The notes beneath the pieces were generated by a model that was not told the origin of the DNA, made no database searches, and was given only the letters and a program-made list of their open reading frames with translations. Below, in pieces: positions 1 to 64,000 of a stretch of 64,000 nucleotides of DNA (position 1 is its first letter; the number at the start of each line of letters is the position of its first letter). The position numbers and the translations under genes are program-made. The stretch covers positions 62,001-126,000 of the forward strand of contig NZ_PJAQ01000032.1 in the NCBI RefSeq assembly GCF_002836775.1. Direction: 5' to 3'. The stretch is from Colwellia sp. 12G3 (GTDB taxonomy: Bacteria; Pseudomonadota; Gammaproteobacteria; Enterobacterales; Alteromonadaceae).

Positions 1-747
1 AAACTCTTGCATCATGAAATCTAAACGACGACCTTGTGCGCCACCTTTTTTCAATATTTTTTGGGTTTCAGTAACATGGCTATTTAAGCGGTCTAGCTCT
101 TCGGCAACATCCATTTTTTGTGCTAATAACACTAACTCTTGCTCAACACGGCCTGAGTCTAAATCAATTTTAGCATCGGTGAATTTTTCAATAATGCGAT
201 TACGCTGCCAAGCAATAACATCTGGCATATGTGTTTGCACTTTATCGGCTTCAGCAGTTATTGCATCAAGGCGTTGCTCAATCATCACTTTAAGGTTTTC
301 ACCTTCGCTGGCGCGAGCGGCGACAAAATCAATCAATGCTTGATCAAAAGCAGCAAGTAATTCGGCTTGAATAGCAGACATATCGCTTTCAGGTGCTTCC
401 ATCACACCAGGCCAGCGCATTACTTCTAAAGGATTAACTTTACTATTAAGTGTTTGATCGTTAATCCAATTAGCATGCTGAATTAGTTGCAGAGCCAAAT
501 TTTCATTAAGCGCTAATTCGCTTTTGTTTGTTGGGTTGGCATTAAAACGTAAGTGACATTCTACTTTGCCACGATTGAGCTGTTTGCGAAAACGCTCACG
601 TAAAACAGGCTCTATGCCACGAAACTGCTCTGGCAAGCGAAAATGGGTTTCTAGAAATCGTTGATTAACAGAGCGAATCTCCCAAACGGCGTTGCCCCAA
701 TCGCCTTTAATTTCAATGCGAGAGAATGCAGTCATGCTGTAGATCAT
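1..747 (-). CDS. yicC: YicC/YloC family endoribonuclease (3' end cut by window edge)
   Basis: The translation begins MIYSMTAFSR and continues with the family's conserved start (SVNQRFLETHFRLPE, then a long helical middle) to RRLDFMMQE at the window edge. Members are usually about 287 residues; 249 are visible, so about 40 C-terminal residues lie outside. YicC proteins are stress-associated endoribonucleases acting on RNA in the cytoplasm. In E. coli and many relatives yicC lies head-to-head with rph; here the two are 3.7 kb apart because another operon sits between them. Identity is firm; the exact RNA substrates in this organism are unknown. Confidence 0.93.
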   Translation of the reverse strand, partial: MIYSMTAFSRIEIKGDWGNAVWEIRSVNQRFLETHFRLPEQFRGIEPVLRERFRKQLNRGKVECHLRFNANPTNKSELALNENLALQLIQHANWINDQTLNSKVNPLEVMRWPGVMEAPESDMSAIQAELLAAFDQALIDFVAARASEGENLKVMIEQRLDAITAEADKVQTHMPDVIAWQRNRIIEKFTDAKIDLDSGRVEQELVLLAQKMDVAEELDRLNSHVTETQKILKKGGAQGRRLDFMMQEF

Positions 748-840
748 AAGTGTTACCTGAAAGTTTGCTAAAAGAGGGTACTCAAATATAGCCGACATCC
801 CTGTCAATACGTCAGTTTCGCAGTAATTAATTGAAACAAA

Positions 841-881
841 CGTGGATTCCCGACTAAGTGAACTCGGGAATGACGACAACA
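841..881. repeat. Small palindromic intergenic repeat
   Basis: An inverted repeat, ATTCCCGA at 846-853 and TCGGGAAT at 864-871, sits in a GTCATTCCCG...CGGGAATCCACG context when read on the minus strand. This resembles short dispersed palindromes common between genes in many Proteobacteria. It lies downstream of the GMC gene and upstream of yicC. It has no T-tract, so it is not an obvious terminator. Confidence 0.6.
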
Positions 882-916
882 GGACTCGGTTGATTAATAC
901 CAGTGAATTAAGCTAA

Positions 917-2644
917 TTATGCCTGTTTCTGTATCTGCTGCCAATGTGCTTTTATTTTATCGGCAACCCGAAAGGCGTTGGCATAAATAGTAAAAGTATA
1001 AGGGACGCTGCCACCGGTTGGCATAAATGAGCCATCGGTAACATACAAGTTATCCACTTCATGGGCTTGGCAGTTTTTATTGAGCACGGATGTCTTTGGA
1101 TCATTACCAAAACGACAACCACCGGCCATTAAATTTGTTGAAGGATAACCACTGACAGAGGAGGAAACATTTTTTGCACCTAAGGCTTCAAGTAGTTTTT
1201 CTGCTTTTTTCGATAAATATTCCCCTACTTCAAGGTCGTGGTCATGATAACCAATACGTACTTTGGCTACTGGATCGCCCCATTGATCAGTCACTTCGTT
1301 ATCTAAGCTGACAAAACAATCGTCAGTAGGTAGCCAGTCATTAAACACTTCAAAGCGTAGCGTTTTATAACTGGTGAATTCTGTTTTTAAACTTTGTTTT
1401 AAATCTTCGCCCCACAGTAATTGCTCATCACCGCTTTTGGTTACTCCCCACTGTGTGCCACGTGCTCTAGCAATAGGGTTTTGGTGGAATAAAAAGTCTA
1501 TGGTGCCACCTTTGGCTTGCCCTTTGTTATTAGCGCCCGTAAAGTTTTTATCTGCTATTTGATACCAGTCTTGCAGGGCACGATTAATAAACGGACCCAC
1601 TTGTTTTAACTCATTGACTTTTTGCTCGGATAAGTCTGCATAATTAAAATCACCTTGTCCGGTACCGCCACCACTAAACAATAAATTTTTACCTACTTGA
1701 CCACTATTATTCGCTAAACCTTGAGGAAATTTTTCACCGGTAGATGCTAATAATAAACGCGAAGTTTCTACCGCTTGGCAAGCCACGACATAAATTTTTG
1801 CGCTGACAGATTTTTTACGGCCGACTTTATCGTAATAATGTACGCCAGTAATTTTACCCTCTGTATCACTGGCAATTTTGTAGACTTTTGCATTAGCTTT
1901 TATGGTGCAATTACCTGATGCTACAGCATGATTTAATAGTGCCGCTCGTCCGCTACCTTTTGCGCCAGACGCACAGCCATAACTGCTGCAATATCCAGAG
2001 TACTCGCAACTGCGCCTGCCCATAGCCGGCTCAGATAAAATGGCTCTAGGTACGGGAATGGCATGATAGCCAATTTTTTTAGCGGCTTTATCTATCCATG
2101 AAGACATGGGTAACTCGGCAATAGGCGGATAGGGGAAGTCTGTTGATCGAGGTTCTTGGTGTGGATGTTCGACCACACGACCAGAGACACCGACTTCACG
2201 TTCTACTTTGGCATAATAAGGTTCAAGCTCGTCGTAACTAATTGGCCAATCTTCAATATTAGCCCCTTTTATCGCACCAAATTCTGACTTTAAACGGAAA
2301 TCTATCGGCTTTAAGCGATGAAAATAACCACTCATGAAATTGGATGAACCACCGACAACATTACCATTCCACCAGCTCCAGCCTGAATCACTAGTTTTTT
2401 CACCCTGCCAAAAAGGTTTGTCATTTTCATCAAGGTATTGCTCTTCAATAACGTGCTGTTCATCACTGAGCTTTGGGTTGTAAGCATCATGAATGCTGAT
2501 GGTCAGCTCGTCTTTGAAAAATTCTTTTTCAGTCAACCAAGGGCCTTTTTCAAGGACCAATACTTTAGCGCCAGCTTTTGCTAATTGATGAGCAATAGGG
2601 GAGGCACCAGCGCCGCTACCAATGATACAAATGTCATAACTCAT
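917..2644 (-). CDS. GMC family oxidoreductase (FAD-dependent)
   Basis: 575 residues. The N-terminus has the dinucleotide-binding motif GSGAGASPIAHQLAKAG (about residues 9-25) followed by VLVLEKG. The GMC signature NVVGGSSNFMSGYFHRL lies near residue 100. A cysteine-rich stretch (CEYSGYCSSYGC) and the C-terminal NLYVTDGSFMPTGG motif follow, as in gluconate/fructose-dehydrogenase-like large subunits. Such enzymes oxidise sugars or alcohols and pass electrons to a quinone or cytochrome. The gene follows a Tat-signal subunit-3-like protein, suggesting a periplasmic two-subunit dehydrogenase exported as a complex. Oddly, the two usual GMC catalytic positions (His in HxxGG, and His/Asn before the last proline) read as Leu and Val. 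The substrate cannot be told. The start codon overlaps the stop of a 33-codon reading frame (TAATG). Confidence 0.88.
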   Translation of the reverse strand: MSYDICIIGSGAGASPIAHQLAKAGAKVLVLEKGPWLTEKEFFKDELTISIHDAYNPKLSDEQHVIEEQYLDENDKPFWQGEKTSDSGWSWWNGNVVGGSSNFMSGYFHRLKPIDFRLKSEFGAIKGANIEDWPISYDELEPYYAKVEREVGVSGRVVEHPHQEPRSTDFPYPPIAELPMSSWIDKAAKKIGYHAIPVPRAILSEPAMGRRSCEYSGYCSSYGCASGAKGSGRAALLNHAVASGNCTIKANAKVYKIASDTEGKITGVHYYDKVGRKKSVSAKIYVVACQAVETSRLLLASTGEKFPQGLANNSGQVGKNLLFSGGGTGQGDFNYADLSEQKVNELKQVGPFINRALQDWYQIADKNFTGANNKGQAKGGTIDFLFHQNPIARARGTQWGVTKSGDEQLLWGEDLKQSLKTEFTSYKTLRFEVFNDWLPTDDCFVSLDNEVTDQWGDPVAKVRIGYHDHDLEVGEYLSKKAEKLLEALGAKNVSSSVSGYPSTNLMAGGCRFGNDPKTSVLNKNCQAHEVDNLYVTDGSFMPTGGSVPYTFTIYANAFRVADKIKAHWQQIQKQA

Positions 2645-2745
2645 TAAATACCGCCAAATGTAGGAGAAGTAAAAGTGTTTTTATTAATAAAGCTAGAATG
2701 GCAGCCGCTACCAGCATTACAGGTGAGGCAAATGTCATAACTCAT
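2644..2745 (-). CDS. 33-codon reading frame that copies the start of the GMC gene
   Basis: This small frame starts MSYDICLTCNAGSGCHSS and ends in TAATG, overlapping the GMC start. Its ATG overlaps the stop of the upstream gene (ATGA), and AAGGA lies about 10 bases before it. Its first 17 bases are identical to the first 17 of the GMC gene, and GGTAGCGGC is shared a little further on. It is therefore either a partial duplication of the GMC 5' end that now acts as a translational bridge, or a short expressed peptide. Three cysteines (positions 6, 9, 15) and a CH pair are visible, but no complete CxxCH haem motif. Function unknown. Confidence 0.35.
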   Translation of the reverse strand: MSYDICLTCNAGSGCHSSFINKNTFTSPTFGGI

Positions 2746-3479
2746 GATTTTCTCGTTCCTTGGGGCGATTTTTTACGACTAGTTGCTACGCGTTTGTTGT
2801 CACTATCTATTCGTTTTTTGTCGTAATCTACGTGGCTGATCAAATCAATTCGCGCTCTAGGCGGTAATTCAAAATAACGCTGGCCTTTTTCAGGCAGAGG
2901 AAACCCCGCTTGATGCTCTAACCATTGCCAACCAATGCCGTCAGGGTTGCCACCATAACTAGCAGGAGAAAGCATGGCTTGAAAAATATAGCCGAGTAAC
3001 GTGTTTAACCAATTTTGGCCTGCTGTTGATTGACTAATGCCTCGAAGTAACTGCTCTTTATCGGCAAAATTTAATTGTGCAAAGTCTGCTGATTTTTCGC
3101 TGTTGGCATAACCATTTAACCAACCAACACCTTTAAGGATAAATTCTTTTTCGTCTTGCTCAGTGGGTTGTACTGTCATCACTTGATGTAAATAAGCGGT
3201 CGCTCTAATTTCACTCGCGCTAGGACCCGTTGCTGAACTGGGTAATAATTGATTGAGTGTGGCATCCAGCGTTAACCAAGGGTCTGTTTTAACTAACTCA
3301 ATCAGTGAGGTTTGGGCTTTAGCGCTAACACTGAAGGTGGGTAAACTCGCTAATGCTCCCATACCTGCGGCCGACTTAAGAAATTGGCGTCGATCCTGCC
3401 GTGCTTGTGTCTCTTTGATAAATTCAGGTATTTGGTAATTCTCATCAAAAAAAGACGAACATTTATCTTTATTACTCAC
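2742..3479 (-). CDS. Gluconate 2-dehydrogenase subunit 3-like protein with Tat signal
   Basis: About 245 residues. A twin-arginine motif DRRQFLKSAAGMGALA, followed by an Ala/Ser-rich stretch, directs export in folded form. The body (LDATLNQLLPSS..., YLHQVMT, FILKGVGWLN, GYIFQAMLSPASYGGNPDGIGW) matches the small subunit of membrane-bound gluconate/sugar dehydrogenases. That subunit escorts and stabilises the GMC flavoprotein. I chose a GTG start at 3479 because AGGAG lies 8 bases upstream; a longer TTG start at 3500 would swallow that site. The gene is coupled to the downstream small frame and GMC gene by ATGA and TAATG overlaps. Confidence 0.82.
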   Translation of the reverse strand: MSNKDKCSSFFDENYQIPEFIKETQARQDRRQFLKSAAGMGALASLPTFSVSAKAQTSLIELVKTDPWLTLDATLNQLLPSSATGPSASEIRATAYLHQVMTVQPTEQDEKEFILKGVGWLNGYANSEKSADFAQLNFADKEQLLRGISQSTAGQNWLNTLLGYIFQAMLSPASYGGNPDGIGWQWLEHQAGFPLPEKGQRYFELPPRARIDLISHVDYDKKRIDSDNKRVATSRKKSPQGTRKS

Positions 3480-3565
3480 TAATGTGCTCCTATAACCCAA
3501 TCGTCCTAGTACGAGAAGATTTGATGTTTTCGCTATTTTAAATCTGCTTCCAGCGGAAAGATTAA

Positions 3566-4099
3566 CTAGTCTACTGAGGCGGCTAACTTTGCTTTAGCTT
3601 TAGTCGTATTTACAGACCAGTCAGTTAAAAAGCTTAACCATTGTGATTTTGAATAATCATTACCAGCCAATAATTCTGCAGTATCTTTAGATAAAATCAT
3701 TTTCCCTTGCGCTGTTGAAACATACATATGTGGGTAACCCAGCACTGGAGGCAGTGATTTCATAAAATCATTATTTTCATTACTGTCACTGACACTAATT
3801 TTTAGTAACACATATTGGCTATGTAATGCTTTATATACATCAGGATTTTTAGCAAGAAAGCTGTCCATTTTGTGACACCAACTACACCAGTTACCGCCTA
3901 TTTCAATAAGCACTTGGCGATTAGTTTCTTTCGCTAAGGCTAGTGCTGCCGTTGCATCTTTAAAAGGGTCTCGTTGGTCATCGTATATTTTACTGTAAGT
4001 CGGTAAGTTTGGCGCTATCGCCGTAGCTGAAGTATTCGCCGTTGCGATACTACTTAACAATAAGCTTAAACTGATAACCAAGGTGCTACAAATTTTCAT
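3566..4099 (-). CDS. Periplasmic thioredoxin-like protein
   Basis: 177 residues with a cleavable signal peptide (MKICSTLVISLSLLLSSIATA). A thioredoxin-fold region holds the active-site-like motif GNWCSWCHKMDSF at about residues 69-81. The CxxC and preceding Trp are kept, followed by VLLKISVSD and a cis-Pro-like PHMYV. It resembles DUF255/thioredoxin_7-like secreted disulfide reductases. It is the first gene of the minus-strand trio leading to the GMC oxidoreductase. It may keep the cysteine-rich dehydrogenase in the correct redox state; that link is inferred from position only. Confidence 0.8.
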   Translation of the reverse strand: MKICSTLVISLSLLLSSIATANTSATAIAPNLPTYSKIYDDQRDPFKDATAALALAKETNRQVLIEIGGNWCSWCHKMDSFLAKNPDVYKALHSQYVLLKISVSDSNENNDFMKSLPPVLGYPHMYVSTAQGKMILSKDTAELLAGNDYSKSQWLSFLTDWSVNTTKAKAKLAASVD

Positions 4100-4204
4100 G
4101 ATACGCTCTGCTAATATTTGTTACTAATGACAACTACATGACCTTGTGTTGGCAAACTATATTTCAAAAAAGTCATATAAGCATTATAATAGCGGGAATT
4201 AAAT

Positions 4205-4470
4205 TATACCCGTCCCATTTGAGGATGCTCGTTTCAGGCTTGTTGAGCGATTCATGAGCAAGGCGCATTTTTTTATTAAGGGTGGTTCCCTTAAAAAAAG
4301 ATGCAATGAAGTACATGAGTTGCTCAGCAATCCCCGAAGGGCGAGTTTTAAATGCCTATATGCTACGTTATTGATTTTGATAAGGGAATAACCATTCTCT
4401 GCGATCATTGTCTTGCCTATAAGCCTTTAAATTCTCGCTGAATCCTGCATCTTCAAGTAGAACGGGTATA
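4205..4470. repeat. Miniature inverted-repeat element, copy 1 (266 bp)
   Basis: The element begins TATACCCGTCCCATTTGAGG and ends with the near-complement GTAGAACGGGTATA; about 20 of 24 terminal bases pair. The interior shares long stretches with copies at 17.8, 24.8, 44.8 and 51.3 kb (GTTATTGATTTTGA, GGGCGAGTTTTAAA, GCCTTGCCTATAAG). There is no plausible gene; a 69-codon frame inside is an accident of the repeat. It fills most of the 400-base gap before rph. Confidence 0.85.
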
Positions 4471-4507
4471 TCAGTCTTAACTTATATTTACTATAAAGGA
4501 ACACTCC

Positions 4508-5221
4508 ATGCGTCCAAGCGGCAGAACATTAGGGCAAATTCGCCCCGTAACGATTACTCGTCAATTTACCACTCATGCAGAAGGCTCAGTACTTATTGAG
4601 TTTGGCGATACTAAAGTAATTTGTACTGCGACCGTTGAAGTTGGTGTACCACGTTTCTTAAAAGGCCAAGGTAAAGGTTGGGTTACTGCTGAATACGGTA
4701 TGTTACCTCGTTCTACTCACACACGTATGCGTCGCGAAGCTGCTTCAGGTAAGCAAAGCGGTCGTACATTAGAAATATCTCGCTTAATTGCGCGTGCATT
4801 ACGTGCGGCAGTTGATTTGAAAGCTTTAGGTGAAAATACTATCTCAGTTGATTGTGATGTTATTCAAGCTGATGGTGGTACTCGTACTGCTGCTATTACT
4901 GGTGCTTGTGTTGCGCTAGTTGATGCACTGAACTATATGCGTGCTAAAGATATTATTAAAACTAACCCACTTAAGCATATGATTGCTGCAGTGTCTGTTG
5001 GTATTTATAAAGGCGAAGCTGTTGCTGATTTAGATTACCCAGAAGATTCTGCTGCAGATACTGATATGAACGTTGTTATGACAGATACCGGTAAGCTTAT
5101 TGAAGTACAAGGTACTGCTGAAGAAGCACCGTTTAGCTTTGAAGAAATGCAAGCGATGCTTGAATTGGCTAAAAACGGAATCAATGAATTATTCGACATA
5201 CAAAAAGCTGCACTAAGCTAA
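4508..5221 (+). CDS. rph: Ribonuclease PH
   Basis: 237 residues, the usual length. It starts [18 protein letters not shown] and contains the family segments [36 protein letters not shown] and [19 protein letters not shown]. RNase PH is a phosphate-dependent 3'-to-5' exoribonuclease that trims tRNA 3' ends, forming a hexameric ring in the cytoplasm. AAAGGA precedes the ATG. It is followed after 18 bases by pyrE, the classical rph-pyrE operon. Confidence 0.98.
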
Positions 5222-5239
5222 GCGAACAGGAAATTAACT

Positions 5240-5893
5240 ATGAAAGATTATCAACGCGAGTTTATTGAATTTGCGATAGAGAAACAGGTATTACGCTTTG
5301 GTGAGTTTACATTAAAGTCTGGTCGAGTTAGCCCTTACTTTTTTAACGCGGGACTGTTTAAAACCGGCGGTGATTTAGCACGTTTAGGTCGTTTTTATGC
5401 GGCTACGTTAATGGATGCAAAAATTGATTTCGATTTGGTTTTTGGCCCAGCTTATAAAGGTATCCCAATTGCGACAACGACCACAGTTGCGTTGTTCGAT
5501 CACCATAATATTGATGTGCCTTATTGCTTTAACCGTAAAGAAGCAAAAACGCATGGTGAAGGTGGTTCATTAGTGGGCGCTGATCTTGAAGGTAAAATCA
5601 TGCTAGTTGATGATGTTATCACTGCCGGTACAGCTATCCGTGAATCCATGGAAATTATTAAAACACATGGCGCACAGCTTTCTGGTGTGTTGATTGCGCT
5701 TGACCGTCAAGAAAAAGGTCAAGGCGAACTTTCAGCCATTCAAGAAGTTGAACGTGATTTTGGTACGCAAGTTGCGGCGATTGTTACTTTAGGTGATGTT
5801 GTAACCTTCCTTGAAGAACAAGTAGCGAGTAAACCTGAATTAGCAGAGAACTTAGCAAGCATTAAAAAATATCGTTTAAATTACGGTATCTAA
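5240..5893 (+). CDS. pyrE: Orotate phosphoribosyltransferase
   Basis: 217 residues, near the E. coli length. The PRPP-binding motif is [13 protein letters not shown] (about residues 119-131), with [14 protein letters not shown] near the N-terminus and [13 protein letters not shown] in the flexible catalytic loop. The enzyme joins orotate to PRPP to make OMP in de novo pyrimidine synthesis and acts as a dimer. It is cotranscribed with rph and ends in a strong terminator. In E. coli pyrE is controlled by attenuation through rph; no attenuator was seen in the 18-base gap here. Confidence 0.98.
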
Positions 5894-5941
5894 TGTACTA
5901 ACAGTCTTTAGTGAATAAAGTTTAGTAACTTATCTTTAAAT

Positions 5942-5985
5942 AATAACGCCTTTGAAGCAAAATGTTTCAAAGGCGTTATTTTTTT
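5942..5985 (+). terminator. Rho-independent terminator of rph-pyrE
   Basis: A perfect 15-bp stem (AATAACGCCTTTGAA with TTCAAAGGCGTTATT) with a 9-base loop is followed by a T run at 5981-5985. Confidence 0.95.
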
Positions 5986-6051
5986 GCGTAGTATAAAGCT
6001 TGTTACCGAACAATTAGTCTATCGTCAACTTTAAATTAACAGGAAATCATC

Positions 6052-7440
6052 ATGCACAATGCCAATAAGTATATGTTCTTACTATTATGGTTGGTCAGTA
6101 CTTTGTCATTTGCCCAAGGACAGCAAGATTGCCTGACCATTCAAGGTGATTATGTATCCCTGATTGAATCGGGCAAGTATCGCTTCTCTAATGAAGTAGT
6201 TAAGGAACCATCAGCTAAGTCTCTAGCAGCGGTTAACTTCAAAAATTTATCAAGCTACCAGCAATACCTTACCGATGCTTATCAGGTCATTAGTAATAAA
6301 AACCCTAGGGCTAATATGCCTTGTCCGATTGTCACTGATACCTACCAACAATTAGCGAAACAAAATAAATGGTCGAAAACACCCACAATAAGCCAGTTAG
6401 TTGCACCCTATGAATTAGCTCAAGCGAATAATGACAAAGCTATTTTACTTATTCATGGTTTAACGGACTCACCGTTTTCTTTTCATGATCTTAGCCAGTA
6501 TTTCTACCAACAGGGTTTTACCGTACGTACATTGTTATTGCCAGGACATGCTATGGCGCCCTCTGAATTGTTGGATGTTGAGTATAGCGAGTGGCAACAA
6601 GCAGCAAAATTTGCTATTGAGCAAACGTTGAACGATTATCAGCAGGTCTACTTAGGTGGTTTATCTACCGGCGGGGCACTCATCTTTAACTACTTGATGG
6701 ACCAACCAAGTGTTGATGAAAAAATCAAAGGGTTATTTATGTGGTCACCTGCATCTAAGGCAAAGAGTGATCTTGCTTGGTTGGCTCAATATATTGATGC
6801 CATCCCCTTTGTTGACTGGATTGACCTTGATGCGGATATCGATTTTGCAAAATATGAGTCATTCCCCTATAACGCAGGAGCACAAGTACATGCCCTGATG
6901 AGTCTTGTAGTTGGTGATGAAGCATTGGCGAGTCGACAAATGCATGAAATCCCAATATTTGTTGTCGCCAGCGAGCATGACCAAACAATAGATACGGAGC
7001 ATACCTTAAAATTAGTTCAAGAGTGGCAATTAGCATCACCTCAAGAGCAGATGAAAAAAAGTGTGCTGATTTATTATGGTGATAACAACAAACTTCCTAA
7101 AAAGTTAGCTGATGTGATGGCGGTGATTGTGCCAGAATGTTCACCTGAAAATTTATGCAGTGACGTTTTAGATGTTGCTCACATCGCCACGACTAATTCC
7201 CCTGACAACCCACATTATGGTGTTAAAGGACAATATAGAAATTGTGGTCACTATGTAAAAGATGCTACGCGCTATATAGCCTGTAAACAGAATGAGCAGG
7301 TGGTCAAGGGGGAAGTGACTGAAATGAATTTGACCAATAAATTACCAATACAAAGGTTGACTTACAATCCGTATTATCAAGAAATGCTTGATGAAATGAC
7401 AACCTTTTTAATGGCTACTCAACTGGCAGTTAGTAATTAA
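6052..7440 (+). CDS. Secreted alpha/beta hydrolase (esterase/lipase-like)
   Basis: 462 residues with a signal peptide ending near SFAQGQ. The oxyanion region ILLIHGLTDSPFSFHDL, the nucleophile elbow GGLSTGGALIFNYL (Ser catalytic), the acid region ASEHDQTID and a late NCGHYVKDA give a complete-looking Ser-Asp-His set. Length exceeds a simple hydrolase by about 150 residues; the N-terminal 120 residues and a Cys-containing insert (PECSPENLC) before the His are extra. It is probably a periplasmic or secreted carboxylesterase or lysophospholipase. AGGA precedes the ATG. It stands alone downstream of the pyrE terminator. Confidence 0.82.
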   Translation: MHNANKYMFLLLWLVSTLSFAQGQQDCLTIQGDYVSLIESGKYRFSNEVVKEPSAKSLAAVNFKNLSSYQQYLTDAYQVISNKNPRANMPCPIVTDTYQQLAKQNKWSKTPTISQLVAPYELAQANNDKAILLIHGLTDSPFSFHDLSQYFYQQGFTVRTLLLPGHAMAPSELLDVEYSEWQQAAKFAIEQTLNDYQQVYLGGLSTGGALIFNYLMDQPSVDEKIKGLFMWSPASKAKSDLAWLAQYIDAIPFVDWIDLDADIDFAKYESFPYNAGAQVHALMSLVVGDEALASRQMHEIPIFVVASEHDQTIDTEHTLKLVQEWQLASPQEQMKKSVLIYYGDNNKLPKKLADVMAVIVPECSPENLCSDVLDVAHIATTNSPDNPHYGVKGQYRNCGHYVKDATRYIACKQNEQVVKGEVTEMNLTNKLPIQRLTYNPYYQEMLDEMTTFLMATQLAVSN

Positions 7441-7757
7441 CGGGCGTACTTTAACCACAGCTTATAAAAAACAGCATTACAGGTTGGATTGTCATCCATT
7501 TTCCCATCTCTATCACAATCTGAACCAGTCAATGATTTAGCCACTTGTAGACCATATTCATCTATATCTTCCTTTGACGGCGCAACGGAGATGGTCACCT
7601 TTGGCGATCGCTCAATAAAGTCGGCTACGTCAGTATATCTTGCAAAATCTTCTTTAGAAACTAAGTGGCTAATATCCGGTACTGCGGTTTTTTTTGCTGT
7701 TACAGGGTATGAAAATAACAGCAGGCTTGTTGTCAGTAATATGATAATAAATTTCAT
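7437..7757 (-). CDS. Small secreted protein with an EF-hand-like loop
   Basis: 106 residues: signal peptide (MKFIIILLTTSLLLFSYPVTA), then about 83 mature residues. Near the C-terminus CDRDGKMDDNPTC carries a DxDGxxDD calcium-loop-like pattern flanked by two cysteines that could form a disulfide. It overlaps the 3' end of the convergent hydrolase gene by 4 bases. No clear ribosome-binding site is visible. The opposite strand is also open here, but only this strand gives a signal peptide and sensible composition. Function unknown. Confidence 0.6.
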   Translation of the reverse strand: MKFIIILLTTSLLLFSYPVTAKKTAVPDISHLVSKEDFARYTDVADFIERSPKVTISVAPSKEDIDEYGLQVAKSLTGSDCDRDGKMDDNPTCNAVFYKLWLKYAR

Positions 7758-7943
7758 ATGAATTTAGTTAGAAGTTATGAGTAAATCAAGTATACAAGTT
7801 AACATTCACTTCACTCAAGTAACAAATTATATCAACCCTAGCAGTTTGAAATACAATTACTATTAAGTTTCCCCGCTCCAAAAAAACAATCACTTCAGTA
7901 GGTTGAGAAATATTATTTTGTTTCCTAGACTTAGAATAATTAT

Positions 7944-7954
7944 CGAACTGTTCG
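7944..7954. promoter_or_regulatory. Palindrome upstream of chemoreceptor gene
   Basis: CGAACTGTTCG is a perfect 11-base palindrome inside the near-symmetric AATTATCGAACTGTTCGAAC, 16 bases before the chemoreceptor start. It could be an operator or chance; no regulator can be named. Confidence 0.3.
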
Positions 7955-7969
7955 AACAATTATAATGAG

Positions 7970-9601
7970 ATGTATCCATTTATGAATGCTTTTAAATCGC
8001 TCTCTATACAATTTAAGATTTTACTGATCCCAACGGTAGGTGCTCTAGGTTTTTGTATCTATTTAATGATGAGTATTCTTGCCATGTCTACCATTGTTGA
8101 TCAAGTTGATAGGGCTTACAGAGTTGAATATCAACTGTTGAAAACCTCCGAATATAGCTTAGTTCGGCTGGATAAAATTAAAGAAACATTTGGCAATGCA
8201 GTCACCATGGGGGAAGGTGACTTGCTTGATGATGCAACAGGCTTTGCACAAGAAATTAAAGATAAGATTAACGTAACTATCCCTATTGACGATGAGAGTG
8301 CTGCTTTTTTACGTCAGCTGTTGACTAATTTTGATCAGTATTTTAATAAAGCGTATGCGCTATCTAAAGAAATGGTTGAAGGTACTGCCGATTTTTCTAC
8401 CTTAGGGCAGCGTAGTAAAGAAATGTCAGACCAATTAGCGCTGCTTCAAAATGATCTAAACAAGTTCCAATCTCAACGTTATGCATCTTTTACTGCTTCT
8501 TTTGAATCAATGTCAGAACAAGCAGAGTCAACGTCATCTTCGGGTCTTATTGTGGGCACAATCACTATCATTTTACTGTTCGCTGTAGCAATTCCAATTG
8601 CTCGGGCTATTCGTTCTAATTTGAAAGATGTTATTGATTCATTGCAAGACATAGCCCAAGAAAATGGCGATTTAACCGTAAGGCTATCGACAACAAGTAC
8701 CGATGAAATCGGGGATTTAGTTTTTTGGTTTAACAGTTTTATTGAGAAATTACAGGGTGTTATTAAAAAGGTTGTTGATACCGCCTTACCTTTGGCTGAG
8801 AACTCTAAAACGATCCAGCGCTTGTCTGAACAAACAATTAACACATTTCAGCGTCAATCAGATAGTGTTTTGCAATCAAGGCAGTCTGTTGAAGAAATGA
8901 GTCTTAGTGTGGCAGACATCACAACTAATGCAGCAGAGGCTGCCGATTCAGCTCGAAACGCTAGCGAAGAAGCGAATAAAGGTAAACAGGTTGTTGAAAT
9001 TACCGTACAAGGCATTAGAGAGCTTGCTGATAATGTTACTCAATCGGCAGAGACTATTTTACAACTCCAAGAAGACACTAATAAAGTCAATGTTGTACTT
9101 GAGGTCATTCGAGGTATTGCAGAGCAGACTAATCTTTTAGCACTTAATGCAGCGATAGAAGCCGCGAGAGCAGGAGAACAAGGGCGTGGTTTTGCTGTTG
9201 TTGCTGACGAGGTTAGAAACCTTGCTTCTCGTACTCAAGAGTCTACTGAGCAAATCAATCAAATGTTAGAGCAACTTCAAGGCGCAGCGAGTAAAGCTGT
9301 AACTATGATGGGAAACTCTCAAGCCAGTGTAGAAGCGAGTGTTAAAAGTGCAAATATCGCGGGTGAAAGTTTAGTATCTATCACTGAGACTGTGAACACT
9401 ATTACGGATATGAATGGCGCGATAGCAGTTGCTACAGAGGAACAACATCAAGTATCAGGATTAATGGTAGGTCATGTAGAGGATATTCAAGGTTGTGCTG
9501 ACGAAGCCTCTGCAGCCTCCGCTGAAATCGCCCTAGTAAGTAATAAATTAGCTGAGTTATCCTCTGAATTAGAGGAAGTAGCTCGTCAGTTTAAAGTCTA
9601 A
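7970..9601 (+). CDS. Methyl-accepting chemotaxis protein
   Basis: 543 residues. TM1 spans about 18-38, followed by a periplasmic helical domain of about 145 residues, TM2 at about 187-207 and a HAMP domain ([20 protein letters not shown]). The cytoplasmic coiled-coil hairpin has the highly conserved tip [20 protein letters not shown]. It senses a periplasmic signal and controls CheA through CheW. No C-terminal pentapeptide for CheR tethering is seen. An alternative start 4 codons in (MNAFKSLSI) is equally likely. A porin and a PstS-like protein follow 47 bases downstream in the same direction, suggesting the ligand is handled by those two. Confidence 0.95.
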
Positions 9602-9648
9602 TAGTTAATGACTGTCACAATAAAATCAACAATAACGGAAGGTATAAC

Positions 9649-10782
9649 ATGAAACAAAAGATAAAGGTTCTAGGCTTATGTAGTGCTTTAGCTGTCAGCA
9701 GTGTCCAGGCTGAAATCGAGTTCAACGGTTTTGCTAATATTGTTGCAGGCACCACAACCTCAAGCGATGAATCACTCTACGGATTTGACGACAAATTTGA
9801 CTTTAAAAATGGCTCATTGTTTGCTTTGCAGGCAACAAGTGATCTTGGTGATGGCTTTGGCGTTACAGCACAAATTATCGCTCGCGGTGAGAATGAATGG
9901 AGTCCAGAGTTTGAATGGGCCTATGTAAGTTATAATGCCACAGACGAGCTTAGGTTTTTAGTAGGCCGTCAGCGTGTTCCGTTTTATATGTATTCAGATT
10001 TTTTAGATGTTTCTTACGCCTATCCTTGGATAACACCACCAGAGGGGGTATATAGTGTTCCATTTGATACATTTGATGGATTGGGTGCCATTTACTCAAC
10101 AAGTATTGGGGAGTTTGATACTACAGTACAGTTTATTTACGGCGGTAATAGTGATGATTTAGTTGCCTTGGATAATGCGCCAGCTGATTTTGAAGACTTA
10201 ATGGGGTTATCAATTACCATCAATAGAGAATGGTTGACCTTACGTGCCGGTTATATTCAAACCAACATGAATATCATTACAGATAGTGGTCCTCTTTATG
10301 CTCCATGGGCTGCGAGTGGCTTTGTTGATGTAGCAAATAATTTTGTTATCGAAGATGATACCGGTGATTTTATAGAACTCGGTTTCCAAGTTGACTATGA
10401 AAACATTCTGCTCATTGGTGAATACACTTCATTAACGTTAGATGGAACGCCAATAGCAGATGCAGATAGTTATTATTTAATGGCAGGCTATCGCTTGGAC
10501 AATATATTAGTTCATATTACGTATGGCGTTGATGATGACGCTAAAGACTCTATAACTGGAGGGGTTCCGTCTGGTGTTAGCCCTCAACTAGATGGTTTGA
10601 TTGCAGTTACTAATGGATTTACTAATTCACTAACTCAAGAGCAATCTTATTACACTATGGGGTTACGATGGGACTTTCATGATTCCACCGCATTAAAGTT
10701 TGAATATACCAGTTATTCAAATGACTTAGATAGTACCAAAGATGCCGGATTATTCCGTACCGCTATTGTAACTGTGTTTTAG
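9649..10782 (+). CDS. Outer-membrane porin-like beta-barrel protein
   Basis: 377 residues: signal peptide MKQKIKVLGLCSALAVSSVQA, then alternating hydrophobic/polar strands rich in Tyr, Asp and Gly, ending in a C-terminal Phe (AIVTVF) typical of outer-membrane barrels. The segment FLVGRQRVPFYMYSDFLDVSY has a close counterpart in the porin at 28.5 kb (VRLGRTAPDLFLLTEYRDVDF), so the two are paralogues. GGAAGG lies before the ATG. It sits between a chemoreceptor and a PstS-like protein and probably admits the ligand. Solute unknown. Confidence 0.82.
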   Translation: MKQKIKVLGLCSALAVSSVQAEIEFNGFANIVAGTTTSSDESLYGFDDKFDFKNGSLFALQATSDLGDGFGVTAQIIARGENEWSPEFEWAYVSYNATDELRFLVGRQRVPFYMYSDFLDVSYAYPWITPPEGVYSVPFDTFDGLGAIYSTSIGEFDTTVQFIYGGNSDDLVALDNAPADFEDLMGLSITINREWLTLRAGYIQTNMNIITDSGPLYAPWAASGFVDVANNFVIEDDTGDFIELGFQVDYENILLIGEYTSLTLDGTPIADADSYYLMAGYRLDNILVHITYGVDDDAKDSITGGVPSGVSPQLDGLIAVTNGFTNSLTQEQSYYTMGLRWDFHDSTALKFEYTSYSNDLDSTKDAGLFRTAIVTVF

Positions 10783-10790
10783 GAGGTCTT

Positions 10791-11207
10791 ATGAAATTTA
10801 TTATCAGTATTTTATTATTAACGTCTTTAGCTATTTCACATACCTGTTATGCGGATGTTTCTATTGTAGTCAATACCGCTAATGGAGGTGCTATATCTGA
10901 TACCGAAATTTCTCGATTATTTTTAGGGAAATTGAAAAAATTCAGTGACGGAGAGTCTGCAATACCTATTAATTCAAAAGCGGGTACAGCAGCTCGGGTG
11001 GTTTTTGAAGAAAAGGTACTTAACAAAAGCTCGAGCCAAATAAAAGCGTATTGGTCTAAGAGGGTTTTTTCAGGAAAAGGTAATCCTCCCACTGAAGTAG
11101 ACAATGATGCGGCAGTACTTTCTTTTGTTGCAGAGAACACAGGCGCTATAGGATATGTTGATGCAGCAAGTGTTGATGGTACTGTGAAAGTGGTGAAAAC
11201 GTTCTAG
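10791..11207 (+). CDS. Small PstS-like periplasmic protein (single PBP-like domain)
   Basis: 138 residues with signal peptide (ends CYA-DVSIVV). The mature part resembles one lobe of phosphate-type binding proteins: VVNTANGGAISDTEISRLFLGK, an AYWSKRVFSGKG segment and TGAIGYVDA near the end. True PstS is about 320 residues, so this is not a full ABC binding protein, and no ABC permease is nearby. A strong AGGAGG lies 5 bases before the ATG, and the porin stop is 8 bases upstream. A paralogue at 29.75 kb also follows a porin. It may present a ligand to the chemoreceptor; that is inference. Confidence 0.75.
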   Translation: MKFIISILLLTSLAISHTCYADVSIVVNTANGGAISDTEISRLFLGKLKKFSDGESAIPINSKAGTAARVVFEEKVLNKSSSQIKAYWSKRVFSGKGNPPTEVDNDAAVLSFVAENTGAIGYVDAASVDGTVKVVKTF

Positions 11208-11265
11208 ATAAAAATCCTACTTATTAGTCGAAATATTTGACTACGTATTTTAAAGGCCGCGAAAT

Positions 11266-11310
11266 AAAAAAGAAGGTCTGCTTAATAGAATTAAGCAGAC
11301 CTTCTTTTTT
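11266..11310. terminator. Bidirectional terminator between PstS-like gene and kdkA
   Basis: A perfect stem of 21 bp (AAAAAAGAAGGTCTGCTTAA with its complement) around a 3-base loop. The A run on one side and T run on the other let it work for both convergent genes. Confidence 0.95.
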
Positions 11311-11406
11311 ATATGAACTAAGCAATCATTGAATGTGGTAAATGTAAGATATTTCATTAAAACGTCGAGAGACTCGCTTTATTTTTATTCTGTTCAGCCT
11401 GCAAAA

Positions 11407-12168
11407 TTAATTGCTACGATTATACCCCTTCATTAATGTTTGCCAGTTTTGTTCAGTAAAATAAAATTTTTCTAACTTATTTAATTCTTTTAAGAATGAA
11501 CGTTGTAAACGTGCCATGTTAGCTTGCTTCCAACTCGTATTAACAGGGTTAGTACGTAATTCACCGCGATCAAAGTCGATTAAAAAAACCTGTTCTTTAT
11601 CATCAAGTAAAATATTATGACTGTTTAAATCATGGTGATAAATCCCATGGTGATGAAAGCGTTTAATAGTGGCACCAATGCGTCGCCAAACATCATCAAC
11701 TAACGCTTTTACACTTAAAATGGCTACTAAATCTTGGGCTTGTTGAATACGGCTGGAAAGCAAGTCAGCTTTGTAACTTAAGCCATGTTGAACAACTCGA
11801 TAGGCTATTGGCTCAGGAGCAGGAAGTTGTAACGTTTGCATATGGCGCAATAGGGCAAACTCACAAGCGGCGCGGGTACTTTCTAAACCACTAAACCAGT
11901 AGGAGTCTTTATTGATTTTACCCATTAAACCACCACGGTAATAATGGCGTAATACCCAGTCATGTTGAATGCTATTGTTATCACTATAGGCGACAAACCA
12001 AGTGGTGCCACGACCTTGCGCTGAACCGGTTACTGCCTCTTTTTGTTGCCAATAACTTGGGCTAAGCATGTCGGCACTGAAATCAGTAATGAGGGTTTCA
12101 TTGAAAAAACAAGCAACCTTGCCTTGTTCAAGTTTAGAAAATTGTGCGGTCGGTATCGCTTGACTCAC
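11407..12168 (-). CDS. kdkA: 3-deoxy-D-manno-octulosonic acid (Kdo) kinase
   Basis: 253 residues. The kinase-like catalytic loop HHHGIYHHDLNSHNILL and metal motif FLIDFDRGELR are intact. GRGTTWFV and HYYRGGLMGKI near the N-terminus match the KdkA/RfaP-type fold. The enzyme phosphorylates Kdo at position 4 in the inner core of LPS at the cytoplasmic face of the inner membrane. Its start overlaps the waaA stop by 4 bases, so both are cotranslated. Single phosphorylated Kdo cores are typical of organisms with this pair. Confidence 0.92.
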   Translation of the reverse strand: MSQAIPTAQFSKLEQGKVACFFNETLITDFSADMLSPSYWQQKEAVTGSAQGRGTTWFVAYSDNNSIQHDWVLRHYYRGGLMGKINKDSYWFSGLESTRAACEFALLRHMQTLQLPAPEPIAYRVVQHGLSYKADLLSSRIQQAQDLVAILSVKALVDDVWRRIGATIKRFHHHGIYHHDLNSHNILLDDKEQVFLIDFDRGELRTNPVNTSWKQANMARLQRSFLKELNKLEKFYFTEQNWQTLMKGYNRSN

Positions 12169-13520
12169 GCGTTATCTCCTACAGAATTTGGAGTAGTGTC
12201 AGTATTAATAGTGTCAATATCAATAGGAATCTTGGGCAGAAGCTTTATTACTTGAGCCAAGGTTTTTTCACTGGCTCCTTGGTTAGCTAATACTACTTTT
12301 AGTGCACTTTCACCAAGCATTTTTTGTAGGATTGGTTGTTGTAATAAGGTACTAACTTCATTGACAAGTTGAGTGCTAGGTTCGTCCGCTGAAAGCTCAA
12401 TAATGGCATTTTCTTGTCTTAACTGCTGCATTATTTCGTTGAAGTTACTCATGTTGTAACCAACGATAACAGGCTTATTAAATAATGCGGGCTCTAACGG
12501 ATTGTGACCACCGACTTCACTGAAACTGCCGCCTATAGTGACGATATCACATAAATCAAAGGCGGCCATTAATTCACCTAGGCTATCAAGCAACCAAACT
12601 TGTTCATCACTAATTACGGTGTTTTCACTGCGCTTTGCTAATGAAAAACCTTGTTCAAGACAAAGGTTGGCGACTTGCTGAAAACGTTCTGGATGGCGCG
12701 GTACTAAAACTAATAACAGTTGAGGATATTGAGTTAACAAATCCTTAAAGGCCGCTAAGGCAATTTTTTCATCGCCATCATGTGTACTGGCGATTAACCA
12801 AATTTTTCTTCTGGATTGGCTATCATCAGTAACAAGTAACTTGGCTAACTCAGCCTTTTTATTGATAACTTGCTCATTAACTGTGATATCGAATTTCAAG
12901 TTACCACTATTTATGCATCGATCTGCCTGCGCACCTAGCAGCAAAAAGTGCGATAAATTCTCTTGGCTTTGCGTGAGTATTTTGTTGAAACGGTTTAAGC
13001 AAGGTTCAATTAGCGGGCTAATTTTTTGGTAGCTCTTTAATGATTTTTGCGATAAACGGCCGTTAATTAATAATAATGTAATATTTTTCTGTGCACATTG
13101 GGCAATTAAGTTCGGCCATAATTCGGTTTCCATGAAAATCATCATTTCAGGTTTGAGTCGTTGCAGAAATAATGCCGTGCAGGGAAATAGGTCTAGCGGT
13201 AAATAACCGTGCTGAACACGATCACCAAAGAGCTTCACTATTTGTGCTGAGCCGGTTGGTGTAAACGACGTTATGGTGATGGGTAAATTAGGATAATTGA
13301 GTAGTAATTTGTCGATAAAGCTTTTTAACGCAATAACTTCACCAACACTGGCGGCATGTACAACAATGCCACCTTGCTTGTAGGGATTTGGAAATAAGCC
13401 CAAGCGTTCTAGCAGACGTTGACGATAAGCTTTGTTGTTTTTAGATCGAACGAGTAAGAAAACCAGTAATAATGGGCATAATAGCAATAGTAAGAGACGG
13501 TAAATTAGCAAGGAAATCAT
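12165..13520 (-). CDS. waaA: Kdo transferase (lipid IVA 3-deoxy-D-manno-octulosonic acid transferase)
   Basis: 451 residues, slightly longer than the usual 420-430 because of a tail after KLLPKIP. One N-terminal membrane anchor (LLLLLLCPLLLVFLLV) is followed by GT-B fold motifs: HAASVGEVIALKSF, FMETELWPNLI, ASTHDGDEKIAL, VPRHPERF and IGGSFSEVGGHNPLEPA. It transfers Kdo from CMP-Kdo to lipid IVA. It forms an operon with kdkA. Confidence 0.97.
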   Translation of the reverse strand: MISLLIYRLLLLLLCPLLLVFLLVRSKNNKAYRQRLLERLGLFPNPYKQGGIVVHAASVGEVIALKSFIDKLLLNYPNLPITITSFTPTGSAQIVKLFGDRVQHGYLPLDLFPCTALFLQRLKPEMMIFMETELWPNLIAQCAQKNITLLLINGRLSQKSLKSYQKISPLIEPCLNRFNKILTQSQENLSHFLLLGAQADRCINSGNLKFDITVNEQVINKKAELAKLLVTDDSQSRRKIWLIASTHDGDEKIALAAFKDLLTQYPQLLLVLVPRHPERFQQVANLCLEQGFSLAKRSENTVISDEQVWLLDSLGELMAAFDLCDIVTIGGSFSEVGGHNPLEPALFNKPVIVGYNMSNFNEIMQQLRQENAIIELSADEPSTQLVNEVSTLLQQPILQKMLGESALKVVLANQGASEKTLAQVIKLLPKIPIDIDTINTDTTPNSVGDNA

Positions 13521-13594
13521 ATCGGTGGATATTGCTCTATAATAAGTTTATCGGTAGATTATACCAAAGGGTTTCCAAATAAGCGTTAGCAATT

Positions 13595-14485
13595 ATGATA
13601 GTAAAAATGATGCAGCAAAAATTAATGAAAATCGTAGCGACCGCTAAAATAAAACAAGCTTGTTACTTTTGCTTGTTAGCGGTTCACAGCTTTTCAATGT
13701 CTGCCAATGCACAAAGCGTATCTTTACCCAATACGTTTGCTGAAAAAGCTGCCGCTGAACAGGATACAATTAAGGCTAAACTTCAATATCAAGTCAAGTT
13801 TAAGGCACGTGCTGATCATGATTTTTTATTAACGGCAGATTATCGGTTTTTACCCAATAAAGCATCGGCTCAACATATGCCCGGTGTCATTGTTTTACAT
13901 GATTGCCATAGTGATCGAACAAAATATAAAACACTATCAATAAGTATCGCCCAGCAAGGCTTACATACCTTATCGCTCGACCTTCGCGGTTATGGTAATA
14001 GTGTTGACCAAGGATATTCTCATTTAGCAGTGAAAAAAAATGCGAAGGATATTGTTAGTTATCAAACAGAAGTGGCTGTTTTAATGTCTTATTGGTCAGA
14101 AGATTTATTGGCAGCTTATAACTTTTTACGTAGTAAAGTTGATAATAGTCAGGGGATTTCAATTGTTGCCAATGGTTGTGCCGGCGCTTATGCAGTGGCG
14201 TTAGCTGAAAACGTGCACATAAATTCAATGGTGTTATTAACCCCAGAGATGTCTTATGCCGATAAAGAGCGCTATAAGAATCTTGTCGATATCCCTAGTT
14301 ATTTTATTAGCTCTGCTCAACATGCTATGAGTTATGCTACCGCTCAGGAACTCTTTACTTGGAATGGCTCCAAAGATTCAAAACAGCAAGTATACAAAGG
14401 TGACAGACAAAATTATCAAATAATCAACGCTAATAAGTATTTGGTTGATGATATTGCACTGTGGCTGAAGTTTACTTTACGCTAA
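13595..14485 (+). CDS. Secreted alpha/beta hydrolase-fold protein with Cys at the nucleophile elbow
   Basis: 296 residues; several Met codons precede a signal peptide ending near SANA. The fold is seen in VIVLHDCHSD (oxyanion region) and LSLDLRGYGNS. Where a Ser nucleophile would sit the protein reads VANGCAGAYAVAL, giving Cys as in dienelactone hydrolases. The acid/His positions are hard to place. It is divergent from waaA with a 74-base gap. It may be an active cysteine-type hydrolase or a degenerate one. Substrate unknown. Confidence 0.65.
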   Translation: MIVKMMQQKLMKIVATAKIKQACYFCLLAVHSFSMSANAQSVSLPNTFAEKAAAEQDTIKAKLQYQVKFKARADHDFLLTADYRFLPNKASAQHMPGVIVLHDCHSDRTKYKTLSISIAQQGLHTLSLDLRGYGNSVDQGYSHLAVKKNAKDIVSYQTEVAVLMSYWSEDLLAAYNFLRSKVDNSQGISIVANGCAGAYAVALAENVHINSMVLLTPEMSYADKERYKNLVDIPSYFISSAQHAMSYATAQELFTWNGSKDSKQQVYKGDRQNYQIINANKYLVDDIALWLKFTLR

Positions 14486-14586
14486 AAATATCCGACGAAA
14501 ATCGACACCACATCATCTGCATATAAGTTAACTCGATTAATTAGTGTCATATTTACGCCGAGGGTTTAGGTGTCAAAATGGTCGCT

Positions 14587-15015
14587 CTAACGCTCAAAGA
14601 TGGTATCAAGAATAATAGCAGAGTTGGTTCTTTCCACGCCTTCAGTTGAGCATACCATATTGAGTACTTCACTAAGTTTTTCTAAGGTGCTGGCTTGTAT
14701 GGTAACCAATAAATCATATTCGCCACTTATCGAATGGATATGGCTTATTTGGTGCACTTTTCGCAAGGCTATACAAATGTTTTGTCGTAAGTTTGGTTTT
14801 ACTTTTAACGAGACATTAGACGAAATTAAGCCACTGGTGTAAGCGCTGTCGAGCACAACGCTGTATGCTTTAATCACGTTATTATTTTCAAGCTTATTGA
14901 GTCGATTTTGTATAGCTGTTCTTGAAACACCCGTTGCTCTGGCGATATCTGAAACACTTGCTCTAGCATTAAGCCGTAATATTGACAGCAATTCTTCATC
15001 TTTTTCAGTTAACAA
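14587..15015 (-). CDS. Lrp/AsnC family transcriptional regulator
   Basis: About 143 residues from a TTG start (MLTEKDEELLSILRLN). The helix-turn-helix ASVSDIARATGVSRTAIQNRLNKLE is followed by a RAM ligand-binding domain with ISGEYDLLVTIQ. I moved the start inward: GGAG lies 6 bases before this TTG, whereas the 23 extra residues of the longest frame are encoded by a dispersed repeat. It is divergent from kbl-tdh, and Lrp is the known regulator of that operon in E. coli, so it probably controls threonine breakdown here. Confidence 0.9.
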   Translation of the reverse strand: MLTEKDEELLSILRLNARASVSDIARATGVSRTAIQNRLNKLENNNVIKAYSVVLDSAYTSGLISSNVSLKVKPNLRQNICIALRKVHQISHIHSISGEYDLLVTIQASTLEKLSEVLNMVCSTEGVERTNSAIILDTIFER

Positions 15016-15029
15016 ACTACACTCCACTT

Positions 15030-15232
15030 TAATGGTTATTCCCTTACAAAGCGATGCAACGAAGTAGTGATGTTGCACAAGCACTTATTCGATGGGTTTA
15101 AAATCACGTTATACGGCGCTAAATAACCAAACCATAGAATGACTATGTTTAAATTATTTGGTTTGCCTAAAGTTATTTTAATTGTCACTAAATAGCTGCA
15201 CTTTGAATGAACAAGGGTATATATTCATAATA
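15030..15232. repeat. Miniature repeat element, partial copy between lrp-like gene and kbl
   Basis: GGTTATTCCCTT and GATGCAACGAAG match copy 1 (4.3 kb). The stretch ATAGAATGACTATGTTTAAA matches the 24.8-kb copy. The right end CAAGGGTATA matches the GGGTATA terminus. The left end appears truncated near the regulator's start. Confidence 0.65.
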
Positions 15233-15250
15233 CAGCCTTTAACTTACACT

Positions 15251-15279
15251 TTGACAGGTACATATGTCAATTTAACTAT
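15251..15279 (+). promoter_or_regulatory. Candidate kbl promoter overlapped by an inverted repeat
   Basis: TTGACA at 15251-15256 is a perfect -35 box; about 17 bases on, AACTAT could be a -10. TTGACA is also the left arm of an inverted repeat whose right arm TGTCAA ends at 15270. A regulator bound here, perhaps the divergent Lrp-type protein, would block or modulate the promoter. Confidence 0.45.
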
Positions 15280-15377
15280 AAAAAAGGTCATATCCTCAAT
15301 TAGTGTCACTTTTCTTATAGTACGATCTGAGTTGATAATATGACTATTGAACAATAATAATTATTTAAGGAATTCAC

Positions 15378-16586
15378 ATGACTGGTTCTGCATCTACAAA
15401 AGGTTTTTACTCGCATTTAACTGCACAAATAGAGCAAGTAAAAGAAGACGGCTTATACAAGGCTGAGCGTATTATTACTACTGCTCAGCAGCCACAAATA
15501 GCCGTGAATACGGGTGAAGAGGTAGTAAATTTTTGTGCCAATAATTACTTAGGTTTAGCAAATCACCCTGAATTAATTGCCGCGGCAAAAACAGGCTTAG
15601 ATGAGCATGGTTTTGGTATGGCATCAGTACGCTTTATTTGTGGTACTCAAGATATCCATAAGACTTTAGAGCAAGGCATTAGTAAGTTTCTAGGTATGGA
15701 AGATACCATTTTGTACTCTTCTTGTTTTGATGCGAATGCAGGTTTATTTGAAACCTTATTAGGTCCTGAAGACGCTATTATTAGTGATGCATTAAACCAT
15801 GCCTCTATTATCGACGGTGTACGTTTATGTAAAGCTAAACGCTTCCGTTATGCCAACAATGATATGGCTGCTTTAGAGCAAAGCTTAATTGAAGCCGATG
15901 CAGCTGGCGCACGTTTCAAGTTAATTGCTACCGATGGGGTTTTCTCCATGGACGGCGTTATCGCTAACCTAAAAGGTGTTTGTGATTTAGCGGATAAATA
16001 CAATGCTATGGTAATGGTTGATGATTCACATGCCGTAGGATTTGTTGGTGAACAAGGTCGTGGTAGCCATGAGTATTGCGACGTAATGGGTCGTGTAGAC
16101 ATAATCACTGGGACTCTAGGTAAAGCCATGGGCGGTGCTTCAGGCGGTTTCACCTCAGCGAAAAAAGAAGTCGTTGAATGGTTACGTCAACGCTCTCGTC
16201 CATACTTATTTTCTAATTCATTAGCACCAGCAATTGTAAACGCTTCATTGAAAGTGCTTGAGTTATTAGCCGAAGGCGGAGAGTTGCGTAAAACGCTTAA
16301 AGACAATGCCGCCTATTTTCGAAATAGCATGGAAGCCGCAGGGTTTACTTGTGCTGGTGGTGACCATGCGATTATACCAGTAATGTTAGGTGATGCTAAA
16401 ATTGCGAGTGCAATGGCTGATCGCTTATTAGCGGAAGGTATTTACGTAATTGGTTTCTCTTTCCCGGTAGTACCTAAAGGGCAAGCGCGTATTCGTACAC
16501 AAATTTCTGCTGCACATAATAAAGCGCAGTTAGATCATGCTATTGAAGCCTTTATCCGTATTGGTAAAGAAATGGCGGTTATCTAA
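15378..16586 (+). CDS. kbl: 2-amino-3-ketobutyrate CoA ligase (glycine C-acetyltransferase)
   Basis: 402 residues. A PLP fold-type I enzyme with [33 protein letters not shown] and the PLP-lysine motif [15 protein letters not shown]. It cleaves 2-amino-3-oxobutyrate with CoA to glycine and acetyl-CoA, the second step of threonine breakdown. AAGGA precedes the ATG. It is followed by tdh, and a long hairpin lies between the two genes. Confidence 0.97.
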
Positions 16587-16593
16587 CTATCAC

Positions 16594-16637
16594 TTGTATA
16601 GCCCAATTTGTGGCACATAAGAAATTGGGCTATACAA
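16594..16637 (+). promoter_or_regulatory. Long hairpin between kbl and tdh
   Basis: A perfect 16-bp stem (TTGTATAGCCCAATTT and its complement) with a 12-base loop and no T run afterwards. Because the T-tract is missing, it is more likely an RNA-processing or stability element, or a weak attenuator, than a full terminator. Confidence 0.7.
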
Positions 16638-16675
16638 CCTGTATGTAATTGAATATTAAATAGATAGAGAACACA

Positions 16676-17731
16676 ATGAAATCTTTAGCTAAGTTAAAAG
16701 CAGAACCAGGCATCTGGATAACGAATACCGAAAAGCCAAAATTAGGCCATAATGACCTGCTGATAAAAATTAACAAAACCGCTATTTGTGGTACCGACAT
16801 TCATATTTACAATTGGGACGAATGGGCACAAAAAACCATTCCGGTACCTATGGTTGTTGGTCATGAATATGCTGGTGAAGTGGTGGGTATTGGTCAAGAA
16901 GTTAAAGGCTTTAGTTTAGGTGACCGAGTTTCAGGTGAAGGTCATATTACTTGTGGCCATTGCCGTAATTGCCGCGGTGGTCGAACGCATTTATGTCGTA
17001 ATACGGTGGGTGTTGGTGTTAATCGTGCTGGCTCATTTGCAGAATTTCTAGTGATACCTGCTTACAATGCCTTTAAATTACCGGATGAAATTTCTGATGA
17101 TTTAGCCGCAATTTTTGATCCCTTTGGTAATGCAGTTCACACCGCATTGTCATTTGATTTAGTGGGTGAAGATGTGCTAATTACTGGAGCTGGTCCTATC
17201 GGTATTATGGCCGCAGCGGTTGCTAAGCATGTTGGTGCACGTCATGTTGTAATCACCGATATTAATGAATACCGTTTAGATCTAGCACGTAAAATGGGCG
17301 CTACCCGCGCGGTTGATGTCAGTAAAGAAAATCTTGCTGATGTCATGACAGAATTAGGTATGACCGAAGGCTTTGATGTTGGTATGGAAATGTCAGGTGT
17401 TCCAATGGCCTTTACTAGCATGTTAGAAAATATGAACAATGGTGGGAAAATTGCCATGTTGGGTATTCCAGGTAGTGATATGGCCATTGATTGGAGCCAA
17501 GTTATCTTTAAAGGGCTTACCATTAAAGGTATTTATGGCCGTGAAATGTTTGAGACTTGGTATAAAATGGCAAGTTTGATTCAATCGGGCTTAGATCTCA
17601 GTCCAATTATTACCCATCATTACAATATCGATGACTTTCAACAGGGCTTTGATATGATGCGCTCTGGTCAATCTGGCAAGGTTATTTTAGATTGGACTGA
17701 TACCACTCCGCATAAAGAAGTGACCACTTAG
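16676..17731 (+). CDS. tdh: L-threonine 3-dehydrogenase
   Basis: 351 residues. A zinc medium-chain dehydrogenase: [15 protein letters not shown] and [11 protein letters not shown] hold catalytic-zinc ligands, four cysteines at [15 protein letters not shown] hold the structural zinc, and [18 protein letters not shown] binds NAD. It oxidises threonine to 2-amino-3-oxobutyrate for Kbl. The C-terminus is about 8 residues longer than in E. coli. Confidence 0.97.
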
Positions 17732-17814
17732 AATGACATGCTCGACATTAGAACAAGCAAAATGAGTCTAGATATAGTCACTCTATATTTATCTCATTTG
17801 GTGACGTTATCATG

Positions 17815-18013
17815 GTGTGCATGCATTCCCAAGGGCGAGTTTTAAAGGCTTATATACAGCGTTATTGATTTTGCTAAGGACGCTACATGGATGTTGCTTA
17901 ATAGAGAACGCAGGAGCAGTTTCTCCTGAACAACCATTACCTGTAATCAATGCCTTGCCTATAAACCTTTAAACTCTCGCTAAGCGATCACTTTCTTATA
18001 CGGATTGGTATTA
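17815..18013. repeat. Miniature repeat element, partial copy downstream of tdh
   Basis: GGGCGAGTTTTAAAGGCTTA, GCGTTATTGATTTTG and CAATGCCTTGCCTATAAACC match copy 1 in the same orientation. The right end reads GGATTGGTATTA, like the ATTGGTAT-type ends of the 24.8-kb copy. A unique insert (about 17880-17935) interrupts the core. No other gene is seen in the 418-base gap before glpE. Confidence 0.7.
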
Positions 18014-18038
18014 ATTCGTTATACTAGTGTCTGTTGAA

Positions 18039-18078
18039 AAAAAGCATCTACTCACCTTAGTGCTAGTAGATGCTTTTT
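18039..18078 (+). terminator. Terminator downstream of kbl-tdh
   Basis: A perfect 14-bp stem AAAAAGCATCTACT / AGTAGATGCTTTTT with a 12-base loop, T run included in the right arm. It separates the tdh unit from glpE-glpG. Confidence 0.9.
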
Positions 18079-18149
18079 GATTAACGTCTAAAATATAAAA
18101 AAGTTATTGCCTTCCTGGTAGTGATTAAAAATTAAATGAGGAATATATA

Positions 18150-18476
18150 GTGCCAGAGAATAGTTTTAAGCATATGTCAGTCAGTGATTTACAAGCAGTT
18201 ATGGCAGATAAGTCACATGTTGTGGTAGATATTCGAGATACTAATTCCTTTGCCAATGGTCGTATTGCAGAATCAATTAATTTAACTAATGAATCATTAC
18301 CTGATTTTTTACGTGAAGCAGATCTTGATGCACCCATCGTTGTTTGTTGTTATCACGGCATCTCGAGCCAACAAGCCGCAGAATTTTTGATAAGCCAAGA
18401 TTTTACCGACGTCTACTCTCTGGACGGTGGTTTTACCCAGTGGCAAACACAATTTCCTGACAATATAGAGCGATAA
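18150..18476 (+). CDS. glpE: Thiosulfate sulfurtransferase (single-domain rhodanese)
   Basis: 108 residues, the size of E. coli GlpE. The active-site loop VCCYHGISSQQAAEFL holds the persulfide-carrying Cys67, and VVDIRDTNSF is the conserved N-terminal strand. It moves sulfur from thiosulfate to cyanide or thiol acceptors in the cytoplasm. It starts at GTG with AGGA 8 bases upstream, and glpG follows almost at once, as in E. coli. Confidence 0.95.
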   Translation: MPENSFKHMSVSDLQAVMADKSHVVVDIRDTNSFANGRIAESINLTNESLPDFLREADLDAPIVVCCYHGISSQQAAEFLISQDFTDVYSLDGGFTQWQTQFPDNIER

Positions 18477-18482
18477 TTGCTG

Positions 18483-19373
18483 ATGACAAGTAAGCCTGCA
18501 GATAATACGGATACTTTACAGCCACTGGTTCAACTTAAAGACCATAATGTCGCCTTATTGTTCAGTAATTATCTGCAATCTTTAGGTATAAAATCACAGC
18601 TCAAATCAAGCCGAGATGAAGGCCATGTGATTTATTGTCCAGAAGATAAAATCTTACAAGCAAAAACAGAATTTGATGCCTTTATTTTGCAACCCTATGC
18701 CGACAAATATCAACAAGCGGCATGGGATAGGGGTGAAACAGTCAGCTTAAATGCGGATGACTTTAGTTTAATAAATAATTTTAAAGACAGTTTTTTAGCC
18801 CATGCGGGTATTGTTACCTTACTCATCTTTACCCTATGCTGGCTGGTTTTTCTCGGTAGTGAGCTTGGCTGGGCGCAAACTATCTTTAATACCCTTCAGT
18901 TTTATCCTCAGCTATCAATGGATGCTTTATTAACTGATCCCATACGCTTAATTGGCCCTGCTTTTTTTCATTTTTCTTGGCTACATATTGTCTTTAACAC
19001 CATGTGGTGGTGGCAGTTAGGGGGCAGTGTAGAAAAAACGTTAGGTAAAGTAACACTCATTAATTTATTGCTCATCTCTGCTATTGTCTCCAACGTAGGG
19101 CAATATTTAGTGTCGGGATCCAATTTTGGTGGTTTATCTGGTGTGGTGTATGCGCTGGTAGGATTTGTCTGGTGGTTTGGTTATTTAGCCCCTGACAGAG
19201 GCTTGTCTCTTGCGAAGCCATTAGTTGGATTCTTACTTTTTTGGCTAGTACTTGGCTTTGCTGATTTACTGCCTGTTAATATGGCTAACACTGCACATTT
19301 ACTTGGCTTACTCTCAGGTTGTTTTTTGGCGTTATTTACCGTCAAGGTTATTGGAATTAACGATAACAAATAA
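18483..19373 (+). CDS. glpG: Rhomboid intramembrane serine protease
   Basis: About 297 residues. An N-terminal cytosolic domain of about 100 residues precedes six membrane helices. The catalytic dyad is Ser219 (NFGGLSGVVYAL) and His272 (ANTAHLLGLLSG); HFSWLHIVFNTMWWWQLG is the conserved L1/TM2 region. It cleaves transmembrane substrates in the inner membrane. I start at the ATG at 18483 rather than an in-frame TTG two codons earlier. Confidence 0.95.
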   Translation: MTSKPADNTDTLQPLVQLKDHNVALLFSNYLQSLGIKSQLKSSRDEGHVIYCPEDKILQAKTEFDAFILQPYADKYQQAAWDRGETVSLNADDFSLINNFKDSFLAHAGIVTLLIFTLCWLVFLGSELGWAQTIFNTLQFYPQLSMDALLTDPIRLIGPAFFHFSWLHIVFNTMWWWQLGGSVEKTLGKVTLINLLLISAIVSNVGQYLVSGSNFGGLSGVVYALVGFVWWFGYLAPDRGLSLAKPLVGFLLFWLVLGFADLLPVNMANTAHLLGLLSGCFLALFTVKVIGINDNK

Positions 19374-19391
19374 CTTACTATTCACTAATCT

Positions 19392-19781
19392 TTAGTTATC
19401 TAACCATTGAGTAAAGAGTAATTTTTTTATCAGTGGTTGGCCGGTCTCTTTGGTTAATAACTCTTTTACTTGTTCTTCGCACTGCAACTGAATTTCCGCA
19501 CGACCCTTCATCGATTTCACTTTAGCTTCTGCTTGCTGACCAATAATATTAATGATGGCATCACGTAATAACGGCGCATGATGCTCAACGATAGTTAAAT
19601 CATTGCCATCAACCATCAACTCTACGGTTAAACGCACATAGCCCATTTTCTTTTTCACGGCGACATAGTTGGTGACAATATCTGGTTCAAAGCCAAAATA
19701 AGCATAATCACTTGCTTTTGCTTGAGAAACATTTGCGCTTACGGTTAGTAAAAAAGAAAAGAGAAATAAGTATTTATACAT
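19392..19781 (-). CDS. FliL-like periplasmic protein
   Basis: 129 residues: a signal-like hydrophobic start (MYKYLFLFSFLLTVSANVSQA), then FGFEPDIVTNYV, MGYVRLTVELMV and a C-terminal half (LLRDAIINIIGQQ ... VKELLTKETG) that match the FliL fold. True FliL has a retained membrane anchor and sits in a flagellar operon. This one is isolated, convergent with glpG and divergent from ubiC. Its role, flagellar or otherwise, is unclear. Confidence 0.75.
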   Translation of the reverse strand: MYKYLFLFSFLLTVSANVSQAKASDYAYFGFEPDIVTNYVAVKKKMGYVRLTVELMVDGNDLTIVEHHAPLLRDAIINIIGQQAEAKVKSMKGRAEIQLQCEEQVKELLTKETGQPLIKKLLFTQWLDN

Positions 19782-20041
19782 AAAATAATAGTCGACTGGG
19801 GATGATTGAACTTACCCTTATCATAACCTGATTTTAGTCATTTGCTTGACTATTTTTGATTAAAGCATGACTTTTTTATCAAAAAATAAGCGCTCAAAGA
19901 GATAATAAATAGGCATGAATGAGCAGATAAGCTGCGCGGACATTGATTTTAAGCTTACCTTACTTGAGATAAATGAGTTTACCTTTTAGGTCTGCTATTA
20001 TAGCGACGATTTTACACCCTATTATTTTATGAAGTAGATTT

Positions 20042-20662
20042 ATGAAACAGAAAATAGTGAGTTTTCCTATAACCTTTCCAGTAACTTTAAAGGGGCATTG
20101 GCAGCCAGTGAGTGCCGAAAGTGCATCTTTGTTGTCTGAGCCCCTTAAAGATTGGCTGCTTGATGAGGGTTCACTAACCGCGCGATTAAAAAGCCGTGGT
20201 GAAAATTTCGAAGTCAAAGTGATTGGTGAACAACAACAGTTATGCTCAGCAGAAGAAGCTTGCGCCCTTATTAAAGTCGACGAGCCTATATTGGTGCGTG
20301 AAGTTATTTTATATTGTGATAATGTTCCGCAGGTTTTTGCGCGAAGTTTACTACCCCTGGCAAGCTTAACGGGTAAAGAAAAAGCGCTTGCTCATTTAGG
20401 TGAACAACCGCTAGGGCAAGTACTGTTTAATAACCCATCATTACAACGTATGCGATTAGAGCTCTCGGCTTTTGCCAGCGATTCGAGTGTCGCAATATTA
20501 GCCGCTAAATTAGAGATTATGCACTCTATTGATAAGTTACCGGTAAACGCTGTAATAACGGAAAATAAAGCACTTTGGGGGCGCCGCTCTATCTTTATGG
20601 TGGATAATAAGCCTTTGATGGTGGCGGAGGTTTTTTTACCTGATGCTTTTGCCTATCAATAA
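20042..20662 (+). CDS. ubiC: Chorismate lyase
   Basis: 206 residues, somewhat longer than E. coli UbiC (165). [22 protein letters not shown], the [13 protein letters not shown] strand and [22 protein letters not shown] near the end match the family. The conserved Arg and Glu at LVRE and VAEVFLP line the product site. It converts chorismate to 4-hydroxybenzoate and pyruvate, the first step of ubiquinone synthesis. ubiA follows 65 bases later. Confidence 0.93.
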
Positions 20663-20727
20663 TCAATAATCAACAACTGCTCACGTAATAAAAAACAAAT
20701 AAAAGTAACTAAAAAAGAAACATATAA

Positions 20728-21591
20728 ATGCTGAAAATAATTCAACAAAAATGGCTAGCGATTAAATTAATTACTCGAATGAATAAGCCTATTGGTACCT
20801 ATTTATTATTATGGCCAACCTATTGGGCATTATGGATTGCTAGTGATGGTTGGCCGAATTTACAAATATTGTTGGTTTTTAGTTTGGGTGTTTTCATTAT
20901 GCGTAGTGCCGGTTGCGTGATAAATGATTATGCGGACAGAAAAATAGATGGCATGGTTGAACGCACTAAGGATAGGCCACTCGTTAATGGCATGATGACA
21001 CCTACGGAAGCTATTAATTTGTTTGGCGTCTTAATTGGCATGGCACTTGGTTTAGTACTGATGCTGAGTTGGTCAACGATTTATCTTTCTGTTGTTGCAC
21101 TATTTTTAGCGGCTCTCTACCCCTTTATGAAACGCCATACCCAGCTACCACAATTATTTTTAGGTGCTGCTTTTAGTTGGGGTATGATAATGGCTTTTTC
21201 AGAAGTACAAGGTGAGATACCGCTAGTTGCTTGGTTACTGTTTACGGCTAATCTATGCTGGACGGTTGCTTACGACACCATGTACGCCATGGTTGATAGA
21301 GATGATGATGTTAAGATAGGGGTAAAATCTACTGCTATTTTATTTGCCGAAAACGATAAGCGTATTATCGGATTTTTACAGTTAATAACCTTGGCATTAT
21401 TATGGACAGTGGGTGATATTTTAGCCTTTGGTTGGCCTTATCAATGTTGTCTGATTGTGGCAGCAGGCTTATTTAGCTATCAACAACTCTTGATTGTTAA
21501 TCGAGAGCGTAACGCGTGTTTCCAAGCTTTTTTGCATAATCATTGGGTTGGTTTAAGTGTGTTTGTTGGTATTGCAATTGAATATTTATAG
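20728..21591 (+). CDS. ubiA: 4-hydroxybenzoate octaprenyltransferase
   Basis: 287 residues with about nine membrane helices. The two Asp-rich motifs are [13 protein letters not shown] and [14 protein letters not shown], which bind Mg-diphosphate. It prenylates 4-hydroxybenzoate in the inner membrane and uses the UbiC product. Paired with ubiC, as usual. Confidence 0.97.
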
Positions 21592-21616
21592 TACTGTACT
21601 GTACGTTATTAGTCCA

Positions 21617-23428
21617 TTAGCTTAATAGTCGGATAAACTCATCAAAGGGTAACGGTGTACTAAAATAGAAGCCTTGGTAGTGATAACAACCAAGATCTTT
21701 TAAGCAGTTAAACTCTTCTATCGTCTCAACCCCTTCAGCTAGCACGTTCATCTTCAGGGTCTTTCCTAAACTGATAATCATGCTGGCAATAGCTGCGCTC
21801 TCACTGCTTTGGGCTATGTTAGCGACAAAGGAGCGGTCTATTTTTAATACGCTTGCTGGAATACGCTTTAAATAGGTGAGAGAGGAGTAGCCGGTACCAA
21901 AGTCATCAATCGCACAATCAATAGACTTTTCTTTTAGCGAAGCAATTAACTTGATTGAATCTTCAATGTTTTCTACTAACAGATTTTCTGTTAATTCTAA
22001 CCCTAAGCGTTTAGCGGGGATATCATTCTGCTCAATAGCATGCAGTATTTTCTCTTGAAAATCAGGTTGAATTAACTGTTTAGCACTGATATTAATCGAT
22101 ATCTTATCAAAACTCTCTGGTAGCTTCAGTTGCTCTAGTTTCTTGATGTCACGACAGGCTTGCTCTAGAACCCATTGACCAATAGCGAGAATGAGCTCAC
22201 TTTCTTCGGCAATAGGAATATAAACCGCAGGAGATTCCATGCCATGTATAGGATGCTGCCAACGTAATAATGCTTCCGCACCAATTATGTCACCATAATG
22301 GTTATATTGCGCTTGGTAGTATAATTTAAAATCGTCTTGCTCTAACCCTTGTTTCATATCATCGACATAGTCCAAGCGCCTTTTTATTTTTTCTGACATT
22401 GCTGCTTGGTATTTTTTACCACTTTGACTTTTAGCTCGCTTGGCTTCGTACATGGCAATATCGGAAAATTTAATCAGGTTATTAACCGTACTACTTTGCA
22501 GAGGAAAGAAGGCATAACCAATACTGCAAGTGAGTTTGTACGAATTAGCATCGATAACAAAAGGAATGGCAAGTAATTGGTTAATTTGTTCAATAAGTTG
22601 GTTAACCGTTTCTTGATAATCAATCTTGAGATTTTTCAGCAGAATAATAAATTCATCTCCGCCAAATCGACCAATATCTATATGTTCGCTGCTTAATGAA
22701 TGTAACCTATTAGATAAGGTGAGTAAGATTTTATCGCCGACAGCATGACCCATGGAATCATTTATCGGCTTAAAACGATTGAGATCGATAAAAAGCACAC
22801 TACCAATCTTTTTGTTGAGATGAGCTTCCTCTATTGCATTAGCGAGTAGATGATTTATATGCTGACGGTTAAACAAGCCGGTTAAGCCATCGTGCTGAGC
22901 TTGAAAAGCCACCTTTTCTTCAATGAGTTGCCTAGAATGCACTTCTTTTACTAGGGAGTCATGCACTAATGAGGTGTAACAGCTGGAAGCTAATTTTTGT
23001 AAAACAGGTTGCAGCGCTTTTTGTACTTCATCGCCTAAAATATAGTGGGTTTCAAAGGTGAGTAAACCATGGTTAGGGATAATAAAGCCAAATAGATATT
23101 GACCATTTTCACATTGAAAAGAGCTATTACTTTGGCTGTTGTTGAGCTGTTCTACAAAGTTATTAAGGTGAGTGTTTTGAGCCCAGGGTTGACCACGTTT
23201 ACTTTTTGGAATACTTAAAAAGTGTTGAAAACTAGTGCTTTCAAGTAGTCTTAACTTGCAAGGAATACCACTCTGGTCACAATAAACATGAATATGTGCA
23301 CTCGTTAAGTCAAGGCGGTTAAAACATACCTTTAAAAAAACTTTTAACATAGCTCTTAAGTCAAGCTTATTGCCAATAGCCATGGCAAGCTCATGTTGTA
23401 GTGAAATAATAAAAAGTGCTTTATTCAT
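21617..23428 (-). CDS. GGDEF/EAL c-di-GMP protein with N-terminal sensory region
   Basis: 603 residues. Residues 1-160 resemble a GAF-type sensory domain. The GGDEF domain (about 170-340) has an intact FGGDEF at 255-260, but no RxxD inhibitory site five residues before it. The EAL domain (about 360-600) has AEALLRW, ELTENLL, DDFGTGYSSL and AEGVET intact, so phosphodiesterase activity is likely. It lies 13 bases downstream of a FIST-domain gene and probably receives its signal. Cytoplasmic: no membrane segment seen. Confidence 0.93.
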   Translation of the reverse strand: MNKALFIISLQHELAMAIGNKLDLRAMLKVFLKVCFNRLDLTSAHIHVYCDQSGIPCKLRLLESTSFQHFLSIPKSKRGQPWAQNTHLNNFVEQLNNSQSNSSFQCENGQYLFGFIIPNHGLLTFETHYILGDEVQKALQPVLQKLASSCYTSLVHDSLVKEVHSRQLIEEKVAFQAQHDGLTGLFNRQHINHLLANAIEEAHLNKKIGSVLFIDLNRFKPINDSMGHAVGDKILLTLSNRLHSLSSEHIDIGRFGGDEFIILLKNLKIDYQETVNQLIEQINQLLAIPFVIDANSYKLTCSIGYAFFPLQSSTVNNLIKFSDIAMYEAKRAKSQSGKKYQAAMSEKIKRRLDYVDDMKQGLEQDDFKLYYQAQYNHYGDIIGAEALLRWQHPIHGMESPAVYIPIAEESELILAIGQWVLEQACRDIKKLEQLKLPESFDKISINISAKQLIQPDFQEKILHAIEQNDIPAKRLGLELTENLLVENIEDSIKLIASLKEKSIDCAIDDFGTGYSSLTYLKRIPASVLKIDRSFVANIAQSSESAAIASMIISLGKTLKMNVLAEGVETIEEFNCLKDLGCYHYQGFYFSTPLPFDEFIRLLS

Positions 23429-23441
23429 ATTGACCTAGTTG

Positions 23442-24581
23442 TTACCAAGAGCTAATTACGATTGATTTATTGAGAAGGCGAATAGCGCCACTTTGACTAT
23501 TGGCTATTTCCCCTAGCGAAATTACGCCAAATAGTGCAGGTGAAGGGCAATGTGTAGCAATGGCATTGAGTTCTTTTTCAAACTCATCTTTCATAAATAA
23601 TACTCTACTAATGCAATCGAAGATCATAGTTGTTGGTATTGTTGTTTGAGAAAGTTCTGAAAAAGCGGTGATTGCTGCCAGCGCTGTTGCATCGATTAAT
23701 GTTTCTGTATCACCTTCAAGTAAATAGACCATTGAATTAATAGGAATATTACCAAAGCACTGTAATGTATTGTTTTTTTCTAAAATCGGGTGGCGAACAA
23801 TTAGATTATTGTTGATGTCTTCAATGCCTAGCGGGAAGTTTTTAGCAATATCAAAAAATTCAGTGTTGTTGAATTTGTGTTCAGTGGCACTTTCAATGGC
23901 TTGACAATAAATTTCATATGCAGGTCGATAATTTAAGCTTTGCACAGTTTGCCCTTGCACTTCAGAGGCTAAAAAAGGTCCTTGAAAAATGCGCCAGCCA
24001 TGCGCAACGCTAGTATTAAGCTTTCTTGGTAAGGTGACCAATAACACCGTATTGCTATGAATACCTTGGTTGGTAAAAATGCAAGGTCGTTGGATAAGAT
24101 CTGAATTGCCAGCACCACCACCAGCGATATTAATACCGTGATCTAAGCATTCAAAGAGGCAATCGACAAATCCTTCAATGTTGGGGATTAAGGCATCATA
24201 AAACATCAAAAAATTATCCTGGCCACTGAAATTGTCTTTTTTTTCTAAGGTTGAAGTAATAAGTTTTTCTAAGCAGGCTTCATTGGTTACATGATTTAGT
24301 TGTGAAAACAATGTGACATCAAAGTCTTCTTTAAAACCAATAATCAAAGCACCTTGCTTGATTAAAGTCTCTTGAAGGGTAAGCATTGGATAAATGCCAC
24401 CAAAGAGCTTTAGTGGACAGGCGCTTAATAGTGAGTTGAGTACTTCTTCAGGATAATTATTTTGTTTGCATGTTAGCACTAATAAGCTTTTAGCCCCGCT
24501 ATTTTGGGCGAGACTTAAGCCTTCTTGTAAATCATGTAAAGTATCGCTTTGAGTATGCCAAGTGAATAATTCAGCGTCCAT
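23442..24581 (-). CDS. FIST domain sensor protein
   Basis: 379 residues. The N-terminal half (GGIYPMLTL, ALIIGFKEDFDV, NIAGGGAGNSDL) matches FIST_N, and the C-terminal half (ALFGVISLGEIANS near the end) matches FIST_C. FIST proteins bind small ligands and feed into signalling proteins. The gene is 13 bases upstream of a GGDEF/EAL gene, so the two likely form a ligand-controlled c-di-GMP switch. No membrane segments. Confidence 0.88.
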   Translation of the reverse strand: MDAELFTWHTQSDTLHDLQEGLSLAQNSGAKSLLVLTCKQNNYPEEVLNSLLSACPLKLFGGIYPMLTLQETLIKQGALIIGFKEDFDVTLFSQLNHVTNEACLEKLITSTLEKKDNFSGQDNFLMFYDALIPNIEGFVDCLFECLDHGINIAGGGAGNSDLIQRPCIFTNQGIHSNTVLLVTLPRKLNTSVAHGWRIFQGPFLASEVQGQTVQSLNYRPAYEIYCQAIESATEHKFNNTEFFDIAKNFPLGIEDINNNLIVRHPILEKNNTLQCFGNIPINSMVYLLEGDTETLIDATALAAITAFSELSQTTIPTTMIFDCISRVLFMKDEFEKELNAIATHCPSPALFGVISLGEIANSQSGAIRLLNKSIVISSW

Positions 24582-24787
24582 CTTATTGTATCCATTGGTT
24601 TTATTTTTATTATTACTTCACTGTACCTAGCATAATGCCTAAGTTATTAATAGAAAACTAGTGTTAATTATTGTATTTTCAATATAGATGCTTGTTTATT
24701 AGTTAATTATCGTTAGGCTAATCAATGGATGATGCAGCTACTACTTATGTCTAGTTGCGCTGTTCAATAAAAGTACAGTACAACTAG

Positions 24788-25059
24788 TAATACCAAGTAC
24801 ATTAATTAATTGACCACTTAGCGAGAATTAAAAGGCTTAGAGGCAAGGCAAGGCATTGATTGAGAGAATGGTTATTCCCTTGTCGAAATCAATAACGACG
24901 CATGTAAGCCTTTTAAGCTCGCCCTTTGGGAGTTTATTAGCGAACCAATAACGGCTCAAAATTAAAGAAATATAGAATAACTATGTTTAAGTAATTTTGC
25001 TTGTTCTGAGTTCGCTAATATAACTCTACGTTGATCAATTTATTAGTGTAATTGGTATA
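24788..25059. repeat. Miniature inverted-repeat element, copy in reverse orientation (272 bp)
   Basis: The left end AATACCAAGTACATTAATTA and right end GTGTAATTGGTATA are inverted copies with few mismatches. The interior (GGCAAGGCATTGATTGAGAG, AATGGTTATTCCCTTGTC, AAATCAATAACGACG) is the reverse complement of the core seen in copy 1. It fills about half of the 551-base gap before dctP; nothing else is recognisable there. Confidence 0.85.
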
Positions 25060-25132
25060 AGCTCAATTGAATTTGCGTAACGTGAAGTTCTTATAAAAAT
25101 AATTAATGACAATAAGTGAAAGGAAGGAATAG

Positions 25133-26224
25133 ATGAAAAAATCAATTTTCGTAAAGGCGGCACTTGTCGTATCGCTTGGTTTATCTTCGCTGGGGCTTTC
25201 TGCCTTAGCTCATGCGGATGATGATAAACAATATCGTTGGCGCTTAGCTGAAACCTGGGGACCTAACTTTCCTATTTTTGGTGACACCACTAAAAATATG
25301 GCCAAAATGGTAAAGGAAATGTCCAATGGCCGTTTAACCATTCGTATTGATTCTTCTAATAAGCATAAGTCTGCACTGGGCATTTTTGATTTTGTCAAAA
25401 GTGGCCAATATCAGATGGGGCATTCAGCGTCTTATTACTGGAAAGGTAAAAACTTCAATACCATGTTTTTTACTACTGTGCCTTTTGGCATGATAGCGTC
25501 TGAGCAGCATGCTTGGTTCTATTATGGCGGCGGCATGGAGTTAATGAAAAAAGTTTATGACCAATATGGAATTATGTCATTCCCCGGCGGCAATACTGGT
25601 AACCAAATGGGCGGTTGGTTTAAAAAAGAAATTAACAGCGTAGAAGATTTTAAAGGGCTGAAAATGCGTATTCCGGGTTTTGCTGGTGAAGTGTTAGCAA
25701 AATTAGGCGCAAAGCCTACCAATATTCCATCGGGTGAACTTTATACCGCATTAGAGCGCAATACGATTGATGCGCTAGAGTGGGTTGGCCCATCACTAGA
25801 TTTACGTATGGGTTTTCATAAAATAGCGCCATACTATTACACCGGTTGGCACGAGCCCGGCACTGAGTTACAGTTTATGGTGAATGAAAAAGCTTATAAT
25901 TCATTGCCAAAAGACTTGCAGAAAATATTAACCGTTGCCATGAAAGTGGCTGCATACGATATGTATTCTCAATCAATGCATGCCAGTGGGGTGAACTTAG
26001 CTTCGCTTAAGAAAGATTACCCAAATGTGCAAATGCGCTCATTTCCTAAACCAGTAATGAATGCGCTTATGGTAGCAAATGATGAGTTACTAAAAGAGTT
26101 TGCCGCTAAAGACCCTATGACGGCAGAGATTCTTAAGTCATTAAATGATTATAAAGATCAGGTACGTGCTTGGACTAATTTGTCAGACAGAGCTTATCTT
26201 GATAATTTTGATGCTAAAAAATAG
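25133..26224 (+). CDS. dctP: TRAP transporter periplasmic solute-binding subunit
   Basis: 363 residues with a signal peptide ending at AHA. The DctP pattern is clear: WRLAETWGPNFPIFGDTT, MGHSASYYWKG, FKGLKMRIPGFAGEVLAKLGA (with the conserved Arg that binds the substrate carboxylate) and ALEWVGPSLDLRMGF. It belongs to the TRAP subgroup with YYWKGK-type motifs that binds 2-oxo acids or similar. A strong AAGGAAGGA precedes the ATG. A terminator after it probably lowers expression of dctQM relative to the binding protein. Confidence 0.95.
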   Translation: MKKSIFVKAALVVSLGLSSLGLSALAHADDDKQYRWRLAETWGPNFPIFGDTTKNMAKMVKEMSNGRLTIRIDSSNKHKSALGIFDFVKSGQYQMGHSASYYWKGKNFNTMFFTTVPFGMIASEQHAWFYYGGGMELMKKVYDQYGIMSFPGGNTGNQMGGWFKKEINSVEDFKGLKMRIPGFAGEVLAKLGAKPTNIPSGELYTALERNTIDALEWVGPSLDLRMGFHKIAPYYYTGWHEPGTELQFMVNEKAYNSLPKDLQKILTVAMKVAAYDMYSQSMHASGVNLASLKKDYPNVQMRSFPKPVMNALMVANDELLKEFAAKDPMTAEILKSLNDYKDQVRAWTNLSDRAYLDNFDAKK

Positions 26225-26274
26225 CTTTTAGTCACGGACGAACGACATTTATATAAATATTTTATATAAAAAAT

Positions 26275-26307
26275 AAAACCAGTGGGATAAGTTATCTCAC
26301 TGGTTTT
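26275..26307 (+). terminator. Terminator between dctP and dctQ
   Basis: Stem AAAACCAGTGGGATA / TATCTCACTGGTTTT with one G-U pair and a 3-base loop, followed by T. Placement inside the operon suggests partial read-through. Confidence 0.85.
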
Positions 26308-26354
26308 TGATTATTAATTGAATGACTAAATTGCTTTACTAAGATGAGAACTAA

Positions 26355-26876
26355 ATGGATTCAGTGTTAAAAATAACGGGAAAAATTATCGATGCTCTGG
26401 GTAATTTCTGTAGCTTGCTTATGGTATTAATGATCATTAATGTTTTTTATGACGTTATCATGCGCTACTTTTTTAATGATGTAAGTATTGGTATGCAAGA
26501 GCTTGAATGGCATCTGTTTGCGGGCATGTTTATGTTTGGCATTGCGTATACCTTTAAAGAAGATGGCCATGTGCGCGTTGATATTTTTTACGATAGCATG
26601 TCAGCAAAAAAACAAGCCTTGGTGAATATTTTTGGTTCGATAGTTTTAGCTTTACCTATTACCCTTATTATTCTCTATTACAGCTGGGATTATACTTTTG
26701 AAGCCTATCAAATGGGCGAAGGCAGTGGCGACCCTGGAGGCTTGCCACATCGTTGGATTGTACGCAGTGTTATTCCCCTTTCTTCCATTTTTTTGATGCT
26801 TTCTATTTTTCATGTACTGATTGCTCAATTAAAAATTCTGACTGCGCCAACGCCGCTTGAAGCAGGGGAAGAGTAA
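26355..26876 (+). CDS. dctQ: TRAP transporter small membrane subunit
   Basis: 173 residues with four hydrophobic segments and the DctQ features RYFFNDVSIGMQELEWHLF and EDGHVRVDIFYD. It joins DctM to form the sodium-driven uptake unit. It shares one base with dctM (TAATG), so the two are translationally coupled. Confidence 0.95.
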   Translation: MDSVLKITGKIIDALGNFCSLLMVLMIINVFYDVIMRYFFNDVSIGMQELEWHLFAGMFMFGIAYTFKEDGHVRVDIFYDSMSAKKQALVNIFGSIVLALPITLIILYYSWDYTFEAYQMGEGSGDPGGLPHRWIVRSVIPLSSIFLMLSIFHVLIAQLKILTAPTPLEAGEE

Positions 26877-28156
26877 TGACAGGTATTGTACTTTTTGCTA
26901 TTGCCCTTGTGTGTTTATTTCTTGGCTACTCAGTCGCTTTTACCTTTGCAGGAGTTTCATTAATCGTAGGCACGATTGTTTTAGGCGCTGATTTATTTGC
27001 TTTTATGCCTTATCGCATTATGAGCATTATGGAGAACACTATCTTAATGGCTGTGCCGATGTTTATTTTTATGGGCATAGTGTTACAAAAAACAGGCTTG
27101 GCAGAGCGATTACTTGAGTCTGCCGCTAAACTCTTTGGTGGCATTGCTGGTGGTGTCGCTATTTCTACCATAGTGGTTGGTGCATTATTAGCTGCATCAA
27201 CGGGTGTTGTGGGGGCTAGCGTTGTTGCTATGGGGGTTATTTCCTTACCGGTAATGTTAAAGAACAATTATCACCAACCAACGGCTACCGGCGTTATTTG
27301 TGCTTCAGGCACGCTAGGACAAATTATTCCGCCTTCGATTATTTTAATCATTTTAGGTGATGTTATGGGCGTACCAGTTGGGGATTTATTCCGAGCTGCA
27401 GCCTTACCTGGCATGCTACTGGTTGTTGCCTATGTTATATATATTTTGATATTAGGAAAAATTAAACCTGAATTCGTCCCACCGTTAGTTGTTACTGAAA
27501 ATAAACGTGAACTGCTAGTACAAGCATTAAAAGATATTGTACCGCCATTAATACTTATTTTGACTGTGCTAGGGTCAATATTTGCGGGCATTGCGACACC
27601 AACAGAATCTGCCAGCATAGGTGCGGTAGGTGCGGTTATTTTGTCGGTTTTATATGGCACATTTTCTTTTAGTAAAATGCATGAAGTTTCCAAAGAAACA
27701 GTGAAAGTTACCTCGATGGTTTTTGCGGTATTAATTGGTGCAACGGCATTTTCTATGGTGTTCAGTTATTCGGGCAGCGAGTATCTCATTGAAGAATTCT
27801 TTATGGAGCTGCCAGGGGGCAAGTGGACTTTTATTGCCTTGGCGATGCTTGCCATTTTAATACTCGGTTTCTTTATTGATTTTATCGAAATTGCATTTTT
27901 AGTGGTACCTATTTTACTCCCAGTAGCCATAGCTTTAGATGTAAACTTAGTATGGTTCGCCATTTTAATCTCAATGAACTTGCAAACTTCCTTTTTAACA
28001 CCACCCTTTGGTTTCAGTTTATTTTACCTAAAAGGTGTGGCGCCGAAATACCTTAAAACCACCACCATATATAAAGGGGTGATTCCCTTTATTTTAATAC
28101 AAATAGCGGTACTGTTATTGGTGCTGTTTTTTCCAGACCAATTGATCATTTCATAG
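26876..28156 (+). CDS. dctM: TRAP transporter large membrane subunit
   Basis: 426 residues, about 12 membrane helices, the standard DctM length. Signature parts include AVPMFIFMGIVLQKTGLAERL, ASGTLGQIIPPSIILII and NLQTSFLTPPFGFSLFYLKG. It is the sodium-coupled transport channel of the DctPQM system. Confidence 0.96.
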   Translation: MTGIVLFAIALVCLFLGYSVAFTFAGVSLIVGTIVLGADLFAFMPYRIMSIMENTILMAVPMFIFMGIVLQKTGLAERLLESAAKLFGGIAGGVAISTIVVGALLAASTGVVGASVVAMGVISLPVMLKNNYHQPTATGVICASGTLGQIIPPSIILIILGDVMGVPVGDLFRAAALPGMLLVVAYVIYILILGKIKPEFVPPLVVTENKRELLVQALKDIVPPLILILTVLGSIFAGIATPTESASIGAVGAVILSVLYGTFSFSKMHEVSKETVKVTSMVFAVLIGATAFSMVFSYSGSEYLIEEFFMELPGGKWTFIALAMLAILILGFFIDFIEIAFLVVPILLPVAIALDVNLVWFAILISMNLQTSFLTPPFGFSLFYLKGVAPKYLKTTTIYKGVIPFILIQIAVLLLVLFFPDQLIIS

Positions 28157-28178
28157 CGATTATTTATTAACCCTGCTC

Positions 28179-28207
28179 GGTGTATCGCTAATGAGTGGCG
28201 ATACACC
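28179..28207 (+). terminator. Hairpin at the end of dctPQM
   Basis: GGTGTATCGC / GCGATACACC, a perfect 10-bp stem with a 9-base loop, 22 bases after dctM. It lacks a T run, so it is a weak or Rho-assisted terminator or an RNA-stabilising end. Confidence 0.55.
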
Positions 28208-28330
28208 CATGGCATCGAAACTCATTGCGTTCAAAGTAGATATTCTGATAACACTAGTGCAATAAATAGCCGACCACGCAAGTTTTATGGGGGGGATGTA
28301 CCCGTGTGATTATGGTACCTTAACTAAATA

Positions 28331-28350
28331 TTGTAACAGTTTTGTTACAA
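28331..28350. promoter_or_regulatory. Inverted repeat upstream of second porin
   Basis: TTGTAAC-N6-GTTACAA, a perfect palindromic pair about 140 bases before the porin start. It resembles TyrR/PhhR-type boxes (TGTAAA-N6-TTTACA) with one symmetric change. It is the only clear signal in the 332-base gap besides the dctM hairpin. Confidence 0.4.
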
Positions 28351-28488
28351 CTGCGTAGCTGATATGTTATATCTTTGCGCTGAGTATGGTTAGTCTTAGT
28401 TATTGTTTTTATTATTGTTTGCTTCTGTTTTATTTGTGGCGCATTGCTTAATCACCAATGTTAATATATATTTTATAGACAAGCTATT

Positions 28489-29751
28489 ATGCGGTTGTTC
28501 CCTTGTATGCACCTAGTTCAATATAAAAAATTACTCTGTTTACCTCTCTTGCTATTCGCATCATATGTCACAGCCAATGATGCAGAAAGTGACAAACTAC
28601 AATTCAGTGGTTTTGCAACCATAGGCGCGGTTTATTCTGACTCTGAGCATCATGGTTATCGTAAAAATGTAGGTTCAGCTGGGGCGGTCTATTCAGGAGA
28701 GGTTGATTTCAAGCAACATTCACTGCTTGGTTTGCAAGCTGATTGGTCTATTGCATCAGGTTTCGATGCCGTGTATCAAGGTGTGCTTAGAGACCTTCCT
28801 GAACCTTCATTAGACAGATATACCACACTGGCCTTTTTACGGTATGAAGTTAACACTAATTGGACCGTGAGACTTGGTCGAACGGCTCCAGACCTTTTTT
28901 TATTGACAGAATACCGCGATGTTGATTTTTCTTATATCTGGGCGACTGCCCCTAATGAAGTTTATGGCATTATTCCCTATCGAAGTATTGATGGTATTGA
29001 TGTTAGCTATCAACAAAGAGGTTTAGGTGGTGTTTTTAAAGCTAAACTGTTTACTGGTTCGAGTGAAGCCGAAATATCAGCAAGCACTATAGTTGAAGAG
29101 ATCAAAATTGAGGATATTATTGGTCTATCACTATCATTTGATCACTTTAACTGGTTAGTACAGGCAAAGCATAGCCAAGTTACCATTGCCAACGAACCTG
29201 AATCTAACACCTTTGCAATCGACATCATCAATACAGTCCCTGATTTCTTATGGCCTAATTCAGAAATATTTTCGGAATCGTTACTGATGACAGGGGAAAA
29301 AGTCGACTATTCTTCAGTAAGTGCTCAGTACCAATGGCAAAATTGGCTAGCCTCAGCAGAGTTGTCACGCATAACATCAGACAGTGAGGTAATACCTAAA
29401 ATAAGTAGTGGTTATGCTGCTTTGTCATATCAAGTTAATGCCCATCAATTTTATAGTATCTATGCTTTTACTGATTCCGATACTTATGTTTTTGATGAAC
29501 CTGGCGTTAATGAAGTCGTATTAGAGGAACTTATCCATGGCGTAACAGGACTAATGAATTTTTATTCGGCAAATCAGCATACTATTTCTCTGGGCTGGCG
29601 TTGGGATATTACCAATTATATGGCTTCATCTGTGCAATGGAATTATACCAAGGTAGAAGAAACGGGCAGTATCCTGTGGTTGAATAAATCAGAGCATAAT
29701 GAAGTAGAAAAGGTGAATACCTTTCTATTAAATTTGAGCATGGTTTTCTGA
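28489..29751 (+). CDS. Outer-membrane porin-like protein (paralogue of the one at 9.6 kb)
   Basis: 420 residues with a signal peptide ending near YVTA-ND. Beta-strand-rich and Tyr/Trp-rich throughout, ending in Phe (LLNLSMVF). TNWTVRLGRTAPDLFLLTEY and the DVDFSYIWATAPNEVY segment align with the 9.6-kb porin. An internal Met at 28507 is an alternative start; neither has a clear ribosome site. The stop overlaps the next start (TGATG). It heads a four-gene coupled unit ending in c-di-GMP enzymes. Confidence 0.8.
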   Translation: MRLFPCMHLVQYKKLLCLPLLLFASYVTANDAESDKLQFSGFATIGAVYSDSEHHGYRKNVGSAGAVYSGEVDFKQHSLLGLQADWSIASGFDAVYQGVLRDLPEPSLDRYTTLAFLRYEVNTNWTVRLGRTAPDLFLLTEYRDVDFSYIWATAPNEVYGIIPYRSIDGIDVSYQQRGLGGVFKAKLFTGSSEAEISASTIVEEIKIEDIIGLSLSFDHFNWLVQAKHSQVTIANEPESNTFAIDIINTVPDFLWPNSEIFSESLLMTGEKVDYSSVSAQYQWQNWLASAELSRITSDSEVIPKISSGYAALSYQVNAHQFYSIYAFTDSDTYVFDEPGVNEVVLEELIHGVTGLMNFYSANQHTISLGWRWDITNYMASSVQWNYTKVEETGSILWLNKSEHNEVEKVNTFLLNLSMVF

Positions 29752-30185
29752 TGGGTAAGTTTAAGCAAGTTTCCAGCCTACTAATGCTGGCGTTATTTGT
29801 TCTGTCAGTGAGTGCTCAGGAACCTCTTGTGGTCGTTGTTAATAAGAATAATACGGTCGAAAAATTATCTCGTTCAGAGCTTATAGATTTGTTTATGGGG
29901 AAATATGTGGCTTTCCCTAATGATGTTAAGGCGATACCGGTTGAGCTTGATGGCGATCATAAGATTAAGGTCGATTTTTATCAAAACCTTGTCGGCATGC
30001 CTATGTCACGAGTTAACGCCTATTGGTCAAGACTACGATTTACTGGTAGGAAGCGTGATGCGGTATTTAAGCAAAACGAAAATGATTTAATCGATTTTAT
30101 CATAGCTAATGAACAGGCTATTGGTTATGTGCCGGAGTCACTCATCACCGAAGATTTAAAGGTTGTTTATATTTTAAATGAATAA
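29751..30185 (+). CDS. Small PstS-like periplasmic protein (paralogue of the one at 10.8 kb)
   Basis: 144 residues with signal peptide (ends SVSAQ). LSRSELIDLFMGKYVAFPND, RVNAYWSRLRFTGRKRD and EQAIGYVPES align with the 10.8-kb protein. It is one PBP-like lobe, too short for a full phosphate-binding protein. It overlaps the porin by one base and the diguanylate cyclase by 8 bases, implying that its product works with the cyclase's periplasmic sensor. Ligand unknown; calling it a phosphate binder would be unsafe. Confidence 0.75.
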   Translation: MGKFKQVSSLLMLALFVLSVSAQEPLVVVVNKNNTVEKLSRSELIDLFMGKYVAFPNDVKAIPVELDGDHKIKVDFYQNLVGMPMSRVNAYWSRLRFTGRKRDAVFKQNENDLIDFIIANEQAIGYVPESLITEDLKVVYILNE

Positions 30186-31770
30186 ATCTGGTATCGTTAT
30201 TCGATTGGCAATAGTCATTGCCTTTACAGCAGTTATTGTTGGGCTTATTACCACCCAGCTTTTCTATCGCTTTACCTTTCTTAATGAGCAAGCCTTAGGT
30301 AAGCAAAGTATTAATCAATTATATAATACGGTTTCACCTACGGCATCGATCGCGAGTTATTTGGGTGATAAGGAGCTAGCCAAAGAGGTTGTTAATGGCT
30401 TGATTAGCAATGATGTTATTACTTCTGCAGCCATTAAAACTGACACGCTCATGGTGAAAAGTGATAATTATCGGCAGACCACAGATACACTTGAGTTTGT
30501 CTTATTTTCACCTTTTCAAAAAGAGCGGCAAGTGGGGGTTCTTTTTGTCAAAGCCAATGAAGAATACCTTGGCGCGAAAGCAAATAAGATTAGTGCAACC
30601 AATGCTTTTGTTGTAGCAATTGAAGCACTCATTATCACCATTATCTCAATTTTAGTGACCTATTATGTTATTACTCGGCCCATCTTAAGTATCGGCAAGG
30701 CGCTTCACTCAACAAGTCCTGGCACGAGTGAGCGAATAGACAAACCGGTATCTCACCAACACAGTGAAATAGGACAACTAACTGACGATGTTAATGATTT
30801 ATTAGCAAAAGCCGAACAACAAATGCTGAGAGAAAAAAGCCTTAGAAATGAGGTTCAAGTATTAGAGACAAGGTTTAGAATGCTATTTGAAAATGCAACG
30901 TCTGCCATTGTATTAGTTGAGCCTCAGGGTGATATTTTGCTTTATAATGATACATTTGAAAAATTAATTGAACAGCTGAAGTTACCTTTAAAAAAGAATT
31001 ACGGTAACTTTTTACAAGACCTATTCATAATGAAAAAAGACTTGCATGAACAGATTCAAATTGCCTTTGCGAACAACGAATCAGCGACAGCAGAGTTGGA
31101 GCTAATATCATATCAAGACGAAAAAATTTGGGTGCAAGTGGTGGTAACGCTATTGGTAACAGATGATTTTCAAGAGAATTATCAAATAACCTTACACGAT
31201 ATCTCAAAACGTAAACAGCAAATAACCCTACTTGATCAAAAGGCTAATTATGATGGTTTGACTCATTTATTGAATCGTCAGGCGGCAGAGCATCATTTAA
31301 AACAGCTAACTTTAACGCAGAAACCTTTTGCATTGATCATGATGGATTTGAATGACTTTAAACCAATCAATGATATTTTTGGTCATGATGCTGGCGATGA
31401 GTTATTGATTCATGTTTCCAGTCAATTACTCAAAAGCTTGAGAAAAGCGGATGTATTATCTCGTTGGGGCGGTGATGAATTTGTTATTATCTTACCAAAT
31501 TCTTCAAAGGAAGAAGTGATTAATGTTTGTGCCAAATTAGCGACAAAATTGAGTAAACCACTGCATTTGTCACAGCATGATAAAAGTGTTTCTGTTACCG
31601 CAAGTATGGGCGTTAGTTTTTACCCAGATGACCAAGTGGAATTATTAGAGTTAATCAGATCGGCTGACAATGCTATGTATCAAGTGAAAAAAGAAAAATC
31701 GATTAACAATGAACTTTACTTGGCTTTTACCAGTGATATTGTCAACTCAGATAATGATAGTAAACGGTAA
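30178..31770 (+). CDS. Membrane diguanylate cyclase (periplasmic sensor-HAMP-PAS-GGDEF)
   Basis: 530 residues. TM1 is about 8-30, a periplasmic sensor about 31-140, TM2 about 142-164, then HAMP (ITRPILSIGKAL, about 165-215), a PAS domain (MLFENATSAIVLVEPQGDIL, about 232-345) and a GGDEF domain. GGDEF at 431-435 is intact, and RKAD at 422-425 is a correctly placed RxxD product-inhibition site. It should make c-di-GMP from GTP in response to a periplasmic cue. Overlaps with the PstS-like gene (8 bases) and the next EAL gene (TAATG) argue for a single complex. Confidence 0.95.
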   Translation: MNKSGIVIRLAIVIAFTAVIVGLITTQLFYRFTFLNEQALGKQSINQLYNTVSPTASIASYLGDKELAKEVVNGLISNDVITSAAIKTDTLMVKSDNYRQTTDTLEFVLFSPFQKERQVGVLFVKANEEYLGAKANKISATNAFVVAIEALIITIISILVTYYVITRPILSIGKALHSTSPGTSERIDKPVSHQHSEIGQLTDDVNDLLAKAEQQMLREKSLRNEVQVLETRFRMLFENATSAIVLVEPQGDILLYNDTFEKLIEQLKLPLKKNYGNFLQDLFIMKKDLHEQIQIAFANNESATAELELISYQDEKIWVQVVVTLLVTDDFQENYQITLHDISKRKQQITLLDQKANYDGLTHLLNRQAAEHHLKQLTLTQKPFALIMMDLNDFKPINDIFGHDAGDELLIHVSSQLLKSLRKADVLSRWGGDEFVIILPNSSKEEVINVCAKLATKLSKPLHLSQHDKSVSVTASMGVSFYPDDQVELLELIRSADNAMYQVKKEKSINNELYLAFTSDIVNSDNDSKR

Positions 31771-33680
31771 TGATGGCACTACCAGATGAAGTACCACGCT
31801 CCTCAATTACGTTGTTTTCAGATCAAGCAAAAGTACACCGGCTGAGGTTGACTCTGAAAATATTGACAACCATTCTTGCCTTACTATTATTCAGTGAATT
31901 GTTTTTTAATGATTTTTTGCCAACAACGCTAGCTTTTGCTATGTTTTCGTCAATTATCATTTTAGTCTTTTTTTTCTTGTGGGCCTCCGCTGATACTTGC
32001 AGTGTTATTTCAGGCATGGTGTTGTGGTCAGTCGCCGTGTTTATTACTTACGCTTGTTGGCTTGGTAATGGCATATTTGATACCAGTGTATTAGCCTTTC
32101 CTTGTTTACTCATGTTGGCTATTGTCTTATCAGGTAAATTGATTTTTATTTCTCTTTTCGTTTACCTTGTTAGTGCTTTGTGTTTCTTTGCTTTTGCACA
32201 TAGCCAGGGGCTACTCTCTGGGGCACTACTGTTCGAGTCGTTACCTCTTTGGGGGCGAGTTTTTAGTTATATCATCACGTTAACTTTTTTTTCGATAGGT
32301 GTTTTTTATATCTTTTCTGATATCAGGAAAAGGTTTAAAAAAATCCTAGAAAAAAATGCCTCGCTTGAATTAGCAATCAATCAACTAAGAAAACGTAGCC
32401 GTTATGATCAATTAACGCAACTACCTAATGATCAGGTCTGTAAAACAGATCTTGACTCCATTTTACAGCAACAAAAAACGTCAGGTAATATACTGGCTTT
32501 CATTACCTTGAATGTCAGCAACCAGCACTCAATCAAAATGAATTATAGCCATCGCATTTGTGATGAATCATTAAAGCAGCTTGCCAATAGGCTCATTTCT
32601 TTTAGTAACGACAATACCTCGATTTACCGATTTCAGGAAAATGAATTTGTAATCTTAAAGAACTCTATCGATTATCGAGGTATTAGTAGTTTTGTTGAAA
32701 AAGTACATCAAGCTTGTTGTCATACTTTTCATGTCACAGATTTTGACGTGGTTTTACAGCCAGATATAGGTATTGCCCTCGCTCCTTTTGACGGTAGTAC
32801 CATGGCAGACCTAAGACATAATTCACACCTAGCTATGCATACTAAAAGTGCAGGTGAAAAGGCTGATTTCAATTTCTTTGACCAAGCGATGGCTATTCAA
32901 GAACAAGAAAAACTACAATTAACTAAAGCATTGAGAAATGCCATTCAAAATAATGAGTTAGTTTTACACTTTCAGCCAAAAGTCGACTTAGCAACCGAGA
33001 AAATTATTGGTGCCGAGGCTTTAATTCGTTGGATTAGTCCTGAATTCGGTTTTATCCCACCAACGGTATTTATTCCTTTAGCAGAGCAGACAGGAGTAAT
33101 CACTGATATCACTCATTGGGTTATCGAGCACTCGGTAAATGCTTGTAAACAATGGCAAGAATTAGGCTTCACTAAATTATGTATAGCAGTAAATTTATCA
33201 GCCGAAGACTTTAAACGCGGTAATCTAGCTATGCACACCATGGCTCTCTTACATCAGGCTAACTTACCTGCGCACTTTTTAGAGTTAGAGCTAACCGAGT
33301 CAATGTTGATGGATGATATAAATTCTATTCAAAAACAAATTAACGAATTGCGGTCTTTTGGCATTTCATTTGCTATTGATGACTTTGGTACCGGTTACTC
33401 AAACCTTGGTTATTTGACAAAATTCAATGTGAGCATCCTTAAACTTGACCGATCATTTGTGATGAATATTTGCCAATCAAGTAATGAATTACAAATTGTT
33501 AAAGCGATTATCGAAATGAGTAAAAGCTTGAATATTACCAATGTAGCTGAAGGTATTGAAGATAAAGAAACCGCAAACTTACTCGCTAAATTAGGCTGTG
33601 AGATTGGGCAAGGATATCTTTGGTCCAAACCCTTACCACAGCAAGAGTTTATTGCTTTATTATCTGAGAATAATGCATAG
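31770..33680 (+). CDS. Membrane c-di-GMP phosphodiesterase (degenerate GGDEF, intact EAL)
   Basis: 636 residues. Five or six membrane helices span about 27-185. The GGDEF domain is degenerate (FQENEF at 288-293), so it should not make c-di-GMP but may bind GTP. The EAL domain keeps AEALIRW (415-421), ELELTESMLM, DDFGTGYSNLGYL and AEGIED, so it should hydrolyse c-di-GMP. Coupled to the upstream cyclase: an opposing pair in one operon. Confidence 0.94.
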   Translation: MMALPDEVPRSSITLFSDQAKVHRLRLTLKILTTILALLLFSELFFNDFLPTTLAFAMFSSIIILVFFFLWASADTCSVISGMVLWSVAVFITYACWLGNGIFDTSVLAFPCLLMLAIVLSGKLIFISLFVYLVSALCFFAFAHSQGLLSGALLFESLPLWGRVFSYIITLTFFSIGVFYIFSDIRKRFKKILEKNASLELAINQLRKRSRYDQLTQLPNDQVCKTDLDSILQQQKTSGNILAFITLNVSNQHSIKMNYSHRICDESLKQLANRLISFSNDNTSIYRFQENEFVILKNSIDYRGISSFVEKVHQACCHTFHVTDFDVVLQPDIGIALAPFDGSTMADLRHNSHLAMHTKSAGEKADFNFFDQAMAIQEQEKLQLTKALRNAIQNNELVLHFQPKVDLATEKIIGAEALIRWISPEFGFIPPTVFIPLAEQTGVITDITHWVIEHSVNACKQWQELGFTKLCIAVNLSAEDFKRGNLAMHTMALLHQANLPAHFLELELTESMLMDDINSIQKQINELRSFGISFAIDDFGTGYSNLGYLTKFNVSILKLDRSFVMNICQSSNELQIVKAIIEMSKSLNITNVAEGIEDKETANLLAKLGCEIGQGYLWSKPLPQQEFIALLSENNA

Positions 33681-33686
33681 CTAGCT

Positions 33687-33759
33687 TATCCCCATGATAC
33701 TTCAAAATGCTCGTTTCTAATTCCAGCTGAAGCCTGCATCTTGAAGTAACATGGGGATA
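33687..33759. repeat. Short hairpin version of the miniature element (73 bp)
   Basis: TATCCCCATGATACTTCAAA and its inverted copy at the right end pair at about 22 of 24 positions. The centre TTTCTAATTCCAGCTGAA is identical to part of the 44.8-kb element. It lies between two convergent genes and could serve as a transcription barrier for both. Confidence 0.85.
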
Positions 33760-33773
33760 TACCTTACCCAACA

Positions 33774-34568
33774 TTAGTTTCGCTGGCCTTTGGTGCTAAA
33801 CTTGGCCTGCACCTTCTGCATATGTTCGCGAAAACTTTTATCAAACTTACTCTCACCACAGGCGAAAGAGGCTGTGGTGGCTGGAACCGGACTGCCTAAC
33901 ATTTGTTCACGATGAATGGTACATGTACCGTTATCATTTTTGGTAATTGAGCCGACATGGGAAGTGCTGGTATTAAGCTTTTTCTGTTGTTCTACTGTTA
34001 GCGGCACTATGGCCTTTGGCACAGGAAAGGGATCACCATCCATTACCGAGGCCGAGCGTTTTTGTGTTAACTCGGAAAAAGCTTGCTCACGTTGTTGGTT
34101 ACCTAGTTTTTGCCTTAAGCGTGATAGACGGTCATAGCTAGAAAAACTGCCTCGGCTTGCTCCTGCCACTTTATTTTTAGTCGTCACTGTGTTGCTTTTT
34201 ACGGCATTAGTAACCTGCGTAGACAGTGTTTTTGTGACTGTTTTACTTGGCAATGTATTTGGTGGTTTATTTTTTGGTATTGCGGTAGTTACTTTTGATG
34301 GTGCTGTATTCACTAGCTTTTGAGGGGCGGTTTGCTTTGGCTCAATCTTTTGTAGCGGCGGATTTTCTTCGGTACTTTTTTTAGCTATGCTTTTTTTATT
34401 GACAACTTTCTTGGGTGCCGAATATAAAAAGCTTTTAATTGAGGTGTTCTTGGCTTTATCTTGCTTGATAATTTTAGGTGGTTTTATAGCGCTGTAGGTT
34501 AATGCAAATAAAACTAATAAATGCAGTAGCACAGAGATAACAATGGCAGTGTAAGGTCCTTTTAACAC
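33774..34568 (-). CDS. Membrane-anchored protein with Lys/Pro/Thr-rich linker, function unknown
   Basis: About 264 residues from a GTG at 34568. One N-terminal membrane anchor (AIVISVLLHLLVLFALTYSA) is TonB-like in placement. It is followed by about 90 residues rich in Lys, Pro and Thr, then a C-terminal region with two cysteines (GTCTIHRE and SFACGESKF). The longer frame back to 34634 was rejected because it runs through the plsB terminator. It may span the periplasm; no TonB motif was recognised. It follows plsB but is separated from it by that terminator. Confidence 0.6.
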   Translation of the reverse strand: MLKGPYTAIVISVLLHLLVLFALTYSAIKPPKIIKQDKAKNTSIKSFLYSAPKKVVNKKSIAKKSTEENPPLQKIEPKQTAPQKLVNTAPSKVTTAIPKNKPPNTLPSKTVTKTLSTQVTNAVKSNTVTTKNKVAGASRGSFSSYDRLSRLRQKLGNQQREQAFSELTQKRSASVMDGDPFPVPKAIVPLTVEQQKKLNTSTSHVGSITKNDNGTCTIHREQMLGSPVPATTASFACGESKFDKSFREHMQKVQAKFSTKGQRN

Positions 34569-34611
34569 AGTGTATTCAGTTCTTTTAGCTTCAATAGGTA
34601 AAGTGATAGAC

Positions 34612-34649
34612 CAAAAAAAACACCACAGGTTCAATACGTAGTGGTGTTT
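34612..34649 (-). terminator. plsB terminator
   Basis: Read on the minus strand, AAACACCAC and GTGGTGTTT form a 9-bp stem followed by a run of Ts, 27 bases after the plsB stop. Confidence 0.85.
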
Positions 34650-34675
34650 CTCAGCTAGCTAACATAGCAAAGCGC

Positions 34676-37111
34676 TTAGCGGGCTATACTCTGTAGCACT
34701 TCAATATCGACTAAGTTAATCACAGTGGCTTTTATTTCAGCCATGCTTTCACTGGTAACAAGCAAACCATCATCATTCATATCAATATAGCCTTGCTCCC
34801 GAATAGTGGCTATTAAGGTAGCTTGCGCTCGTTTGTCGATAAATTCAGGGGCATTAATGTTGTTTAATACTGATAAGCGCTTAGCAATGTCGACAACTTT
34901 GGTTTCTAAGTCACGCTTACTTATAGGCGCTAAACGACTTATTAACGAGGTAACAATTGCCAGACGTTGTAAGCTTTCATCAATACACTCCGCCATAGCG
35001 TGTACTTGGCTGAGTAGTTCACCATCATCAGTGAGTGACCAAAAGCCAGCTTTACTTTGTTTAGCAATATTCATATTTTCTAGTACGTTAAGAATCTGTA
35101 AGGTTTGCTGTTCAACTTGTTTAGTCTCTTGATATAGATATAAGTCTTCTTTGAGTAAGGCAGTTAGCTTATGAACTTTGGTTACTAATTCGTCCTGATT
35201 TATTTTGCTGTGCTTATCAAGTAAGCGACAAACCATAGCGGGTACCACATAGGTGTGCAAAATATTATTGCGATAATAGCGCATCTCTAAATTAGCGGTC
35301 TCAGAGAGGGAAACTAGGCTGCCAAAGCTATCTTCTGTGATAGTTACCTTATTAAGAGATATGACATGTGTTAGTAGCTCTGCACCTGTTTCTTCAGGAA
35401 TAGTGAGTTGTTCACTAAAGGGGGCTTGGCGTTGTAAATTTAAGAAAAAATCGAGCTGTTTTTCTAACTCACGTTTAGATAAGGCTTTGTTCTTACTCGC
35501 TTGCAAAATCAAGGCTGTTAAAGCAACACCGTTTAACGCAGCGCTTTTATTAATGTTCTCCATTACTTGTCCCGCAAGCACATTTACCGTAGGTGTTAAC
35601 CACGTCGGTTTTTGTGGATCAATGGGGTCAATAGCGTCTTTCCAATCAGGTACTTGTTTATTTAAAAATTCGTTAATGTTCATCGGCTCACCAAAATTCA
35701 CATAACCATTACCATAGTTACGTAAACTCTTAATGGCTTTTAGTACGCCAAACATTGATTCGCTTTTTTTCTCACTACCACTTAATTCTTTATGGTAGGT
35801 GCCTACTTCCATAACGTGCTCATACCCAATGTAAACAGGAACTAAGGTCAGTGGTCTATCAATACCGCGTAATAAACTTTGAATAGTCATTGCTAGCATG
35901 CCCGTTTTCGGCGCTAATACTCTACCTGTACGACTTCGACCACCTTCGGTGTAGTACTTAACGGCATAACCACGTTCAAATAAAAGCCCTAAATATTCAC
36001 GGAAAATGGTGGAGTATAATCGATTACCGCCAAAACTACGTCGAATGAAAAAGGCGCCGCCTTTTCTAAAAACAGTGCCTGCAGGCCAGAAGTTTAAGTT
36101 TATACCCGCAGCAATGCGTGGCATGACTAAGCCTTCTTGTAAAATCACATAAGAAAGTAGTAGGTAATCCATATGGCTACGATGACATGGAACATAAATT
36201 ATCTCATGGCCATCTTGCGCTAACTTACGCAACACTTTGGCGTTACTGACGTTAATAGCGCTGTATAAGCGTTTCCATAACCAGTGCAAAATAATTTCGC
36301 CAAAACGTACCCACGAAACACTGTAATCACCAGCAATTTCATTCATGATGATTAACGCTTGTTTTTTTATTTCAGCTTCTGATACTTTTTTACTTTTTGC
36401 TTCGTCGCTGATCATGCGCTTCACTGACGGGTTGGCAAATAAAGCGGTAAACATCTGTTTGCGGTGCATTAACCTGGGACCTTTAGCCGCAATGGTTTGA
36501 CGATGAAAGTGAAAGCGAGCTACCCGTAAAAACTTATGAGCGGCGACTTCATCACTACCATGATTGTCAGTGATATTACGGAACGAAAAAGCTTCACTAA
36601 AACGCACTAAGGTATCGCGCCCTAAAAACAGTACGATAAAGAGTTTTCGTAACCAGTTCGGAGATTCTTGATCCGCTATCAAGGTACCAATATTGAGATT
36701 TTTACGTTCCTTAGTTGGCGTGCGGCCCCAAATTAAATTGGCTGGAATTAATTTTGCATCGAGATCTTCATCATGGGCATGTTGATTTAAGAGCGCTATA
36801 CCCTGAGCCATGGCCGTCGTTTTACTGGCTTTTCGCCATGAAAAAAGTGGTGTTGGTTTTGCTAAACAGAGAGTGCGATTAAAGCGCTTACCGTTAATAG
36901 TTACTTGCCCAAGAGGATCGGGAAGATTTTGTTTTTTACACGCACTTTGTAAGGCGAGTAAGTCGGAAGCAGACTGATGACGAACAATGTAAAAAATTGG
37001 CTTGTTAGGCTGTTCGGTAATACTTTGGCTATCTGCGATGATGTTACAGCGAACCAGTAACTTTAGTGGAAGTTTTAATAATAAGTAGAAAAAAGAACGT
37101 AAGGCCAACAT
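34676..37111 (-). CDS. plsB: Glycerol-3-phosphate acyltransferase
   Basis: 811 residues, the E. coli PlsB length. The acyltransferase motifs are PCHRSHMDYLLLSY (HX4D), FFIRRSFGGNRLYS, KYYTEGGRSRTGR and TLVPVYIGYEHV. PlsB acylates glycerol-3-phosphate at sn-1 at the inner membrane, the first step of phospholipid synthesis. It stands alone with its own terminator. Confidence 0.98.
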   Translation of the reverse strand: MLALRSFFYLLLKLPLKLLVRCNIIADSQSITEQPNKPIFYIVRHQSASDLLALQSACKKQNLPDPLGQVTINGKRFNRTLCLAKPTPLFSWRKASKTTAMAQGIALLNQHAHDEDLDAKLIPANLIWGRTPTKERKNLNIGTLIADQESPNWLRKLFIVLFLGRDTLVRFSEAFSFRNITDNHGSDEVAAHKFLRVARFHFHRQTIAAKGPRLMHRKQMFTALFANPSVKRMISDEAKSKKVSEAEIKKQALIIMNEIAGDYSVSWVRFGEIILHWLWKRLYSAINVSNAKVLRKLAQDGHEIIYVPCHRSHMDYLLLSYVILQEGLVMPRIAAGINLNFWPAGTVFRKGGAFFIRRSFGGNRLYSTIFREYLGLLFERGYAVKYYTEGGRSRTGRVLAPKTGMLAMTIQSLLRGIDRPLTLVPVYIGYEHVMEVGTYHKELSGSEKKSESMFGVLKAIKSLRNYGNGYVNFGEPMNINEFLNKQVPDWKDAIDPIDPQKPTWLTPTVNVLAGQVMENINKSAALNGVALTALILQASKNKALSKRELEKQLDFFLNLQRQAPFSEQLTIPEETGAELLTHVISLNKVTITEDSFGSLVSLSETANLEMRYYRNNILHTYVVPAMVCRLLDKHSKINQDELVTKVHKLTALLKEDLYLYQETKQVEQQTLQILNVLENMNIAKQSKAGFWSLTDDGELLSQVHAMAECIDESLQRLAIVTSLISRLAPISKRDLETKVVDIAKRLSVLNNINAPEFIDKRAQATLIATIREQGYIDMNDDGLLVTSESMAEIKATVINLVDIEVLQSIAR

Positions 37112-37260
37112 GTTGTATCGCTCGGATTAGTCATTAACAGCTATAAAAGGTGAATTTTAGCATCATTAGTTAAAATTGTCTTGGTTTGTGGGTAAACTGT
37201 AGCACACTAAAGTTATTGCCTTTGATAATAAATAAATACCTTTGATTTCAGGAGTTCACA

Positions 37261-37734
37261 TTGAAAAAAATAGCCGTTTTTGTTGATGTACAAAACATTT
37301 ATTACACCACCAGAGATGCTTTTGCTAAGCAATTTAACTACCGTTTATTATGGCAAGAATTGATGGCTCAAGGTGATATTACTATTGCCAATGCCTATGC
37401 TATTCAGCGCAGCGATGACCAACAACATAAATTTCAAAAAGCACTTAAACATATTGGTTTTGACGTCAAGCTAAAACCCTATATTCAACGTCGTGATGGT
37501 TCTGCCAAAGGTGATTGGGATGTGGGTATTACGATTGATATTATGGAAGCGGCAGCTGAGGTAGATACCGTTATCTTACTTTCAGGTGATGGCGACTTTG
37601 ATTTGTTGCTCCGAAAAATACGTGAGAAATATGGGGTGAGTACCGAAGTTTATAGTGTTGAAAGTTTAACGGCAAAGTCCTTAGTGGATGCGGCAGATGT
37701 TCACCATAAGATAGAGCAAAGTCTATTGTTATAA
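37261..37734 (+). CDS. NYN domain (LabA/DUF88-type) protein
   Basis: 157 residues from TTG with AGGAG 7 bases upstream. Conserved acidic residues of the PIN-like NYN fold occur at AVFVDVQNIYY, KGDWDVGITIDIM and LLSGDGDFDLLL. NYN proteins are probable metal-dependent ribonucleases; LabA-type members act in RNA processing or regulation. Divergent from plsB. Target unknown. Confidence 0.85.
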   Translation: MKKIAVFVDVQNIYYTTRDAFAKQFNYRLLWQELMAQGDITIANAYAIQRSDDQQHKFQKALKHIGFDVKLKPYIQRRDGSAKGDWDVGITIDIMEAAAEVDTVILLSGDGDFDLLLRKIREKYGVSTEVYSVESLTAKSLVDAADVHHKIEQSLLL

Positions 37735-37770
37735 TATAAATGAACACTCTGTTTTATCAGATAAAATCGC

Positions 37771-37804
37771 CGTTATTAGCCGTTATTAGCCGTTATTAGC
37801 CGTT
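37771..37804. repeat. Tandem 10-bp repeat (CGTTATTAGC) x 3.4
   Basis: Three exact copies at 37771-37800 plus CGTT. The stop codon of the minus-strand TVP38-type gene lies in the last copy. Confidence 0.95.
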
Positions 37805-38545
37805 TTTTGCTTTATGCTTTTTAACTAAATATGCGGTGAGTAAAAGCGCAATAATAAATAATATTCCGCTGGCAATTAGTTCGTTTTTTTCCCCTAAACG
37901 TATACCGCTTCCGGCAAGTGAAAAGATGATCATTTGTGGGATAAAACCAACGAAAGAGCCGCTAACATAAGCGGGCATGGATACCTTACTAACCCCCGCA
38001 ATAATATTAGTTATAAAATTACTGCCTAGCGGTAATATTCGTATAATAATAGCTTTTAAGAACGTTCGTTCGCCAAGAAATATTGATAATTTCTTCAGCT
38101 GACTTGGGTATTTACGGGTGATGCTATCGCTTAACAGATAACGCGCGACACTAAAGGTAATTAAGCAACCGAGTGTTGCTGCCAATGTGGCTACAATCAC
38201 GCCGATGAAAGCACCCAAGTTAATACCCGCAACTAAAGCAGCAATTTGTCTGGGTAAGCCAATACTGGTTGCCAACGATAAAAAAACAAACAACAACAGT
38301 GTATTAAAAGCCAGTGAGCTAGTTTCTTGCTGCCAATTAAGTTGCTCAACTAAACCGATTGTCCATTCACTTAAACTAAAACCAGCTTCGTTTTCTGCCA
38401 GTGTGGAGGCAAGTGTTGAAGGCAGCGTGGGACTATGTATCAGCCATTGATATGTCCCAATAAAGATAATCATTATCATAATGAGGCTAGCCAGTATCTT
38501 GATGGTACGTGCGCGGGAAGTATATAGGATAAAATTGGAAAGCAT
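37796..38545 (-). CDS. TVP38/TMEM64 (DedA-like) membrane protein
   Basis: 249 residues with about six hydrophobic segments. The VTT-domain core is visible: GLPRQIAALVAGINLGAFIGV, GCLITFSVARYLLSD and LPLGSNFITNIIAGVSKVSM. Relatives are membrane transporters or scramblase-like proteins linked to membrane homeostasis. Exact activity is unknown. Its end lies in a tandem repeat. Confidence 0.85.
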   Translation of the reverse strand: MLSNFILYTSRARTIKILASLIMIMIIFIGTYQWLIHSPTLPSTLASTLAENEAGFSLSEWTIGLVEQLNWQQETSSLAFNTLLLFVFLSLATSIGLPRQIAALVAGINLGAFIGVIVATLAATLGCLITFSVARYLLSDSITRKYPSQLKKLSIFLGERTFLKAIIIRILPLGSNFITNIIAGVSKVSMPAYVSGSFVGFIPQMIIFSLAGSGIRLGEKNELIASGILFIIALLLTAYLVKKHKAKNG

Positions 38546-38550
38546 GGTTA

Positions 38551-38680
38551 TACCAAATGAATTAATGACTCCGCTTTATTTTAACGGTTGGATAATACCA
38601 ATGACACTAAGTAATAGTTCACTTTCAAAGAGTCTAAATATCCAATAACGTCGTTGCTTTCAATCGCCATAGACAGCTAT
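38551..38680. repeat. Degenerate fragments of miniature elements
   Basis: TATACCAAATGAATTAATGA near 38551 and AATACCAATGACACTAAGTA near 38590 both resemble the ATACCAAT-type end of the 24.8-kb copy. CAATAACGTCGTTG follows, like the internal CAATAACGACG. The order suggests one element inserted into or decayed beside another. Confidence 0.5.
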
Positions 38681-38738
38681 TGTTCAATCGAGCGTATTGC
38701 CTTGATATTTTTTCTCTACACAGCACAAGATCACACAC

Positions 38739-40865
38739 TTAATTAAAATGGTATAACTTGGCTTTTGCCTGCTCAAATTCATCAGCAGTTAAAAAACCTT
38801 CTTGGTGTAGTTTAACCAATTTTTCTAATGCGTTCACCAAATCTGTTTCTATTTTGGCTGATTCTAATGTCGGGCCATCGCCATTTTCCTCAGAGATAGA
38901 ATCTTCCATTATTTTTTTAGACTCTACAGCGGCTATTTGGGAGTAAGGGTGGGTTGCGGGTCGAATAATGGCTGCTTGGTTATGCAGTGGCGTATTATCA
39001 TGGGTTGTGTGTTCTGCTAGGGCATTATTTTTGGCAGTGATGGTAGGTCTTAAAGTGCGCTTTCCCGTTTGCTCCTTATTGATGTGTTTGGCAATAACCC
39101 AGCACCAATCAATAGCATTATCGATCACTTCAAAATAACTATTTTTAGTTATTCTATCGCTGCCTTTACGCATGTATAAACAAATAATGTACTTGTTTTT
39201 TTCACTCGTATTGATTATCAGGCTTATGCGCCTAACTTTGCCATCAACCATTTTAGCAATTTGTTCATTATGAAATATCTCACGTAACGCTTGCTCTTGT
39301 TGGTCATTAAAGCCATGTGCAAGTGTGCTGTTAATTGTCGCAATAACTAAATCACCCAGTAAAAGTTGACATTGCTTAATCTCATCCAGCGCTATCATAG
39401 TTTCGGCGTCATGCTGGTGACGTCTAAATAAGTTTAGTGCGAGTTTGTCCTCTGTTAATGCTAGGTTAGAGAATTCCCTGCGTACCAGCGACTTAGCTGA
39501 CTTTTGTTGGATAATCACTTGGTAATAGATATAAGAACCAAATAAACCAATGACAATAACAAAAAAAGCAGTGACAGCACTTAAGCCATTTTGATCACTT
39601 TTTTGTGAACCATAAATAATATCTTGTTGAAATAAATGATATATAGCACCGCTATCTTCATTGAAAAACAATAGTTCTCCACGATTATCTTGATAGAAGG
39701 TTAAGCTATTTGCTTGTAACTCGGGTTGCTGTAATTGCCATTCTATTATTGGAGAAGAAAGTGCCCTTTGTTGTTGAGTAGTGGCGTCTGTCGATTCAGA
39801 TACTTTCTCACGAGATAATGATTTAAGTTGCCAATGTTGTTTATTGTTCGATAACAATAACAATTTGTTGCGCAAGGCAGGGGCATTTTGGCCTCGATAG
39901 ACTAATAAACTATTGGCTGGCAGCTCATTTTGATTTTGATATAAAAACGCTTTAGGTGGTTGTTGTCGCCAGTCTTCACCACCATCACTATAGGAGAGCC
40001 AATGCCTTAGCGTGTCGTTGAAACTGTACTGGTGTGATATCAATAATCTAGAGGAATGTTTATCAGGCCAAATAAACTGCTTTATTTGGCCTGCGCCGAA
40101 TAAATAAAGAGTCTTATCAATTTTGTCCTTAGCGTAATGAGGATTGCTATGTGGCACGCTATAATTTTCAGTGGTATTTTGTTTTGGATGAATACGTAAT
40201 ATTGCACCGGAATAAAGCGGATATTGCTTTAGCGTTGGGCTCTGAGACAGTGAAATATACAGTTGTGAAAAGTCCTCATGCCATGATTTACTGTAAGGAT
40301 TAAAGTTTAATTGCCTAATGCCACTTTCTACGGTGGGAATGGCTATCCTTATAACTTCACGTCGCCTTGATTCATCGACTTGCTTGGCTCCATTCAGTTG
40401 CCATTCGGTTACCACCGCATCAAATGAAAGTGGCGTCGATACAGCGGATTCGGCTAAGCGTTTCTCTATTCTACTCTTAAGTTTTTTTTCAACATGAGCC
40501 GTATAGAAAGTGCCAAACCCTGTTTGATCACGTAAGGAATAATTAGGGTGTAAAGTGAAAGCACTTAGCTGCAATATGTTATTTTTAGATGAAAAATTCT
40601 GCAAATCTAATAATAAAGAGGTGTTATCAGGGCTGTCTTGTTCCAGCTGATAAATTTTGCCGCGTCTATTCGCCAAGTAATAATATTGACTGTTTCCTGG
40701 TTGCTCTAACAGTAACAGCCACTGATCTTTTTCGTTGTTTAATTGCGGGGCTTGCGCTACTTTTTGCAATAAATATTGATTTTCTTTACTGGCACTACTG
40801 GCACTACTGGTGATCAGCAGACATAGGAAAACCATAAAACAGAGCGTTTTTTTTACGGTAAGCAT
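38739..40865 (-). CDS. Periplasmic beta-propeller-like protein with membrane anchor and C-terminal SHOCT domain
   Basis: 708 residues. A signal peptide is followed by about 390 residues resembling glucose/sorbosone-dehydrogenase beta-propellers (LQLSAFTLHPNYSLRDQTG, GFGTFYTAHVE, YLFGAGQIKQFIWPD). One TM (about 427-452) leads to a cytoplasmic part, ending with a SHOCT-like domain (LVKLHQEGFLTADEFEQAK, about 676-708). Catalytic His/Arg residues for PQQ were not confirmed, so it may be a sensor or scaffold. It lies 56 bases downstream of the SSB-like gene. Confidence 0.65.
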   Translation of the reverse strand: MLTVKKTLCFMVFLCLLITSSASSASKENQYLLQKVAQAPQLNNEKDQWLLLLEQPGNSQYYYLANRRGKIYQLEQDSPDNTSLLLDLQNFSSKNNILQLSAFTLHPNYSLRDQTGFGTFYTAHVEKKLKSRIEKRLAESAVSTPLSFDAVVTEWQLNGAKQVDESRRREVIRIAIPTVESGIRQLNFNPYSKSWHEDFSQLYISLSQSPTLKQYPLYSGAILRIHPKQNTTENYSVPHSNPHYAKDKIDKTLYLFGAGQIKQFIWPDKHSSRLLISHQYSFNDTLRHWLSYSDGGEDWRQQPPKAFLYQNQNELPANSLLVYRGQNAPALRNKLLLLSNNKQHWQLKSLSREKVSESTDATTQQQRALSSPIIEWQLQQPELQANSLTFYQDNRGELLFFNEDSGAIYHLFQQDIIYGSQKSDQNGLSAVTAFFVIVIGLFGSYIYYQVIIQQKSAKSLVRREFSNLALTEDKLALNLFRRHQHDAETMIALDEIKQCQLLLGDLVIATINSTLAHGFNDQQEQALREIFHNEQIAKMVDGKVRRISLIINTSEKNKYIICLYMRKGSDRITKNSYFEVIDNAIDWCWVIAKHINKEQTGKRTLRPTITAKNNALAEHTTHDNTPLHNQAAIIRPATHPYSQIAAVESKKIMEDSISEENGDGPTLESAKIETDLVNALEKLVKLHQEGFLTADEFEQAKAKLYHFN

Positions 40866-40921
40866 TATGTAGAGTCATCCATAGTTCAGTCTTTTGCTAA
40901 CGAATCTTTTACAATATACTT

Positions 40922-41620
40922 TTATGTGTTTTTAAATAAATGCACATTTTTTACTTCAATAAATTGCTCTTTGCTCGCGCCACTGACGTAACTTAATTTT
41001 CCTTCTAACATCAGCTCATCCCCTATATCGCCATGTTCTGCTAGATGTTGTGCCTGTTTTCCCCAAACGTGAATGGCACGTTCTACTGAAATTGTCTGCC
41101 ATATTTGCTTATCAGTATTATAAATGTGCTGGTTAATAACAATATTTGCTTGGGTAATATGCTTATTGTGTTCGGTTAACATCAGTTTTGGTTTTGAGAT
41201 TAATTGAGCACTACAGTGAATTTGGTTAATTGCTTGAGTATAGCCCTTATTGAACTTTTGGACGAAATTGGCGTGTACAATACCGATGAGATTTGTATTA
41301 TTATCCGTCGAATTGGGCTTGATATTACTTAAATAACCATGCAATAAAATAATGTCACCCTTGTTGGCGTGAAGTAATGCCTTTTCTACTAACTCGCCTT
41401 CCACCTTTACATGATGGTAACTGGTCCATTCTTTGTACTTATTGGTGCTTTTATCTAACCACTTACTCGAGGTTGCTAAAACAATTTCAGTTACAGCGGT
41501 AGCAGGGTTAGCACGATAACGAATATCTGGCGTTGCCACTAAATTGCCCAATAAAGTCACGGCACAAAGCTGCGGACTTGGTGTTTCTATATGTTTATTA
41601 ACGGCATCTGATAATGACAA
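40922..41620 (-). CDS. SSB-like protein with two OB-fold domains
   Basis: 232 residues. Domain 1 (about 15-125) has the SSB features LLGNLVATPDIRY, TEIVLATSSKW and TSYHHVKVEGELVEKA. Domain 2 (about 130-232) repeats the pattern weakly: SAQLISKPKLM, ANIVINQ, ISVERAIHVWGKQAQHLAEH and LMLEGKLSY. The acidic C-terminal tail (DDDIPF) of housekeeping SSB, which recruits repair proteins, is absent; the protein ends VKNVHLFKNT. It probably binds single-stranded DNA in a specialised setting. Confidence 0.72.
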   Translation of the reverse strand: MSLSDAVNKHIETPSPQLCAVTLLGNLVATPDIRYRANPATAVTEIVLATSSKWLDKSTNKYKEWTSYHHVKVEGELVEKALLHANKGDIILLHGYLSNIKPNSTDNNTNLIGIVHANFVQKFNKGYTQAINQIHCSAQLISKPKLMLTEHNKHITQANIVINQHIYNTDKQIWQTISVERAIHVWGKQAQHLAEHGDIGDELMLEGKLSYVSGASKEQFIEVKNVHLFKNT

Positions 41621-41905
41621 AAGTTTTTCCTGTGAGTGTACAGTAAACCAATTACTCAGTTACTTACTCTCTCTTGGTGTAATTTAGGACAAGTGATCAC
41701 ATTTTAGTATGAATGCAGTGCTGTTGTTAATAGTTTGTCAGGAATAAATGCCTAGAAATGTATTAAAAGTATTTTTAGCCGCAATTAACTAGCCATTTGA
41801 GTGGTTAGTGAAAGACAAAGAAGGCCATGGCTTTTATAATGAGGATAATATTTTAGAGTCAAATCAAAAAATCTTGTCTTTCTTGGGCAAGCATATAGGA
41901 AGCTA

Positions 41906-42724
41906 ATGAGCCCAACTATTGTCAGCGAAAACTTAAGTAACATTGCTCTTGGTTACGTAGATAGTGTCGATAGCGAATACGCTAAACGACTTGCCAAAAA
42001 ATGGCAGTTTAACTACATAGGGCATGTTGCTGCTGCCAGTAAACAGCCAAAACTTGAATTTATGTTGCAAATGCATCACCACGCACTTGAGCTTTGTAAA
42101 TTAGATGAGCCTAAACTGGGCGCTATTAAAGTAGACTTCGTTGAAGGTGCAGTCGCACATCGTCGTAAATTTGGTGGCGGCCGTGGTCAAGATATCGCCA
42201 AAGCGGTTGGTTTAAAACATGGTTTTACACCACATGTTTTAGACGCTACCGCAGGACTTGGCAGAGATGCATTCGTATTAGCAGGGCTTGGTTGTAAGCT
42301 TACCTTATTGGAACGTATGCCTGTTGTAGCTGCATTGTTAGATGACGGTATTGAGCGCGCGAAACTACATCATGAAGTTGCCGAAATTGCTAATAACATG
42401 CAGTTAATTCACGGCTCATCACTAGAAGAAGTAGACTTAGCTATTGCTCCAGATGTGGTGTACTTAGATCCTATGTATCCGCACCGTGAAAAGTCGGCAG
42501 CAGTAAAAAAAGAAATGCGAATTTTCCAATCGCTTGTTGGTGAAGATCTGGATGCAGATGATTTACTTGCACCAGCCTTAGCCTTAGCAAAGTATCGCGT
42601 TGTGGTAAAAAGACCAAGCTATGCGCCGCCACTAGCCAATAAAAAACCGTCGATGAGCATCAATATGAAAAAAAATCGCTTTGATGTTTATGTTAAACAA
42701 GCCATTCCCAAGCCTACGGCTTAG
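41906..42724 (+). CDS. rsmJ: 16S rRNA m2G1516 methyltransferase
   Basis: 272 residues. The SAM-binding motif [18 protein letters not shown] is followed by [15 protein letters not shown]. The catalytic [13 protein letters not shown] is typical of RsmJ, as is the preceding [19 protein letters not shown]. It methylates G1516 in 16S rRNA. AGGA precedes the ATG. About 285 bases before it hold no recognisable feature. Confidence 0.96.
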
Positions 42725-42825
42725 TACTGCCATTACGTACCCTACAAAATACGTCACATTTATGTAACCGTATTGTCATATTGATGAGTGACTATTGCCT
42801 TTATTTACCTTAAAGGCATTCATTT

Positions 42826-44778
42826 ATGCGCGTTTCTAGTTTCTCTCGCTTGTCTGTGACGGCAATCAGTATTTTTGCCGTAATTTTTATGGTCACCATG
42901 TATCACGTAGGTGAATCGTTAAGTAAAAGTAGGACACAATATAAGGGCTATCAAACGCTTATTTCCTTAACAACCGTTAAGTTTAATCGCACTATTGTTG
43001 AGTACCTACAAACAGGTGATGCCGCTTTATTAAACAAGGCACAAAAACAACTTACAGCTATTGTAAAGCAAACTCATAGCTTAAATATCGATAAACTCTC
43101 TAAACAAATCGACTCACAAGCCAAGGCTCTAGGTAATAATATAGAGACTAAATTTCGCGCCATGGGTAAACTCAGTGGTGATCCTTTAGTACTCTTGCGT
43201 AATGGCGAACACGAAATGATCGCGCTTAATAATGATTTATCCCACTATGTACAAAAGACTCAAGTCCTGTCGGTAAAGCAACAGTTTGACTATCTTATTA
43301 CAATGCAGACTATGGGGAAATTACTTGCCGATTTAGTCAGTGCCAGAGAAGCTGTTTTTACCCAGCCACAGCCAAATATTCAATCAATAAAGCCGCTTTT
43401 AAAAGAGTTAAAAACCCTAGGTCGTTTCTTATCAGTACAAAAAGCTTTAGCTATTTATGAAGAAAGCGAAAACGACTTAGTTGATGACAGTGAAGGCTTG
43501 CTCGGCGATAGCGAAGAAAAAGAGGACTTAAGCCTCGATGCTATTAACGAATTACAGTCTTTATTCAATCGCTACCAACGAGAATTAGAAAATACTTTAG
43601 CCCAGCAGCAGCAGCGACAAATTGGCTTCGCGTTATTAGCTAAACAAGTGGGCAATATTGAAAAAGCCATCATGCAAGGTGAAACAGATATTTCACAACA
43701 GCAAGAGCAAATAAATGAACAGCTTTATATTATTGTCATAGGATTACTTATCTTTTTAGTGGTCTTTCTATTAACCAATTACTGGTTGCAGCGAAGTGTT
43801 ATTCTCAAGCCACTACGTAATTTACGTGATAGCTTTGTGCAATTAATGGAGCAGGGCAAAGTAGACAATATTACCAATATTAATAACAAAACGGAGTTTG
43901 GTGAAATCTCCACTAGCTTTAATCACATGGTCAATAAATTAGCGCAAGATGATAAAGAGAAAGCTCAGCAACTTGATTTAGTGGCCAAAGCATTAACGAC
44001 GATGGAGAGCCAAGTCAAAAGCATTTACCAGTCTTCGCATACCACCAGTGAACATGTACAAGGGGCGAGAAAAATTCTGGAAGCCTTGGGTGAGGCAACC
44101 GAAACAGTCAACACCCTTTCAGAGCAAGTGGTTAACAATGCTCAAGCGACCAAACAAGCGATGGAGATTAGTCAGGAGCATGTGTCACAAGTGCTAGCGG
44201 CTAGTGAATCGACCAACTTGGCAGCTAAGGAAAGTAAAAGTGCGATCACCTCGCTATTTCTCTCGGTAGAGTCAGTTACCTCTATTGTCGATGTGATCAG
44301 CGCCATTGCCGACCAAACTAACTTATTGGCATTGAACGCTGCTATTGAGGCGGCAAGGGCAGGTGAGCATGGTCGAGGATTTTCGGTTGTTGCCGATGAA
44401 GTACGTCAACTTGCAGGTAAAACACAAGAATCGCTCAAACAAATTTCAGCGCGCTTAAACCAATTACAAGGGGCCAGTAATTCGATTGAAAGCATTATCA
44501 ATGACATTGAAAAAGCATCTTATAATCAACGCATTATTGCTGATGAATTGCAAGAAACTGCGTTAGCCGTAACAGGGCAAGCGCAAGTTTCTGCAACGGT
44601 TGCTCAAGACACGCTTGAGCAAATTACCCTGCAACGCACGCACTTTATTGCCTTTGAACAAGCGATGGCTAATGTAGACAAAGAAGTGAGTGACTCGCAG
44701 CAATTATCCAATGTAATTTCAGTCGATGTAAGTAATCAGGTCAACGATATCGGACTGACACTTAAAAAAGCGTCTTAA
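42826..44778 (+). CDS. Methyl-accepting chemotaxis protein (large periplasmic domain)
   Basis: 650 residues. TM1 about 12-30 and TM2 about 300-322 enclose a helical periplasmic domain of about 270 residues with an acidic insert ([18 protein letters not shown]). HAMP follows ([17 protein letters not shown]). The signalling tip [19 protein letters not shown] is intact. No CheR-tethering pentapeptide. It stands alone between rsmJ and a miniature repeat. Confidence 0.95.
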
Positions 44779-44804
44779 TAAGTTTAAGTTTGTTAAGCTA
44801 GGTA

Positions 44805-44999
44805 TATACCCATTCCACTTGAAGATGCTCGTTTCAGGAAGTATGATTTGCTCAGCCTTCCCCAAAGGACTGGTTTATAAACGCTTTATGCTGCGTTATT
44901 GATTTCGACAATAGAATAACTATTCTCTTCAATCAATGCCTTGCCTAAAGGCGTTTCTAATTCCAGCTGAATCATGCATCTTCAAGTGGAGCGAGTATA
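44805..44999. repeat. Miniature inverted-repeat element, copy 195 bp
   Basis: Left end TATACCCATTCCACTTGAAG and right end CTTCAAGTGGAGCGAGTATA pair at about 21 of 24 positions. The core GCGTTATTGATTTCGACAAT and CAATCAATGCCTTGCCTAAA match copy 1. It fills most of the 291-base gap between the chemoreceptor and peroxiredoxin genes. Confidence 0.88.
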
Positions 45000-45069
45000 G
45001 TTAACTTCCACTAGTGTAAGTTGTTTAACTATTTACGCGATTTTTTCACAAACTCATAAAGGTGTTTTC

Positions 45070-45543
45070 ATGATCCAACAAAACCAACTAATGCCAGTAG
45101 GCGAACTACAAGAATTGAAAAACGGCGAAATGGTCACGCATAATACCGCAGAACTTTTTGCGGCTAAAAAGGTCGTATTATTTGCTGTTCCGGGCGCTTT
45201 TACACCAACGTGTTCTGCGGCACACTTACCAGGGTACGTAGTTTCGGCTGACGAATTAAAAGCCAAAGGCGTTGATGCAATAATTTGTGTATCAGTTAAC
45301 GATGCTTTTGTAATGAATGCGTGGGGCGAGTCACAAAATGCTGAAAATATTATGATGCTTGCCGATGGCGATGGTAGCTATACCAAAGCATTAGGCTTAA
45401 GCATGGACACCGCTAGTTTTGGTGGTGTACGCTCTCAGCGTTACGCTATGATTATTGATAATGGCGAGGTTATTAGCTTGCATGTAGAGCAGCCTAAGTC
45501 ATTTGAAGTCAGTAAAGCTGAAGTTATTCTGGAACAGCTTTAA
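45070..45543 (+). CDS. Peroxiredoxin (Prx5-type)
   Basis: 157 residues. The peroxidatic site is PGAFTPTCSAAHLPGYV with Cys48; the NDAFVMNAWG segment and a catalytic Arg in GVRSQRYAMI fit the Prx5 group. It reduces hydrogen peroxide and organic peroxides using glutathione, glutaredoxin or thioredoxin. Followed by a strong terminator and then ferritin, suggesting an iron/peroxide defence neighbourhood. Confidence 0.95.
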   Translation: MIQQNQLMPVGELQELKNGEMVTHNTAELFAAKKVVLFAVPGAFTPTCSAAHLPGYVVSADELKAKGVDAIICVSVNDAFVMNAWGESQNAENIMMLADGDGSYTKALGLSMDTASFGGVRSQRYAMIIDNGEVISLHVEQPKSFEVSKAEVILEQL

Positions 45544-45652
45544 TAGCCAGTTGTTATAAGTATGAGTGACAACGGTGGGCGTTAGCGTACTAAAAACAGG
45601 CAGTACAATAGCCACTAAAAGCAATGAATATAAGAACACGAATAAGAATGAT

Positions 45653-45688
45653 AAACCTTATTAACCAATTGGTTAATAAGGTTTTTTT
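45653..45688 (+). terminator. Peroxiredoxin terminator
   Basis: AAACCTTATTAACC / GGTTAATAAGGTTT, a perfect 14-bp stem with AATT loop, followed by a T run to 45688. Confidence 0.93.
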
Positions 45689-45781
45689 ATGTATTCAAAG
45701 TTAAAGTGATACAATTAATTGCTTGAATCAATACAGATAAAAAGGCAGAATTCACCCAATTAAAATCTTTAAGGCAACATC

Positions 45782-46309
45782 ATGTTAAAAGCTGAAATGG
45801 TAACCAAGTTAAATCAACAACTTAACCTCGAGTTTTATTCTTCCAACTTGTACTTACAAATGAGCGCATGGTGTGAAGAAAAAGGTTTTGCTGGCGCAGC
45901 AGAGTTTTTACGTAAACATGCTAATGAAGAAATTCAGCACATGAATCGCTTATTTACTTACGTAAGTGAAACCGGTGCATTGCCTATTATTGGTGCCATT
46001 GATGCGCCGCCACATGAATTTGAATCGTTAGGTAAGTTATTTGAAATGACTTACGAACATGAATGTTTAATCACTGAGCGAATTAACTCACTTGCTCATG
46101 AAGCTTTTACGAATCAAGACTATTCTACCTTTAACTTTTTACAATGGTATGTTGCCGAGCAGCACGAGGAAGAGACTTTGTTCAAAGGTATTTTAGATAA
46201 AATCAACTTAGTTGGGAATGACGGTCATGCGTTGTTCTTCGTTGATAAGGATTTAGCGGAACTAGCCAAAGTTGGTAGCACCAGCATAATGACAGAAGCT
46301 GGCGCATAA
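45782..46309 (+). CDS. ftnA: Ferritin (iron storage)
   Basis: 175 residues, four-helix ferritin. Ferroxidase-centre residues are visible in [33 protein letters not shown] and [17 protein letters not shown]. It oxidises Fe(II) and stores Fe(III) in a 24-mer in the cytoplasm. A terminator follows. No clear Fur box was recognised in the 90 bases upstream. Confidence 0.96.
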
Positions 46310-46337
46310 CAATCCTGTTCCATTATACCGTCTAACT

Positions 46338-46385
46338 AAATGTTCCCCTCAAAAGTGTTTTAGAGTTTTGAAGGGAACATTTTTA
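46338..46385 (+). terminator. Ferritin terminator
   Basis: AAATGTTCCC and GGGAACATTT form the base of a stem, extended with CTCAAAA / TTTTGA, followed by T. Confidence 0.85.
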
Positions 46386-46410
46386 GTGTATTTGCAAAGA
46401 TGTTAAATCA

Positions 46411-46740
46411 TTAAGGCTTTAAGAATATATACCCCTGGGCCTTAACTGTTTTAATAACAGGGCACGAAGAAATCACCCATAACTTCTTTCTTAAATTAGT
46501 CATGTGACTATTAATGCTTTTATCACAGCAGCCAAGTTTACGCTGAAAAATATGCTGAGCAATAACCTCTCTTGAAACCAATGAACCTGCATCAACCATA
46601 AGTAAAGCAAGTAAATTAAATTCAAGCCCGGTAGTGGTAACAGGCTCCCCTAAAAAAAATACAGTGCGATTTAAAAAATTTAACTCAACGTGGGCAATAA
46701 AAATTTTGTCTAGGGTTAAGTGTTTCTCTGTAGTTAACAT
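46411..46740 (-). CDS. Receiver-less winged-helix DNA-binding protein (CpxR C-terminal-like)
   Basis: 109 residues, a complete OmpR-type winged helix and nothing else. TGLEFNLLALLMVDAGSLVSRE, DKSINSHMTNLRKKL and IKTVKAQGYIFLKP match CpxR's DNA-binding domain. The receiver half is missing and no second fragment exists upstream, where the lipoprotein gene ends 4 bases away. It could be a stand-alone regulator or the remnant of a response regulator. Its short gap to the lipoprotein gene suggests cotranscription. Confidence 0.75.
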   Translation of the reverse strand: MLTTEKHLTLDKIFIAHVELNFLNRTVFFLGEPVTTTGLEFNLLALLMVDAGSLVSREVIAQHIFQRKLGCCDKSINSHMTNLRKKLWVISSCPVIKTVKAQGYIFLKP

Positions 46741-46744
46741 GCGC

Positions 46745-48271
46745 CTACTCTGCTTCTTGTTGTTGCTCGGGAGTTTGCGGAAACATTGTTGTTTTATAGC
46801 CAGTGGGCGAATTCTTACTTGTTTCGAGTATTAAGTACTGCTCATTAGATTCTTCATTCAGTATCAATTCAAATGAGTTTAATATGATAGAGCTGCCATT
46901 ATCTTTAGCGACAACAAAAACTTGATAGCTGTTGTTTTTTAGGAAAAGTGAACTGGTATTTTTATAGCTTATTTCACGGTTATAAATCGAAGACTCTATG
47001 GTTTCGTCTTGTCTGACAAAGTATACGGCAACTTGAGAAAAATCATCAGATTGAATTAAGTTAACTATTTCAACTTCATGTTCGTAAATACTGGTCAGTA
47101 AGCTATTTTCAACCATTAAAGAGAATAGGTTAACTTCAATTTCATCAATGATGCCATCACCATTTTCATCAATATTACCATCGTTATCGGTATCGACATA
47201 TTCTTGCTCAGCATAGAAAAATAATGTTTTATTGGTATTTTCAACTAAAGATAATAAATGGTTACTTAATAACGGTGTATTTTCCTCAGTGTCGGTTAGG
47301 TCTACGCTGTAGTCACCACTAGCTATGGTTATTGCATTACTCACTTCACCATAGGCTAGTGAAGCAATAGCGGGGTTATCACCCACACCGTTAATATGTA
47401 AAGAAAAAACTTCTTGGTAATTGCTTAACTGCTCATGATTAGCAACGGCATTATAGGCGCTAAATTGTGCTTCAGCTTCGGCGTCTACATACTCAATTAC
47501 CGCAGAATCAGACATTTTATCTAATAGATAAGGCGATGTCCCCGCACCGTTATTTTCTTTTACTACCATAATATTCTGAGAGCTATAAGCAAAAGGGATA
47601 CTAGTTGATCTGAATAACACCTCATCGCTACCCGCCATTGTGATATAAAAAATATAGTCATCTTGGTCAAGTTTTTGATTATCAGATAATTGCTGATAAC
47701 TATATTGACCCACTAGAACGGCTTCATTAAAGCTTTCATTTTCTTTAGAAAGATAAAAATCAATGGGTTGCTGGTCTGAGTGCATATTTAACACCCTAAG
47801 ATTGAAAAGATCGTCGGTAGTATCATCTTCATCATCAATAACAGGGATGCTGTGCACCATCACTTGTGGTGCTAAGACGCTGTCGCTAAGTACTATCATG
47901 TGGATAGTCTCTTCAGCTAAAGTGAGGCTATTTTCATAAATAACTGAAAGGTCATCAGTATCTGAGCTGTCATCATCTTGCCACGCTAGCTGATAGTAAT
48001 AGTCTTGGCTGGTTAAACTGATATTACTATGGGCATTACCATAGGCAATGGCTGAGTAAGTTTGCTCAAAATGGTCATCATCATCGTTATTTTCAGTAAG
48101 GTTTTCATCGACTGTTAAATAAATACTCGGCGAGTCTTTCGATAAATTATAAAGTTTAATGTAGCCTTCTCCGCTACTATCGTCACTAGATTCACAGCCG
48201 AGTAAAATAAATAATAATAGGCTGGCAGCAAGACAGCTCTTTAAGGCTTGTAGGGTATTAAGTGTGGTCAT
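46745..48271 (-). CDS. Lipoprotein with Asp-rich (calcium-loop-like) segment
   Basis: About 508 residues. The lipobox is LLLFILLGCESS, so the mature protein starts at Cys and is lipidated. Repeating segments around GEGYIKLYNLSKDSPSIYL, LFNLRVLNMHSDQQPIDFYL and EVEIVNLIQSDDFSQVAVYF suggest three DUF4397-like beta domains. DTDNDGNIDENGDGIIDE near residue 355 is a calcium-binding-loop type motif. The start at 48271 has GGA 7 bases upstream; a longer frame to 48325 has no such site. Envelope protein of unknown role. Confidence 0.7.
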   Translation of the reverse strand: MTTLNTLQALKSCLAASLLLFILLGCESSDDSSGEGYIKLYNLSKDSPSIYLTVDENLTENNDDDDHFEQTYSAIAYGNAHSNISLTSQDYYYQLAWQDDDSSDTDDLSVIYENSLTLAEETIHMIVLSDSVLAPQVMVHSIPVIDDEDDTTDDLFNLRVLNMHSDQQPIDFYLSKENESFNEAVLVGQYSYQQLSDNQKLDQDDYIFYITMAGSDEVLFRSTSIPFAYSSQNIMVVKENNGAGTSPYLLDKMSDSAVIEYVDAEAEAQFSAYNAVANHEQLSNYQEVFSLHINGVGDNPAIASLAYGEVSNAITIASGDYSVDLTDTEENTPLLSNHLLSLVENTNKTLFFYAEQEYVDTDNDGNIDENGDGIIDEIEVNLFSLMVENSLLTSIYEHEVEIVNLIQSDDFSQVAVYFVRQDETIESSIYNREISYKNTSSLFLKNNSYQVFVVAKDNGSSIILNSFELILNEESNEQYLILETSKNSPTGYKTTMFPQTPEQQQEAE

Positions 48272-48325
48272 TTGTTTTCCATTATGTAAAGTTGCAACAA
48301 ATTGTTGGTGAATGTTATGCAGCAA

Positions 48326-48636
48326 TAGATAGTCACTTTGGGGAAGAGTTCCTGCCTTTACACAATCTTTGCATTTCTTTATTTAGCGTGACATTTTCTT
48401 GCACAATAGCCTAATTAATCGGCACTTTTGGTAGGTAATTCAACGGGTTTTCAGCCAATGGAAAAGGGGGCTTCGGTAAAAATGCTTATGAAAACAACAA
48501 ATGAAAAATGGTAAGGTAAGTTTTTGTATACGCACTATTTGCATAAAGATTATAATAGCGGCGAAATTTTCAAAGTCTTCTTCACAGAACTTCCTTATTA
48601 AGCGTTCTTATAGGCTTCTATACTTAAGGTATTACA
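48326..48636. other. Intergenic gap without recognised feature
   Basis: About 300 bases between divergent lipoprotein and flavoprotein genes. No repeat, RNA gene or clear operator seen. A 71-codon frame overlapping the flavoprotein start is judged accidental. Confidence 0.5.
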
Positions 48637-49821
48637 GTGAACACAACAGACGTATTAATAATTGGTGCCGGCGCAGCAGGCTTAATGTGTGCAGCACAAG
48701 CAGGTTATCGCGGTAAAAGCGTCGTTGTGGTTGATATGGGTAAGAAGCCCGCGCGAAAAATATTGATCAGTGGTGGTGGACGTTCAAATTTCACCAATGA
48801 AAATACAACGCCCGAGAATTATCTTTGTCAAAATCCCCATTTTGCCAAATCCGCTTTAAGCCGTTATAGCGCGCAAGATTTTATAGATTTGGTCGATCGC
48901 CATGGCCTGAAATACCACCATAAAACCCTCGGGCAATTATTTTGCGATGACAGTGCGCAAGATTTGGTTGATATATTGATGACCGAATGTGAATGGGCAG
49001 GAGTTGAAGTTAACCTGCGCAGTGAAGTGTTGTCGGTCACCAAAATTGATGACGGTTATAGCGTGACAACGAATGACAAAAGCTACCAATGCAAATCCTT
49101 AGTTGTCGCTTCGGGTGGTTTAACCATGCCGAAACTAGGCGCTACACCCATAGGTTATAAAATTGCAGAGCAATTCGATTTAAATGTACTCGAAACCATC
49201 GCCGCATTAGTACCATTTACCTTGCACGAGCACGATAAAGAACGTTTTGATGGCCTATCAGGCATCAGCTTGTTGACCGAAGTCACAAGCGAAAATGGCA
49301 CCAGCTTCAAAGAAAATATTTTGTTTACCCACCGAGGTTTGTCAGGGCCAGCGATATTACAAATATCATCTTATTGGCGCGCAGGGCAGGCGGTAACGAT
49401 CAATTTATTACCCGAACATAACCTGACTGAAACTTTAAACCAATGGCAAAATGACCAAGGGCAAAAGTCAGTAAAAAACTTACTGGCGACTTTATTACCG
49501 AAACGTTTTGTTGAAGTTTTGGTTAAAGACGGCGTCATCGAAGACAAACCCATTAAACAACTCAATCACCCTGAGATTGCTGCACTAAGTGAATACTTAC
49601 ATGCATGGCAGATCAAACCGAACGGCACTGAAGGTTACCGAACGGCCGAAGTGACCCTTGGCGGTGTCGATACCGATGAGTTATCGAGTAAGACTTTTGA
49701 AAGTAAAAAGCAGCCAGGGTTATTTTTTATTGGTGAAGTGATTGATGTTACTGGTTGGTTAGGGGGGTATAACTTCCAATTTTGCTGGTCTAGTGGTTAT
49801 GCTTGTGGACAGGCAGTTTAA
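48637..49821 (+). CDS. BaiN/YhiN-type (HI0933 family) flavoprotein
   Basis: 394 residues from GTG with AAGG 7 bases upstream. The FAD-binding GAGAAGLMCAAQAGYRGKSV is followed by GRKP-like KKPARKILISGGGRSNFTN, and the C-terminus ends GYNFQFCWSSGYACGQAV, as in this family. TAEVTLGGVDTDELSSKTFE is also conserved. These are NAD(P)/FAD-dependent oxidoreductases of uncertain substrate. Single gene. Confidence 0.92.
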   Translation: MNTTDVLIIGAGAAGLMCAAQAGYRGKSVVVVDMGKKPARKILISGGGRSNFTNENTTPENYLCQNPHFAKSALSRYSAQDFIDLVDRHGLKYHHKTLGQLFCDDSAQDLVDILMTECEWAGVEVNLRSEVLSVTKIDDGYSVTTNDKSYQCKSLVVASGGLTMPKLGATPIGYKIAEQFDLNVLETIAALVPFTLHEHDKERFDGLSGISLLTEVTSENGTSFKENILFTHRGLSGPAILQISSYWRAGQAVTINLLPEHNLTETLNQWQNDQGQKSVKNLLATLLPKRFVEVLVKDGVIEDKPIKQLNHPEIAALSEYLHAWQIKPNGTEGYRTAEVTLGGVDTDELSSKTFESKKQPGLFFIGEVIDVTGWLGGYNFQFCWSSGYACGQAV

Positions 49822-49927
49822 TTTGGTTTGTATAATGCTAAGGGGCAGGTTTTATGATGCTCTGCTCCTTTAGATTTTGTTATCCAGTTGAAATGGAGTA
49901 ATCAATAACTCTGTGCCCATTGGTTGC

Positions 49928-49951
49928 TCAATTCTCTAATTAGAGAATTGA
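49928..49951. terminator. Perfect 24-bp palindrome after the glutaredoxin gene
   Basis: TCAATTCTCTAA followed directly by its reverse complement. It is 5 bases beyond the glutaredoxin stop, so it may act as a terminator hairpin, but there is no T run on that strand. Confidence 0.45.
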
Positions 49952-49956
49952 ACTTC

Positions 49957-50187
49957 TTAATCTGCGGCATAGAGTTTCTTAAAATTTTCTAGATTCCAGC
50001 CAATCATTACTTCATTACCAATTTTAAGGGCTGGTACAGAGCGAGCCCCTATAGCGTCAAGCTCTTTTCTACCGCGCTGCATTTTCGCATTTGTTACCCT
50101 GTATTTAATGCCATTATCATCCAAGTATTTTTGAGCTTCACGGCAATGGGGGCATTTATCTGAAATATATAAAACAACGCGTTTCAT
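49957..50187 (-). CDS. Small glutaredoxin-like protein
   Basis: 76 residues. The CxxC site SDKCPHCREAQKYLDDNGI, a cis-Pro in RSVPALKIGNEVMIGWN and overall size match NrdH/GrxC-type redoxins. It reduces disulfides or glutathionylated proteins. The ATG at 50187 has AAAGG 6 bases upstream, preferred to a GTG one codon earlier. Confidence 0.88.
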   Translation of the reverse strand: MKRVVLYISDKCPHCREAQKYLDDNGIKYRVTNAKMQRGRKELDAIGARSVPALKIGNEVMIGWNLENFKKLYAAD

Positions 50188-50364
50188 CACTAACCTTTAC
50201 AGAACTGTTAAAGACTAACTATTTTACTTAACTCTCAAAAAAAAACAAAGATGAATTAACGGAACTTTCGATTCTATTCAAAGAAAACCAAGCTACTTTG
50301 GTAAACCAATGAGCTTGAAGTTGCCAACAGAAACTTGGTTTTATCATCTTTTAATATTTTATGA

Positions 50365-51246
50365 CTAGCCAGCAGGCAAGGTTTTGCCCATCGAATGTAT
50401 CGTGTTTATATGATTAAGTAATAATGCGGCTAAAATAATCCCAGCGCCGATGCTTAACCTCAGTATGTCGGCCTCTGTGTTCCATATGAGTACGTTAACA
50501 ACAATACCTGCTGGAATGAGTACATTATTCATTGCGGCTAACGCACCTACATTGACTAACGTCGCGCCTTTATTCCACCAAAAATAGCCTAAGCCCGAAG
50601 CAATGATACCTAAGTAGATGAGCACTCCCCATTGAGTTGGTGTACTTGGTAACTTATCTGTATTGCCAAATAAAACATAACACATAGTAGCGACTATTAA
50701 TGCGCCAATAAAAAACCATCCAAAGACAGTTTTATGATCCAGCTTACTGTTAATCATTAAGCGTTTGTAAGTAACTTGCCCTGTGGCAAAGCACATATTG
50801 GCGGCTTGCACTAATAACAAGCCCATCAAAAAGTTACTATTAATACTTTCATAGCGAATAGCTAAAGCACCACACACGGCAATAATGGCTATAACAAAAA
50901 ATCGAGGATTAAAATGCTTTTCAAGCGCATCATTTAGTAGGGTGATATAAATGGGTGTCATTACCGTAAATAATAATACTTCGGGCACAGATAAGTATAA
51001 AAAGGAGTGATAGTAAAAACTATACATGGCGCCAAGTTGTATAGCGCCAATGAGCATTAGCTTTATAGCTAAGGGCTTTGGTGTTTTTTTAAACTTTAAA
51101 AACGGTAAAAAAACTAAAGTAGCCAGCGCAATACGCATCAAAACGCTAAACCACGCATCAACTTGGCCTGCTAAATAAACCCCAATTAAACTAAATGAAA
51201 ATGCCCAAAGCAGGGTCACTGCAAATAAATAGGCCATAAATATCAT
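50365..51246 (-). CDS. EamA (DMT superfamily) transporter
   Basis: 293 residues with ten predicted membrane helices in two EamA repeats: AVTLLWAFSFSLIGVYLAGQ at the start and YLGIIASGLGYFWWNKGATLV in the second. Drug/metabolite exporter of unknown substrate. Start uncertain by 3 codons (a second Met at 51237); no clear ribosome site. Confidence 0.9.
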   Translation of the reverse strand: MIFMAYLFAVTLLWAFSFSLIGVYLAGQVDAWFSVLMRIALATLVFLPFLKFKKTPKPLAIKLMLIGAIQLGAMYSFYYHSFLYLSVPEVLLFTVMTPIYITLLNDALEKHFNPRFFVIAIIAVCGALAIRYESINSNFLMGLLLVQAANMCFATGQVTYKRLMINSKLDHKTVFGWFFIGALIVATMCYVLFGNTDKLPSTPTQWGVLIYLGIIASGLGYFWWNKGATLVNVGALAAMNNVLIPAGIVVNVLIWNTEADILRLSIGAGIILAALLLNHINTIHSMGKTLPAG

Positions 51247-51272
51247 CGTTAATTAATTAATGACGACAGTAT

Positions 51273-51380
51273 ATACCCGTGACCATTCAAAATGTATGTT
51301 CAGTGGGAGAAAAAAACGATTTAGATAAGGCATTGATTGCAGATAATGGTTGTTCCCTTCTCAAAATCAATAACGACTTA
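51273..51380. repeat. Truncated miniature element at the end of the histidine kinase gene
   Basis: TATACCCGTGACCATTCAAA resembles the element's end. GGCATTGATTGCAGATAATG, GGTTGTTCCCTT and AAATCAATAACGAC match the 24.8-kb copy. The sequence then stops at the stop codon of the kinase gene; the other end of the element is missing. Confidence 0.75.
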
Positions 51381-52667
51381 TCCATCAAACGAAACAGAGA
51401 TTTTCGTGCCCTGATGACTCACCACAGTTAACAACCAATTTTGATGTTCACATAAGCGTTTAACAATAGATAAACCGAAACCGTAGCCAGTGCTTTGACT
51501 ACCTTTTACTGCTGGCTCAGTTACTCTTGTTGAAATAGCCGACTCAATACCGGGTCCGGTATCTTCAATGATTAATTGCTCGTCAAAAAAGCTGACTTTT
51601 ACTGTACCTAAATCGGTATATTGAAAGGCATTACTTAGCAAGTTATCTAACAGTACTTTTAGCATGCCCCGTTGCGCAAATACACTGGCGTTGCAATTGT
51701 CATTAACCTGAACCTCAACCTGTTTTCCGTCAAGCAAATAACCATGTTCTATTATTGATTGCTCAATCAGTGGTAGCAATTTCACCGACTGTTGTTTAAC
51801 TGATGTGTGCTCTTCTCTGGCCAAAACCAACAAGGTATTCACGGTTTGCTCCATTTGTATCGAGGCATCGGCTATGCGACTGATAATATTTTTGCCTTCA
51901 TCTTTCGTTATATTTTTTTCTTGGTATAGCTCAACCGCATTTTTAATAATAGCTACAGGCGTGCGTAATTCATGACTGACATCTCGAGTAAAACATTTCT
52001 CTCGCTCTAACGCTTTACTAATTTGCTGCATAGAATGTTCCAGCGCACGCGCTAAAATACCAATTTCATTGTTAGGAAATTGGTATGCGAAGCTATCGGG
52101 AATATTTTCAAGCGCAACACCGTCAACTAAATCAGCCAGCTGCTTTAACGGTTTCGCCGTTTTTCGTCCTAATATCCAGGCAATAACAAAAGCGATTAAT
52201 GTTAAAAAAGCGCCACTTATTAGTAAAAACTGAAGCACTCCATCCCGAATGGGACGTACTAACAATTTTTGGCTAACTTCAGCAGTAAGGTAGGTATTTG
52301 GGTATTGAGGTAAAGTATAAAGATGATAGTGGCGTCCCTCTGCGCCATAGAACTCTTTCCGCTGAGGCTCATCGGTAAATTGTTGTTTTAAGTCAGCAGG
52401 TAAACTATTTTTCGAGAAATGCAGTGCCATATATGAATTTCTAATCACCGGCCATTGCTTAGTTTGTTGGTATTGGGTGGTCAAATAGTTAGCTTCCTGC
52501 ACAACTTCTCGTTCGATGAAACTGTCTTCTAAACTGTATAAGAGCATAAAGCAGAACAAACCATAAAAAGCCGATAATACTAGGGTAAATATACAAAATT
52601 GGGCCACAATGTGCCGACTTAAGCTATGAAATTTTACCGCTTTATTCTTTATCGTTTTACTTCTCAT
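51378..52667 (-). CDS. Sensor histidine kinase
   Basis: 429 residues. TM1 about 20-42, a periplasmic sensor of about 95 residues, TM2 about 143-165, HAMP, then the H box FTRDVSHELRTPVAIIKNA, N box LLSNAFQYTD, G1 DTGPGIE and G2 GYGFGLSIVKRL. It overlaps the response-regulator gene by 11 bases. The stop codon lies at the end of a repeat element. Confidence 0.95.
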   Translation of the reverse strand: MRSKTIKNKAVKFHSLSRHIVAQFCIFTLVLSAFYGLFCFMLLYSLEDSFIEREVVQEANYLTTQYQQTKQWPVIRNSYMALHFSKNSLPADLKQQFTDEPQRKEFYGAEGRHYHLYTLPQYPNTYLTAEVSQKLLVRPIRDGVLQFLLISGAFLTLIAFVIAWILGRKTAKPLKQLADLVDGVALENIPDSFAYQFPNNEIGILARALEHSMQQISKALEREKCFTRDVSHELRTPVAIIKNAVELYQEKNITKDEGKNIISRIADASIQMEQTVNTLLVLAREEHTSVKQQSVKLLPLIEQSIIEHGYLLDGKQVEVQVNDNCNASVFAQRGMLKVLLDNLLSNAFQYTDLGTVKVSFFDEQLIIEDTGPGIESAISTRVTEPAVKGSQSTGYGFGLSIVKRLCEHQNWLLTVVSHQGTKISVSFDG

Positions 52668-53358
52668 CAGTTACATCCAAGGTAAAACCAACACCATGCA
52701 CCGTTTTTAATAGTGGAAAATCAAACGGCTTATCCAGTACACAACGAAGCTGATAAATATGAGATCGCATGGCGTCAGATTCTGTTGGGTCATCTCCCCA
52801 TATTTTTTGCGATAACACCGAGCGGCTGACAACTTGAGGGTAGGCTTCGGCTAAAACCGTTAAAATGCGAAACCCCATAGAATGTAAATCAAGCAGCTGC
52901 CCTGAACGGGTGACTGTTTTTCTTTTCCTATCTAGGCTTAAAGGCCCCAAGGTTAGAATATCGCTGGTTTGCAATAAATAACGCCGAGATAACGCCAAAC
53001 ATCGCACTTCAAGTTCCTGTAATGAAAACGGTTTTGTTAAATAGTCATCCGCCCCAACGGTAAAACCAGACACTTTATCTTCAATACTATCCCTTGCAGT
53101 CAACATCAATATAGGAATGTGCCAATTGGATTTTTCTCTTAATTGCCGACAAACTTCTAGACCATCCATAACAGGCAAATTTAAATCAAGAATGATTAGG
53201 TCATAGTGATGCTCTAGCGCCATCTCTAGTCCCTGTTTTCCCTGACTGGCAAAATCAAATACATGGCCTTTTTCTTCCATGTAGTCTGAAATATTTAGCG
53301 CGATATTTAGCTGATCTTCAACTAATAACATATAAAGTGATGTTGTCTGTTTTGTCAT
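52657..53358 (-). CDS. OmpR/QseB-type response regulator
   Basis: 233 residues from Met at 53358 (MTKQTTSLYMLLVEDQ). Phospho-acceptor Asp in LIILDLNLPVMDG, switch Thr in ILMLTARD and Lys in YLTKPF; a winged helix follows (GFRILTVLAEAYPQVVSRSV ... VHGVGFTLDV). The longest frame starts at 53421, but its first residues are encoded in a hairpin; neither start has a good ribosome site. Likely controls the adjacent ABC exporter and DJ-1 genes, by position. Confidence 0.93.
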   Translation of the reverse strand: MTKQTTSLYMLLVEDQLNIALNISDYMEEKGHVFDFASQGKQGLEMALEHHYDLIILDLNLPVMDGLEVCRQLREKSNWHIPILMLTARDSIEDKVSGFTVGADDYLTKPFSLQELEVRCLALSRRYLLQTSDILTLGPLSLDRKRKTVTRSGQLLDLHSMGFRILTVLAEAYPQVVSRSVLSQKIWGDDPTESDAMRSHIYQLRCVLDKPFDFPLLKTVHGVGFTLDVTDEK

Positions 53359-53388
53359 AGCAAATACCAAAGTCTCAACGTAGGAAGT

Positions 53389-53419
53389 GAGTGTCTCAAC
53401 ACGCAATGTTGAGGCACTC
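53389..53419 (-). promoter_or_regulatory. Hairpin between DJ-1-like and response-regulator genes
   Basis: GAGTGTCTCAACA and TGTTGAGGCACTC pair at 12 of 13 positions around a 5-base loop. No T run. It may limit read-through or protect the upstream mRNA end. Confidence 0.6.
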
Positions 53420-53439
53420 ATCCATTTATTTTTAGTTCA

Positions 53440-54576
53440 TTACAGGGTTAAGGTTTTTAACATATCTGCTGCTGGTTTGTAATCAGGTTTTGTTAACAAT
53501 AATTGATTTAAGGTGGCCTTGGCAGCACTTTCATTGCCCAGCTTAGACTGAGTTTGGGCTATTTTCATATCTAACGTAGGACTATTAATTGCCTTTTGGG
53601 CAACGGTCATCAACGTCAGTGACTTTTCAAAGTGCTCATTCGTTTCAGCTACTTTTAAGTAATAGAAGCCATACATACCAACTAATGCTAGATGGTATTC
53701 ATTTTGGTCTTTGTCCTGAAGGGCAGACAGCGTTTTTGCTGCTGACGTATCACCTGTTAAGAATTTTGCTATGAGTGCCATGGTCTTATCTTCAACATCC
53801 TGTTTTGTGTTAACTGGCGTTAATCCTAGTTTCCTTACTAATTGTGTCGCAACAGCTACTGTCGATGTCGGGTTTTGTCCGGTAATAAGTCGACCGTCAA
53901 TGGCCACATGGCTTAACATGATCTCACTTGATTGAAACTTAGCGCCACGTTCGGTTAGTTTATCTTCCAACATGAAATCAAATTGATTAATCCATTTTTG
54001 GCCAAATAATTTTTCTTCTTTATTGGTAAAACCATTAATCGCTTTATTGGCAATAAGGTAGCTACCATCATTAAGTTTTACGTCAACTAGCGCCGCTGGA
54101 CCGTGACAAACAGCAGCAACCACACCTTGTTGTTGATAAATATCGGCTATAACCGATTTAAGGGCTTCATCTTTTGGTAAATCAAACATAGCCCCTTTGC
54201 CGCCAACGATAAATATTGCGTCATAAGTCTTGGTGTCAAGTTTAGCGGTTGGTATGGTGTTATTCAGTTTCGCCATAATCGCCGTATCGGCTAAAACTGT
54301 TGCATTGTATGACTTACCCGGGTCATATTTATCAGCTTCAACTTTACCACCGTTTGGGCTGGTAATATCGACAGCAATGCCATTGCTTTTAAACACTGAA
54401 TAGGCTTTGGCAAATTCATCAAACTCATAACCTGGCCTTGCTTCACCCTGCTGCTGACCATAACCACTCACAACCATGATGATTTTTTTATTTACCCCCA
54501 TAGCACTTACTTGCACTGAGATCAGTGATAGCACTACTAAGGTCACTAGGTGTTTTATTCGTTTTATAACTTTCAT
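53440..54576 (-). CDS. Secreted DJ-1/PfpI-family protein with C-terminal TPR-like region
   Basis: About 378 residues from ATG at 54576, where AGGAG lies 8 bases upstream. Signal peptide to VQVSA; DJ-1 domain (about 22-245) with IIMVVSGYG, YEFDEFAKAYSVFKSNGIAV and the nucleophile elbow VAAVCHGPAALVDV (Cys). The last 120 residues (LSALQDKDQNEYHLALVGMYG ... LLTKPDYKPAADML) look like tetratricopeptide helices. Secreted DJ-1 proteins are glyoxalase- or chaperone-like; the TPR addition is unusual. Confidence 0.82.
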   Translation of the reverse strand: MKVIKRIKHLVTLVVLSLISVQVSAMGVNKKIIMVVSGYGQQQGEARPGYEFDEFAKAYSVFKSNGIAVDITSPNGGKVEADKYDPGKSYNATVLADTAIMAKLNNTIPTAKLDTKTYDAIFIVGGKGAMFDLPKDEALKSVIADIYQQQGVVAAVCHGPAALVDVKLNDGSYLIANKAINGFTNKEEKLFGQKWINQFDFMLEDKLTERGAKFQSSEIMLSHVAIDGRLITGQNPTSTVAVATQLVRKLGLTPVNTKQDVEDKTMALIAKFLTGDTSAAKTLSALQDKDQNEYHLALVGMYGFYYLKVAETNEHFEKSLTLMTVAQKAINSPTLDMKIAQTQSKLGNESAAKATLNQLLLTKPDYKPAADMLKTLTL

Positions 54577-54664
54577 GTTTATTCTCCTAAGAATTTCATA
54601 CAGCATGACAAACATGATGTGAAAATAATGTGAAATGGTAATATTGGACAGTAGTTGTCTGACC

Positions 54665-57160
54665 TTAAGTGTCGGACATTAATTGCCTGATGGAACTACG
54701 CAGGTTATTCCTGCTGGCATAAACGCCTAAGGCGGTGACCAAAAATAAAAGGGTAAATAAGGTGAAAACTAACCAGATAAAGTCAGGTTTGTAGGTTAAT
54801 GAAAACTGAGATTGATATATTAACAATCCAGCAATGTAAGTACCTACTATGGCTCCTATGCCTGCAATACTAGCAGTAACTAACCATTCGATTACATTGA
54901 GTTTAAAGCATGTTGTTCGAGAAAAGCCAAAGCTCATAATAATGCTATTCTTCTTCTTTTCTTTGGATTCCAGCGCATTAATTGACGCCAGAATAACAAT
55001 ACCAGCGAGTAAAATAATCATAAGAGAAAAACCACTAATCACTTGGGTAATCATTGCCAAAATACTATCAAATCGCACGGTCATTTCTTTTAATGAAATC
55101 ATACGCAGTGTTGGAAATTTTTTCCATAGTACGGCTAACAATGGCCATTGCTCTGCATCAAGCTCGATACTCGCCATGTTGTAACGAGGTGATTGAATAT
55201 GTGCCAATGCAGCCGTTGGCATTTGCACCCAAAAAGTAATAGAACCAGCTCCGGGTAGAAACGCATGGCTGGCGGTAATGTTAAATGTGATACTTTGCTG
55301 ACCAATAAAAAAGGTTAAGTTATCGCCAATGATTAATCCCAAATCAGTCATGACTTCTTGTTCAACAGAAATTTGCTGCCAATTTTGACTAGTGGACTTC
55401 CCTGTTGCTTGCCAGTAGTGGCCATCAACCAGCTTATTGTTTTGTGGAATTGACTCGTGCCAATGTAATCGAATAGCGCGAGTAAATGTAGCCATACTAT
55501 CACTTGGTTTTTGGCTGAACTGGTCGAGTGACTGCGCATTTACTGCAATTAATTTGGCGTATATATAAGGTTTTACTTGCCGAATAGTGACCCCCGGTTC
55601 TTGTGCCAAACTCTCAATAAAAGCAAGTTGCGACTGAGTAGCTTGTGAGACCATGACATTACCATCATGTTGTCGTTGATACGACGCCATAGTTGACCCA
55701 AGGTCTTTTAGTAACATCAGCGTAAACAGCAGTAAAAAAGCACAGAGACCGACCCCTAATATTTGCGTACTTTTACTTATTAGTCGTTGCTTCATCATAA
55801 ATAAGGTAAAAGGAACTAACCCAGAAATATTTTGAGTCAGTTTTTCCCCAAAGGTTAACGTGGCCCAACTGATCAGTATCAGTAATCCTATGGTGATGAC
55901 TATTGCTGCAACCATCATCAAGGTTAACAGGCCATTATCTGAGTAGGTTATCGCCACGCAGGACAATACCAATATACTGCTTATGCGGGTAAACCAATGA
56001 CCTAACCCTTTGGTATTGCCGATAAATAACTTAGCAACAGAGCTAGAGTGCAGAGAAAACCAAACCGGAGCATGAAACACGGCAAAAGCAGCTACAACGG
56101 CAATGATCGCTTTTAGTGTTGGCCAATAATTCCACTGCCAAACTAAATCGACAAATGCATCATTTAACCAGTCAATAATTAACCAATGAAAGCCAGTCGA
56201 TAACAACACTACCACAGGAAATAATAAGACTATGCCAATTAGCCACTTAAAGAATGACACTTGAATACCTGTAGCATTTGACGCACCTTGACTCATGCAT
56301 ATCGCTGAAAAATATTGGTCCTTTTTCATATGTACTTGCGTTAATTGTTCAATAGCAATTGCTGCCATAAAAAACAATATGATGGATGCCAAGCCGATAA
56401 AGTTTTCTGTTCGTTGCCAAAAAAGTGCTAACGGATGGTCACCCTGTTTATGATGTATTTGTGCCGCGGGTAAATTTTTATTCTGCCATTTGATAAGGTT
56501 ACTCATTTGATCGGTAGTTGCTTCGATTAGGTAGCGATAATCAATAAGGTCAGAAGAAAAATTCAAGGTGTTCAGATCCAAGCTATTAATCATGGCACGC
56601 ATATCAACACTATGACCTTCCATCAATCTGTCAGGTTCATGTTGTAATACTCGTGAGACCAAAAAACGTTGTTCTGCCAGCACTAAATGATCGCCAATCT
56701 TGAGTGCTAAGCTGGCAAATAGTCTGCTATCTGGCCATATTTCGCCCAACTCAGGTCCGCCTGATGTTTGCTGATTATTGCTTTGCAATTGTCGAGACGT
56801 TAACAGTTCCCCTTGGAGTGGGTATTGGTTATCAACAGCTTTGATTTTGGCTTGTTGCCATTGACCATTATGGGTCAACGTTGCCTGAATTTGCTGGGTA
56901 GCAATAATTTTATTGGTTAATGCCGATACTGTTGAAAATTGCGCAGCAGTTAATGTTTGTTGCTGACTGATCACCGCGTCAGCACCCAGTAATCCTTGTA
57001 GATTTTTATGAAGGTAACTTTGTATGCTGTCACTTGATTGACTTAAGGTAACAATAAACAACAACAATACAGCTTGGGTCCAACGCAATAGCCGTTGATG
57101 GGGATGTTGATACTCTTGGTTATAAAAGTGCCAGGAAAGTTTGATATTATTTGTTAACAT
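54665..57160 (-). CDS. ABC transporter permease (FtsX/MacB superfamily, YbbP-like)
   Basis: 831 residues with about ten membrane segments arranged as two FtsX-type halves, preceded by a large periplasmic domain (about 40-245). It ends with a three-helix FtsX block (FSLMIILLAGIVILASINALES ... ASRNNLRSSIRQLMSDT). The paired ATPase lies 4 bases upstream, as in YbbA-YbbP exporters, which are mechanotransmission or lipid/toxin exporters. Substrate unknown. Confidence 0.88.
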   Translation of the reverse strand: MLTNNIKLSWHFYNQEYQHPHQRLLRWTQAVLLLFIVTLSQSSDSIQSYLHKNLQGLLGADAVISQQQTLTAAQFSTVSALTNKIIATQQIQATLTHNGQWQQAKIKAVDNQYPLQGELLTSRQLQSNNQQTSGGPELGEIWPDSRLFASLALKIGDHLVLAEQRFLVSRVLQHEPDRLMEGHSVDMRAMINSLDLNTLNFSSDLIDYRYLIEATTDQMSNLIKWQNKNLPAAQIHHKQGDHPLALFWQRTENFIGLASIILFFMAAIAIEQLTQVHMKKDQYFSAICMSQGASNATGIQVSFFKWLIGIVLLFPVVVLLSTGFHWLIIDWLNDAFVDLVWQWNYWPTLKAIIAVVAAFAVFHAPVWFSLHSSSVAKLFIGNTKGLGHWFTRISSILVLSCVAITYSDNGLLTLMMVAAIVITIGLLILISWATLTFGEKLTQNISGLVPFTLFMMKQRLISKSTQILGVGLCAFLLLFTLMLLKDLGSTMASYQRQHDGNVMVSQATQSQLAFIESLAQEPGVTIRQVKPYIYAKLIAVNAQSLDQFSQKPSDSMATFTRAIRLHWHESIPQNNKLVDGHYWQATGKSTSQNWQQISVEQEVMTDLGLIIGDNLTFFIGQQSITFNITASHAFLPGAGSITFWVQMPTAALAHIQSPRYNMASIELDAEQWPLLAVLWKKFPTLRMISLKEMTVRFDSILAMITQVISGFSLMIILLAGIVILASINALESKEKKKNSIIMSFGFSRTTCFKLNVIEWLVTASIAGIGAIVGTYIAGLLIYQSQFSLTYKPDFIWLVFTLFTLLFLVTALGVYASRNNLRSSIRQLMSDT

Positions 57161-57164
57161 GACA

Positions 57165-57854
57165 TCACCCTAAGCGTTTAGTTGATGTTTGTTTGAACTG
57201 GGCATCGAGCAATGCACCGTTAGCCAGTAAGAAAGCATGTTGCGCCCGACTAGCCAAAATATCGCTATGGGTAACTACAACGAGACCAGCATTATTTTCA
57301 TGACAACAAGCAAACAATAGATCAGCAATTTCTGTTGCGCTTTGCTGGTCTAAATTACCGGTTGGTTCGTCGGCAAAAATGAAACGGGGCTCAAAAACGA
57401 GAGCTCTCGCTATCGCTATGCGCTGTTGTTCACCGCCACTTAACTCACTTGGTTTATGATCCTTTCGATGGCTCAAACCAACTTTATCTAGCCAAATTAA
57501 CGCTTTATTTATTGCCTGTTTGTCGCCTCTTAATTTTAACGGTAAAGCCACATTGTTAAGCGCTGTGAGTTCTGGCAATAAATGAAATTGCTGAAAAATA
57601 AAACCTATATCAGCTCTTAAAAAATCTAATGTTCTACTTATCCCCGCTTTAACATAGCTACTTTGTCCTGTTGTCGGTTGGTCTAAACCTGACATTAACA
57701 TCAGTAAACTTGATTTTCCCGCGCCAGAAGGACCCGTTATGGCATAAGACTCACCTTGAGTAATGGATAAATTGAGATCGTTGAATAAGGTGATTTTCGA
57801 TGAGTGAACGTGAAACGATTGGCTTATATTTTTTAATTCAATGTAGCTGGACAT
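57165..57854 (-). CDS. ABC transporter ATP-binding protein (YbbA/LolD-like)
   Basis: 229 residues. Walker [18 protein letters not shown], signature [15 protein letters not shown], Walker [13 protein letters not shown] and the switch His in VVTHS are all intact. It drives the FtsX-type permease that follows. I start at ATG 57854; a TTG two codons earlier is possible. Confidence 0.95.
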
Positions 57855-58095
57855 GGGCAATACTTATTATTAACAATGGTATGCGCTTAGTTTAAGATTC
57901 GTATTGTGAAATGGATGTGAAATCAAGACATGTACATCAAGCTATTACTTTCCGATCCTTTAACCCGAAAGTGATAATGGCATTAGCGATATTGTCCCCC
58001 AGTGTTGGTAGAACTTGGCTAGATTAGGGCTAGTATTGAGGCTCTAGGCCGCTTTGGAGTGTAAAAATTTACCTAATTATTTATCAGATGAACGG

Positions 58096-58824
58096 CTATA
58101 ACATCAGCAAACTTTTAAAATGATTGGATTGTCGTCGAGATACATCCAATTCCTTCCCGCAGGAGAGTGTTAGCCTTAAGCCACCTGTTATCCATGGCTC
58201 TATCGCCACAACATAGTTTAAGTTTACTAACTCTTGCCTGTTTATTCGAAAAAAGGTTTTTGGATCAAGTCGTTGTTCAATCTTCTGTATTGAGCTGTAA
58301 TGCATTGGGGAATGCTCAGAAAAATGAATGCGGCTGTAATTACCAATCGCTTCAATATAACGTACTTCATTAACTTTTATTAACCAACAATTCTCACCGT
58401 CTTTAACGAAAAACTGGCTTTCACCTGATAAAAGTTCAACTGCATTAGTCGGTTGTTTACTGGTATTAGCATCCTCCTTGGCAAGTAACTTAGTGAGTGC
58501 TTTTTCGAGCCGTTCTTTTTTGATTGGTTTTAGTAGGTAGTCAACGGTATTAAATTCAAACGCATCAAGTGCGAAGTTATCAAATGCCGTGGTAAAAATA
58601 AGAGGAGGAATAACGTCTAAACGAGATAATATATCGAAGGCATTACCACCCGGTAAGTCGATATCCATTAAAATGAGATCAGGTGACTTTTCAGTAATAA
58701 TGGCTACTGCAGAATCAACATCTTCCGCTTCTGCAATAATTTTTATTTCAGGATGAGCGAGCAATAAATTCTTAAGCTCTAAACGTGCAAGTTCAGAGTC
58801 TTCTACTATGACGGTATTTATCAT
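58096..58824 (-). CDS. LytTR-type response regulator
   Basis: 242 residues. Receiver with phospho-Asp in LILMDIDLPGGNAF and Lys in DYLLKPIKKERLEKAL. LytTR DNA-binding domain from about 140 (VRYIEAIGNYSRIHFSEH, FFRINRQELVNLNYVVAIEP). It follows the sensor kinase by 6 bases. About 235 bases after it, before the ABC ATPase start, hold nothing recognised. Confidence 0.95.
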   Translation of the reverse strand: MINTVIVEDSELARLELKNLLLAHPEIKIIAEAEDVDSAVAIITEKSPDLILMDIDLPGGNAFDILSRLDVIPPLIFTTAFDNFALDAFEFNTVDYLLKPIKKERLEKALTKLLAKEDANTSKQPTNAVELLSGESQFFVKDGENCWLIKVNEVRYIEAIGNYSRIHFSEHSPMHYSSIQKIEQRLDPKTFFRINRQELVNLNYVVAIEPWITGGLRLTLSCGKELDVSRRQSNHFKSLLML

Positions 58825-58830
58825 AACGGT

Positions 58831-59916
58831 TTAATAATTGAATAATATTTTACATTCAACTACTTCATTTTCCTCGATTAAGGTTAATTCATAATTATGT
58901 TCAAAACTTAACTTAAGCCTAGCATCTAAATTTTGTAGGCCGATACCTGAATTACTTTTTTCATTATTAAGTACACCATCATTTTTAACGGAGATTGACC
59001 ACGCTTGAGGCTTATCTTTTGTATACTCGGTTTTGATTGTTATTTGTAGCATTGCTGGCTTTGCTGATTGGTTAAAACCATGTTTTATTGCGTTTTCTAC
59101 CAGTAATTGTAATGCCATACGAGGAATAACATTATTCAGTAAGGTTGAATCGATACGTTGACTGAATTTCAGTCGCTTGCCTAACTGCAATCGATTAAGT
59201 TCAATGAACTCTAAAACAAAGTTTAACTCTTCTTCAAGAGGCACCAAAGCATTGTCATGACTATTAATTTGATAACGCATAATATCGGCAAAGCTTAATA
59301 GCATATCTCTTGCTCTATCAGTATCTTGCAGTATAAGTGCGCGAATATTATTAATGGTGTTAAACATAAAGTGTGGGTTTAATTGTTCTAATAAGCCCTT
59401 AATTTTATTTTCTTTAATCAATAACTCTAACTGCTGCTGTTTCATCAACAGGTTATTTAGTTTGTCTTGTTTCGTTATCGCTAAATACAAACTACTCCAC
59501 AAAATATAAGCAAACCAAAGTAAGCCAGTAATCGCTAAAAAAGGTTGGTTTTGGTATATCGGCGTATATTGATTATTTAGCTTAGCGATAAAAAACCAAA
59601 CAGTATGATGAAGACCATCTACTAATAAGGCAGACAACAAACTTACACTTATTATCAGTAATACCCAAAGACTGCTTTTTAATGATTTAGTATTAAGATA
59701 CTGATATAAAAATCTTATAGCAGTACTTGTACCGATAGCAAAGGCGGTCACTGAAAAAGAAAATAAGAGTGGATTCACACTGAGAAAGTGATCTTCACCA
59801 AAAAAAGGTAAAAGCAAAATGGCGATGGGTAACCAACCACACAATTGAAATAACCAAAAACGCAGTCGTTTATTATAGATAGTTGCTGTGGCTGCTAAGT
59901 TTTCTTTATTTGTCAT
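58831..59916 (-). CDS. LytS/YehU-type membrane histidine kinase
   Basis: 361 residues. Four membrane helices in the first 150 residues, then the His_kinase domain with LNPHFMFNTINNIRALI (His phosphorylated) and an ATPase domain with VENAIKHGFN and GIGLQNLDARLKL. Partner of the LytTR regulator. The hydrolase gene ends 51 bases upstream in the same direction. Confidence 0.94.
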   Translation of the reverse strand: MTNKENLAATATIYNKRLRFWLFQLCGWLPIAILLLPFFGEDHFLSVNPLLFSFSVTAFAIGTSTAIRFLYQYLNTKSLKSSLWVLLIISVSLLSALLVDGLHHTVWFFIAKLNNQYTPIYQNQPFLAITGLLWFAYILWSSLYLAITKQDKLNNLLMKQQQLELLIKENKIKGLLEQLNPHFMFNTINNIRALILQDTDRARDMLLSFADIMRYQINSHDNALVPLEEELNFVLEFIELNRLQLGKRLKFSQRIDSTLLNNVIPRMALQLLVENAIKHGFNQSAKPAMLQITIKTEYTKDKPQAWSISVKNDGVLNNEKSNSGIGLQNLDARLKLSFEHNYELTLIEENEVVECKILFNY

Positions 59917-59967
59917 GGCTAATTACTTACGTTGCTTATTTGTTTTGGCTATTTGGTATGAGTTACT

Positions 59968-61263
59968 TTATTCATTTATTGCCTGTTCAGCTTTGGCTAG
60001 ATTAGCTTTATACCCTTTTAGTGCTCGATGATTTTTGTTGTTTTTTTCAGTCATTTTTATCGCAATTAAAAATTGTTCTTTCGCTGCTATCGGTTTAGCT
60101 AAGGCAAGGAGAGACTCTCCATAACTATCAAAGACATTAGCAGAGTTAGCATTATTAATGACATTGTATTTTAAAATAAGAGACGCTAAAACTATTTCAT
60201 TATGCGCAACATCTTTTCTAGCAAGGTATTTATATCCTAAGGTGTTTATGTGATCTGCTTTTAAGCTGATATCACTGAATAATTCAAATACTGTTGTTTC
60301 AGCTTCTTTAAGGTGATTGCTGTTGATTAGTTTGGTCGCATCGATCAATGTCGCAGCTAAGTGTTTGTTTTTTGATATGCTCGTTGCTTTTTTGATCACG
60401 TCGTTTATTGATTCGATAACAAGTTCTGGTTCATTCAGCGCGATGTTATGGCCACTGTTAGTGGTAACTATATGGCTTGCATTGCTGAATTGATTAAATA
60501 ACTGGGTATGTAAATCGCGCCAAATCTGCTTTCCTTCTGGTGAATGAATAATAAACTGAGGGTACTCTTGAACCATAGACGTTAATATAACCGCAGGTAC
60601 ATTAGGCAATGGACCAAAATCAGGTAAAGCACCTTTTTCATCAATGGCCATTAATATTTTACTTTCAGCTTGCAGCTTTTTAGGTACCATTTTTTCGTAT
60701 ATTTTTAAAAAACTTTCCGTTTTTTCTTTATCTAACTGTTTTAACCTTTGCATTAATTTTTCATTGGCAGGGTCAACAAAAACTAATCCCGCAACCTTCG
60801 CTGGATTTTGAGCCGCATATGTTCGAATGATGTGCGATCCATACGAGTGACCAACGAAAATAAAAGGGGGTTTTAAGTTCGCTTGCGAGATAAGTTGCTG
60901 TAATTCATTAGTAGATTCAACCAACGTACGCGCGTTATCGATAGGGTCAGATTTACCATAACCGGCACGTGAGTAAATAACCACTTTGGCTTTAGTACTT
61001 ATTTGTGGGGCAATTAAGCGCCAATGAGATAAGTCATTACCAAAACCAGATTCAAATATTACCGTAAACTCTCCTTCGCCTAAGCTCATCATATGTAATG
61101 CGTTATCTGTCAATTTTATCATTTGATCTTGTGGCGCTTTATTTGCGGTAACAGCAGCAGTATGGAAAGACAAAATACTAAAGACACTAATGACTATTAG
61201 CGCCAGTGATTGCTTTATCGACTTGTGTTTATGCCCTTTTATAACGTTTTTAAATACTTTCAT
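59968..61263 (-). CDS. Secreted alpha/beta hydrolase with helical C-terminal extension
   Basis: 431 residues: signal peptide (to about AVTANKA), hydrolase domain (about 45-290) with VIFESGFGNDLSHW (oxyanion), GHSYGSHIIRTYAA (nucleophile Ser) and NSGHNIALNEPE (His). A C-terminal helical region of about 135 residues (LKEAETTVFELFSDIS, YGESLLALAKPIAAKEQFLI) looks TPR-like. First in a minus-strand set with a LytS/LytTR pair, so the pair may sense its product. Substrate unknown. Confidence 0.82.
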   Translation of the reverse strand: MKVFKNVIKGHKHKSIKQSLALIVISVFSILSFHTAAVTANKAPQDQMIKLTDNALHMMSLGEGEFTVIFESGFGNDLSHWRLIAPQISTKAKVVIYSRAGYGKSDPIDNARTLVESTNELQQLISQANLKPPFIFVGHSYGSHIIRTYAAQNPAKVAGLVFVDPANEKLMQRLKQLDKEKTESFLKIYEKMVPKKLQAESKILMAIDEKGALPDFGPLPNVPAVILTSMVQEYPQFIIHSPEGKQIWRDLHTQLFNQFSNASHIVTTNSGHNIALNEPELVIESINDVIKKATSISKNKHLAATLIDATKLINSNHLKEAETTVFELFSDISLKADHINTLGYKYLARKDVAHNEIVLASLILKYNVINNANSANVFDSYGESLLALAKPIAAKEQFLIAIKMTEKNNKNHRALKGYKANLAKAEQAINE

Positions 61264-61537
61264 GATAATTACCTCGTTTCGGTTAACTCGTTAATGAATT
61301 TTTCATTCAATATTGTGTGATGTACGCACTATAACGATGTTTTTGAGTAGCAAAGGGGAATTTATGATGAGCGGTTAAATGATAATTTTAATGGTCATTT
61401 ATTTACATTGCCGAGTAAAGTGCCACAAGATTTTTTCAGTGTGGCTAACTCCTCTCTGGTCATTTTGGACTTATATAACATCATATTAGGCACTTTTTCT
61501 GCTTTGTTTTTGGTTGGACTATTTACGATATACAAAT

Positions 61538-61621
61538 AAGTTGCGCACAATGTACTTGCGTGTTCCTTATAATTCTATTAATATACTTGTAATTAAGTTG
61601 CGCACAACCTTATTGTGCGCA
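61538..61621. promoter_or_regulatory. Repeated AAGTTGCGCACAA sites before ohr
   Basis: AAGTTGCGCACAA occurs exactly at 61538-61550 and 61595-61607. The second copy is followed by its inverted arm TTGTGCGCA at 61613-61621, making a 9-bp stem followed by a T run. The pair could be operator sites for a peroxide- or quinone-sensing repressor, and the last pair could form an attenuator. The rest of the 395-base gap holds nothing recognised. Confidence 0.6.
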
Positions 61622-61658
61622 TTTTTCTTTGGCTATTATACATTAACAGGATACTCAA

Positions 61659-62081
61659 ATGACTATTTTATATACTACATCAGCAACTGCAAATGCTGGC
61701 CGTAATGGCCAAGTAACAACAGATGATAAGAAATTGGATCTTGCGTTAAGTTATCCAAAAGAGATGGGTGGAACGGGTGAAGCAACAAATCCAGAACAAC
61801 TATTTGCAGCGGGTTACTCGTCATGTTTTTCTAATGCTATATTACATGTAGCCCATGAAACTAAAGTGGCAATAAAATCAGCGCCAACAACCGCAACGGT
61901 TGGCATTGGTCCAAATGATAATAAAGGCTTTGCACTCGCTGTTACCTTATCAATAGTATTAGATTTAGAGCAAAGTGAAGCGGTTCAACTTGTTAAAACA
62001 GCACATCAGGTTTGCCCTTATTCAAATGCGGTACGCGGTAATATCGATGTGAAATTAATAGTAAATGGTGTTGCTTTATAA
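61659..62081 (+). CDS. ohr: Organic hydroperoxide resistance protein
   Basis: 140 residues, normal for Ohr. The catalytic cysteines are Cys56 (FAAGYSSCFSNAIL) and Cys119 (AHQVCPYSNAVRGN); TSATANAGRNGQV at the start is also typical. It reduces organic hydroperoxides with lipoyl-type thiols. AGGA precedes the ATG. No ohrR is adjacent in the window. Followed 59 bases later by an oxidoreductase gene. Confidence 0.96.
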   Translation: MTILYTTSATANAGRNGQVTTDDKKLDLALSYPKEMGGTGEATNPEQLFAAGYSSCFSNAILHVAHETKVAIKSAPTTATVGIGPNDNKGFALAVTLSIVLDLEQSEAVQLVKTAHQVCPYSNAVRGNIDVKLIVNGVAL

Positions 62082-62140
62082 TTAATAGCCATCGGATTAA
62101 TTTTCACTTAATTTAGCTAATGACAATCAAGGAATAAATT

Positions 62141-63070
62141 ATGCGCGCAGTTCGAATTCACCAATATGGTGGTATTGAAACTCTTAAGTTAGAGCAGATT
62201 GATACACCGGTAATCAATGCAGATGATATTTTAATTAAAGTTAAAGCTTCGTCAATTAATCCGGTTGATTGGAAAATTAGAGAAGGTTATTTAAAAGATT
62301 TTATCCCTTACAAATTACCTGTAACCTTAGGTTGGGATGTAGCAGGAACCGTTGCTGCAGTTGGTGATTCAGTGACTGATTTTAACGTCGGCGATGAAGT
62401 TTTTAGTCGCCCTGAAATTAGCCGAAATGGCACTTATGCCGACTTTGTCGCGGTAAAAGCTGATGAAGTTGCGTTGAAATCTGCCAAGTTAGATTTCGGA
62501 CAAGCAGCCGCTTTACCTTTAGCGGGCATTACCGCTTGGCAATGTTTAGTCGATGTAGGCCAAATCAAAGCAGGGCAACGAGTCTTGGTTCATGCAGGTG
62601 CTGGCGGTGTAGGGCATTTAGCGATACAAATCGCGAAAGCGAAAGGTGCAATAGTTATTGCAACAGCCTCGGCAAAAAATCAAGAATTGTTAACGCAATT
62701 CGGCGCTGATCAAGCGGTTGATTATAATCAAGGTACCTTACTCGAGCAGATTGAACCGGTTGATTTAGTTGTTGATACGTTAGGTGGAGAAGTGCAGAGT
62801 CAATCTTGGGCATTATTAAAACCAGGCGGCATGTTAGTTTCTATCGTTGACCAACCAAGCGAAGATCTTGCGAAAGAACATGACGTTAAGGGCGCATTTG
62901 TTTTTATCCAGCCAAGTAGTCGTATCTTGCGTGAGCTAAATACTTTAGTAGAAAAAGATCAGCTTATGCCCTTTATTGAGCATCGTTTTCCATTAGATAA
63001 AATAGCCGAGGCGCATTTACAGAGTCAATCTGGGCGCACACGCGGTAAAATCGTCATCGACGTGAGTTAA
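62141..63070 (+). CDS. Quinone-oxidoreductase-like medium-chain dehydrogenase (zinc-free)
   Basis: 309 residues. VKASSINPVDWKIREG and LGWDVAGTVAAVG at the front; HAGAGGVGHLAIQIAKAKGA binds NADPH. No zinc-ligand cysteines are present, so it belongs to the QOR/zeta-crystallin-type enzymes that reduce quinones or enones. Likely cotranscribed with ohr, fitting a role in oxidative damage repair. A terminator follows. Confidence 0.92.
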   Translation: MRAVRIHQYGGIETLKLEQIDTPVINADDILIKVKASSINPVDWKIREGYLKDFIPYKLPVTLGWDVAGTVAAVGDSVTDFNVGDEVFSRPEISRNGTYADFVAVKADEVALKSAKLDFGQAAALPLAGITAWQCLVDVGQIKAGQRVLVHAGAGGVGHLAIQIAKAKGAIVIATASAKNQELLTQFGADQAVDYNQGTLLEQIEPVDLVVDTLGGEVQSQSWALLKPGGMLVSIVDQPSEDLAKEHDVKGAFVFIQPSSRILRELNTLVEKDQLMPFIEHRFPLDKIAEAHLQSQSGRTRGKIVIDVS

Positions 63071-63113
63071 TTTCTTAATTTAATTCAAGTTGAATTAGCT
63101 GAACTTAAAAACC

Positions 63114-63141
63114 AAGGTCGCATACTTTATGCGACCTTTTT
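63114..63141 (+). terminator. Terminator of ohr-oxidoreductase unit
   Basis: AAGGTCGCATA / TATGCGACCTT, a perfect 11-bp stem with a 3-base loop and a T run. Confidence 0.93.
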
Positions 63142-63302
63142 AGATCTATATAAGGTTAGTTCTAAGGTATTTTGGCATTGCAGCAAAAAATTTAATCACA
63201 AAAGTATGATGCTTCTTGCTGATGTTTTATTTAACTGTATGCTAATGGTTAGTGGTCAGACCTTTGGTGTCAGTGACATATTATAGAGGCTATAAGTAAG
63301 CA

Positions 63303-64000
63303 ATGAAGCAACAATCGTTATATATTCAAGGTGAAGATTACCAGCTACATCTTCGTCATATATCCAAAAATTCAGCTGGCACGCCGGTATTAATGATCCA
63401 CGGAGCCATAGAAAATGGTTATATTTTTTACACTAAGAAAGGTAAAGGGTTAGCCTGCTATTTAGCTGAACAGGGTTTTGATGTTTATGTTGCAGACCTT
63501 CGTGGTCGTGGACAAAGCACGCCAATAATAAGTGCTAATTCTGACTTTGGTCAATTTGAAGCGATTAGCCAAGATATACCGATGTTTTTAGATTACATCA
63601 CTAAAAAGACCAACAAAGCTATGCATGTAGTTTCTCATTCATGGGGTGGTGTGTTAATGGCGAGTTGTTTAGCTCGTTATCCGGAGAGTTTATCACAAGT
63701 GTTAAGTAACACCTGTTTTGGTACAAAAAGAACGGTAAGCGTAAAAAGTGTAGGAAAGTTTTTAAAAGTGAATCTGTTCTGGAATAACTTTGCCATAAAA
63801 CTAGCCAATAAAAACGGCTTTTTAGACGCTAAAAGGTATGGTATTGGCTCAGATAATGAAACGAAAAAGTCGCTTGCACAAAGTGTTGCTTGGGTTAAAA
63901 AAGGTGCTTGGATCGATCCCCATGATGGCTTTGATTATAATGAAGCGGCTAAAGATATATCATGGCCGCCGTCGTGGCACTTTACCGGAGTAAAAGACAA
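63303..64000 (+). CDS. Alpha/beta hydrolase, 3' end beyond the window
   Basis: 232 residues visible from ATG (MKQQSLYIQGEDYQLHLRH). VLMIHGAIENGYIFY is the oxyanion region, VYVADLRGRGQS follows, and the nucleophile elbow is VVSHSWGGVLMAS. The His-containing end is outside the window. No signal peptide, so cytoplasmic. Substrate unknown. Confidence 0.85.
   Translation, partial: MKQQSLYIQGEDYQLHLRHISKNSAGTPVLMIHGAIENGYIFYTKKGKGLACYLAEQGFDVYVADLRGRGQSTPIISANSDFGQFEAISQDIPMFLDYITKKTNKAMHVVSHSWGGVLMASCLARYPESLSQVLSNTCFGTKRTVSVKSVGKFLKVNLFWNNFAIKLANKNGFLDAKRYGIGSDNETKKSLAQSVAWVKKGAWIDPHDGFDYNEAAKDISWPPSWHFTGVKD

Follow-up and report, generated by a model that had tools for sequence, protein, structure and literature searches.

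A porin and a one-lobe PstS-like protein with exchangeable sensors look like a plug-in sensing unit in Colwellia sp. 12G3 and other proteobacteria

What role do a porin gene and a gene for a short PstS-like protein (sPST) play when they occur side by side twice within one stretch of a Colwellia genome, each time next to a signalling gene? The window, i.e. the whole stretch of DNA that was analysed, comprises 64,000 nt of Colwellia sp. 12G3 (contig NZ_PJAQ01000032.1, positions 62,001-126,000, forward strand), and the features of the two units are collected in Table 1. The original prediction placed two pairs of paralogous porins and small proteins here, and this is borne out by open reading frames spanning 9649-11207 (unit 1) and 28489-30185 (unit 2), the two porins being 22% identical over 372 aa (E 4e-17) and the two sPST 30% identical over 101 aa (E 2e-16). 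Of the motifs it had named, AYWS and AIGY are present in both small proteins, whereas the porin motif is V/LGR...DV and not LGR in both. The unit 1 porin matches Porin_4 with 49.8 bits (cut-off 27); the unit 2 porin gave no match in the Pfam scan, and its assignment as a porin was made via its paralogy to the unit 1 porin. The predicted gene arrangements also hold: 47 nt separate the chemoreceptor and porin genes of unit 1, while the porin, sPST, cyclase and phosphodiesterase frames of unit 2 overlap by 1, 8 and 1 nt, and this four-gene order recurs at loci L037, L236 and L237. The chemoreceptor is of the four-helix-bundle type, with a four-helix periplasmic domain followed by HAMP and MCP domains. 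Judged by sequence, the unit 2 cyclase carries intact GGDEF and RxxD motifs, and the phosphodiesterase a hydrophobic N-terminus, a degenerate GGDEF and an intact EAL domain. In agreement with the claim that neither pair has an ABC transporter, a survey of the open reading frames found no partner ABC transporter genes in the two units, and none lies between or directly beside them. A TRAP transporter set (25133-28156, with a DctP match), not mentioned in the original prediction, stops 332 bp upstream of the unit 2 porin; it was rejected as a partner of unit 2, as no equivalent gene order was seen, judging by gene sizes, at L037, L236 and L237.

Table 1. Features of the two porin-sPST units, in window coordinates.
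Feature	Position	Strand	Evidence
Chemoreceptor (MCP), 543 aa, first gene of unit 1	7970..9601	+	Pfam MCPsignal E 8e-40, HAMP E 4e-8
Chemoreceptor periplasmic four-helix sensor domain with flanking transmembrane stretches	8051..8581	+	AlphaFold2 pLDDT 86, four long helices
Porin of unit 1, 377 aa	9649..10782	+	Pfam Porin_4 E 5.5e-13; paralogue of unit 2 porin
sPST of unit 1, one-lobe PstS-like periplasmic protein, 138 aa	10791..11207	+	AlphaFold2, PstS-lobe match
Porin of unit 2, 420 aa	28489..29751	+	22% identity to unit 1 porin; same porin profile
sPST of unit 2, one-lobe PstS-like periplasmic protein, 144 aa	29751..30185	+	30% identity to unit 1 sPST
Diguanylate cyclase of unit 2, 530 aa: periplasmic CHASE8-like domain, PAS, GGDEF	30178..31770	+	GGDEF E 2e-43, PAS_9 E 3e-6
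CHASE8-like periplasmic sensor domain, approx. residues 39-144 of unit 2 cyclase	30292..30609	+	Same domain in histidine kinases, cyclases, cyclase-phosphodiesterase
c-di-GMP phosphodiesterase of unit 2, 636 aa	31770..33680	+	EAL E 1e-71, GGDEF E 2e-17

The predicted fold of the unit 1 sPST (AlphaFold2, pLDDT 90) is that of one PstS lobe, the model superimposing on residues 104-231 of 4lat (Z 14.3, 1.8 A, 105 residues) and matching 4exl in Foldseek at E 1.3e-7. The two window proteins match TIGR02136 at E 4e-7 and 0.004, both far below the family cut-off, and no Pfam match was obtained for either at E<=0.1. At 138 and 144 aa, and with a profile that corresponds to residues 81-199 of a 257-aa PstS, they are too short to form a two-lobe cleft. 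Phosphate binding by sPST appears unlikely, because the arginine of the PstS phosphate site (R in TRExGSGTR) is retained in only 7 of 238 sPST; at the G and second T positions of the SGT run, other residues mostly occur among the same 238. As most phosphate-site residues are absent from the lobe, the small protein could just as well relay a porin state as present a ligand. The top fold matches listed are PstS proteins, and sPST was on this basis not taken to be of the PotD type, PotD itself lying outside the comparison. Structures entitled AioX and XylFII-LytSN also occur among the fold matches listed for sPST and for the chemoreceptor domain. Two groups of candidates were set aside during this analysis: a 581-aa protein of the same genome (L035) proved to be PstS-like over its full length and to carry an OmpA-like tail, and apparent PstS-sensor fusions (L114, L115, L121-L124 and L099), in which a strong sPST match is C-terminal behind a long profile-free stretch and the sPST part begins at a start of its own, were read as long open frames.

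The genome search proposed alongside the original prediction established that the pairing is conserved outside this genome: in 119 genomes, 88 of 89 porin matches have an sPST within 1.5 kb, and the sole unpaired match stops at a contig end. The refuting condition set with that prediction, a lack of such pairing in other genomes, therefore does not hold. Conversely, a same-strand porin is directly adjacent to 210 of 223 sPST profile matches in the collected loci, 3 of the 223 being of the long PstS type. The 5.06-Mb genome of Colwellia sp. 12G3 holds three matches to the porin family, together with three short PstS-like matches and one long PstS-OmpA-like protein, and since the three porins and the three short proteins pair one to one genome-wide (the third pair lying on contig C11, locus L034), the pairing in the window is not due to chance. 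The pair is carried by marine and other proteobacteria, and its recurrence in 31 family codes, with several output types, supports the suggestion of a reusable unit that is combined with varied sensors. Distances among the porins agree with those among the sPST (Mantel r 0.74, as compared to a maximum of 0.12 in 500 shuffles). Judged by their linkage, the two families are nearly obligate partners. Six of the 238 sPST are without a porin (L061, L121, L177, L224, L248 and L251), two of them (L248 and L251) adjoining a GGDEF gene, which indicates that sPST can in some cases do without a porin in cis; a porin-less sPST at L261 adjoins a GGDEF-EAL gene.

Signalling genes are concentrated immediately beside the units, accounting for 126 of 402 genes at position +-1 as compared to 46 of 1305 at positions 3-7, and they encode chemoreceptors, cyclases, cyclase-phosphodiesterases, histidine kinases and one HD-GYP protein. 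No sensor gene lies next to the unit for 100 of 238 sPST genes, suggesting that the sensor is encoded elsewhere or that the pair also does something else, and a separate count of units gave a similar figure (84 of 205, approximately 40%). Using profiles built from sPST-linked members, and therefore biased toward linked matches, 34 of 40 matches to the chemoreceptor four-helix domain were located within 4 kb of an sPST (119 genomes), 24 of 26 strong matches to the CHASE8-like domain within 2 kb (398 genomes), and 17 of 18 matches to a dCache_3-like domain accompanied an sPST (whole genomes). The sPST positions used for these distances comprised 106 places, the weakest rows (mostly long frames) being omitted, and additionally 31 places from genomes with strong CHASE8-like matches. 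Domain matches with no sPST nearby numbered six for the MCP domain, two for the strong CHASE8-like set and one for the dCache_3-like domain, and none of a further 17 weaker CHASE8-like matches (25-35 bits), outside the 26, lay within 4 kb of a listed sPST. A single CHASE8-like domain is common to seven histidine kinases, eight cyclases and one cyclase-phosphodiesterase, and each of these 16 proteins adjoins an sPST or sits one porin away. The likeness to CHASE8 itself is weak (E 0.026 at L126, below the cut-off), and for the unit 2 cyclase CHASE8 was not among the Pfam matches at E<=0.1. Structure matches of the chemoreceptor domain were likewise weak, the best having an E of 4.6e-3, and such matches are common for helical bundles. 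Residue numbers quoted for Shewanella PdeB, rather than an alignment, place its GGDEF region at about residue 500 (PMC9061725, part of the text). A Shewanella-like cyclase-phosphodiesterase beside the unit at L109 has this region at 446, and its identification as PdeB was dropped on account of this difference.

A tree of 172 of the 238 sPST, thinned at 70% identity and built in 'quick' mode from a short alignment, shows at least 11 changes of output type, as compared to a mean of 45 for shuffled labels, and at least five changes of sensor family; the outputs of L143 and L150 had been assigned by hand from Pfam. The sPST sample is non-random, consisting of the best matches of two genome searches plus 79 loci retrieved with a chemoreceptor-type query, by which chemoreceptors are over-represented, and some places (e.g. 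L047 and L214) are counted twice.

We consider it reasonably probable that porin and sPST constitute a trans-envelope sensing module: a signal arising at the porin would be passed on by sPST to a sensor in the inner membrane. The outer-membrane porin and a secreted one-lobe protein would form the input of each unit, and what sPST conveys to the sensor's periplasmic domain would be either a solute that has entered via the porin or the porin's own state. The sensor would be exchangeable: a chemoreceptor acting on swimming in unit 1, a diguanylate cyclase with a phosphodiesterase acting on c-di-GMP in unit 2, and a cyclase-phosphodiesterase, an HD-GYP protein or a histidine kinase in other genomes. 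The analysis establishes that the genes are associated, that sensor domains are common to different outputs and that a one-lobe fold is predicted; that sPST is secreted, that it contacts the sensor and perhaps also the porin, that a ligand exists and in which direction the effect runs are inferences. More tentatively, the module may be a porin-gated, output-agnostic cassette in which porin and single lobe together are the receptor, the lobe completing a binding site or switch only on the porin or the sensor; evolution would have connected this one input to chemotaxis, c-di-GMP synthesis and breakdown, and phosphorelays via at least three unrelated periplasmic domains.

Chemoreceptors served by binding proteins are exemplified by Tar with maltose-binding protein and CtpL with PstS, where the binding proteins are full-size and also used by ABC transporters. 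Unit 1 is similar in its four-helix periplasmic domain and binding-protein-like partner gene; it differs, as does unit 2, in having one lobe, a dedicated porin and no adjacent ABC genes. In AioX-AioS, LuxP-LuxQ, TorT-TorS and XylFII-LytS, a histidine kinase has a binding-protein-type partner of its own; these partners are two-lobed and are not known to go with a porin. TonB-dependent transducers such as FecA-FecR are alike in that a transport protein of the outer membrane sends a signal to the inner one; they are set apart by a TonB-dependent receptor and a sigma regulator in place of a porin and a PstS lobe. The module would work like NspS-MbaA or YfiBNR and is a member of neither. NspS-MbaA of Vibrio cholerae couples a polyamine-binding protein to a c-di-GMP sensor, NspS being encoded directly upstream of the membrane GGDEF-EAL protein MbaA and acting on its periplasmic domain independently of import (PMC8079147, part of the text). 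A binding-protein-like gene similarly adjoins a GGDEF/EAL gene in unit 2 and in the dCache_3-like units. However, sPST is a single PstS-fold lobe where NspS is a complete polyamine-binding protein, and sPST is tied to a porin and has varied outputs, while no porin is named for NspS-MbaA in the available part of that source (PMC8079147). YfiBNR of Pseudomonas aeruginosa consists of outer-membrane YfiB, periplasmic YfiR and the inner-membrane cyclase YfiN (PMC4655355, part of the text), parts that correspond in location to those of unit 2 with its weakly CHASE8-like sensor domain. The outer-membrane gene of our units, however, encodes a porin rather than a lipoprotein, sPST, PstS-like by predicted fold, is probably not YfiR-like, and the outputs include chemotaxis and histidine kinases.

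This resemblance raises the possibility, which we regard as unlikely, that sPST binds no small ligand and acts in the periplasm as a regulator of the YfiR kind: kept at the porin or set free according to envelope state, it would repress or activate the CHASE8-like sensor, with the porin as an anchor or stress gauge rather than a ligand gate. A single lobe provides no clamshell, the PstS arginine is mostly lost, and the unit 2 sensor domain does resemble CHASE8, if weakly; however, the most frequent partners are chemoreceptors, which usually report solutes, and the adjacent four-helix and dCache_3-like domains have folds that typically serve to sense small molecules. YfiBNR does occupy the same three places in the envelope, but YfiB is a lipoprotein (PMC4655355, part of the text). 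It is quite improbable that the pair is an uptake device, comprising an anion- or solute-selective porin and a periplasmic shuttle, with sensors adjacent since the solute taken up is also the one that directs swimming or settling: sPST shares its fold with transport binding proteins and many pairs are without a sensor, but no transporter family was seen recurring beside the listed units (judged by gene sizes and our own profiles rather than a transporter search), and three sensor-domain families tied to sPST go beyond what co-regulation needs. Porin and sPST evolve together and are linked more closely to each other than to any sensor, as would be expected if sPST served this porin family as an accessory or in assembly, with the sensors watching porin state or abundance, yet the porin-less sPST beside GGDEF or GGDEF-EAL genes make this very unlikely. 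Despite its kinship to PstS in fold and sequence, sPST can hardly be a cut-down PstS reporting inorganic phosphate, given that only one of the two lobes is present and the site arginine and SGT run are largely replaced.

Returning to the trans-envelope sensing module, no description of a porin-sPST system was found by title or abstract start in open-licence PMC text, and the pair, with its exchangeable sensors for swimming, c-di-GMP or gene control, looks like an undescribed plug-in sensing unit. If so, hundreds of genes annotated as phosphate ABC transporter parts or porins would be the input half of signalling systems, and porins, usually seen as passive pores, would include a dedicated part of a signalling chain. 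As the same input gene occurs with several outputs, the family would offer a direct route to what orphan chemoreceptors, cyclases and kinases sense, in that the ligand or state found for one sPST could be tested on the remaining ones. Should the porin-gated cassette prove true, it would give bacteria a general means of coupling permeation through the outer membrane to behaviour.

The original prediction had placed two related units in the window, each a porin gene followed by a gene for a short PstS-like protein (sPST) and linked to different signalling genes, and the ORF coordinates agree with the gene positions proposed for both. The two small proteins are indeed paralogous (30% identity, E 2e-16), as are the two porins (22% identity, E 4e-17), and the closest named match to a window small protein was from C. 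psychrerythraea GAB14E (84% identity). When read by eye from the sequence, the GGDEF and RxxD motifs of the unit 2 cyclase are intact, and the last protein of that unit has an intact EAL and a degenerate GGDEF motif. Genome-wide, this porin family and the short sPST have three members each, which pair one-to-one. A TRAP transporter set (25133-28156; a DctP match and two membrane genes assigned by position and size) lies directly upstream of unit 2, and no equivalent set was seen beside units related to unit 2. On the minus strand at 21617-24581 the gene for a protein with FIST N and FIST C domains lies 13 nt upstream of a GGDEF-EAL gene, a pair that resembles a FIST/NosP-type sensor with c-di-GMP output.

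Porin-sPST units of Colwellia sp. 12G3 (window coordinates, except for the third unit, on contig C11 of the genome)
Feature	Coordinates	Strand	Details
Unit 1 chemoreceptor	7970-9601	+	ORF; gap to porin 47 nt
Unit 1 porin	9649-10782	+	ORF; gap to small protein 8 nt
Unit 1 small protein, 138 aa	10791-11207	+	ORF
Unit 2 porin	28489-29751		ORF; 1-nt overlap with small protein gene
Unit 2 small protein, 144 aa	29751-30185		ORF; 8-nt overlap with GGDEF gene
Unit 2 GGDEF protein	30178-31770		ORF; 1-nt overlap with GGDEF-EAL gene
Unit 2 GGDEF-EAL protein	31770-33680		ORF
Third unit: sPST, then porin and dCache_3-like GGDEF-EAL protein	within C11:344000-359000 (locus L034)		sPST-porin order

A Pfam search of the window small proteins gave no match, and NCBIfam a weak match to the PstS family. 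The label 'one-lobe PstS-like' proved right, as the profile of the short proteins covers about residues 81-199 of a 257-aa PstS, and an AlphaFold2 model built from 76 sequences (mean pLDDT 90) retrieved PstS proteins as top Foldseek matches (E 1.3e-7) and was aligned by a second structure aligner over 105 residues with residues 104-231 of a 260-residue PstS (Z 14.3, 1.8 A). In E. coli PstS phosphate is held by an arginine and an SGT run. Of the 238 short proteins 7 retain the arginine, and other residues mostly stand in place of the SGT run, the strongest conservation being found elsewhere, foremost in the AYWS..F.G region. The same genome also encodes a 581-aa PstS-like protein with an N-terminal extension and a putative OmpA-like tail (L035:5877-7622).

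The association with a porin was assessed in neighbourhoods sampled from order and phylum searches together with 79 named loci. A same-strand porin directly adjoins 210 of 223 profile matches in the fetched loci, and the 13 without one include all three long PstS-type proteins among these matches. In the final set a porin of >200 aa adjoins 223 of 238 short sPST; the other 15 comprise four tandem second copies (L155, L157, L161, L162), two whose porin is separated from them by one gene (L193, L203), three near contig ends (L083, L170, L191) and six that are porin-less (L061, L121, L177, L224, L248, L251). In the reverse test, which does not depend on how the sPST were found, 88 of 89 porin-profile matches in 119 genomes of the order have an sPST within 1.5 kb, the single exception (L262) lying at a contig end. 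Pairwise distances of porins and sPST are correlated over 161 pairs (Mantel r 0.74; highest of 500 shuffles 0.12), and nearest neighbours agree in 80 of the 161. Two loci, from Ketobacter and a Pseudomonadales MAG, carry a gene for a putatively exported protein of 588-590 aa between two sPST genes (L193:1684-3450, L203:7523-9295), and in one genus (f2/g7) two or three tandem, diverged porin-sPST pairs stand behind one chemoreceptor (L063:6884-11291, L056, L112).

Signalling genes (chemoreceptor, GGDEF, EAL or histidine kinase) occupy 126 of 402 positions adjoining a unit, compared with 46 of 1305 from the third to the seventh position, and 84 of 205 units have none adjoining on either strand. 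For the final set, 100 of 238 sPST are without an adjoining sensor gene, and the remaining 138 adjoin 84 chemoreceptors, 22 cyclase-phosphodiesterases, 17 histidine kinases, 14 cyclases and one HD-GYP protein. On a quickly built tree of 172 sPST from a short alignment, output type changes at least 11 times (shuffled mean 45, least 39), sensor family at least 5 times (shuffled mean 42) and gene order at least 15 times (shuffled mean 38); sensors have therefore been long retained by units, yet swapped repeatedly.

Individual sensor domains are common to several outputs. The CHASE8-like periplasmic domain of the window cyclase occurs in 16 proteins of the fetched loci (seven histidine kinases, one of them assigned from Pfam, eight cyclases and one cyclase-phosphodiesterase), all directly adjoining an sPST except at L059, where the porin lies between. 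Across 398 genomes of the phylum, 24 of 26 strong matches (67 bits or more) lie within 2 kb of an sPST, the other two being histidine kinases with no sPST in the fetched stretch; 17 further matches of 25-35 bits, none near a listed sPST, are probably ordinary CHASE8-like domains. The four-helix domain of the chemoreceptors was also found in one GGDEF protein adjoining an sPST (L251). Of its 40 matches in the 119 genomes, 34 have an sPST no more than 4 kb away; the six unlinked matches are one on a broken contig and five chemoreceptors whose fetched stretch contains no sPST. The dCache_3-like domain, so named from a Pfam match in L150, is present in 20 cyclase-phosphodiesterases, one cyclase (L127) and one HD-GYP protein (L150) of the fetched loci, and 17 of its 18 matches in the 119 genomes lie within 2 kb of an sPST. 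As the profiles were built from sPST-linked members, these linked fractions should be read as upper estimates of linkage across the wider domain families. A fourth sensor domain was seen, in fetched loci only, in five histidine kinases of putatively Vibrio-like genomes, all adjoining an sPST. A Y..A..(L/I)(S/A)..M..GT.DF-like motif kept in the chemoreceptors' four-helix domain (alignments A6/A8; window about 8340-8400) is a candidate sPST contact site. All 11 aligned dCache_3-like domains (alignment A10: L034, L086, L105, L109, L127, L133, L138, L150, L090, L092, L247) share an invariant pair of cysteines spaced four residues apart, which raises the question of a disulfide, metal or redox site. 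The sensor region of a kinase encoded upstream of one porin-sPST pair (L153:899-2563) contains a haem-type CxxCH motif.

Both window small proteins have an N-terminal hydrophobic stretch and are presumably secreted, which would place sPST in the periplasm, with a pore in the outer membrane on one side and a sensor in the inner membrane on the other. On the simplest reading, sPST would serve as a messenger to the sensor, bringing it a solute that has entered through the porin or else reporting the porin's own state; the outcome would be altered swimming for unit 1 and altered c-di-GMP for unit 2. As a lone lobe it does not have the two-lobed PstS cleft, so any ligand would have to be bound in one half of such a cleft or at a site to which a second protein contributes. 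At L254-L258 a chemoreceptor carrying the linked four-helix domain has no sPST close by, and the genomes concerned hold porin-sPST pairs elsewhere. The orphan pairs, together with the six orphan chemoreceptors, suggest that the partners may also work in trans.

Sensors with a binding-protein partner are of an already known kind. The nearest system in logic is NspS-MbaA (PMC8079147) and the nearest in layout is YfiBNR (PMC4655355), and the porin-sPST units are without a defining feature of each. No description of such a system was found in the open-licence literature, and to our knowledge the combination of a dedicated porin with a one-lobe PstS relative and exchangeable outputs is new.
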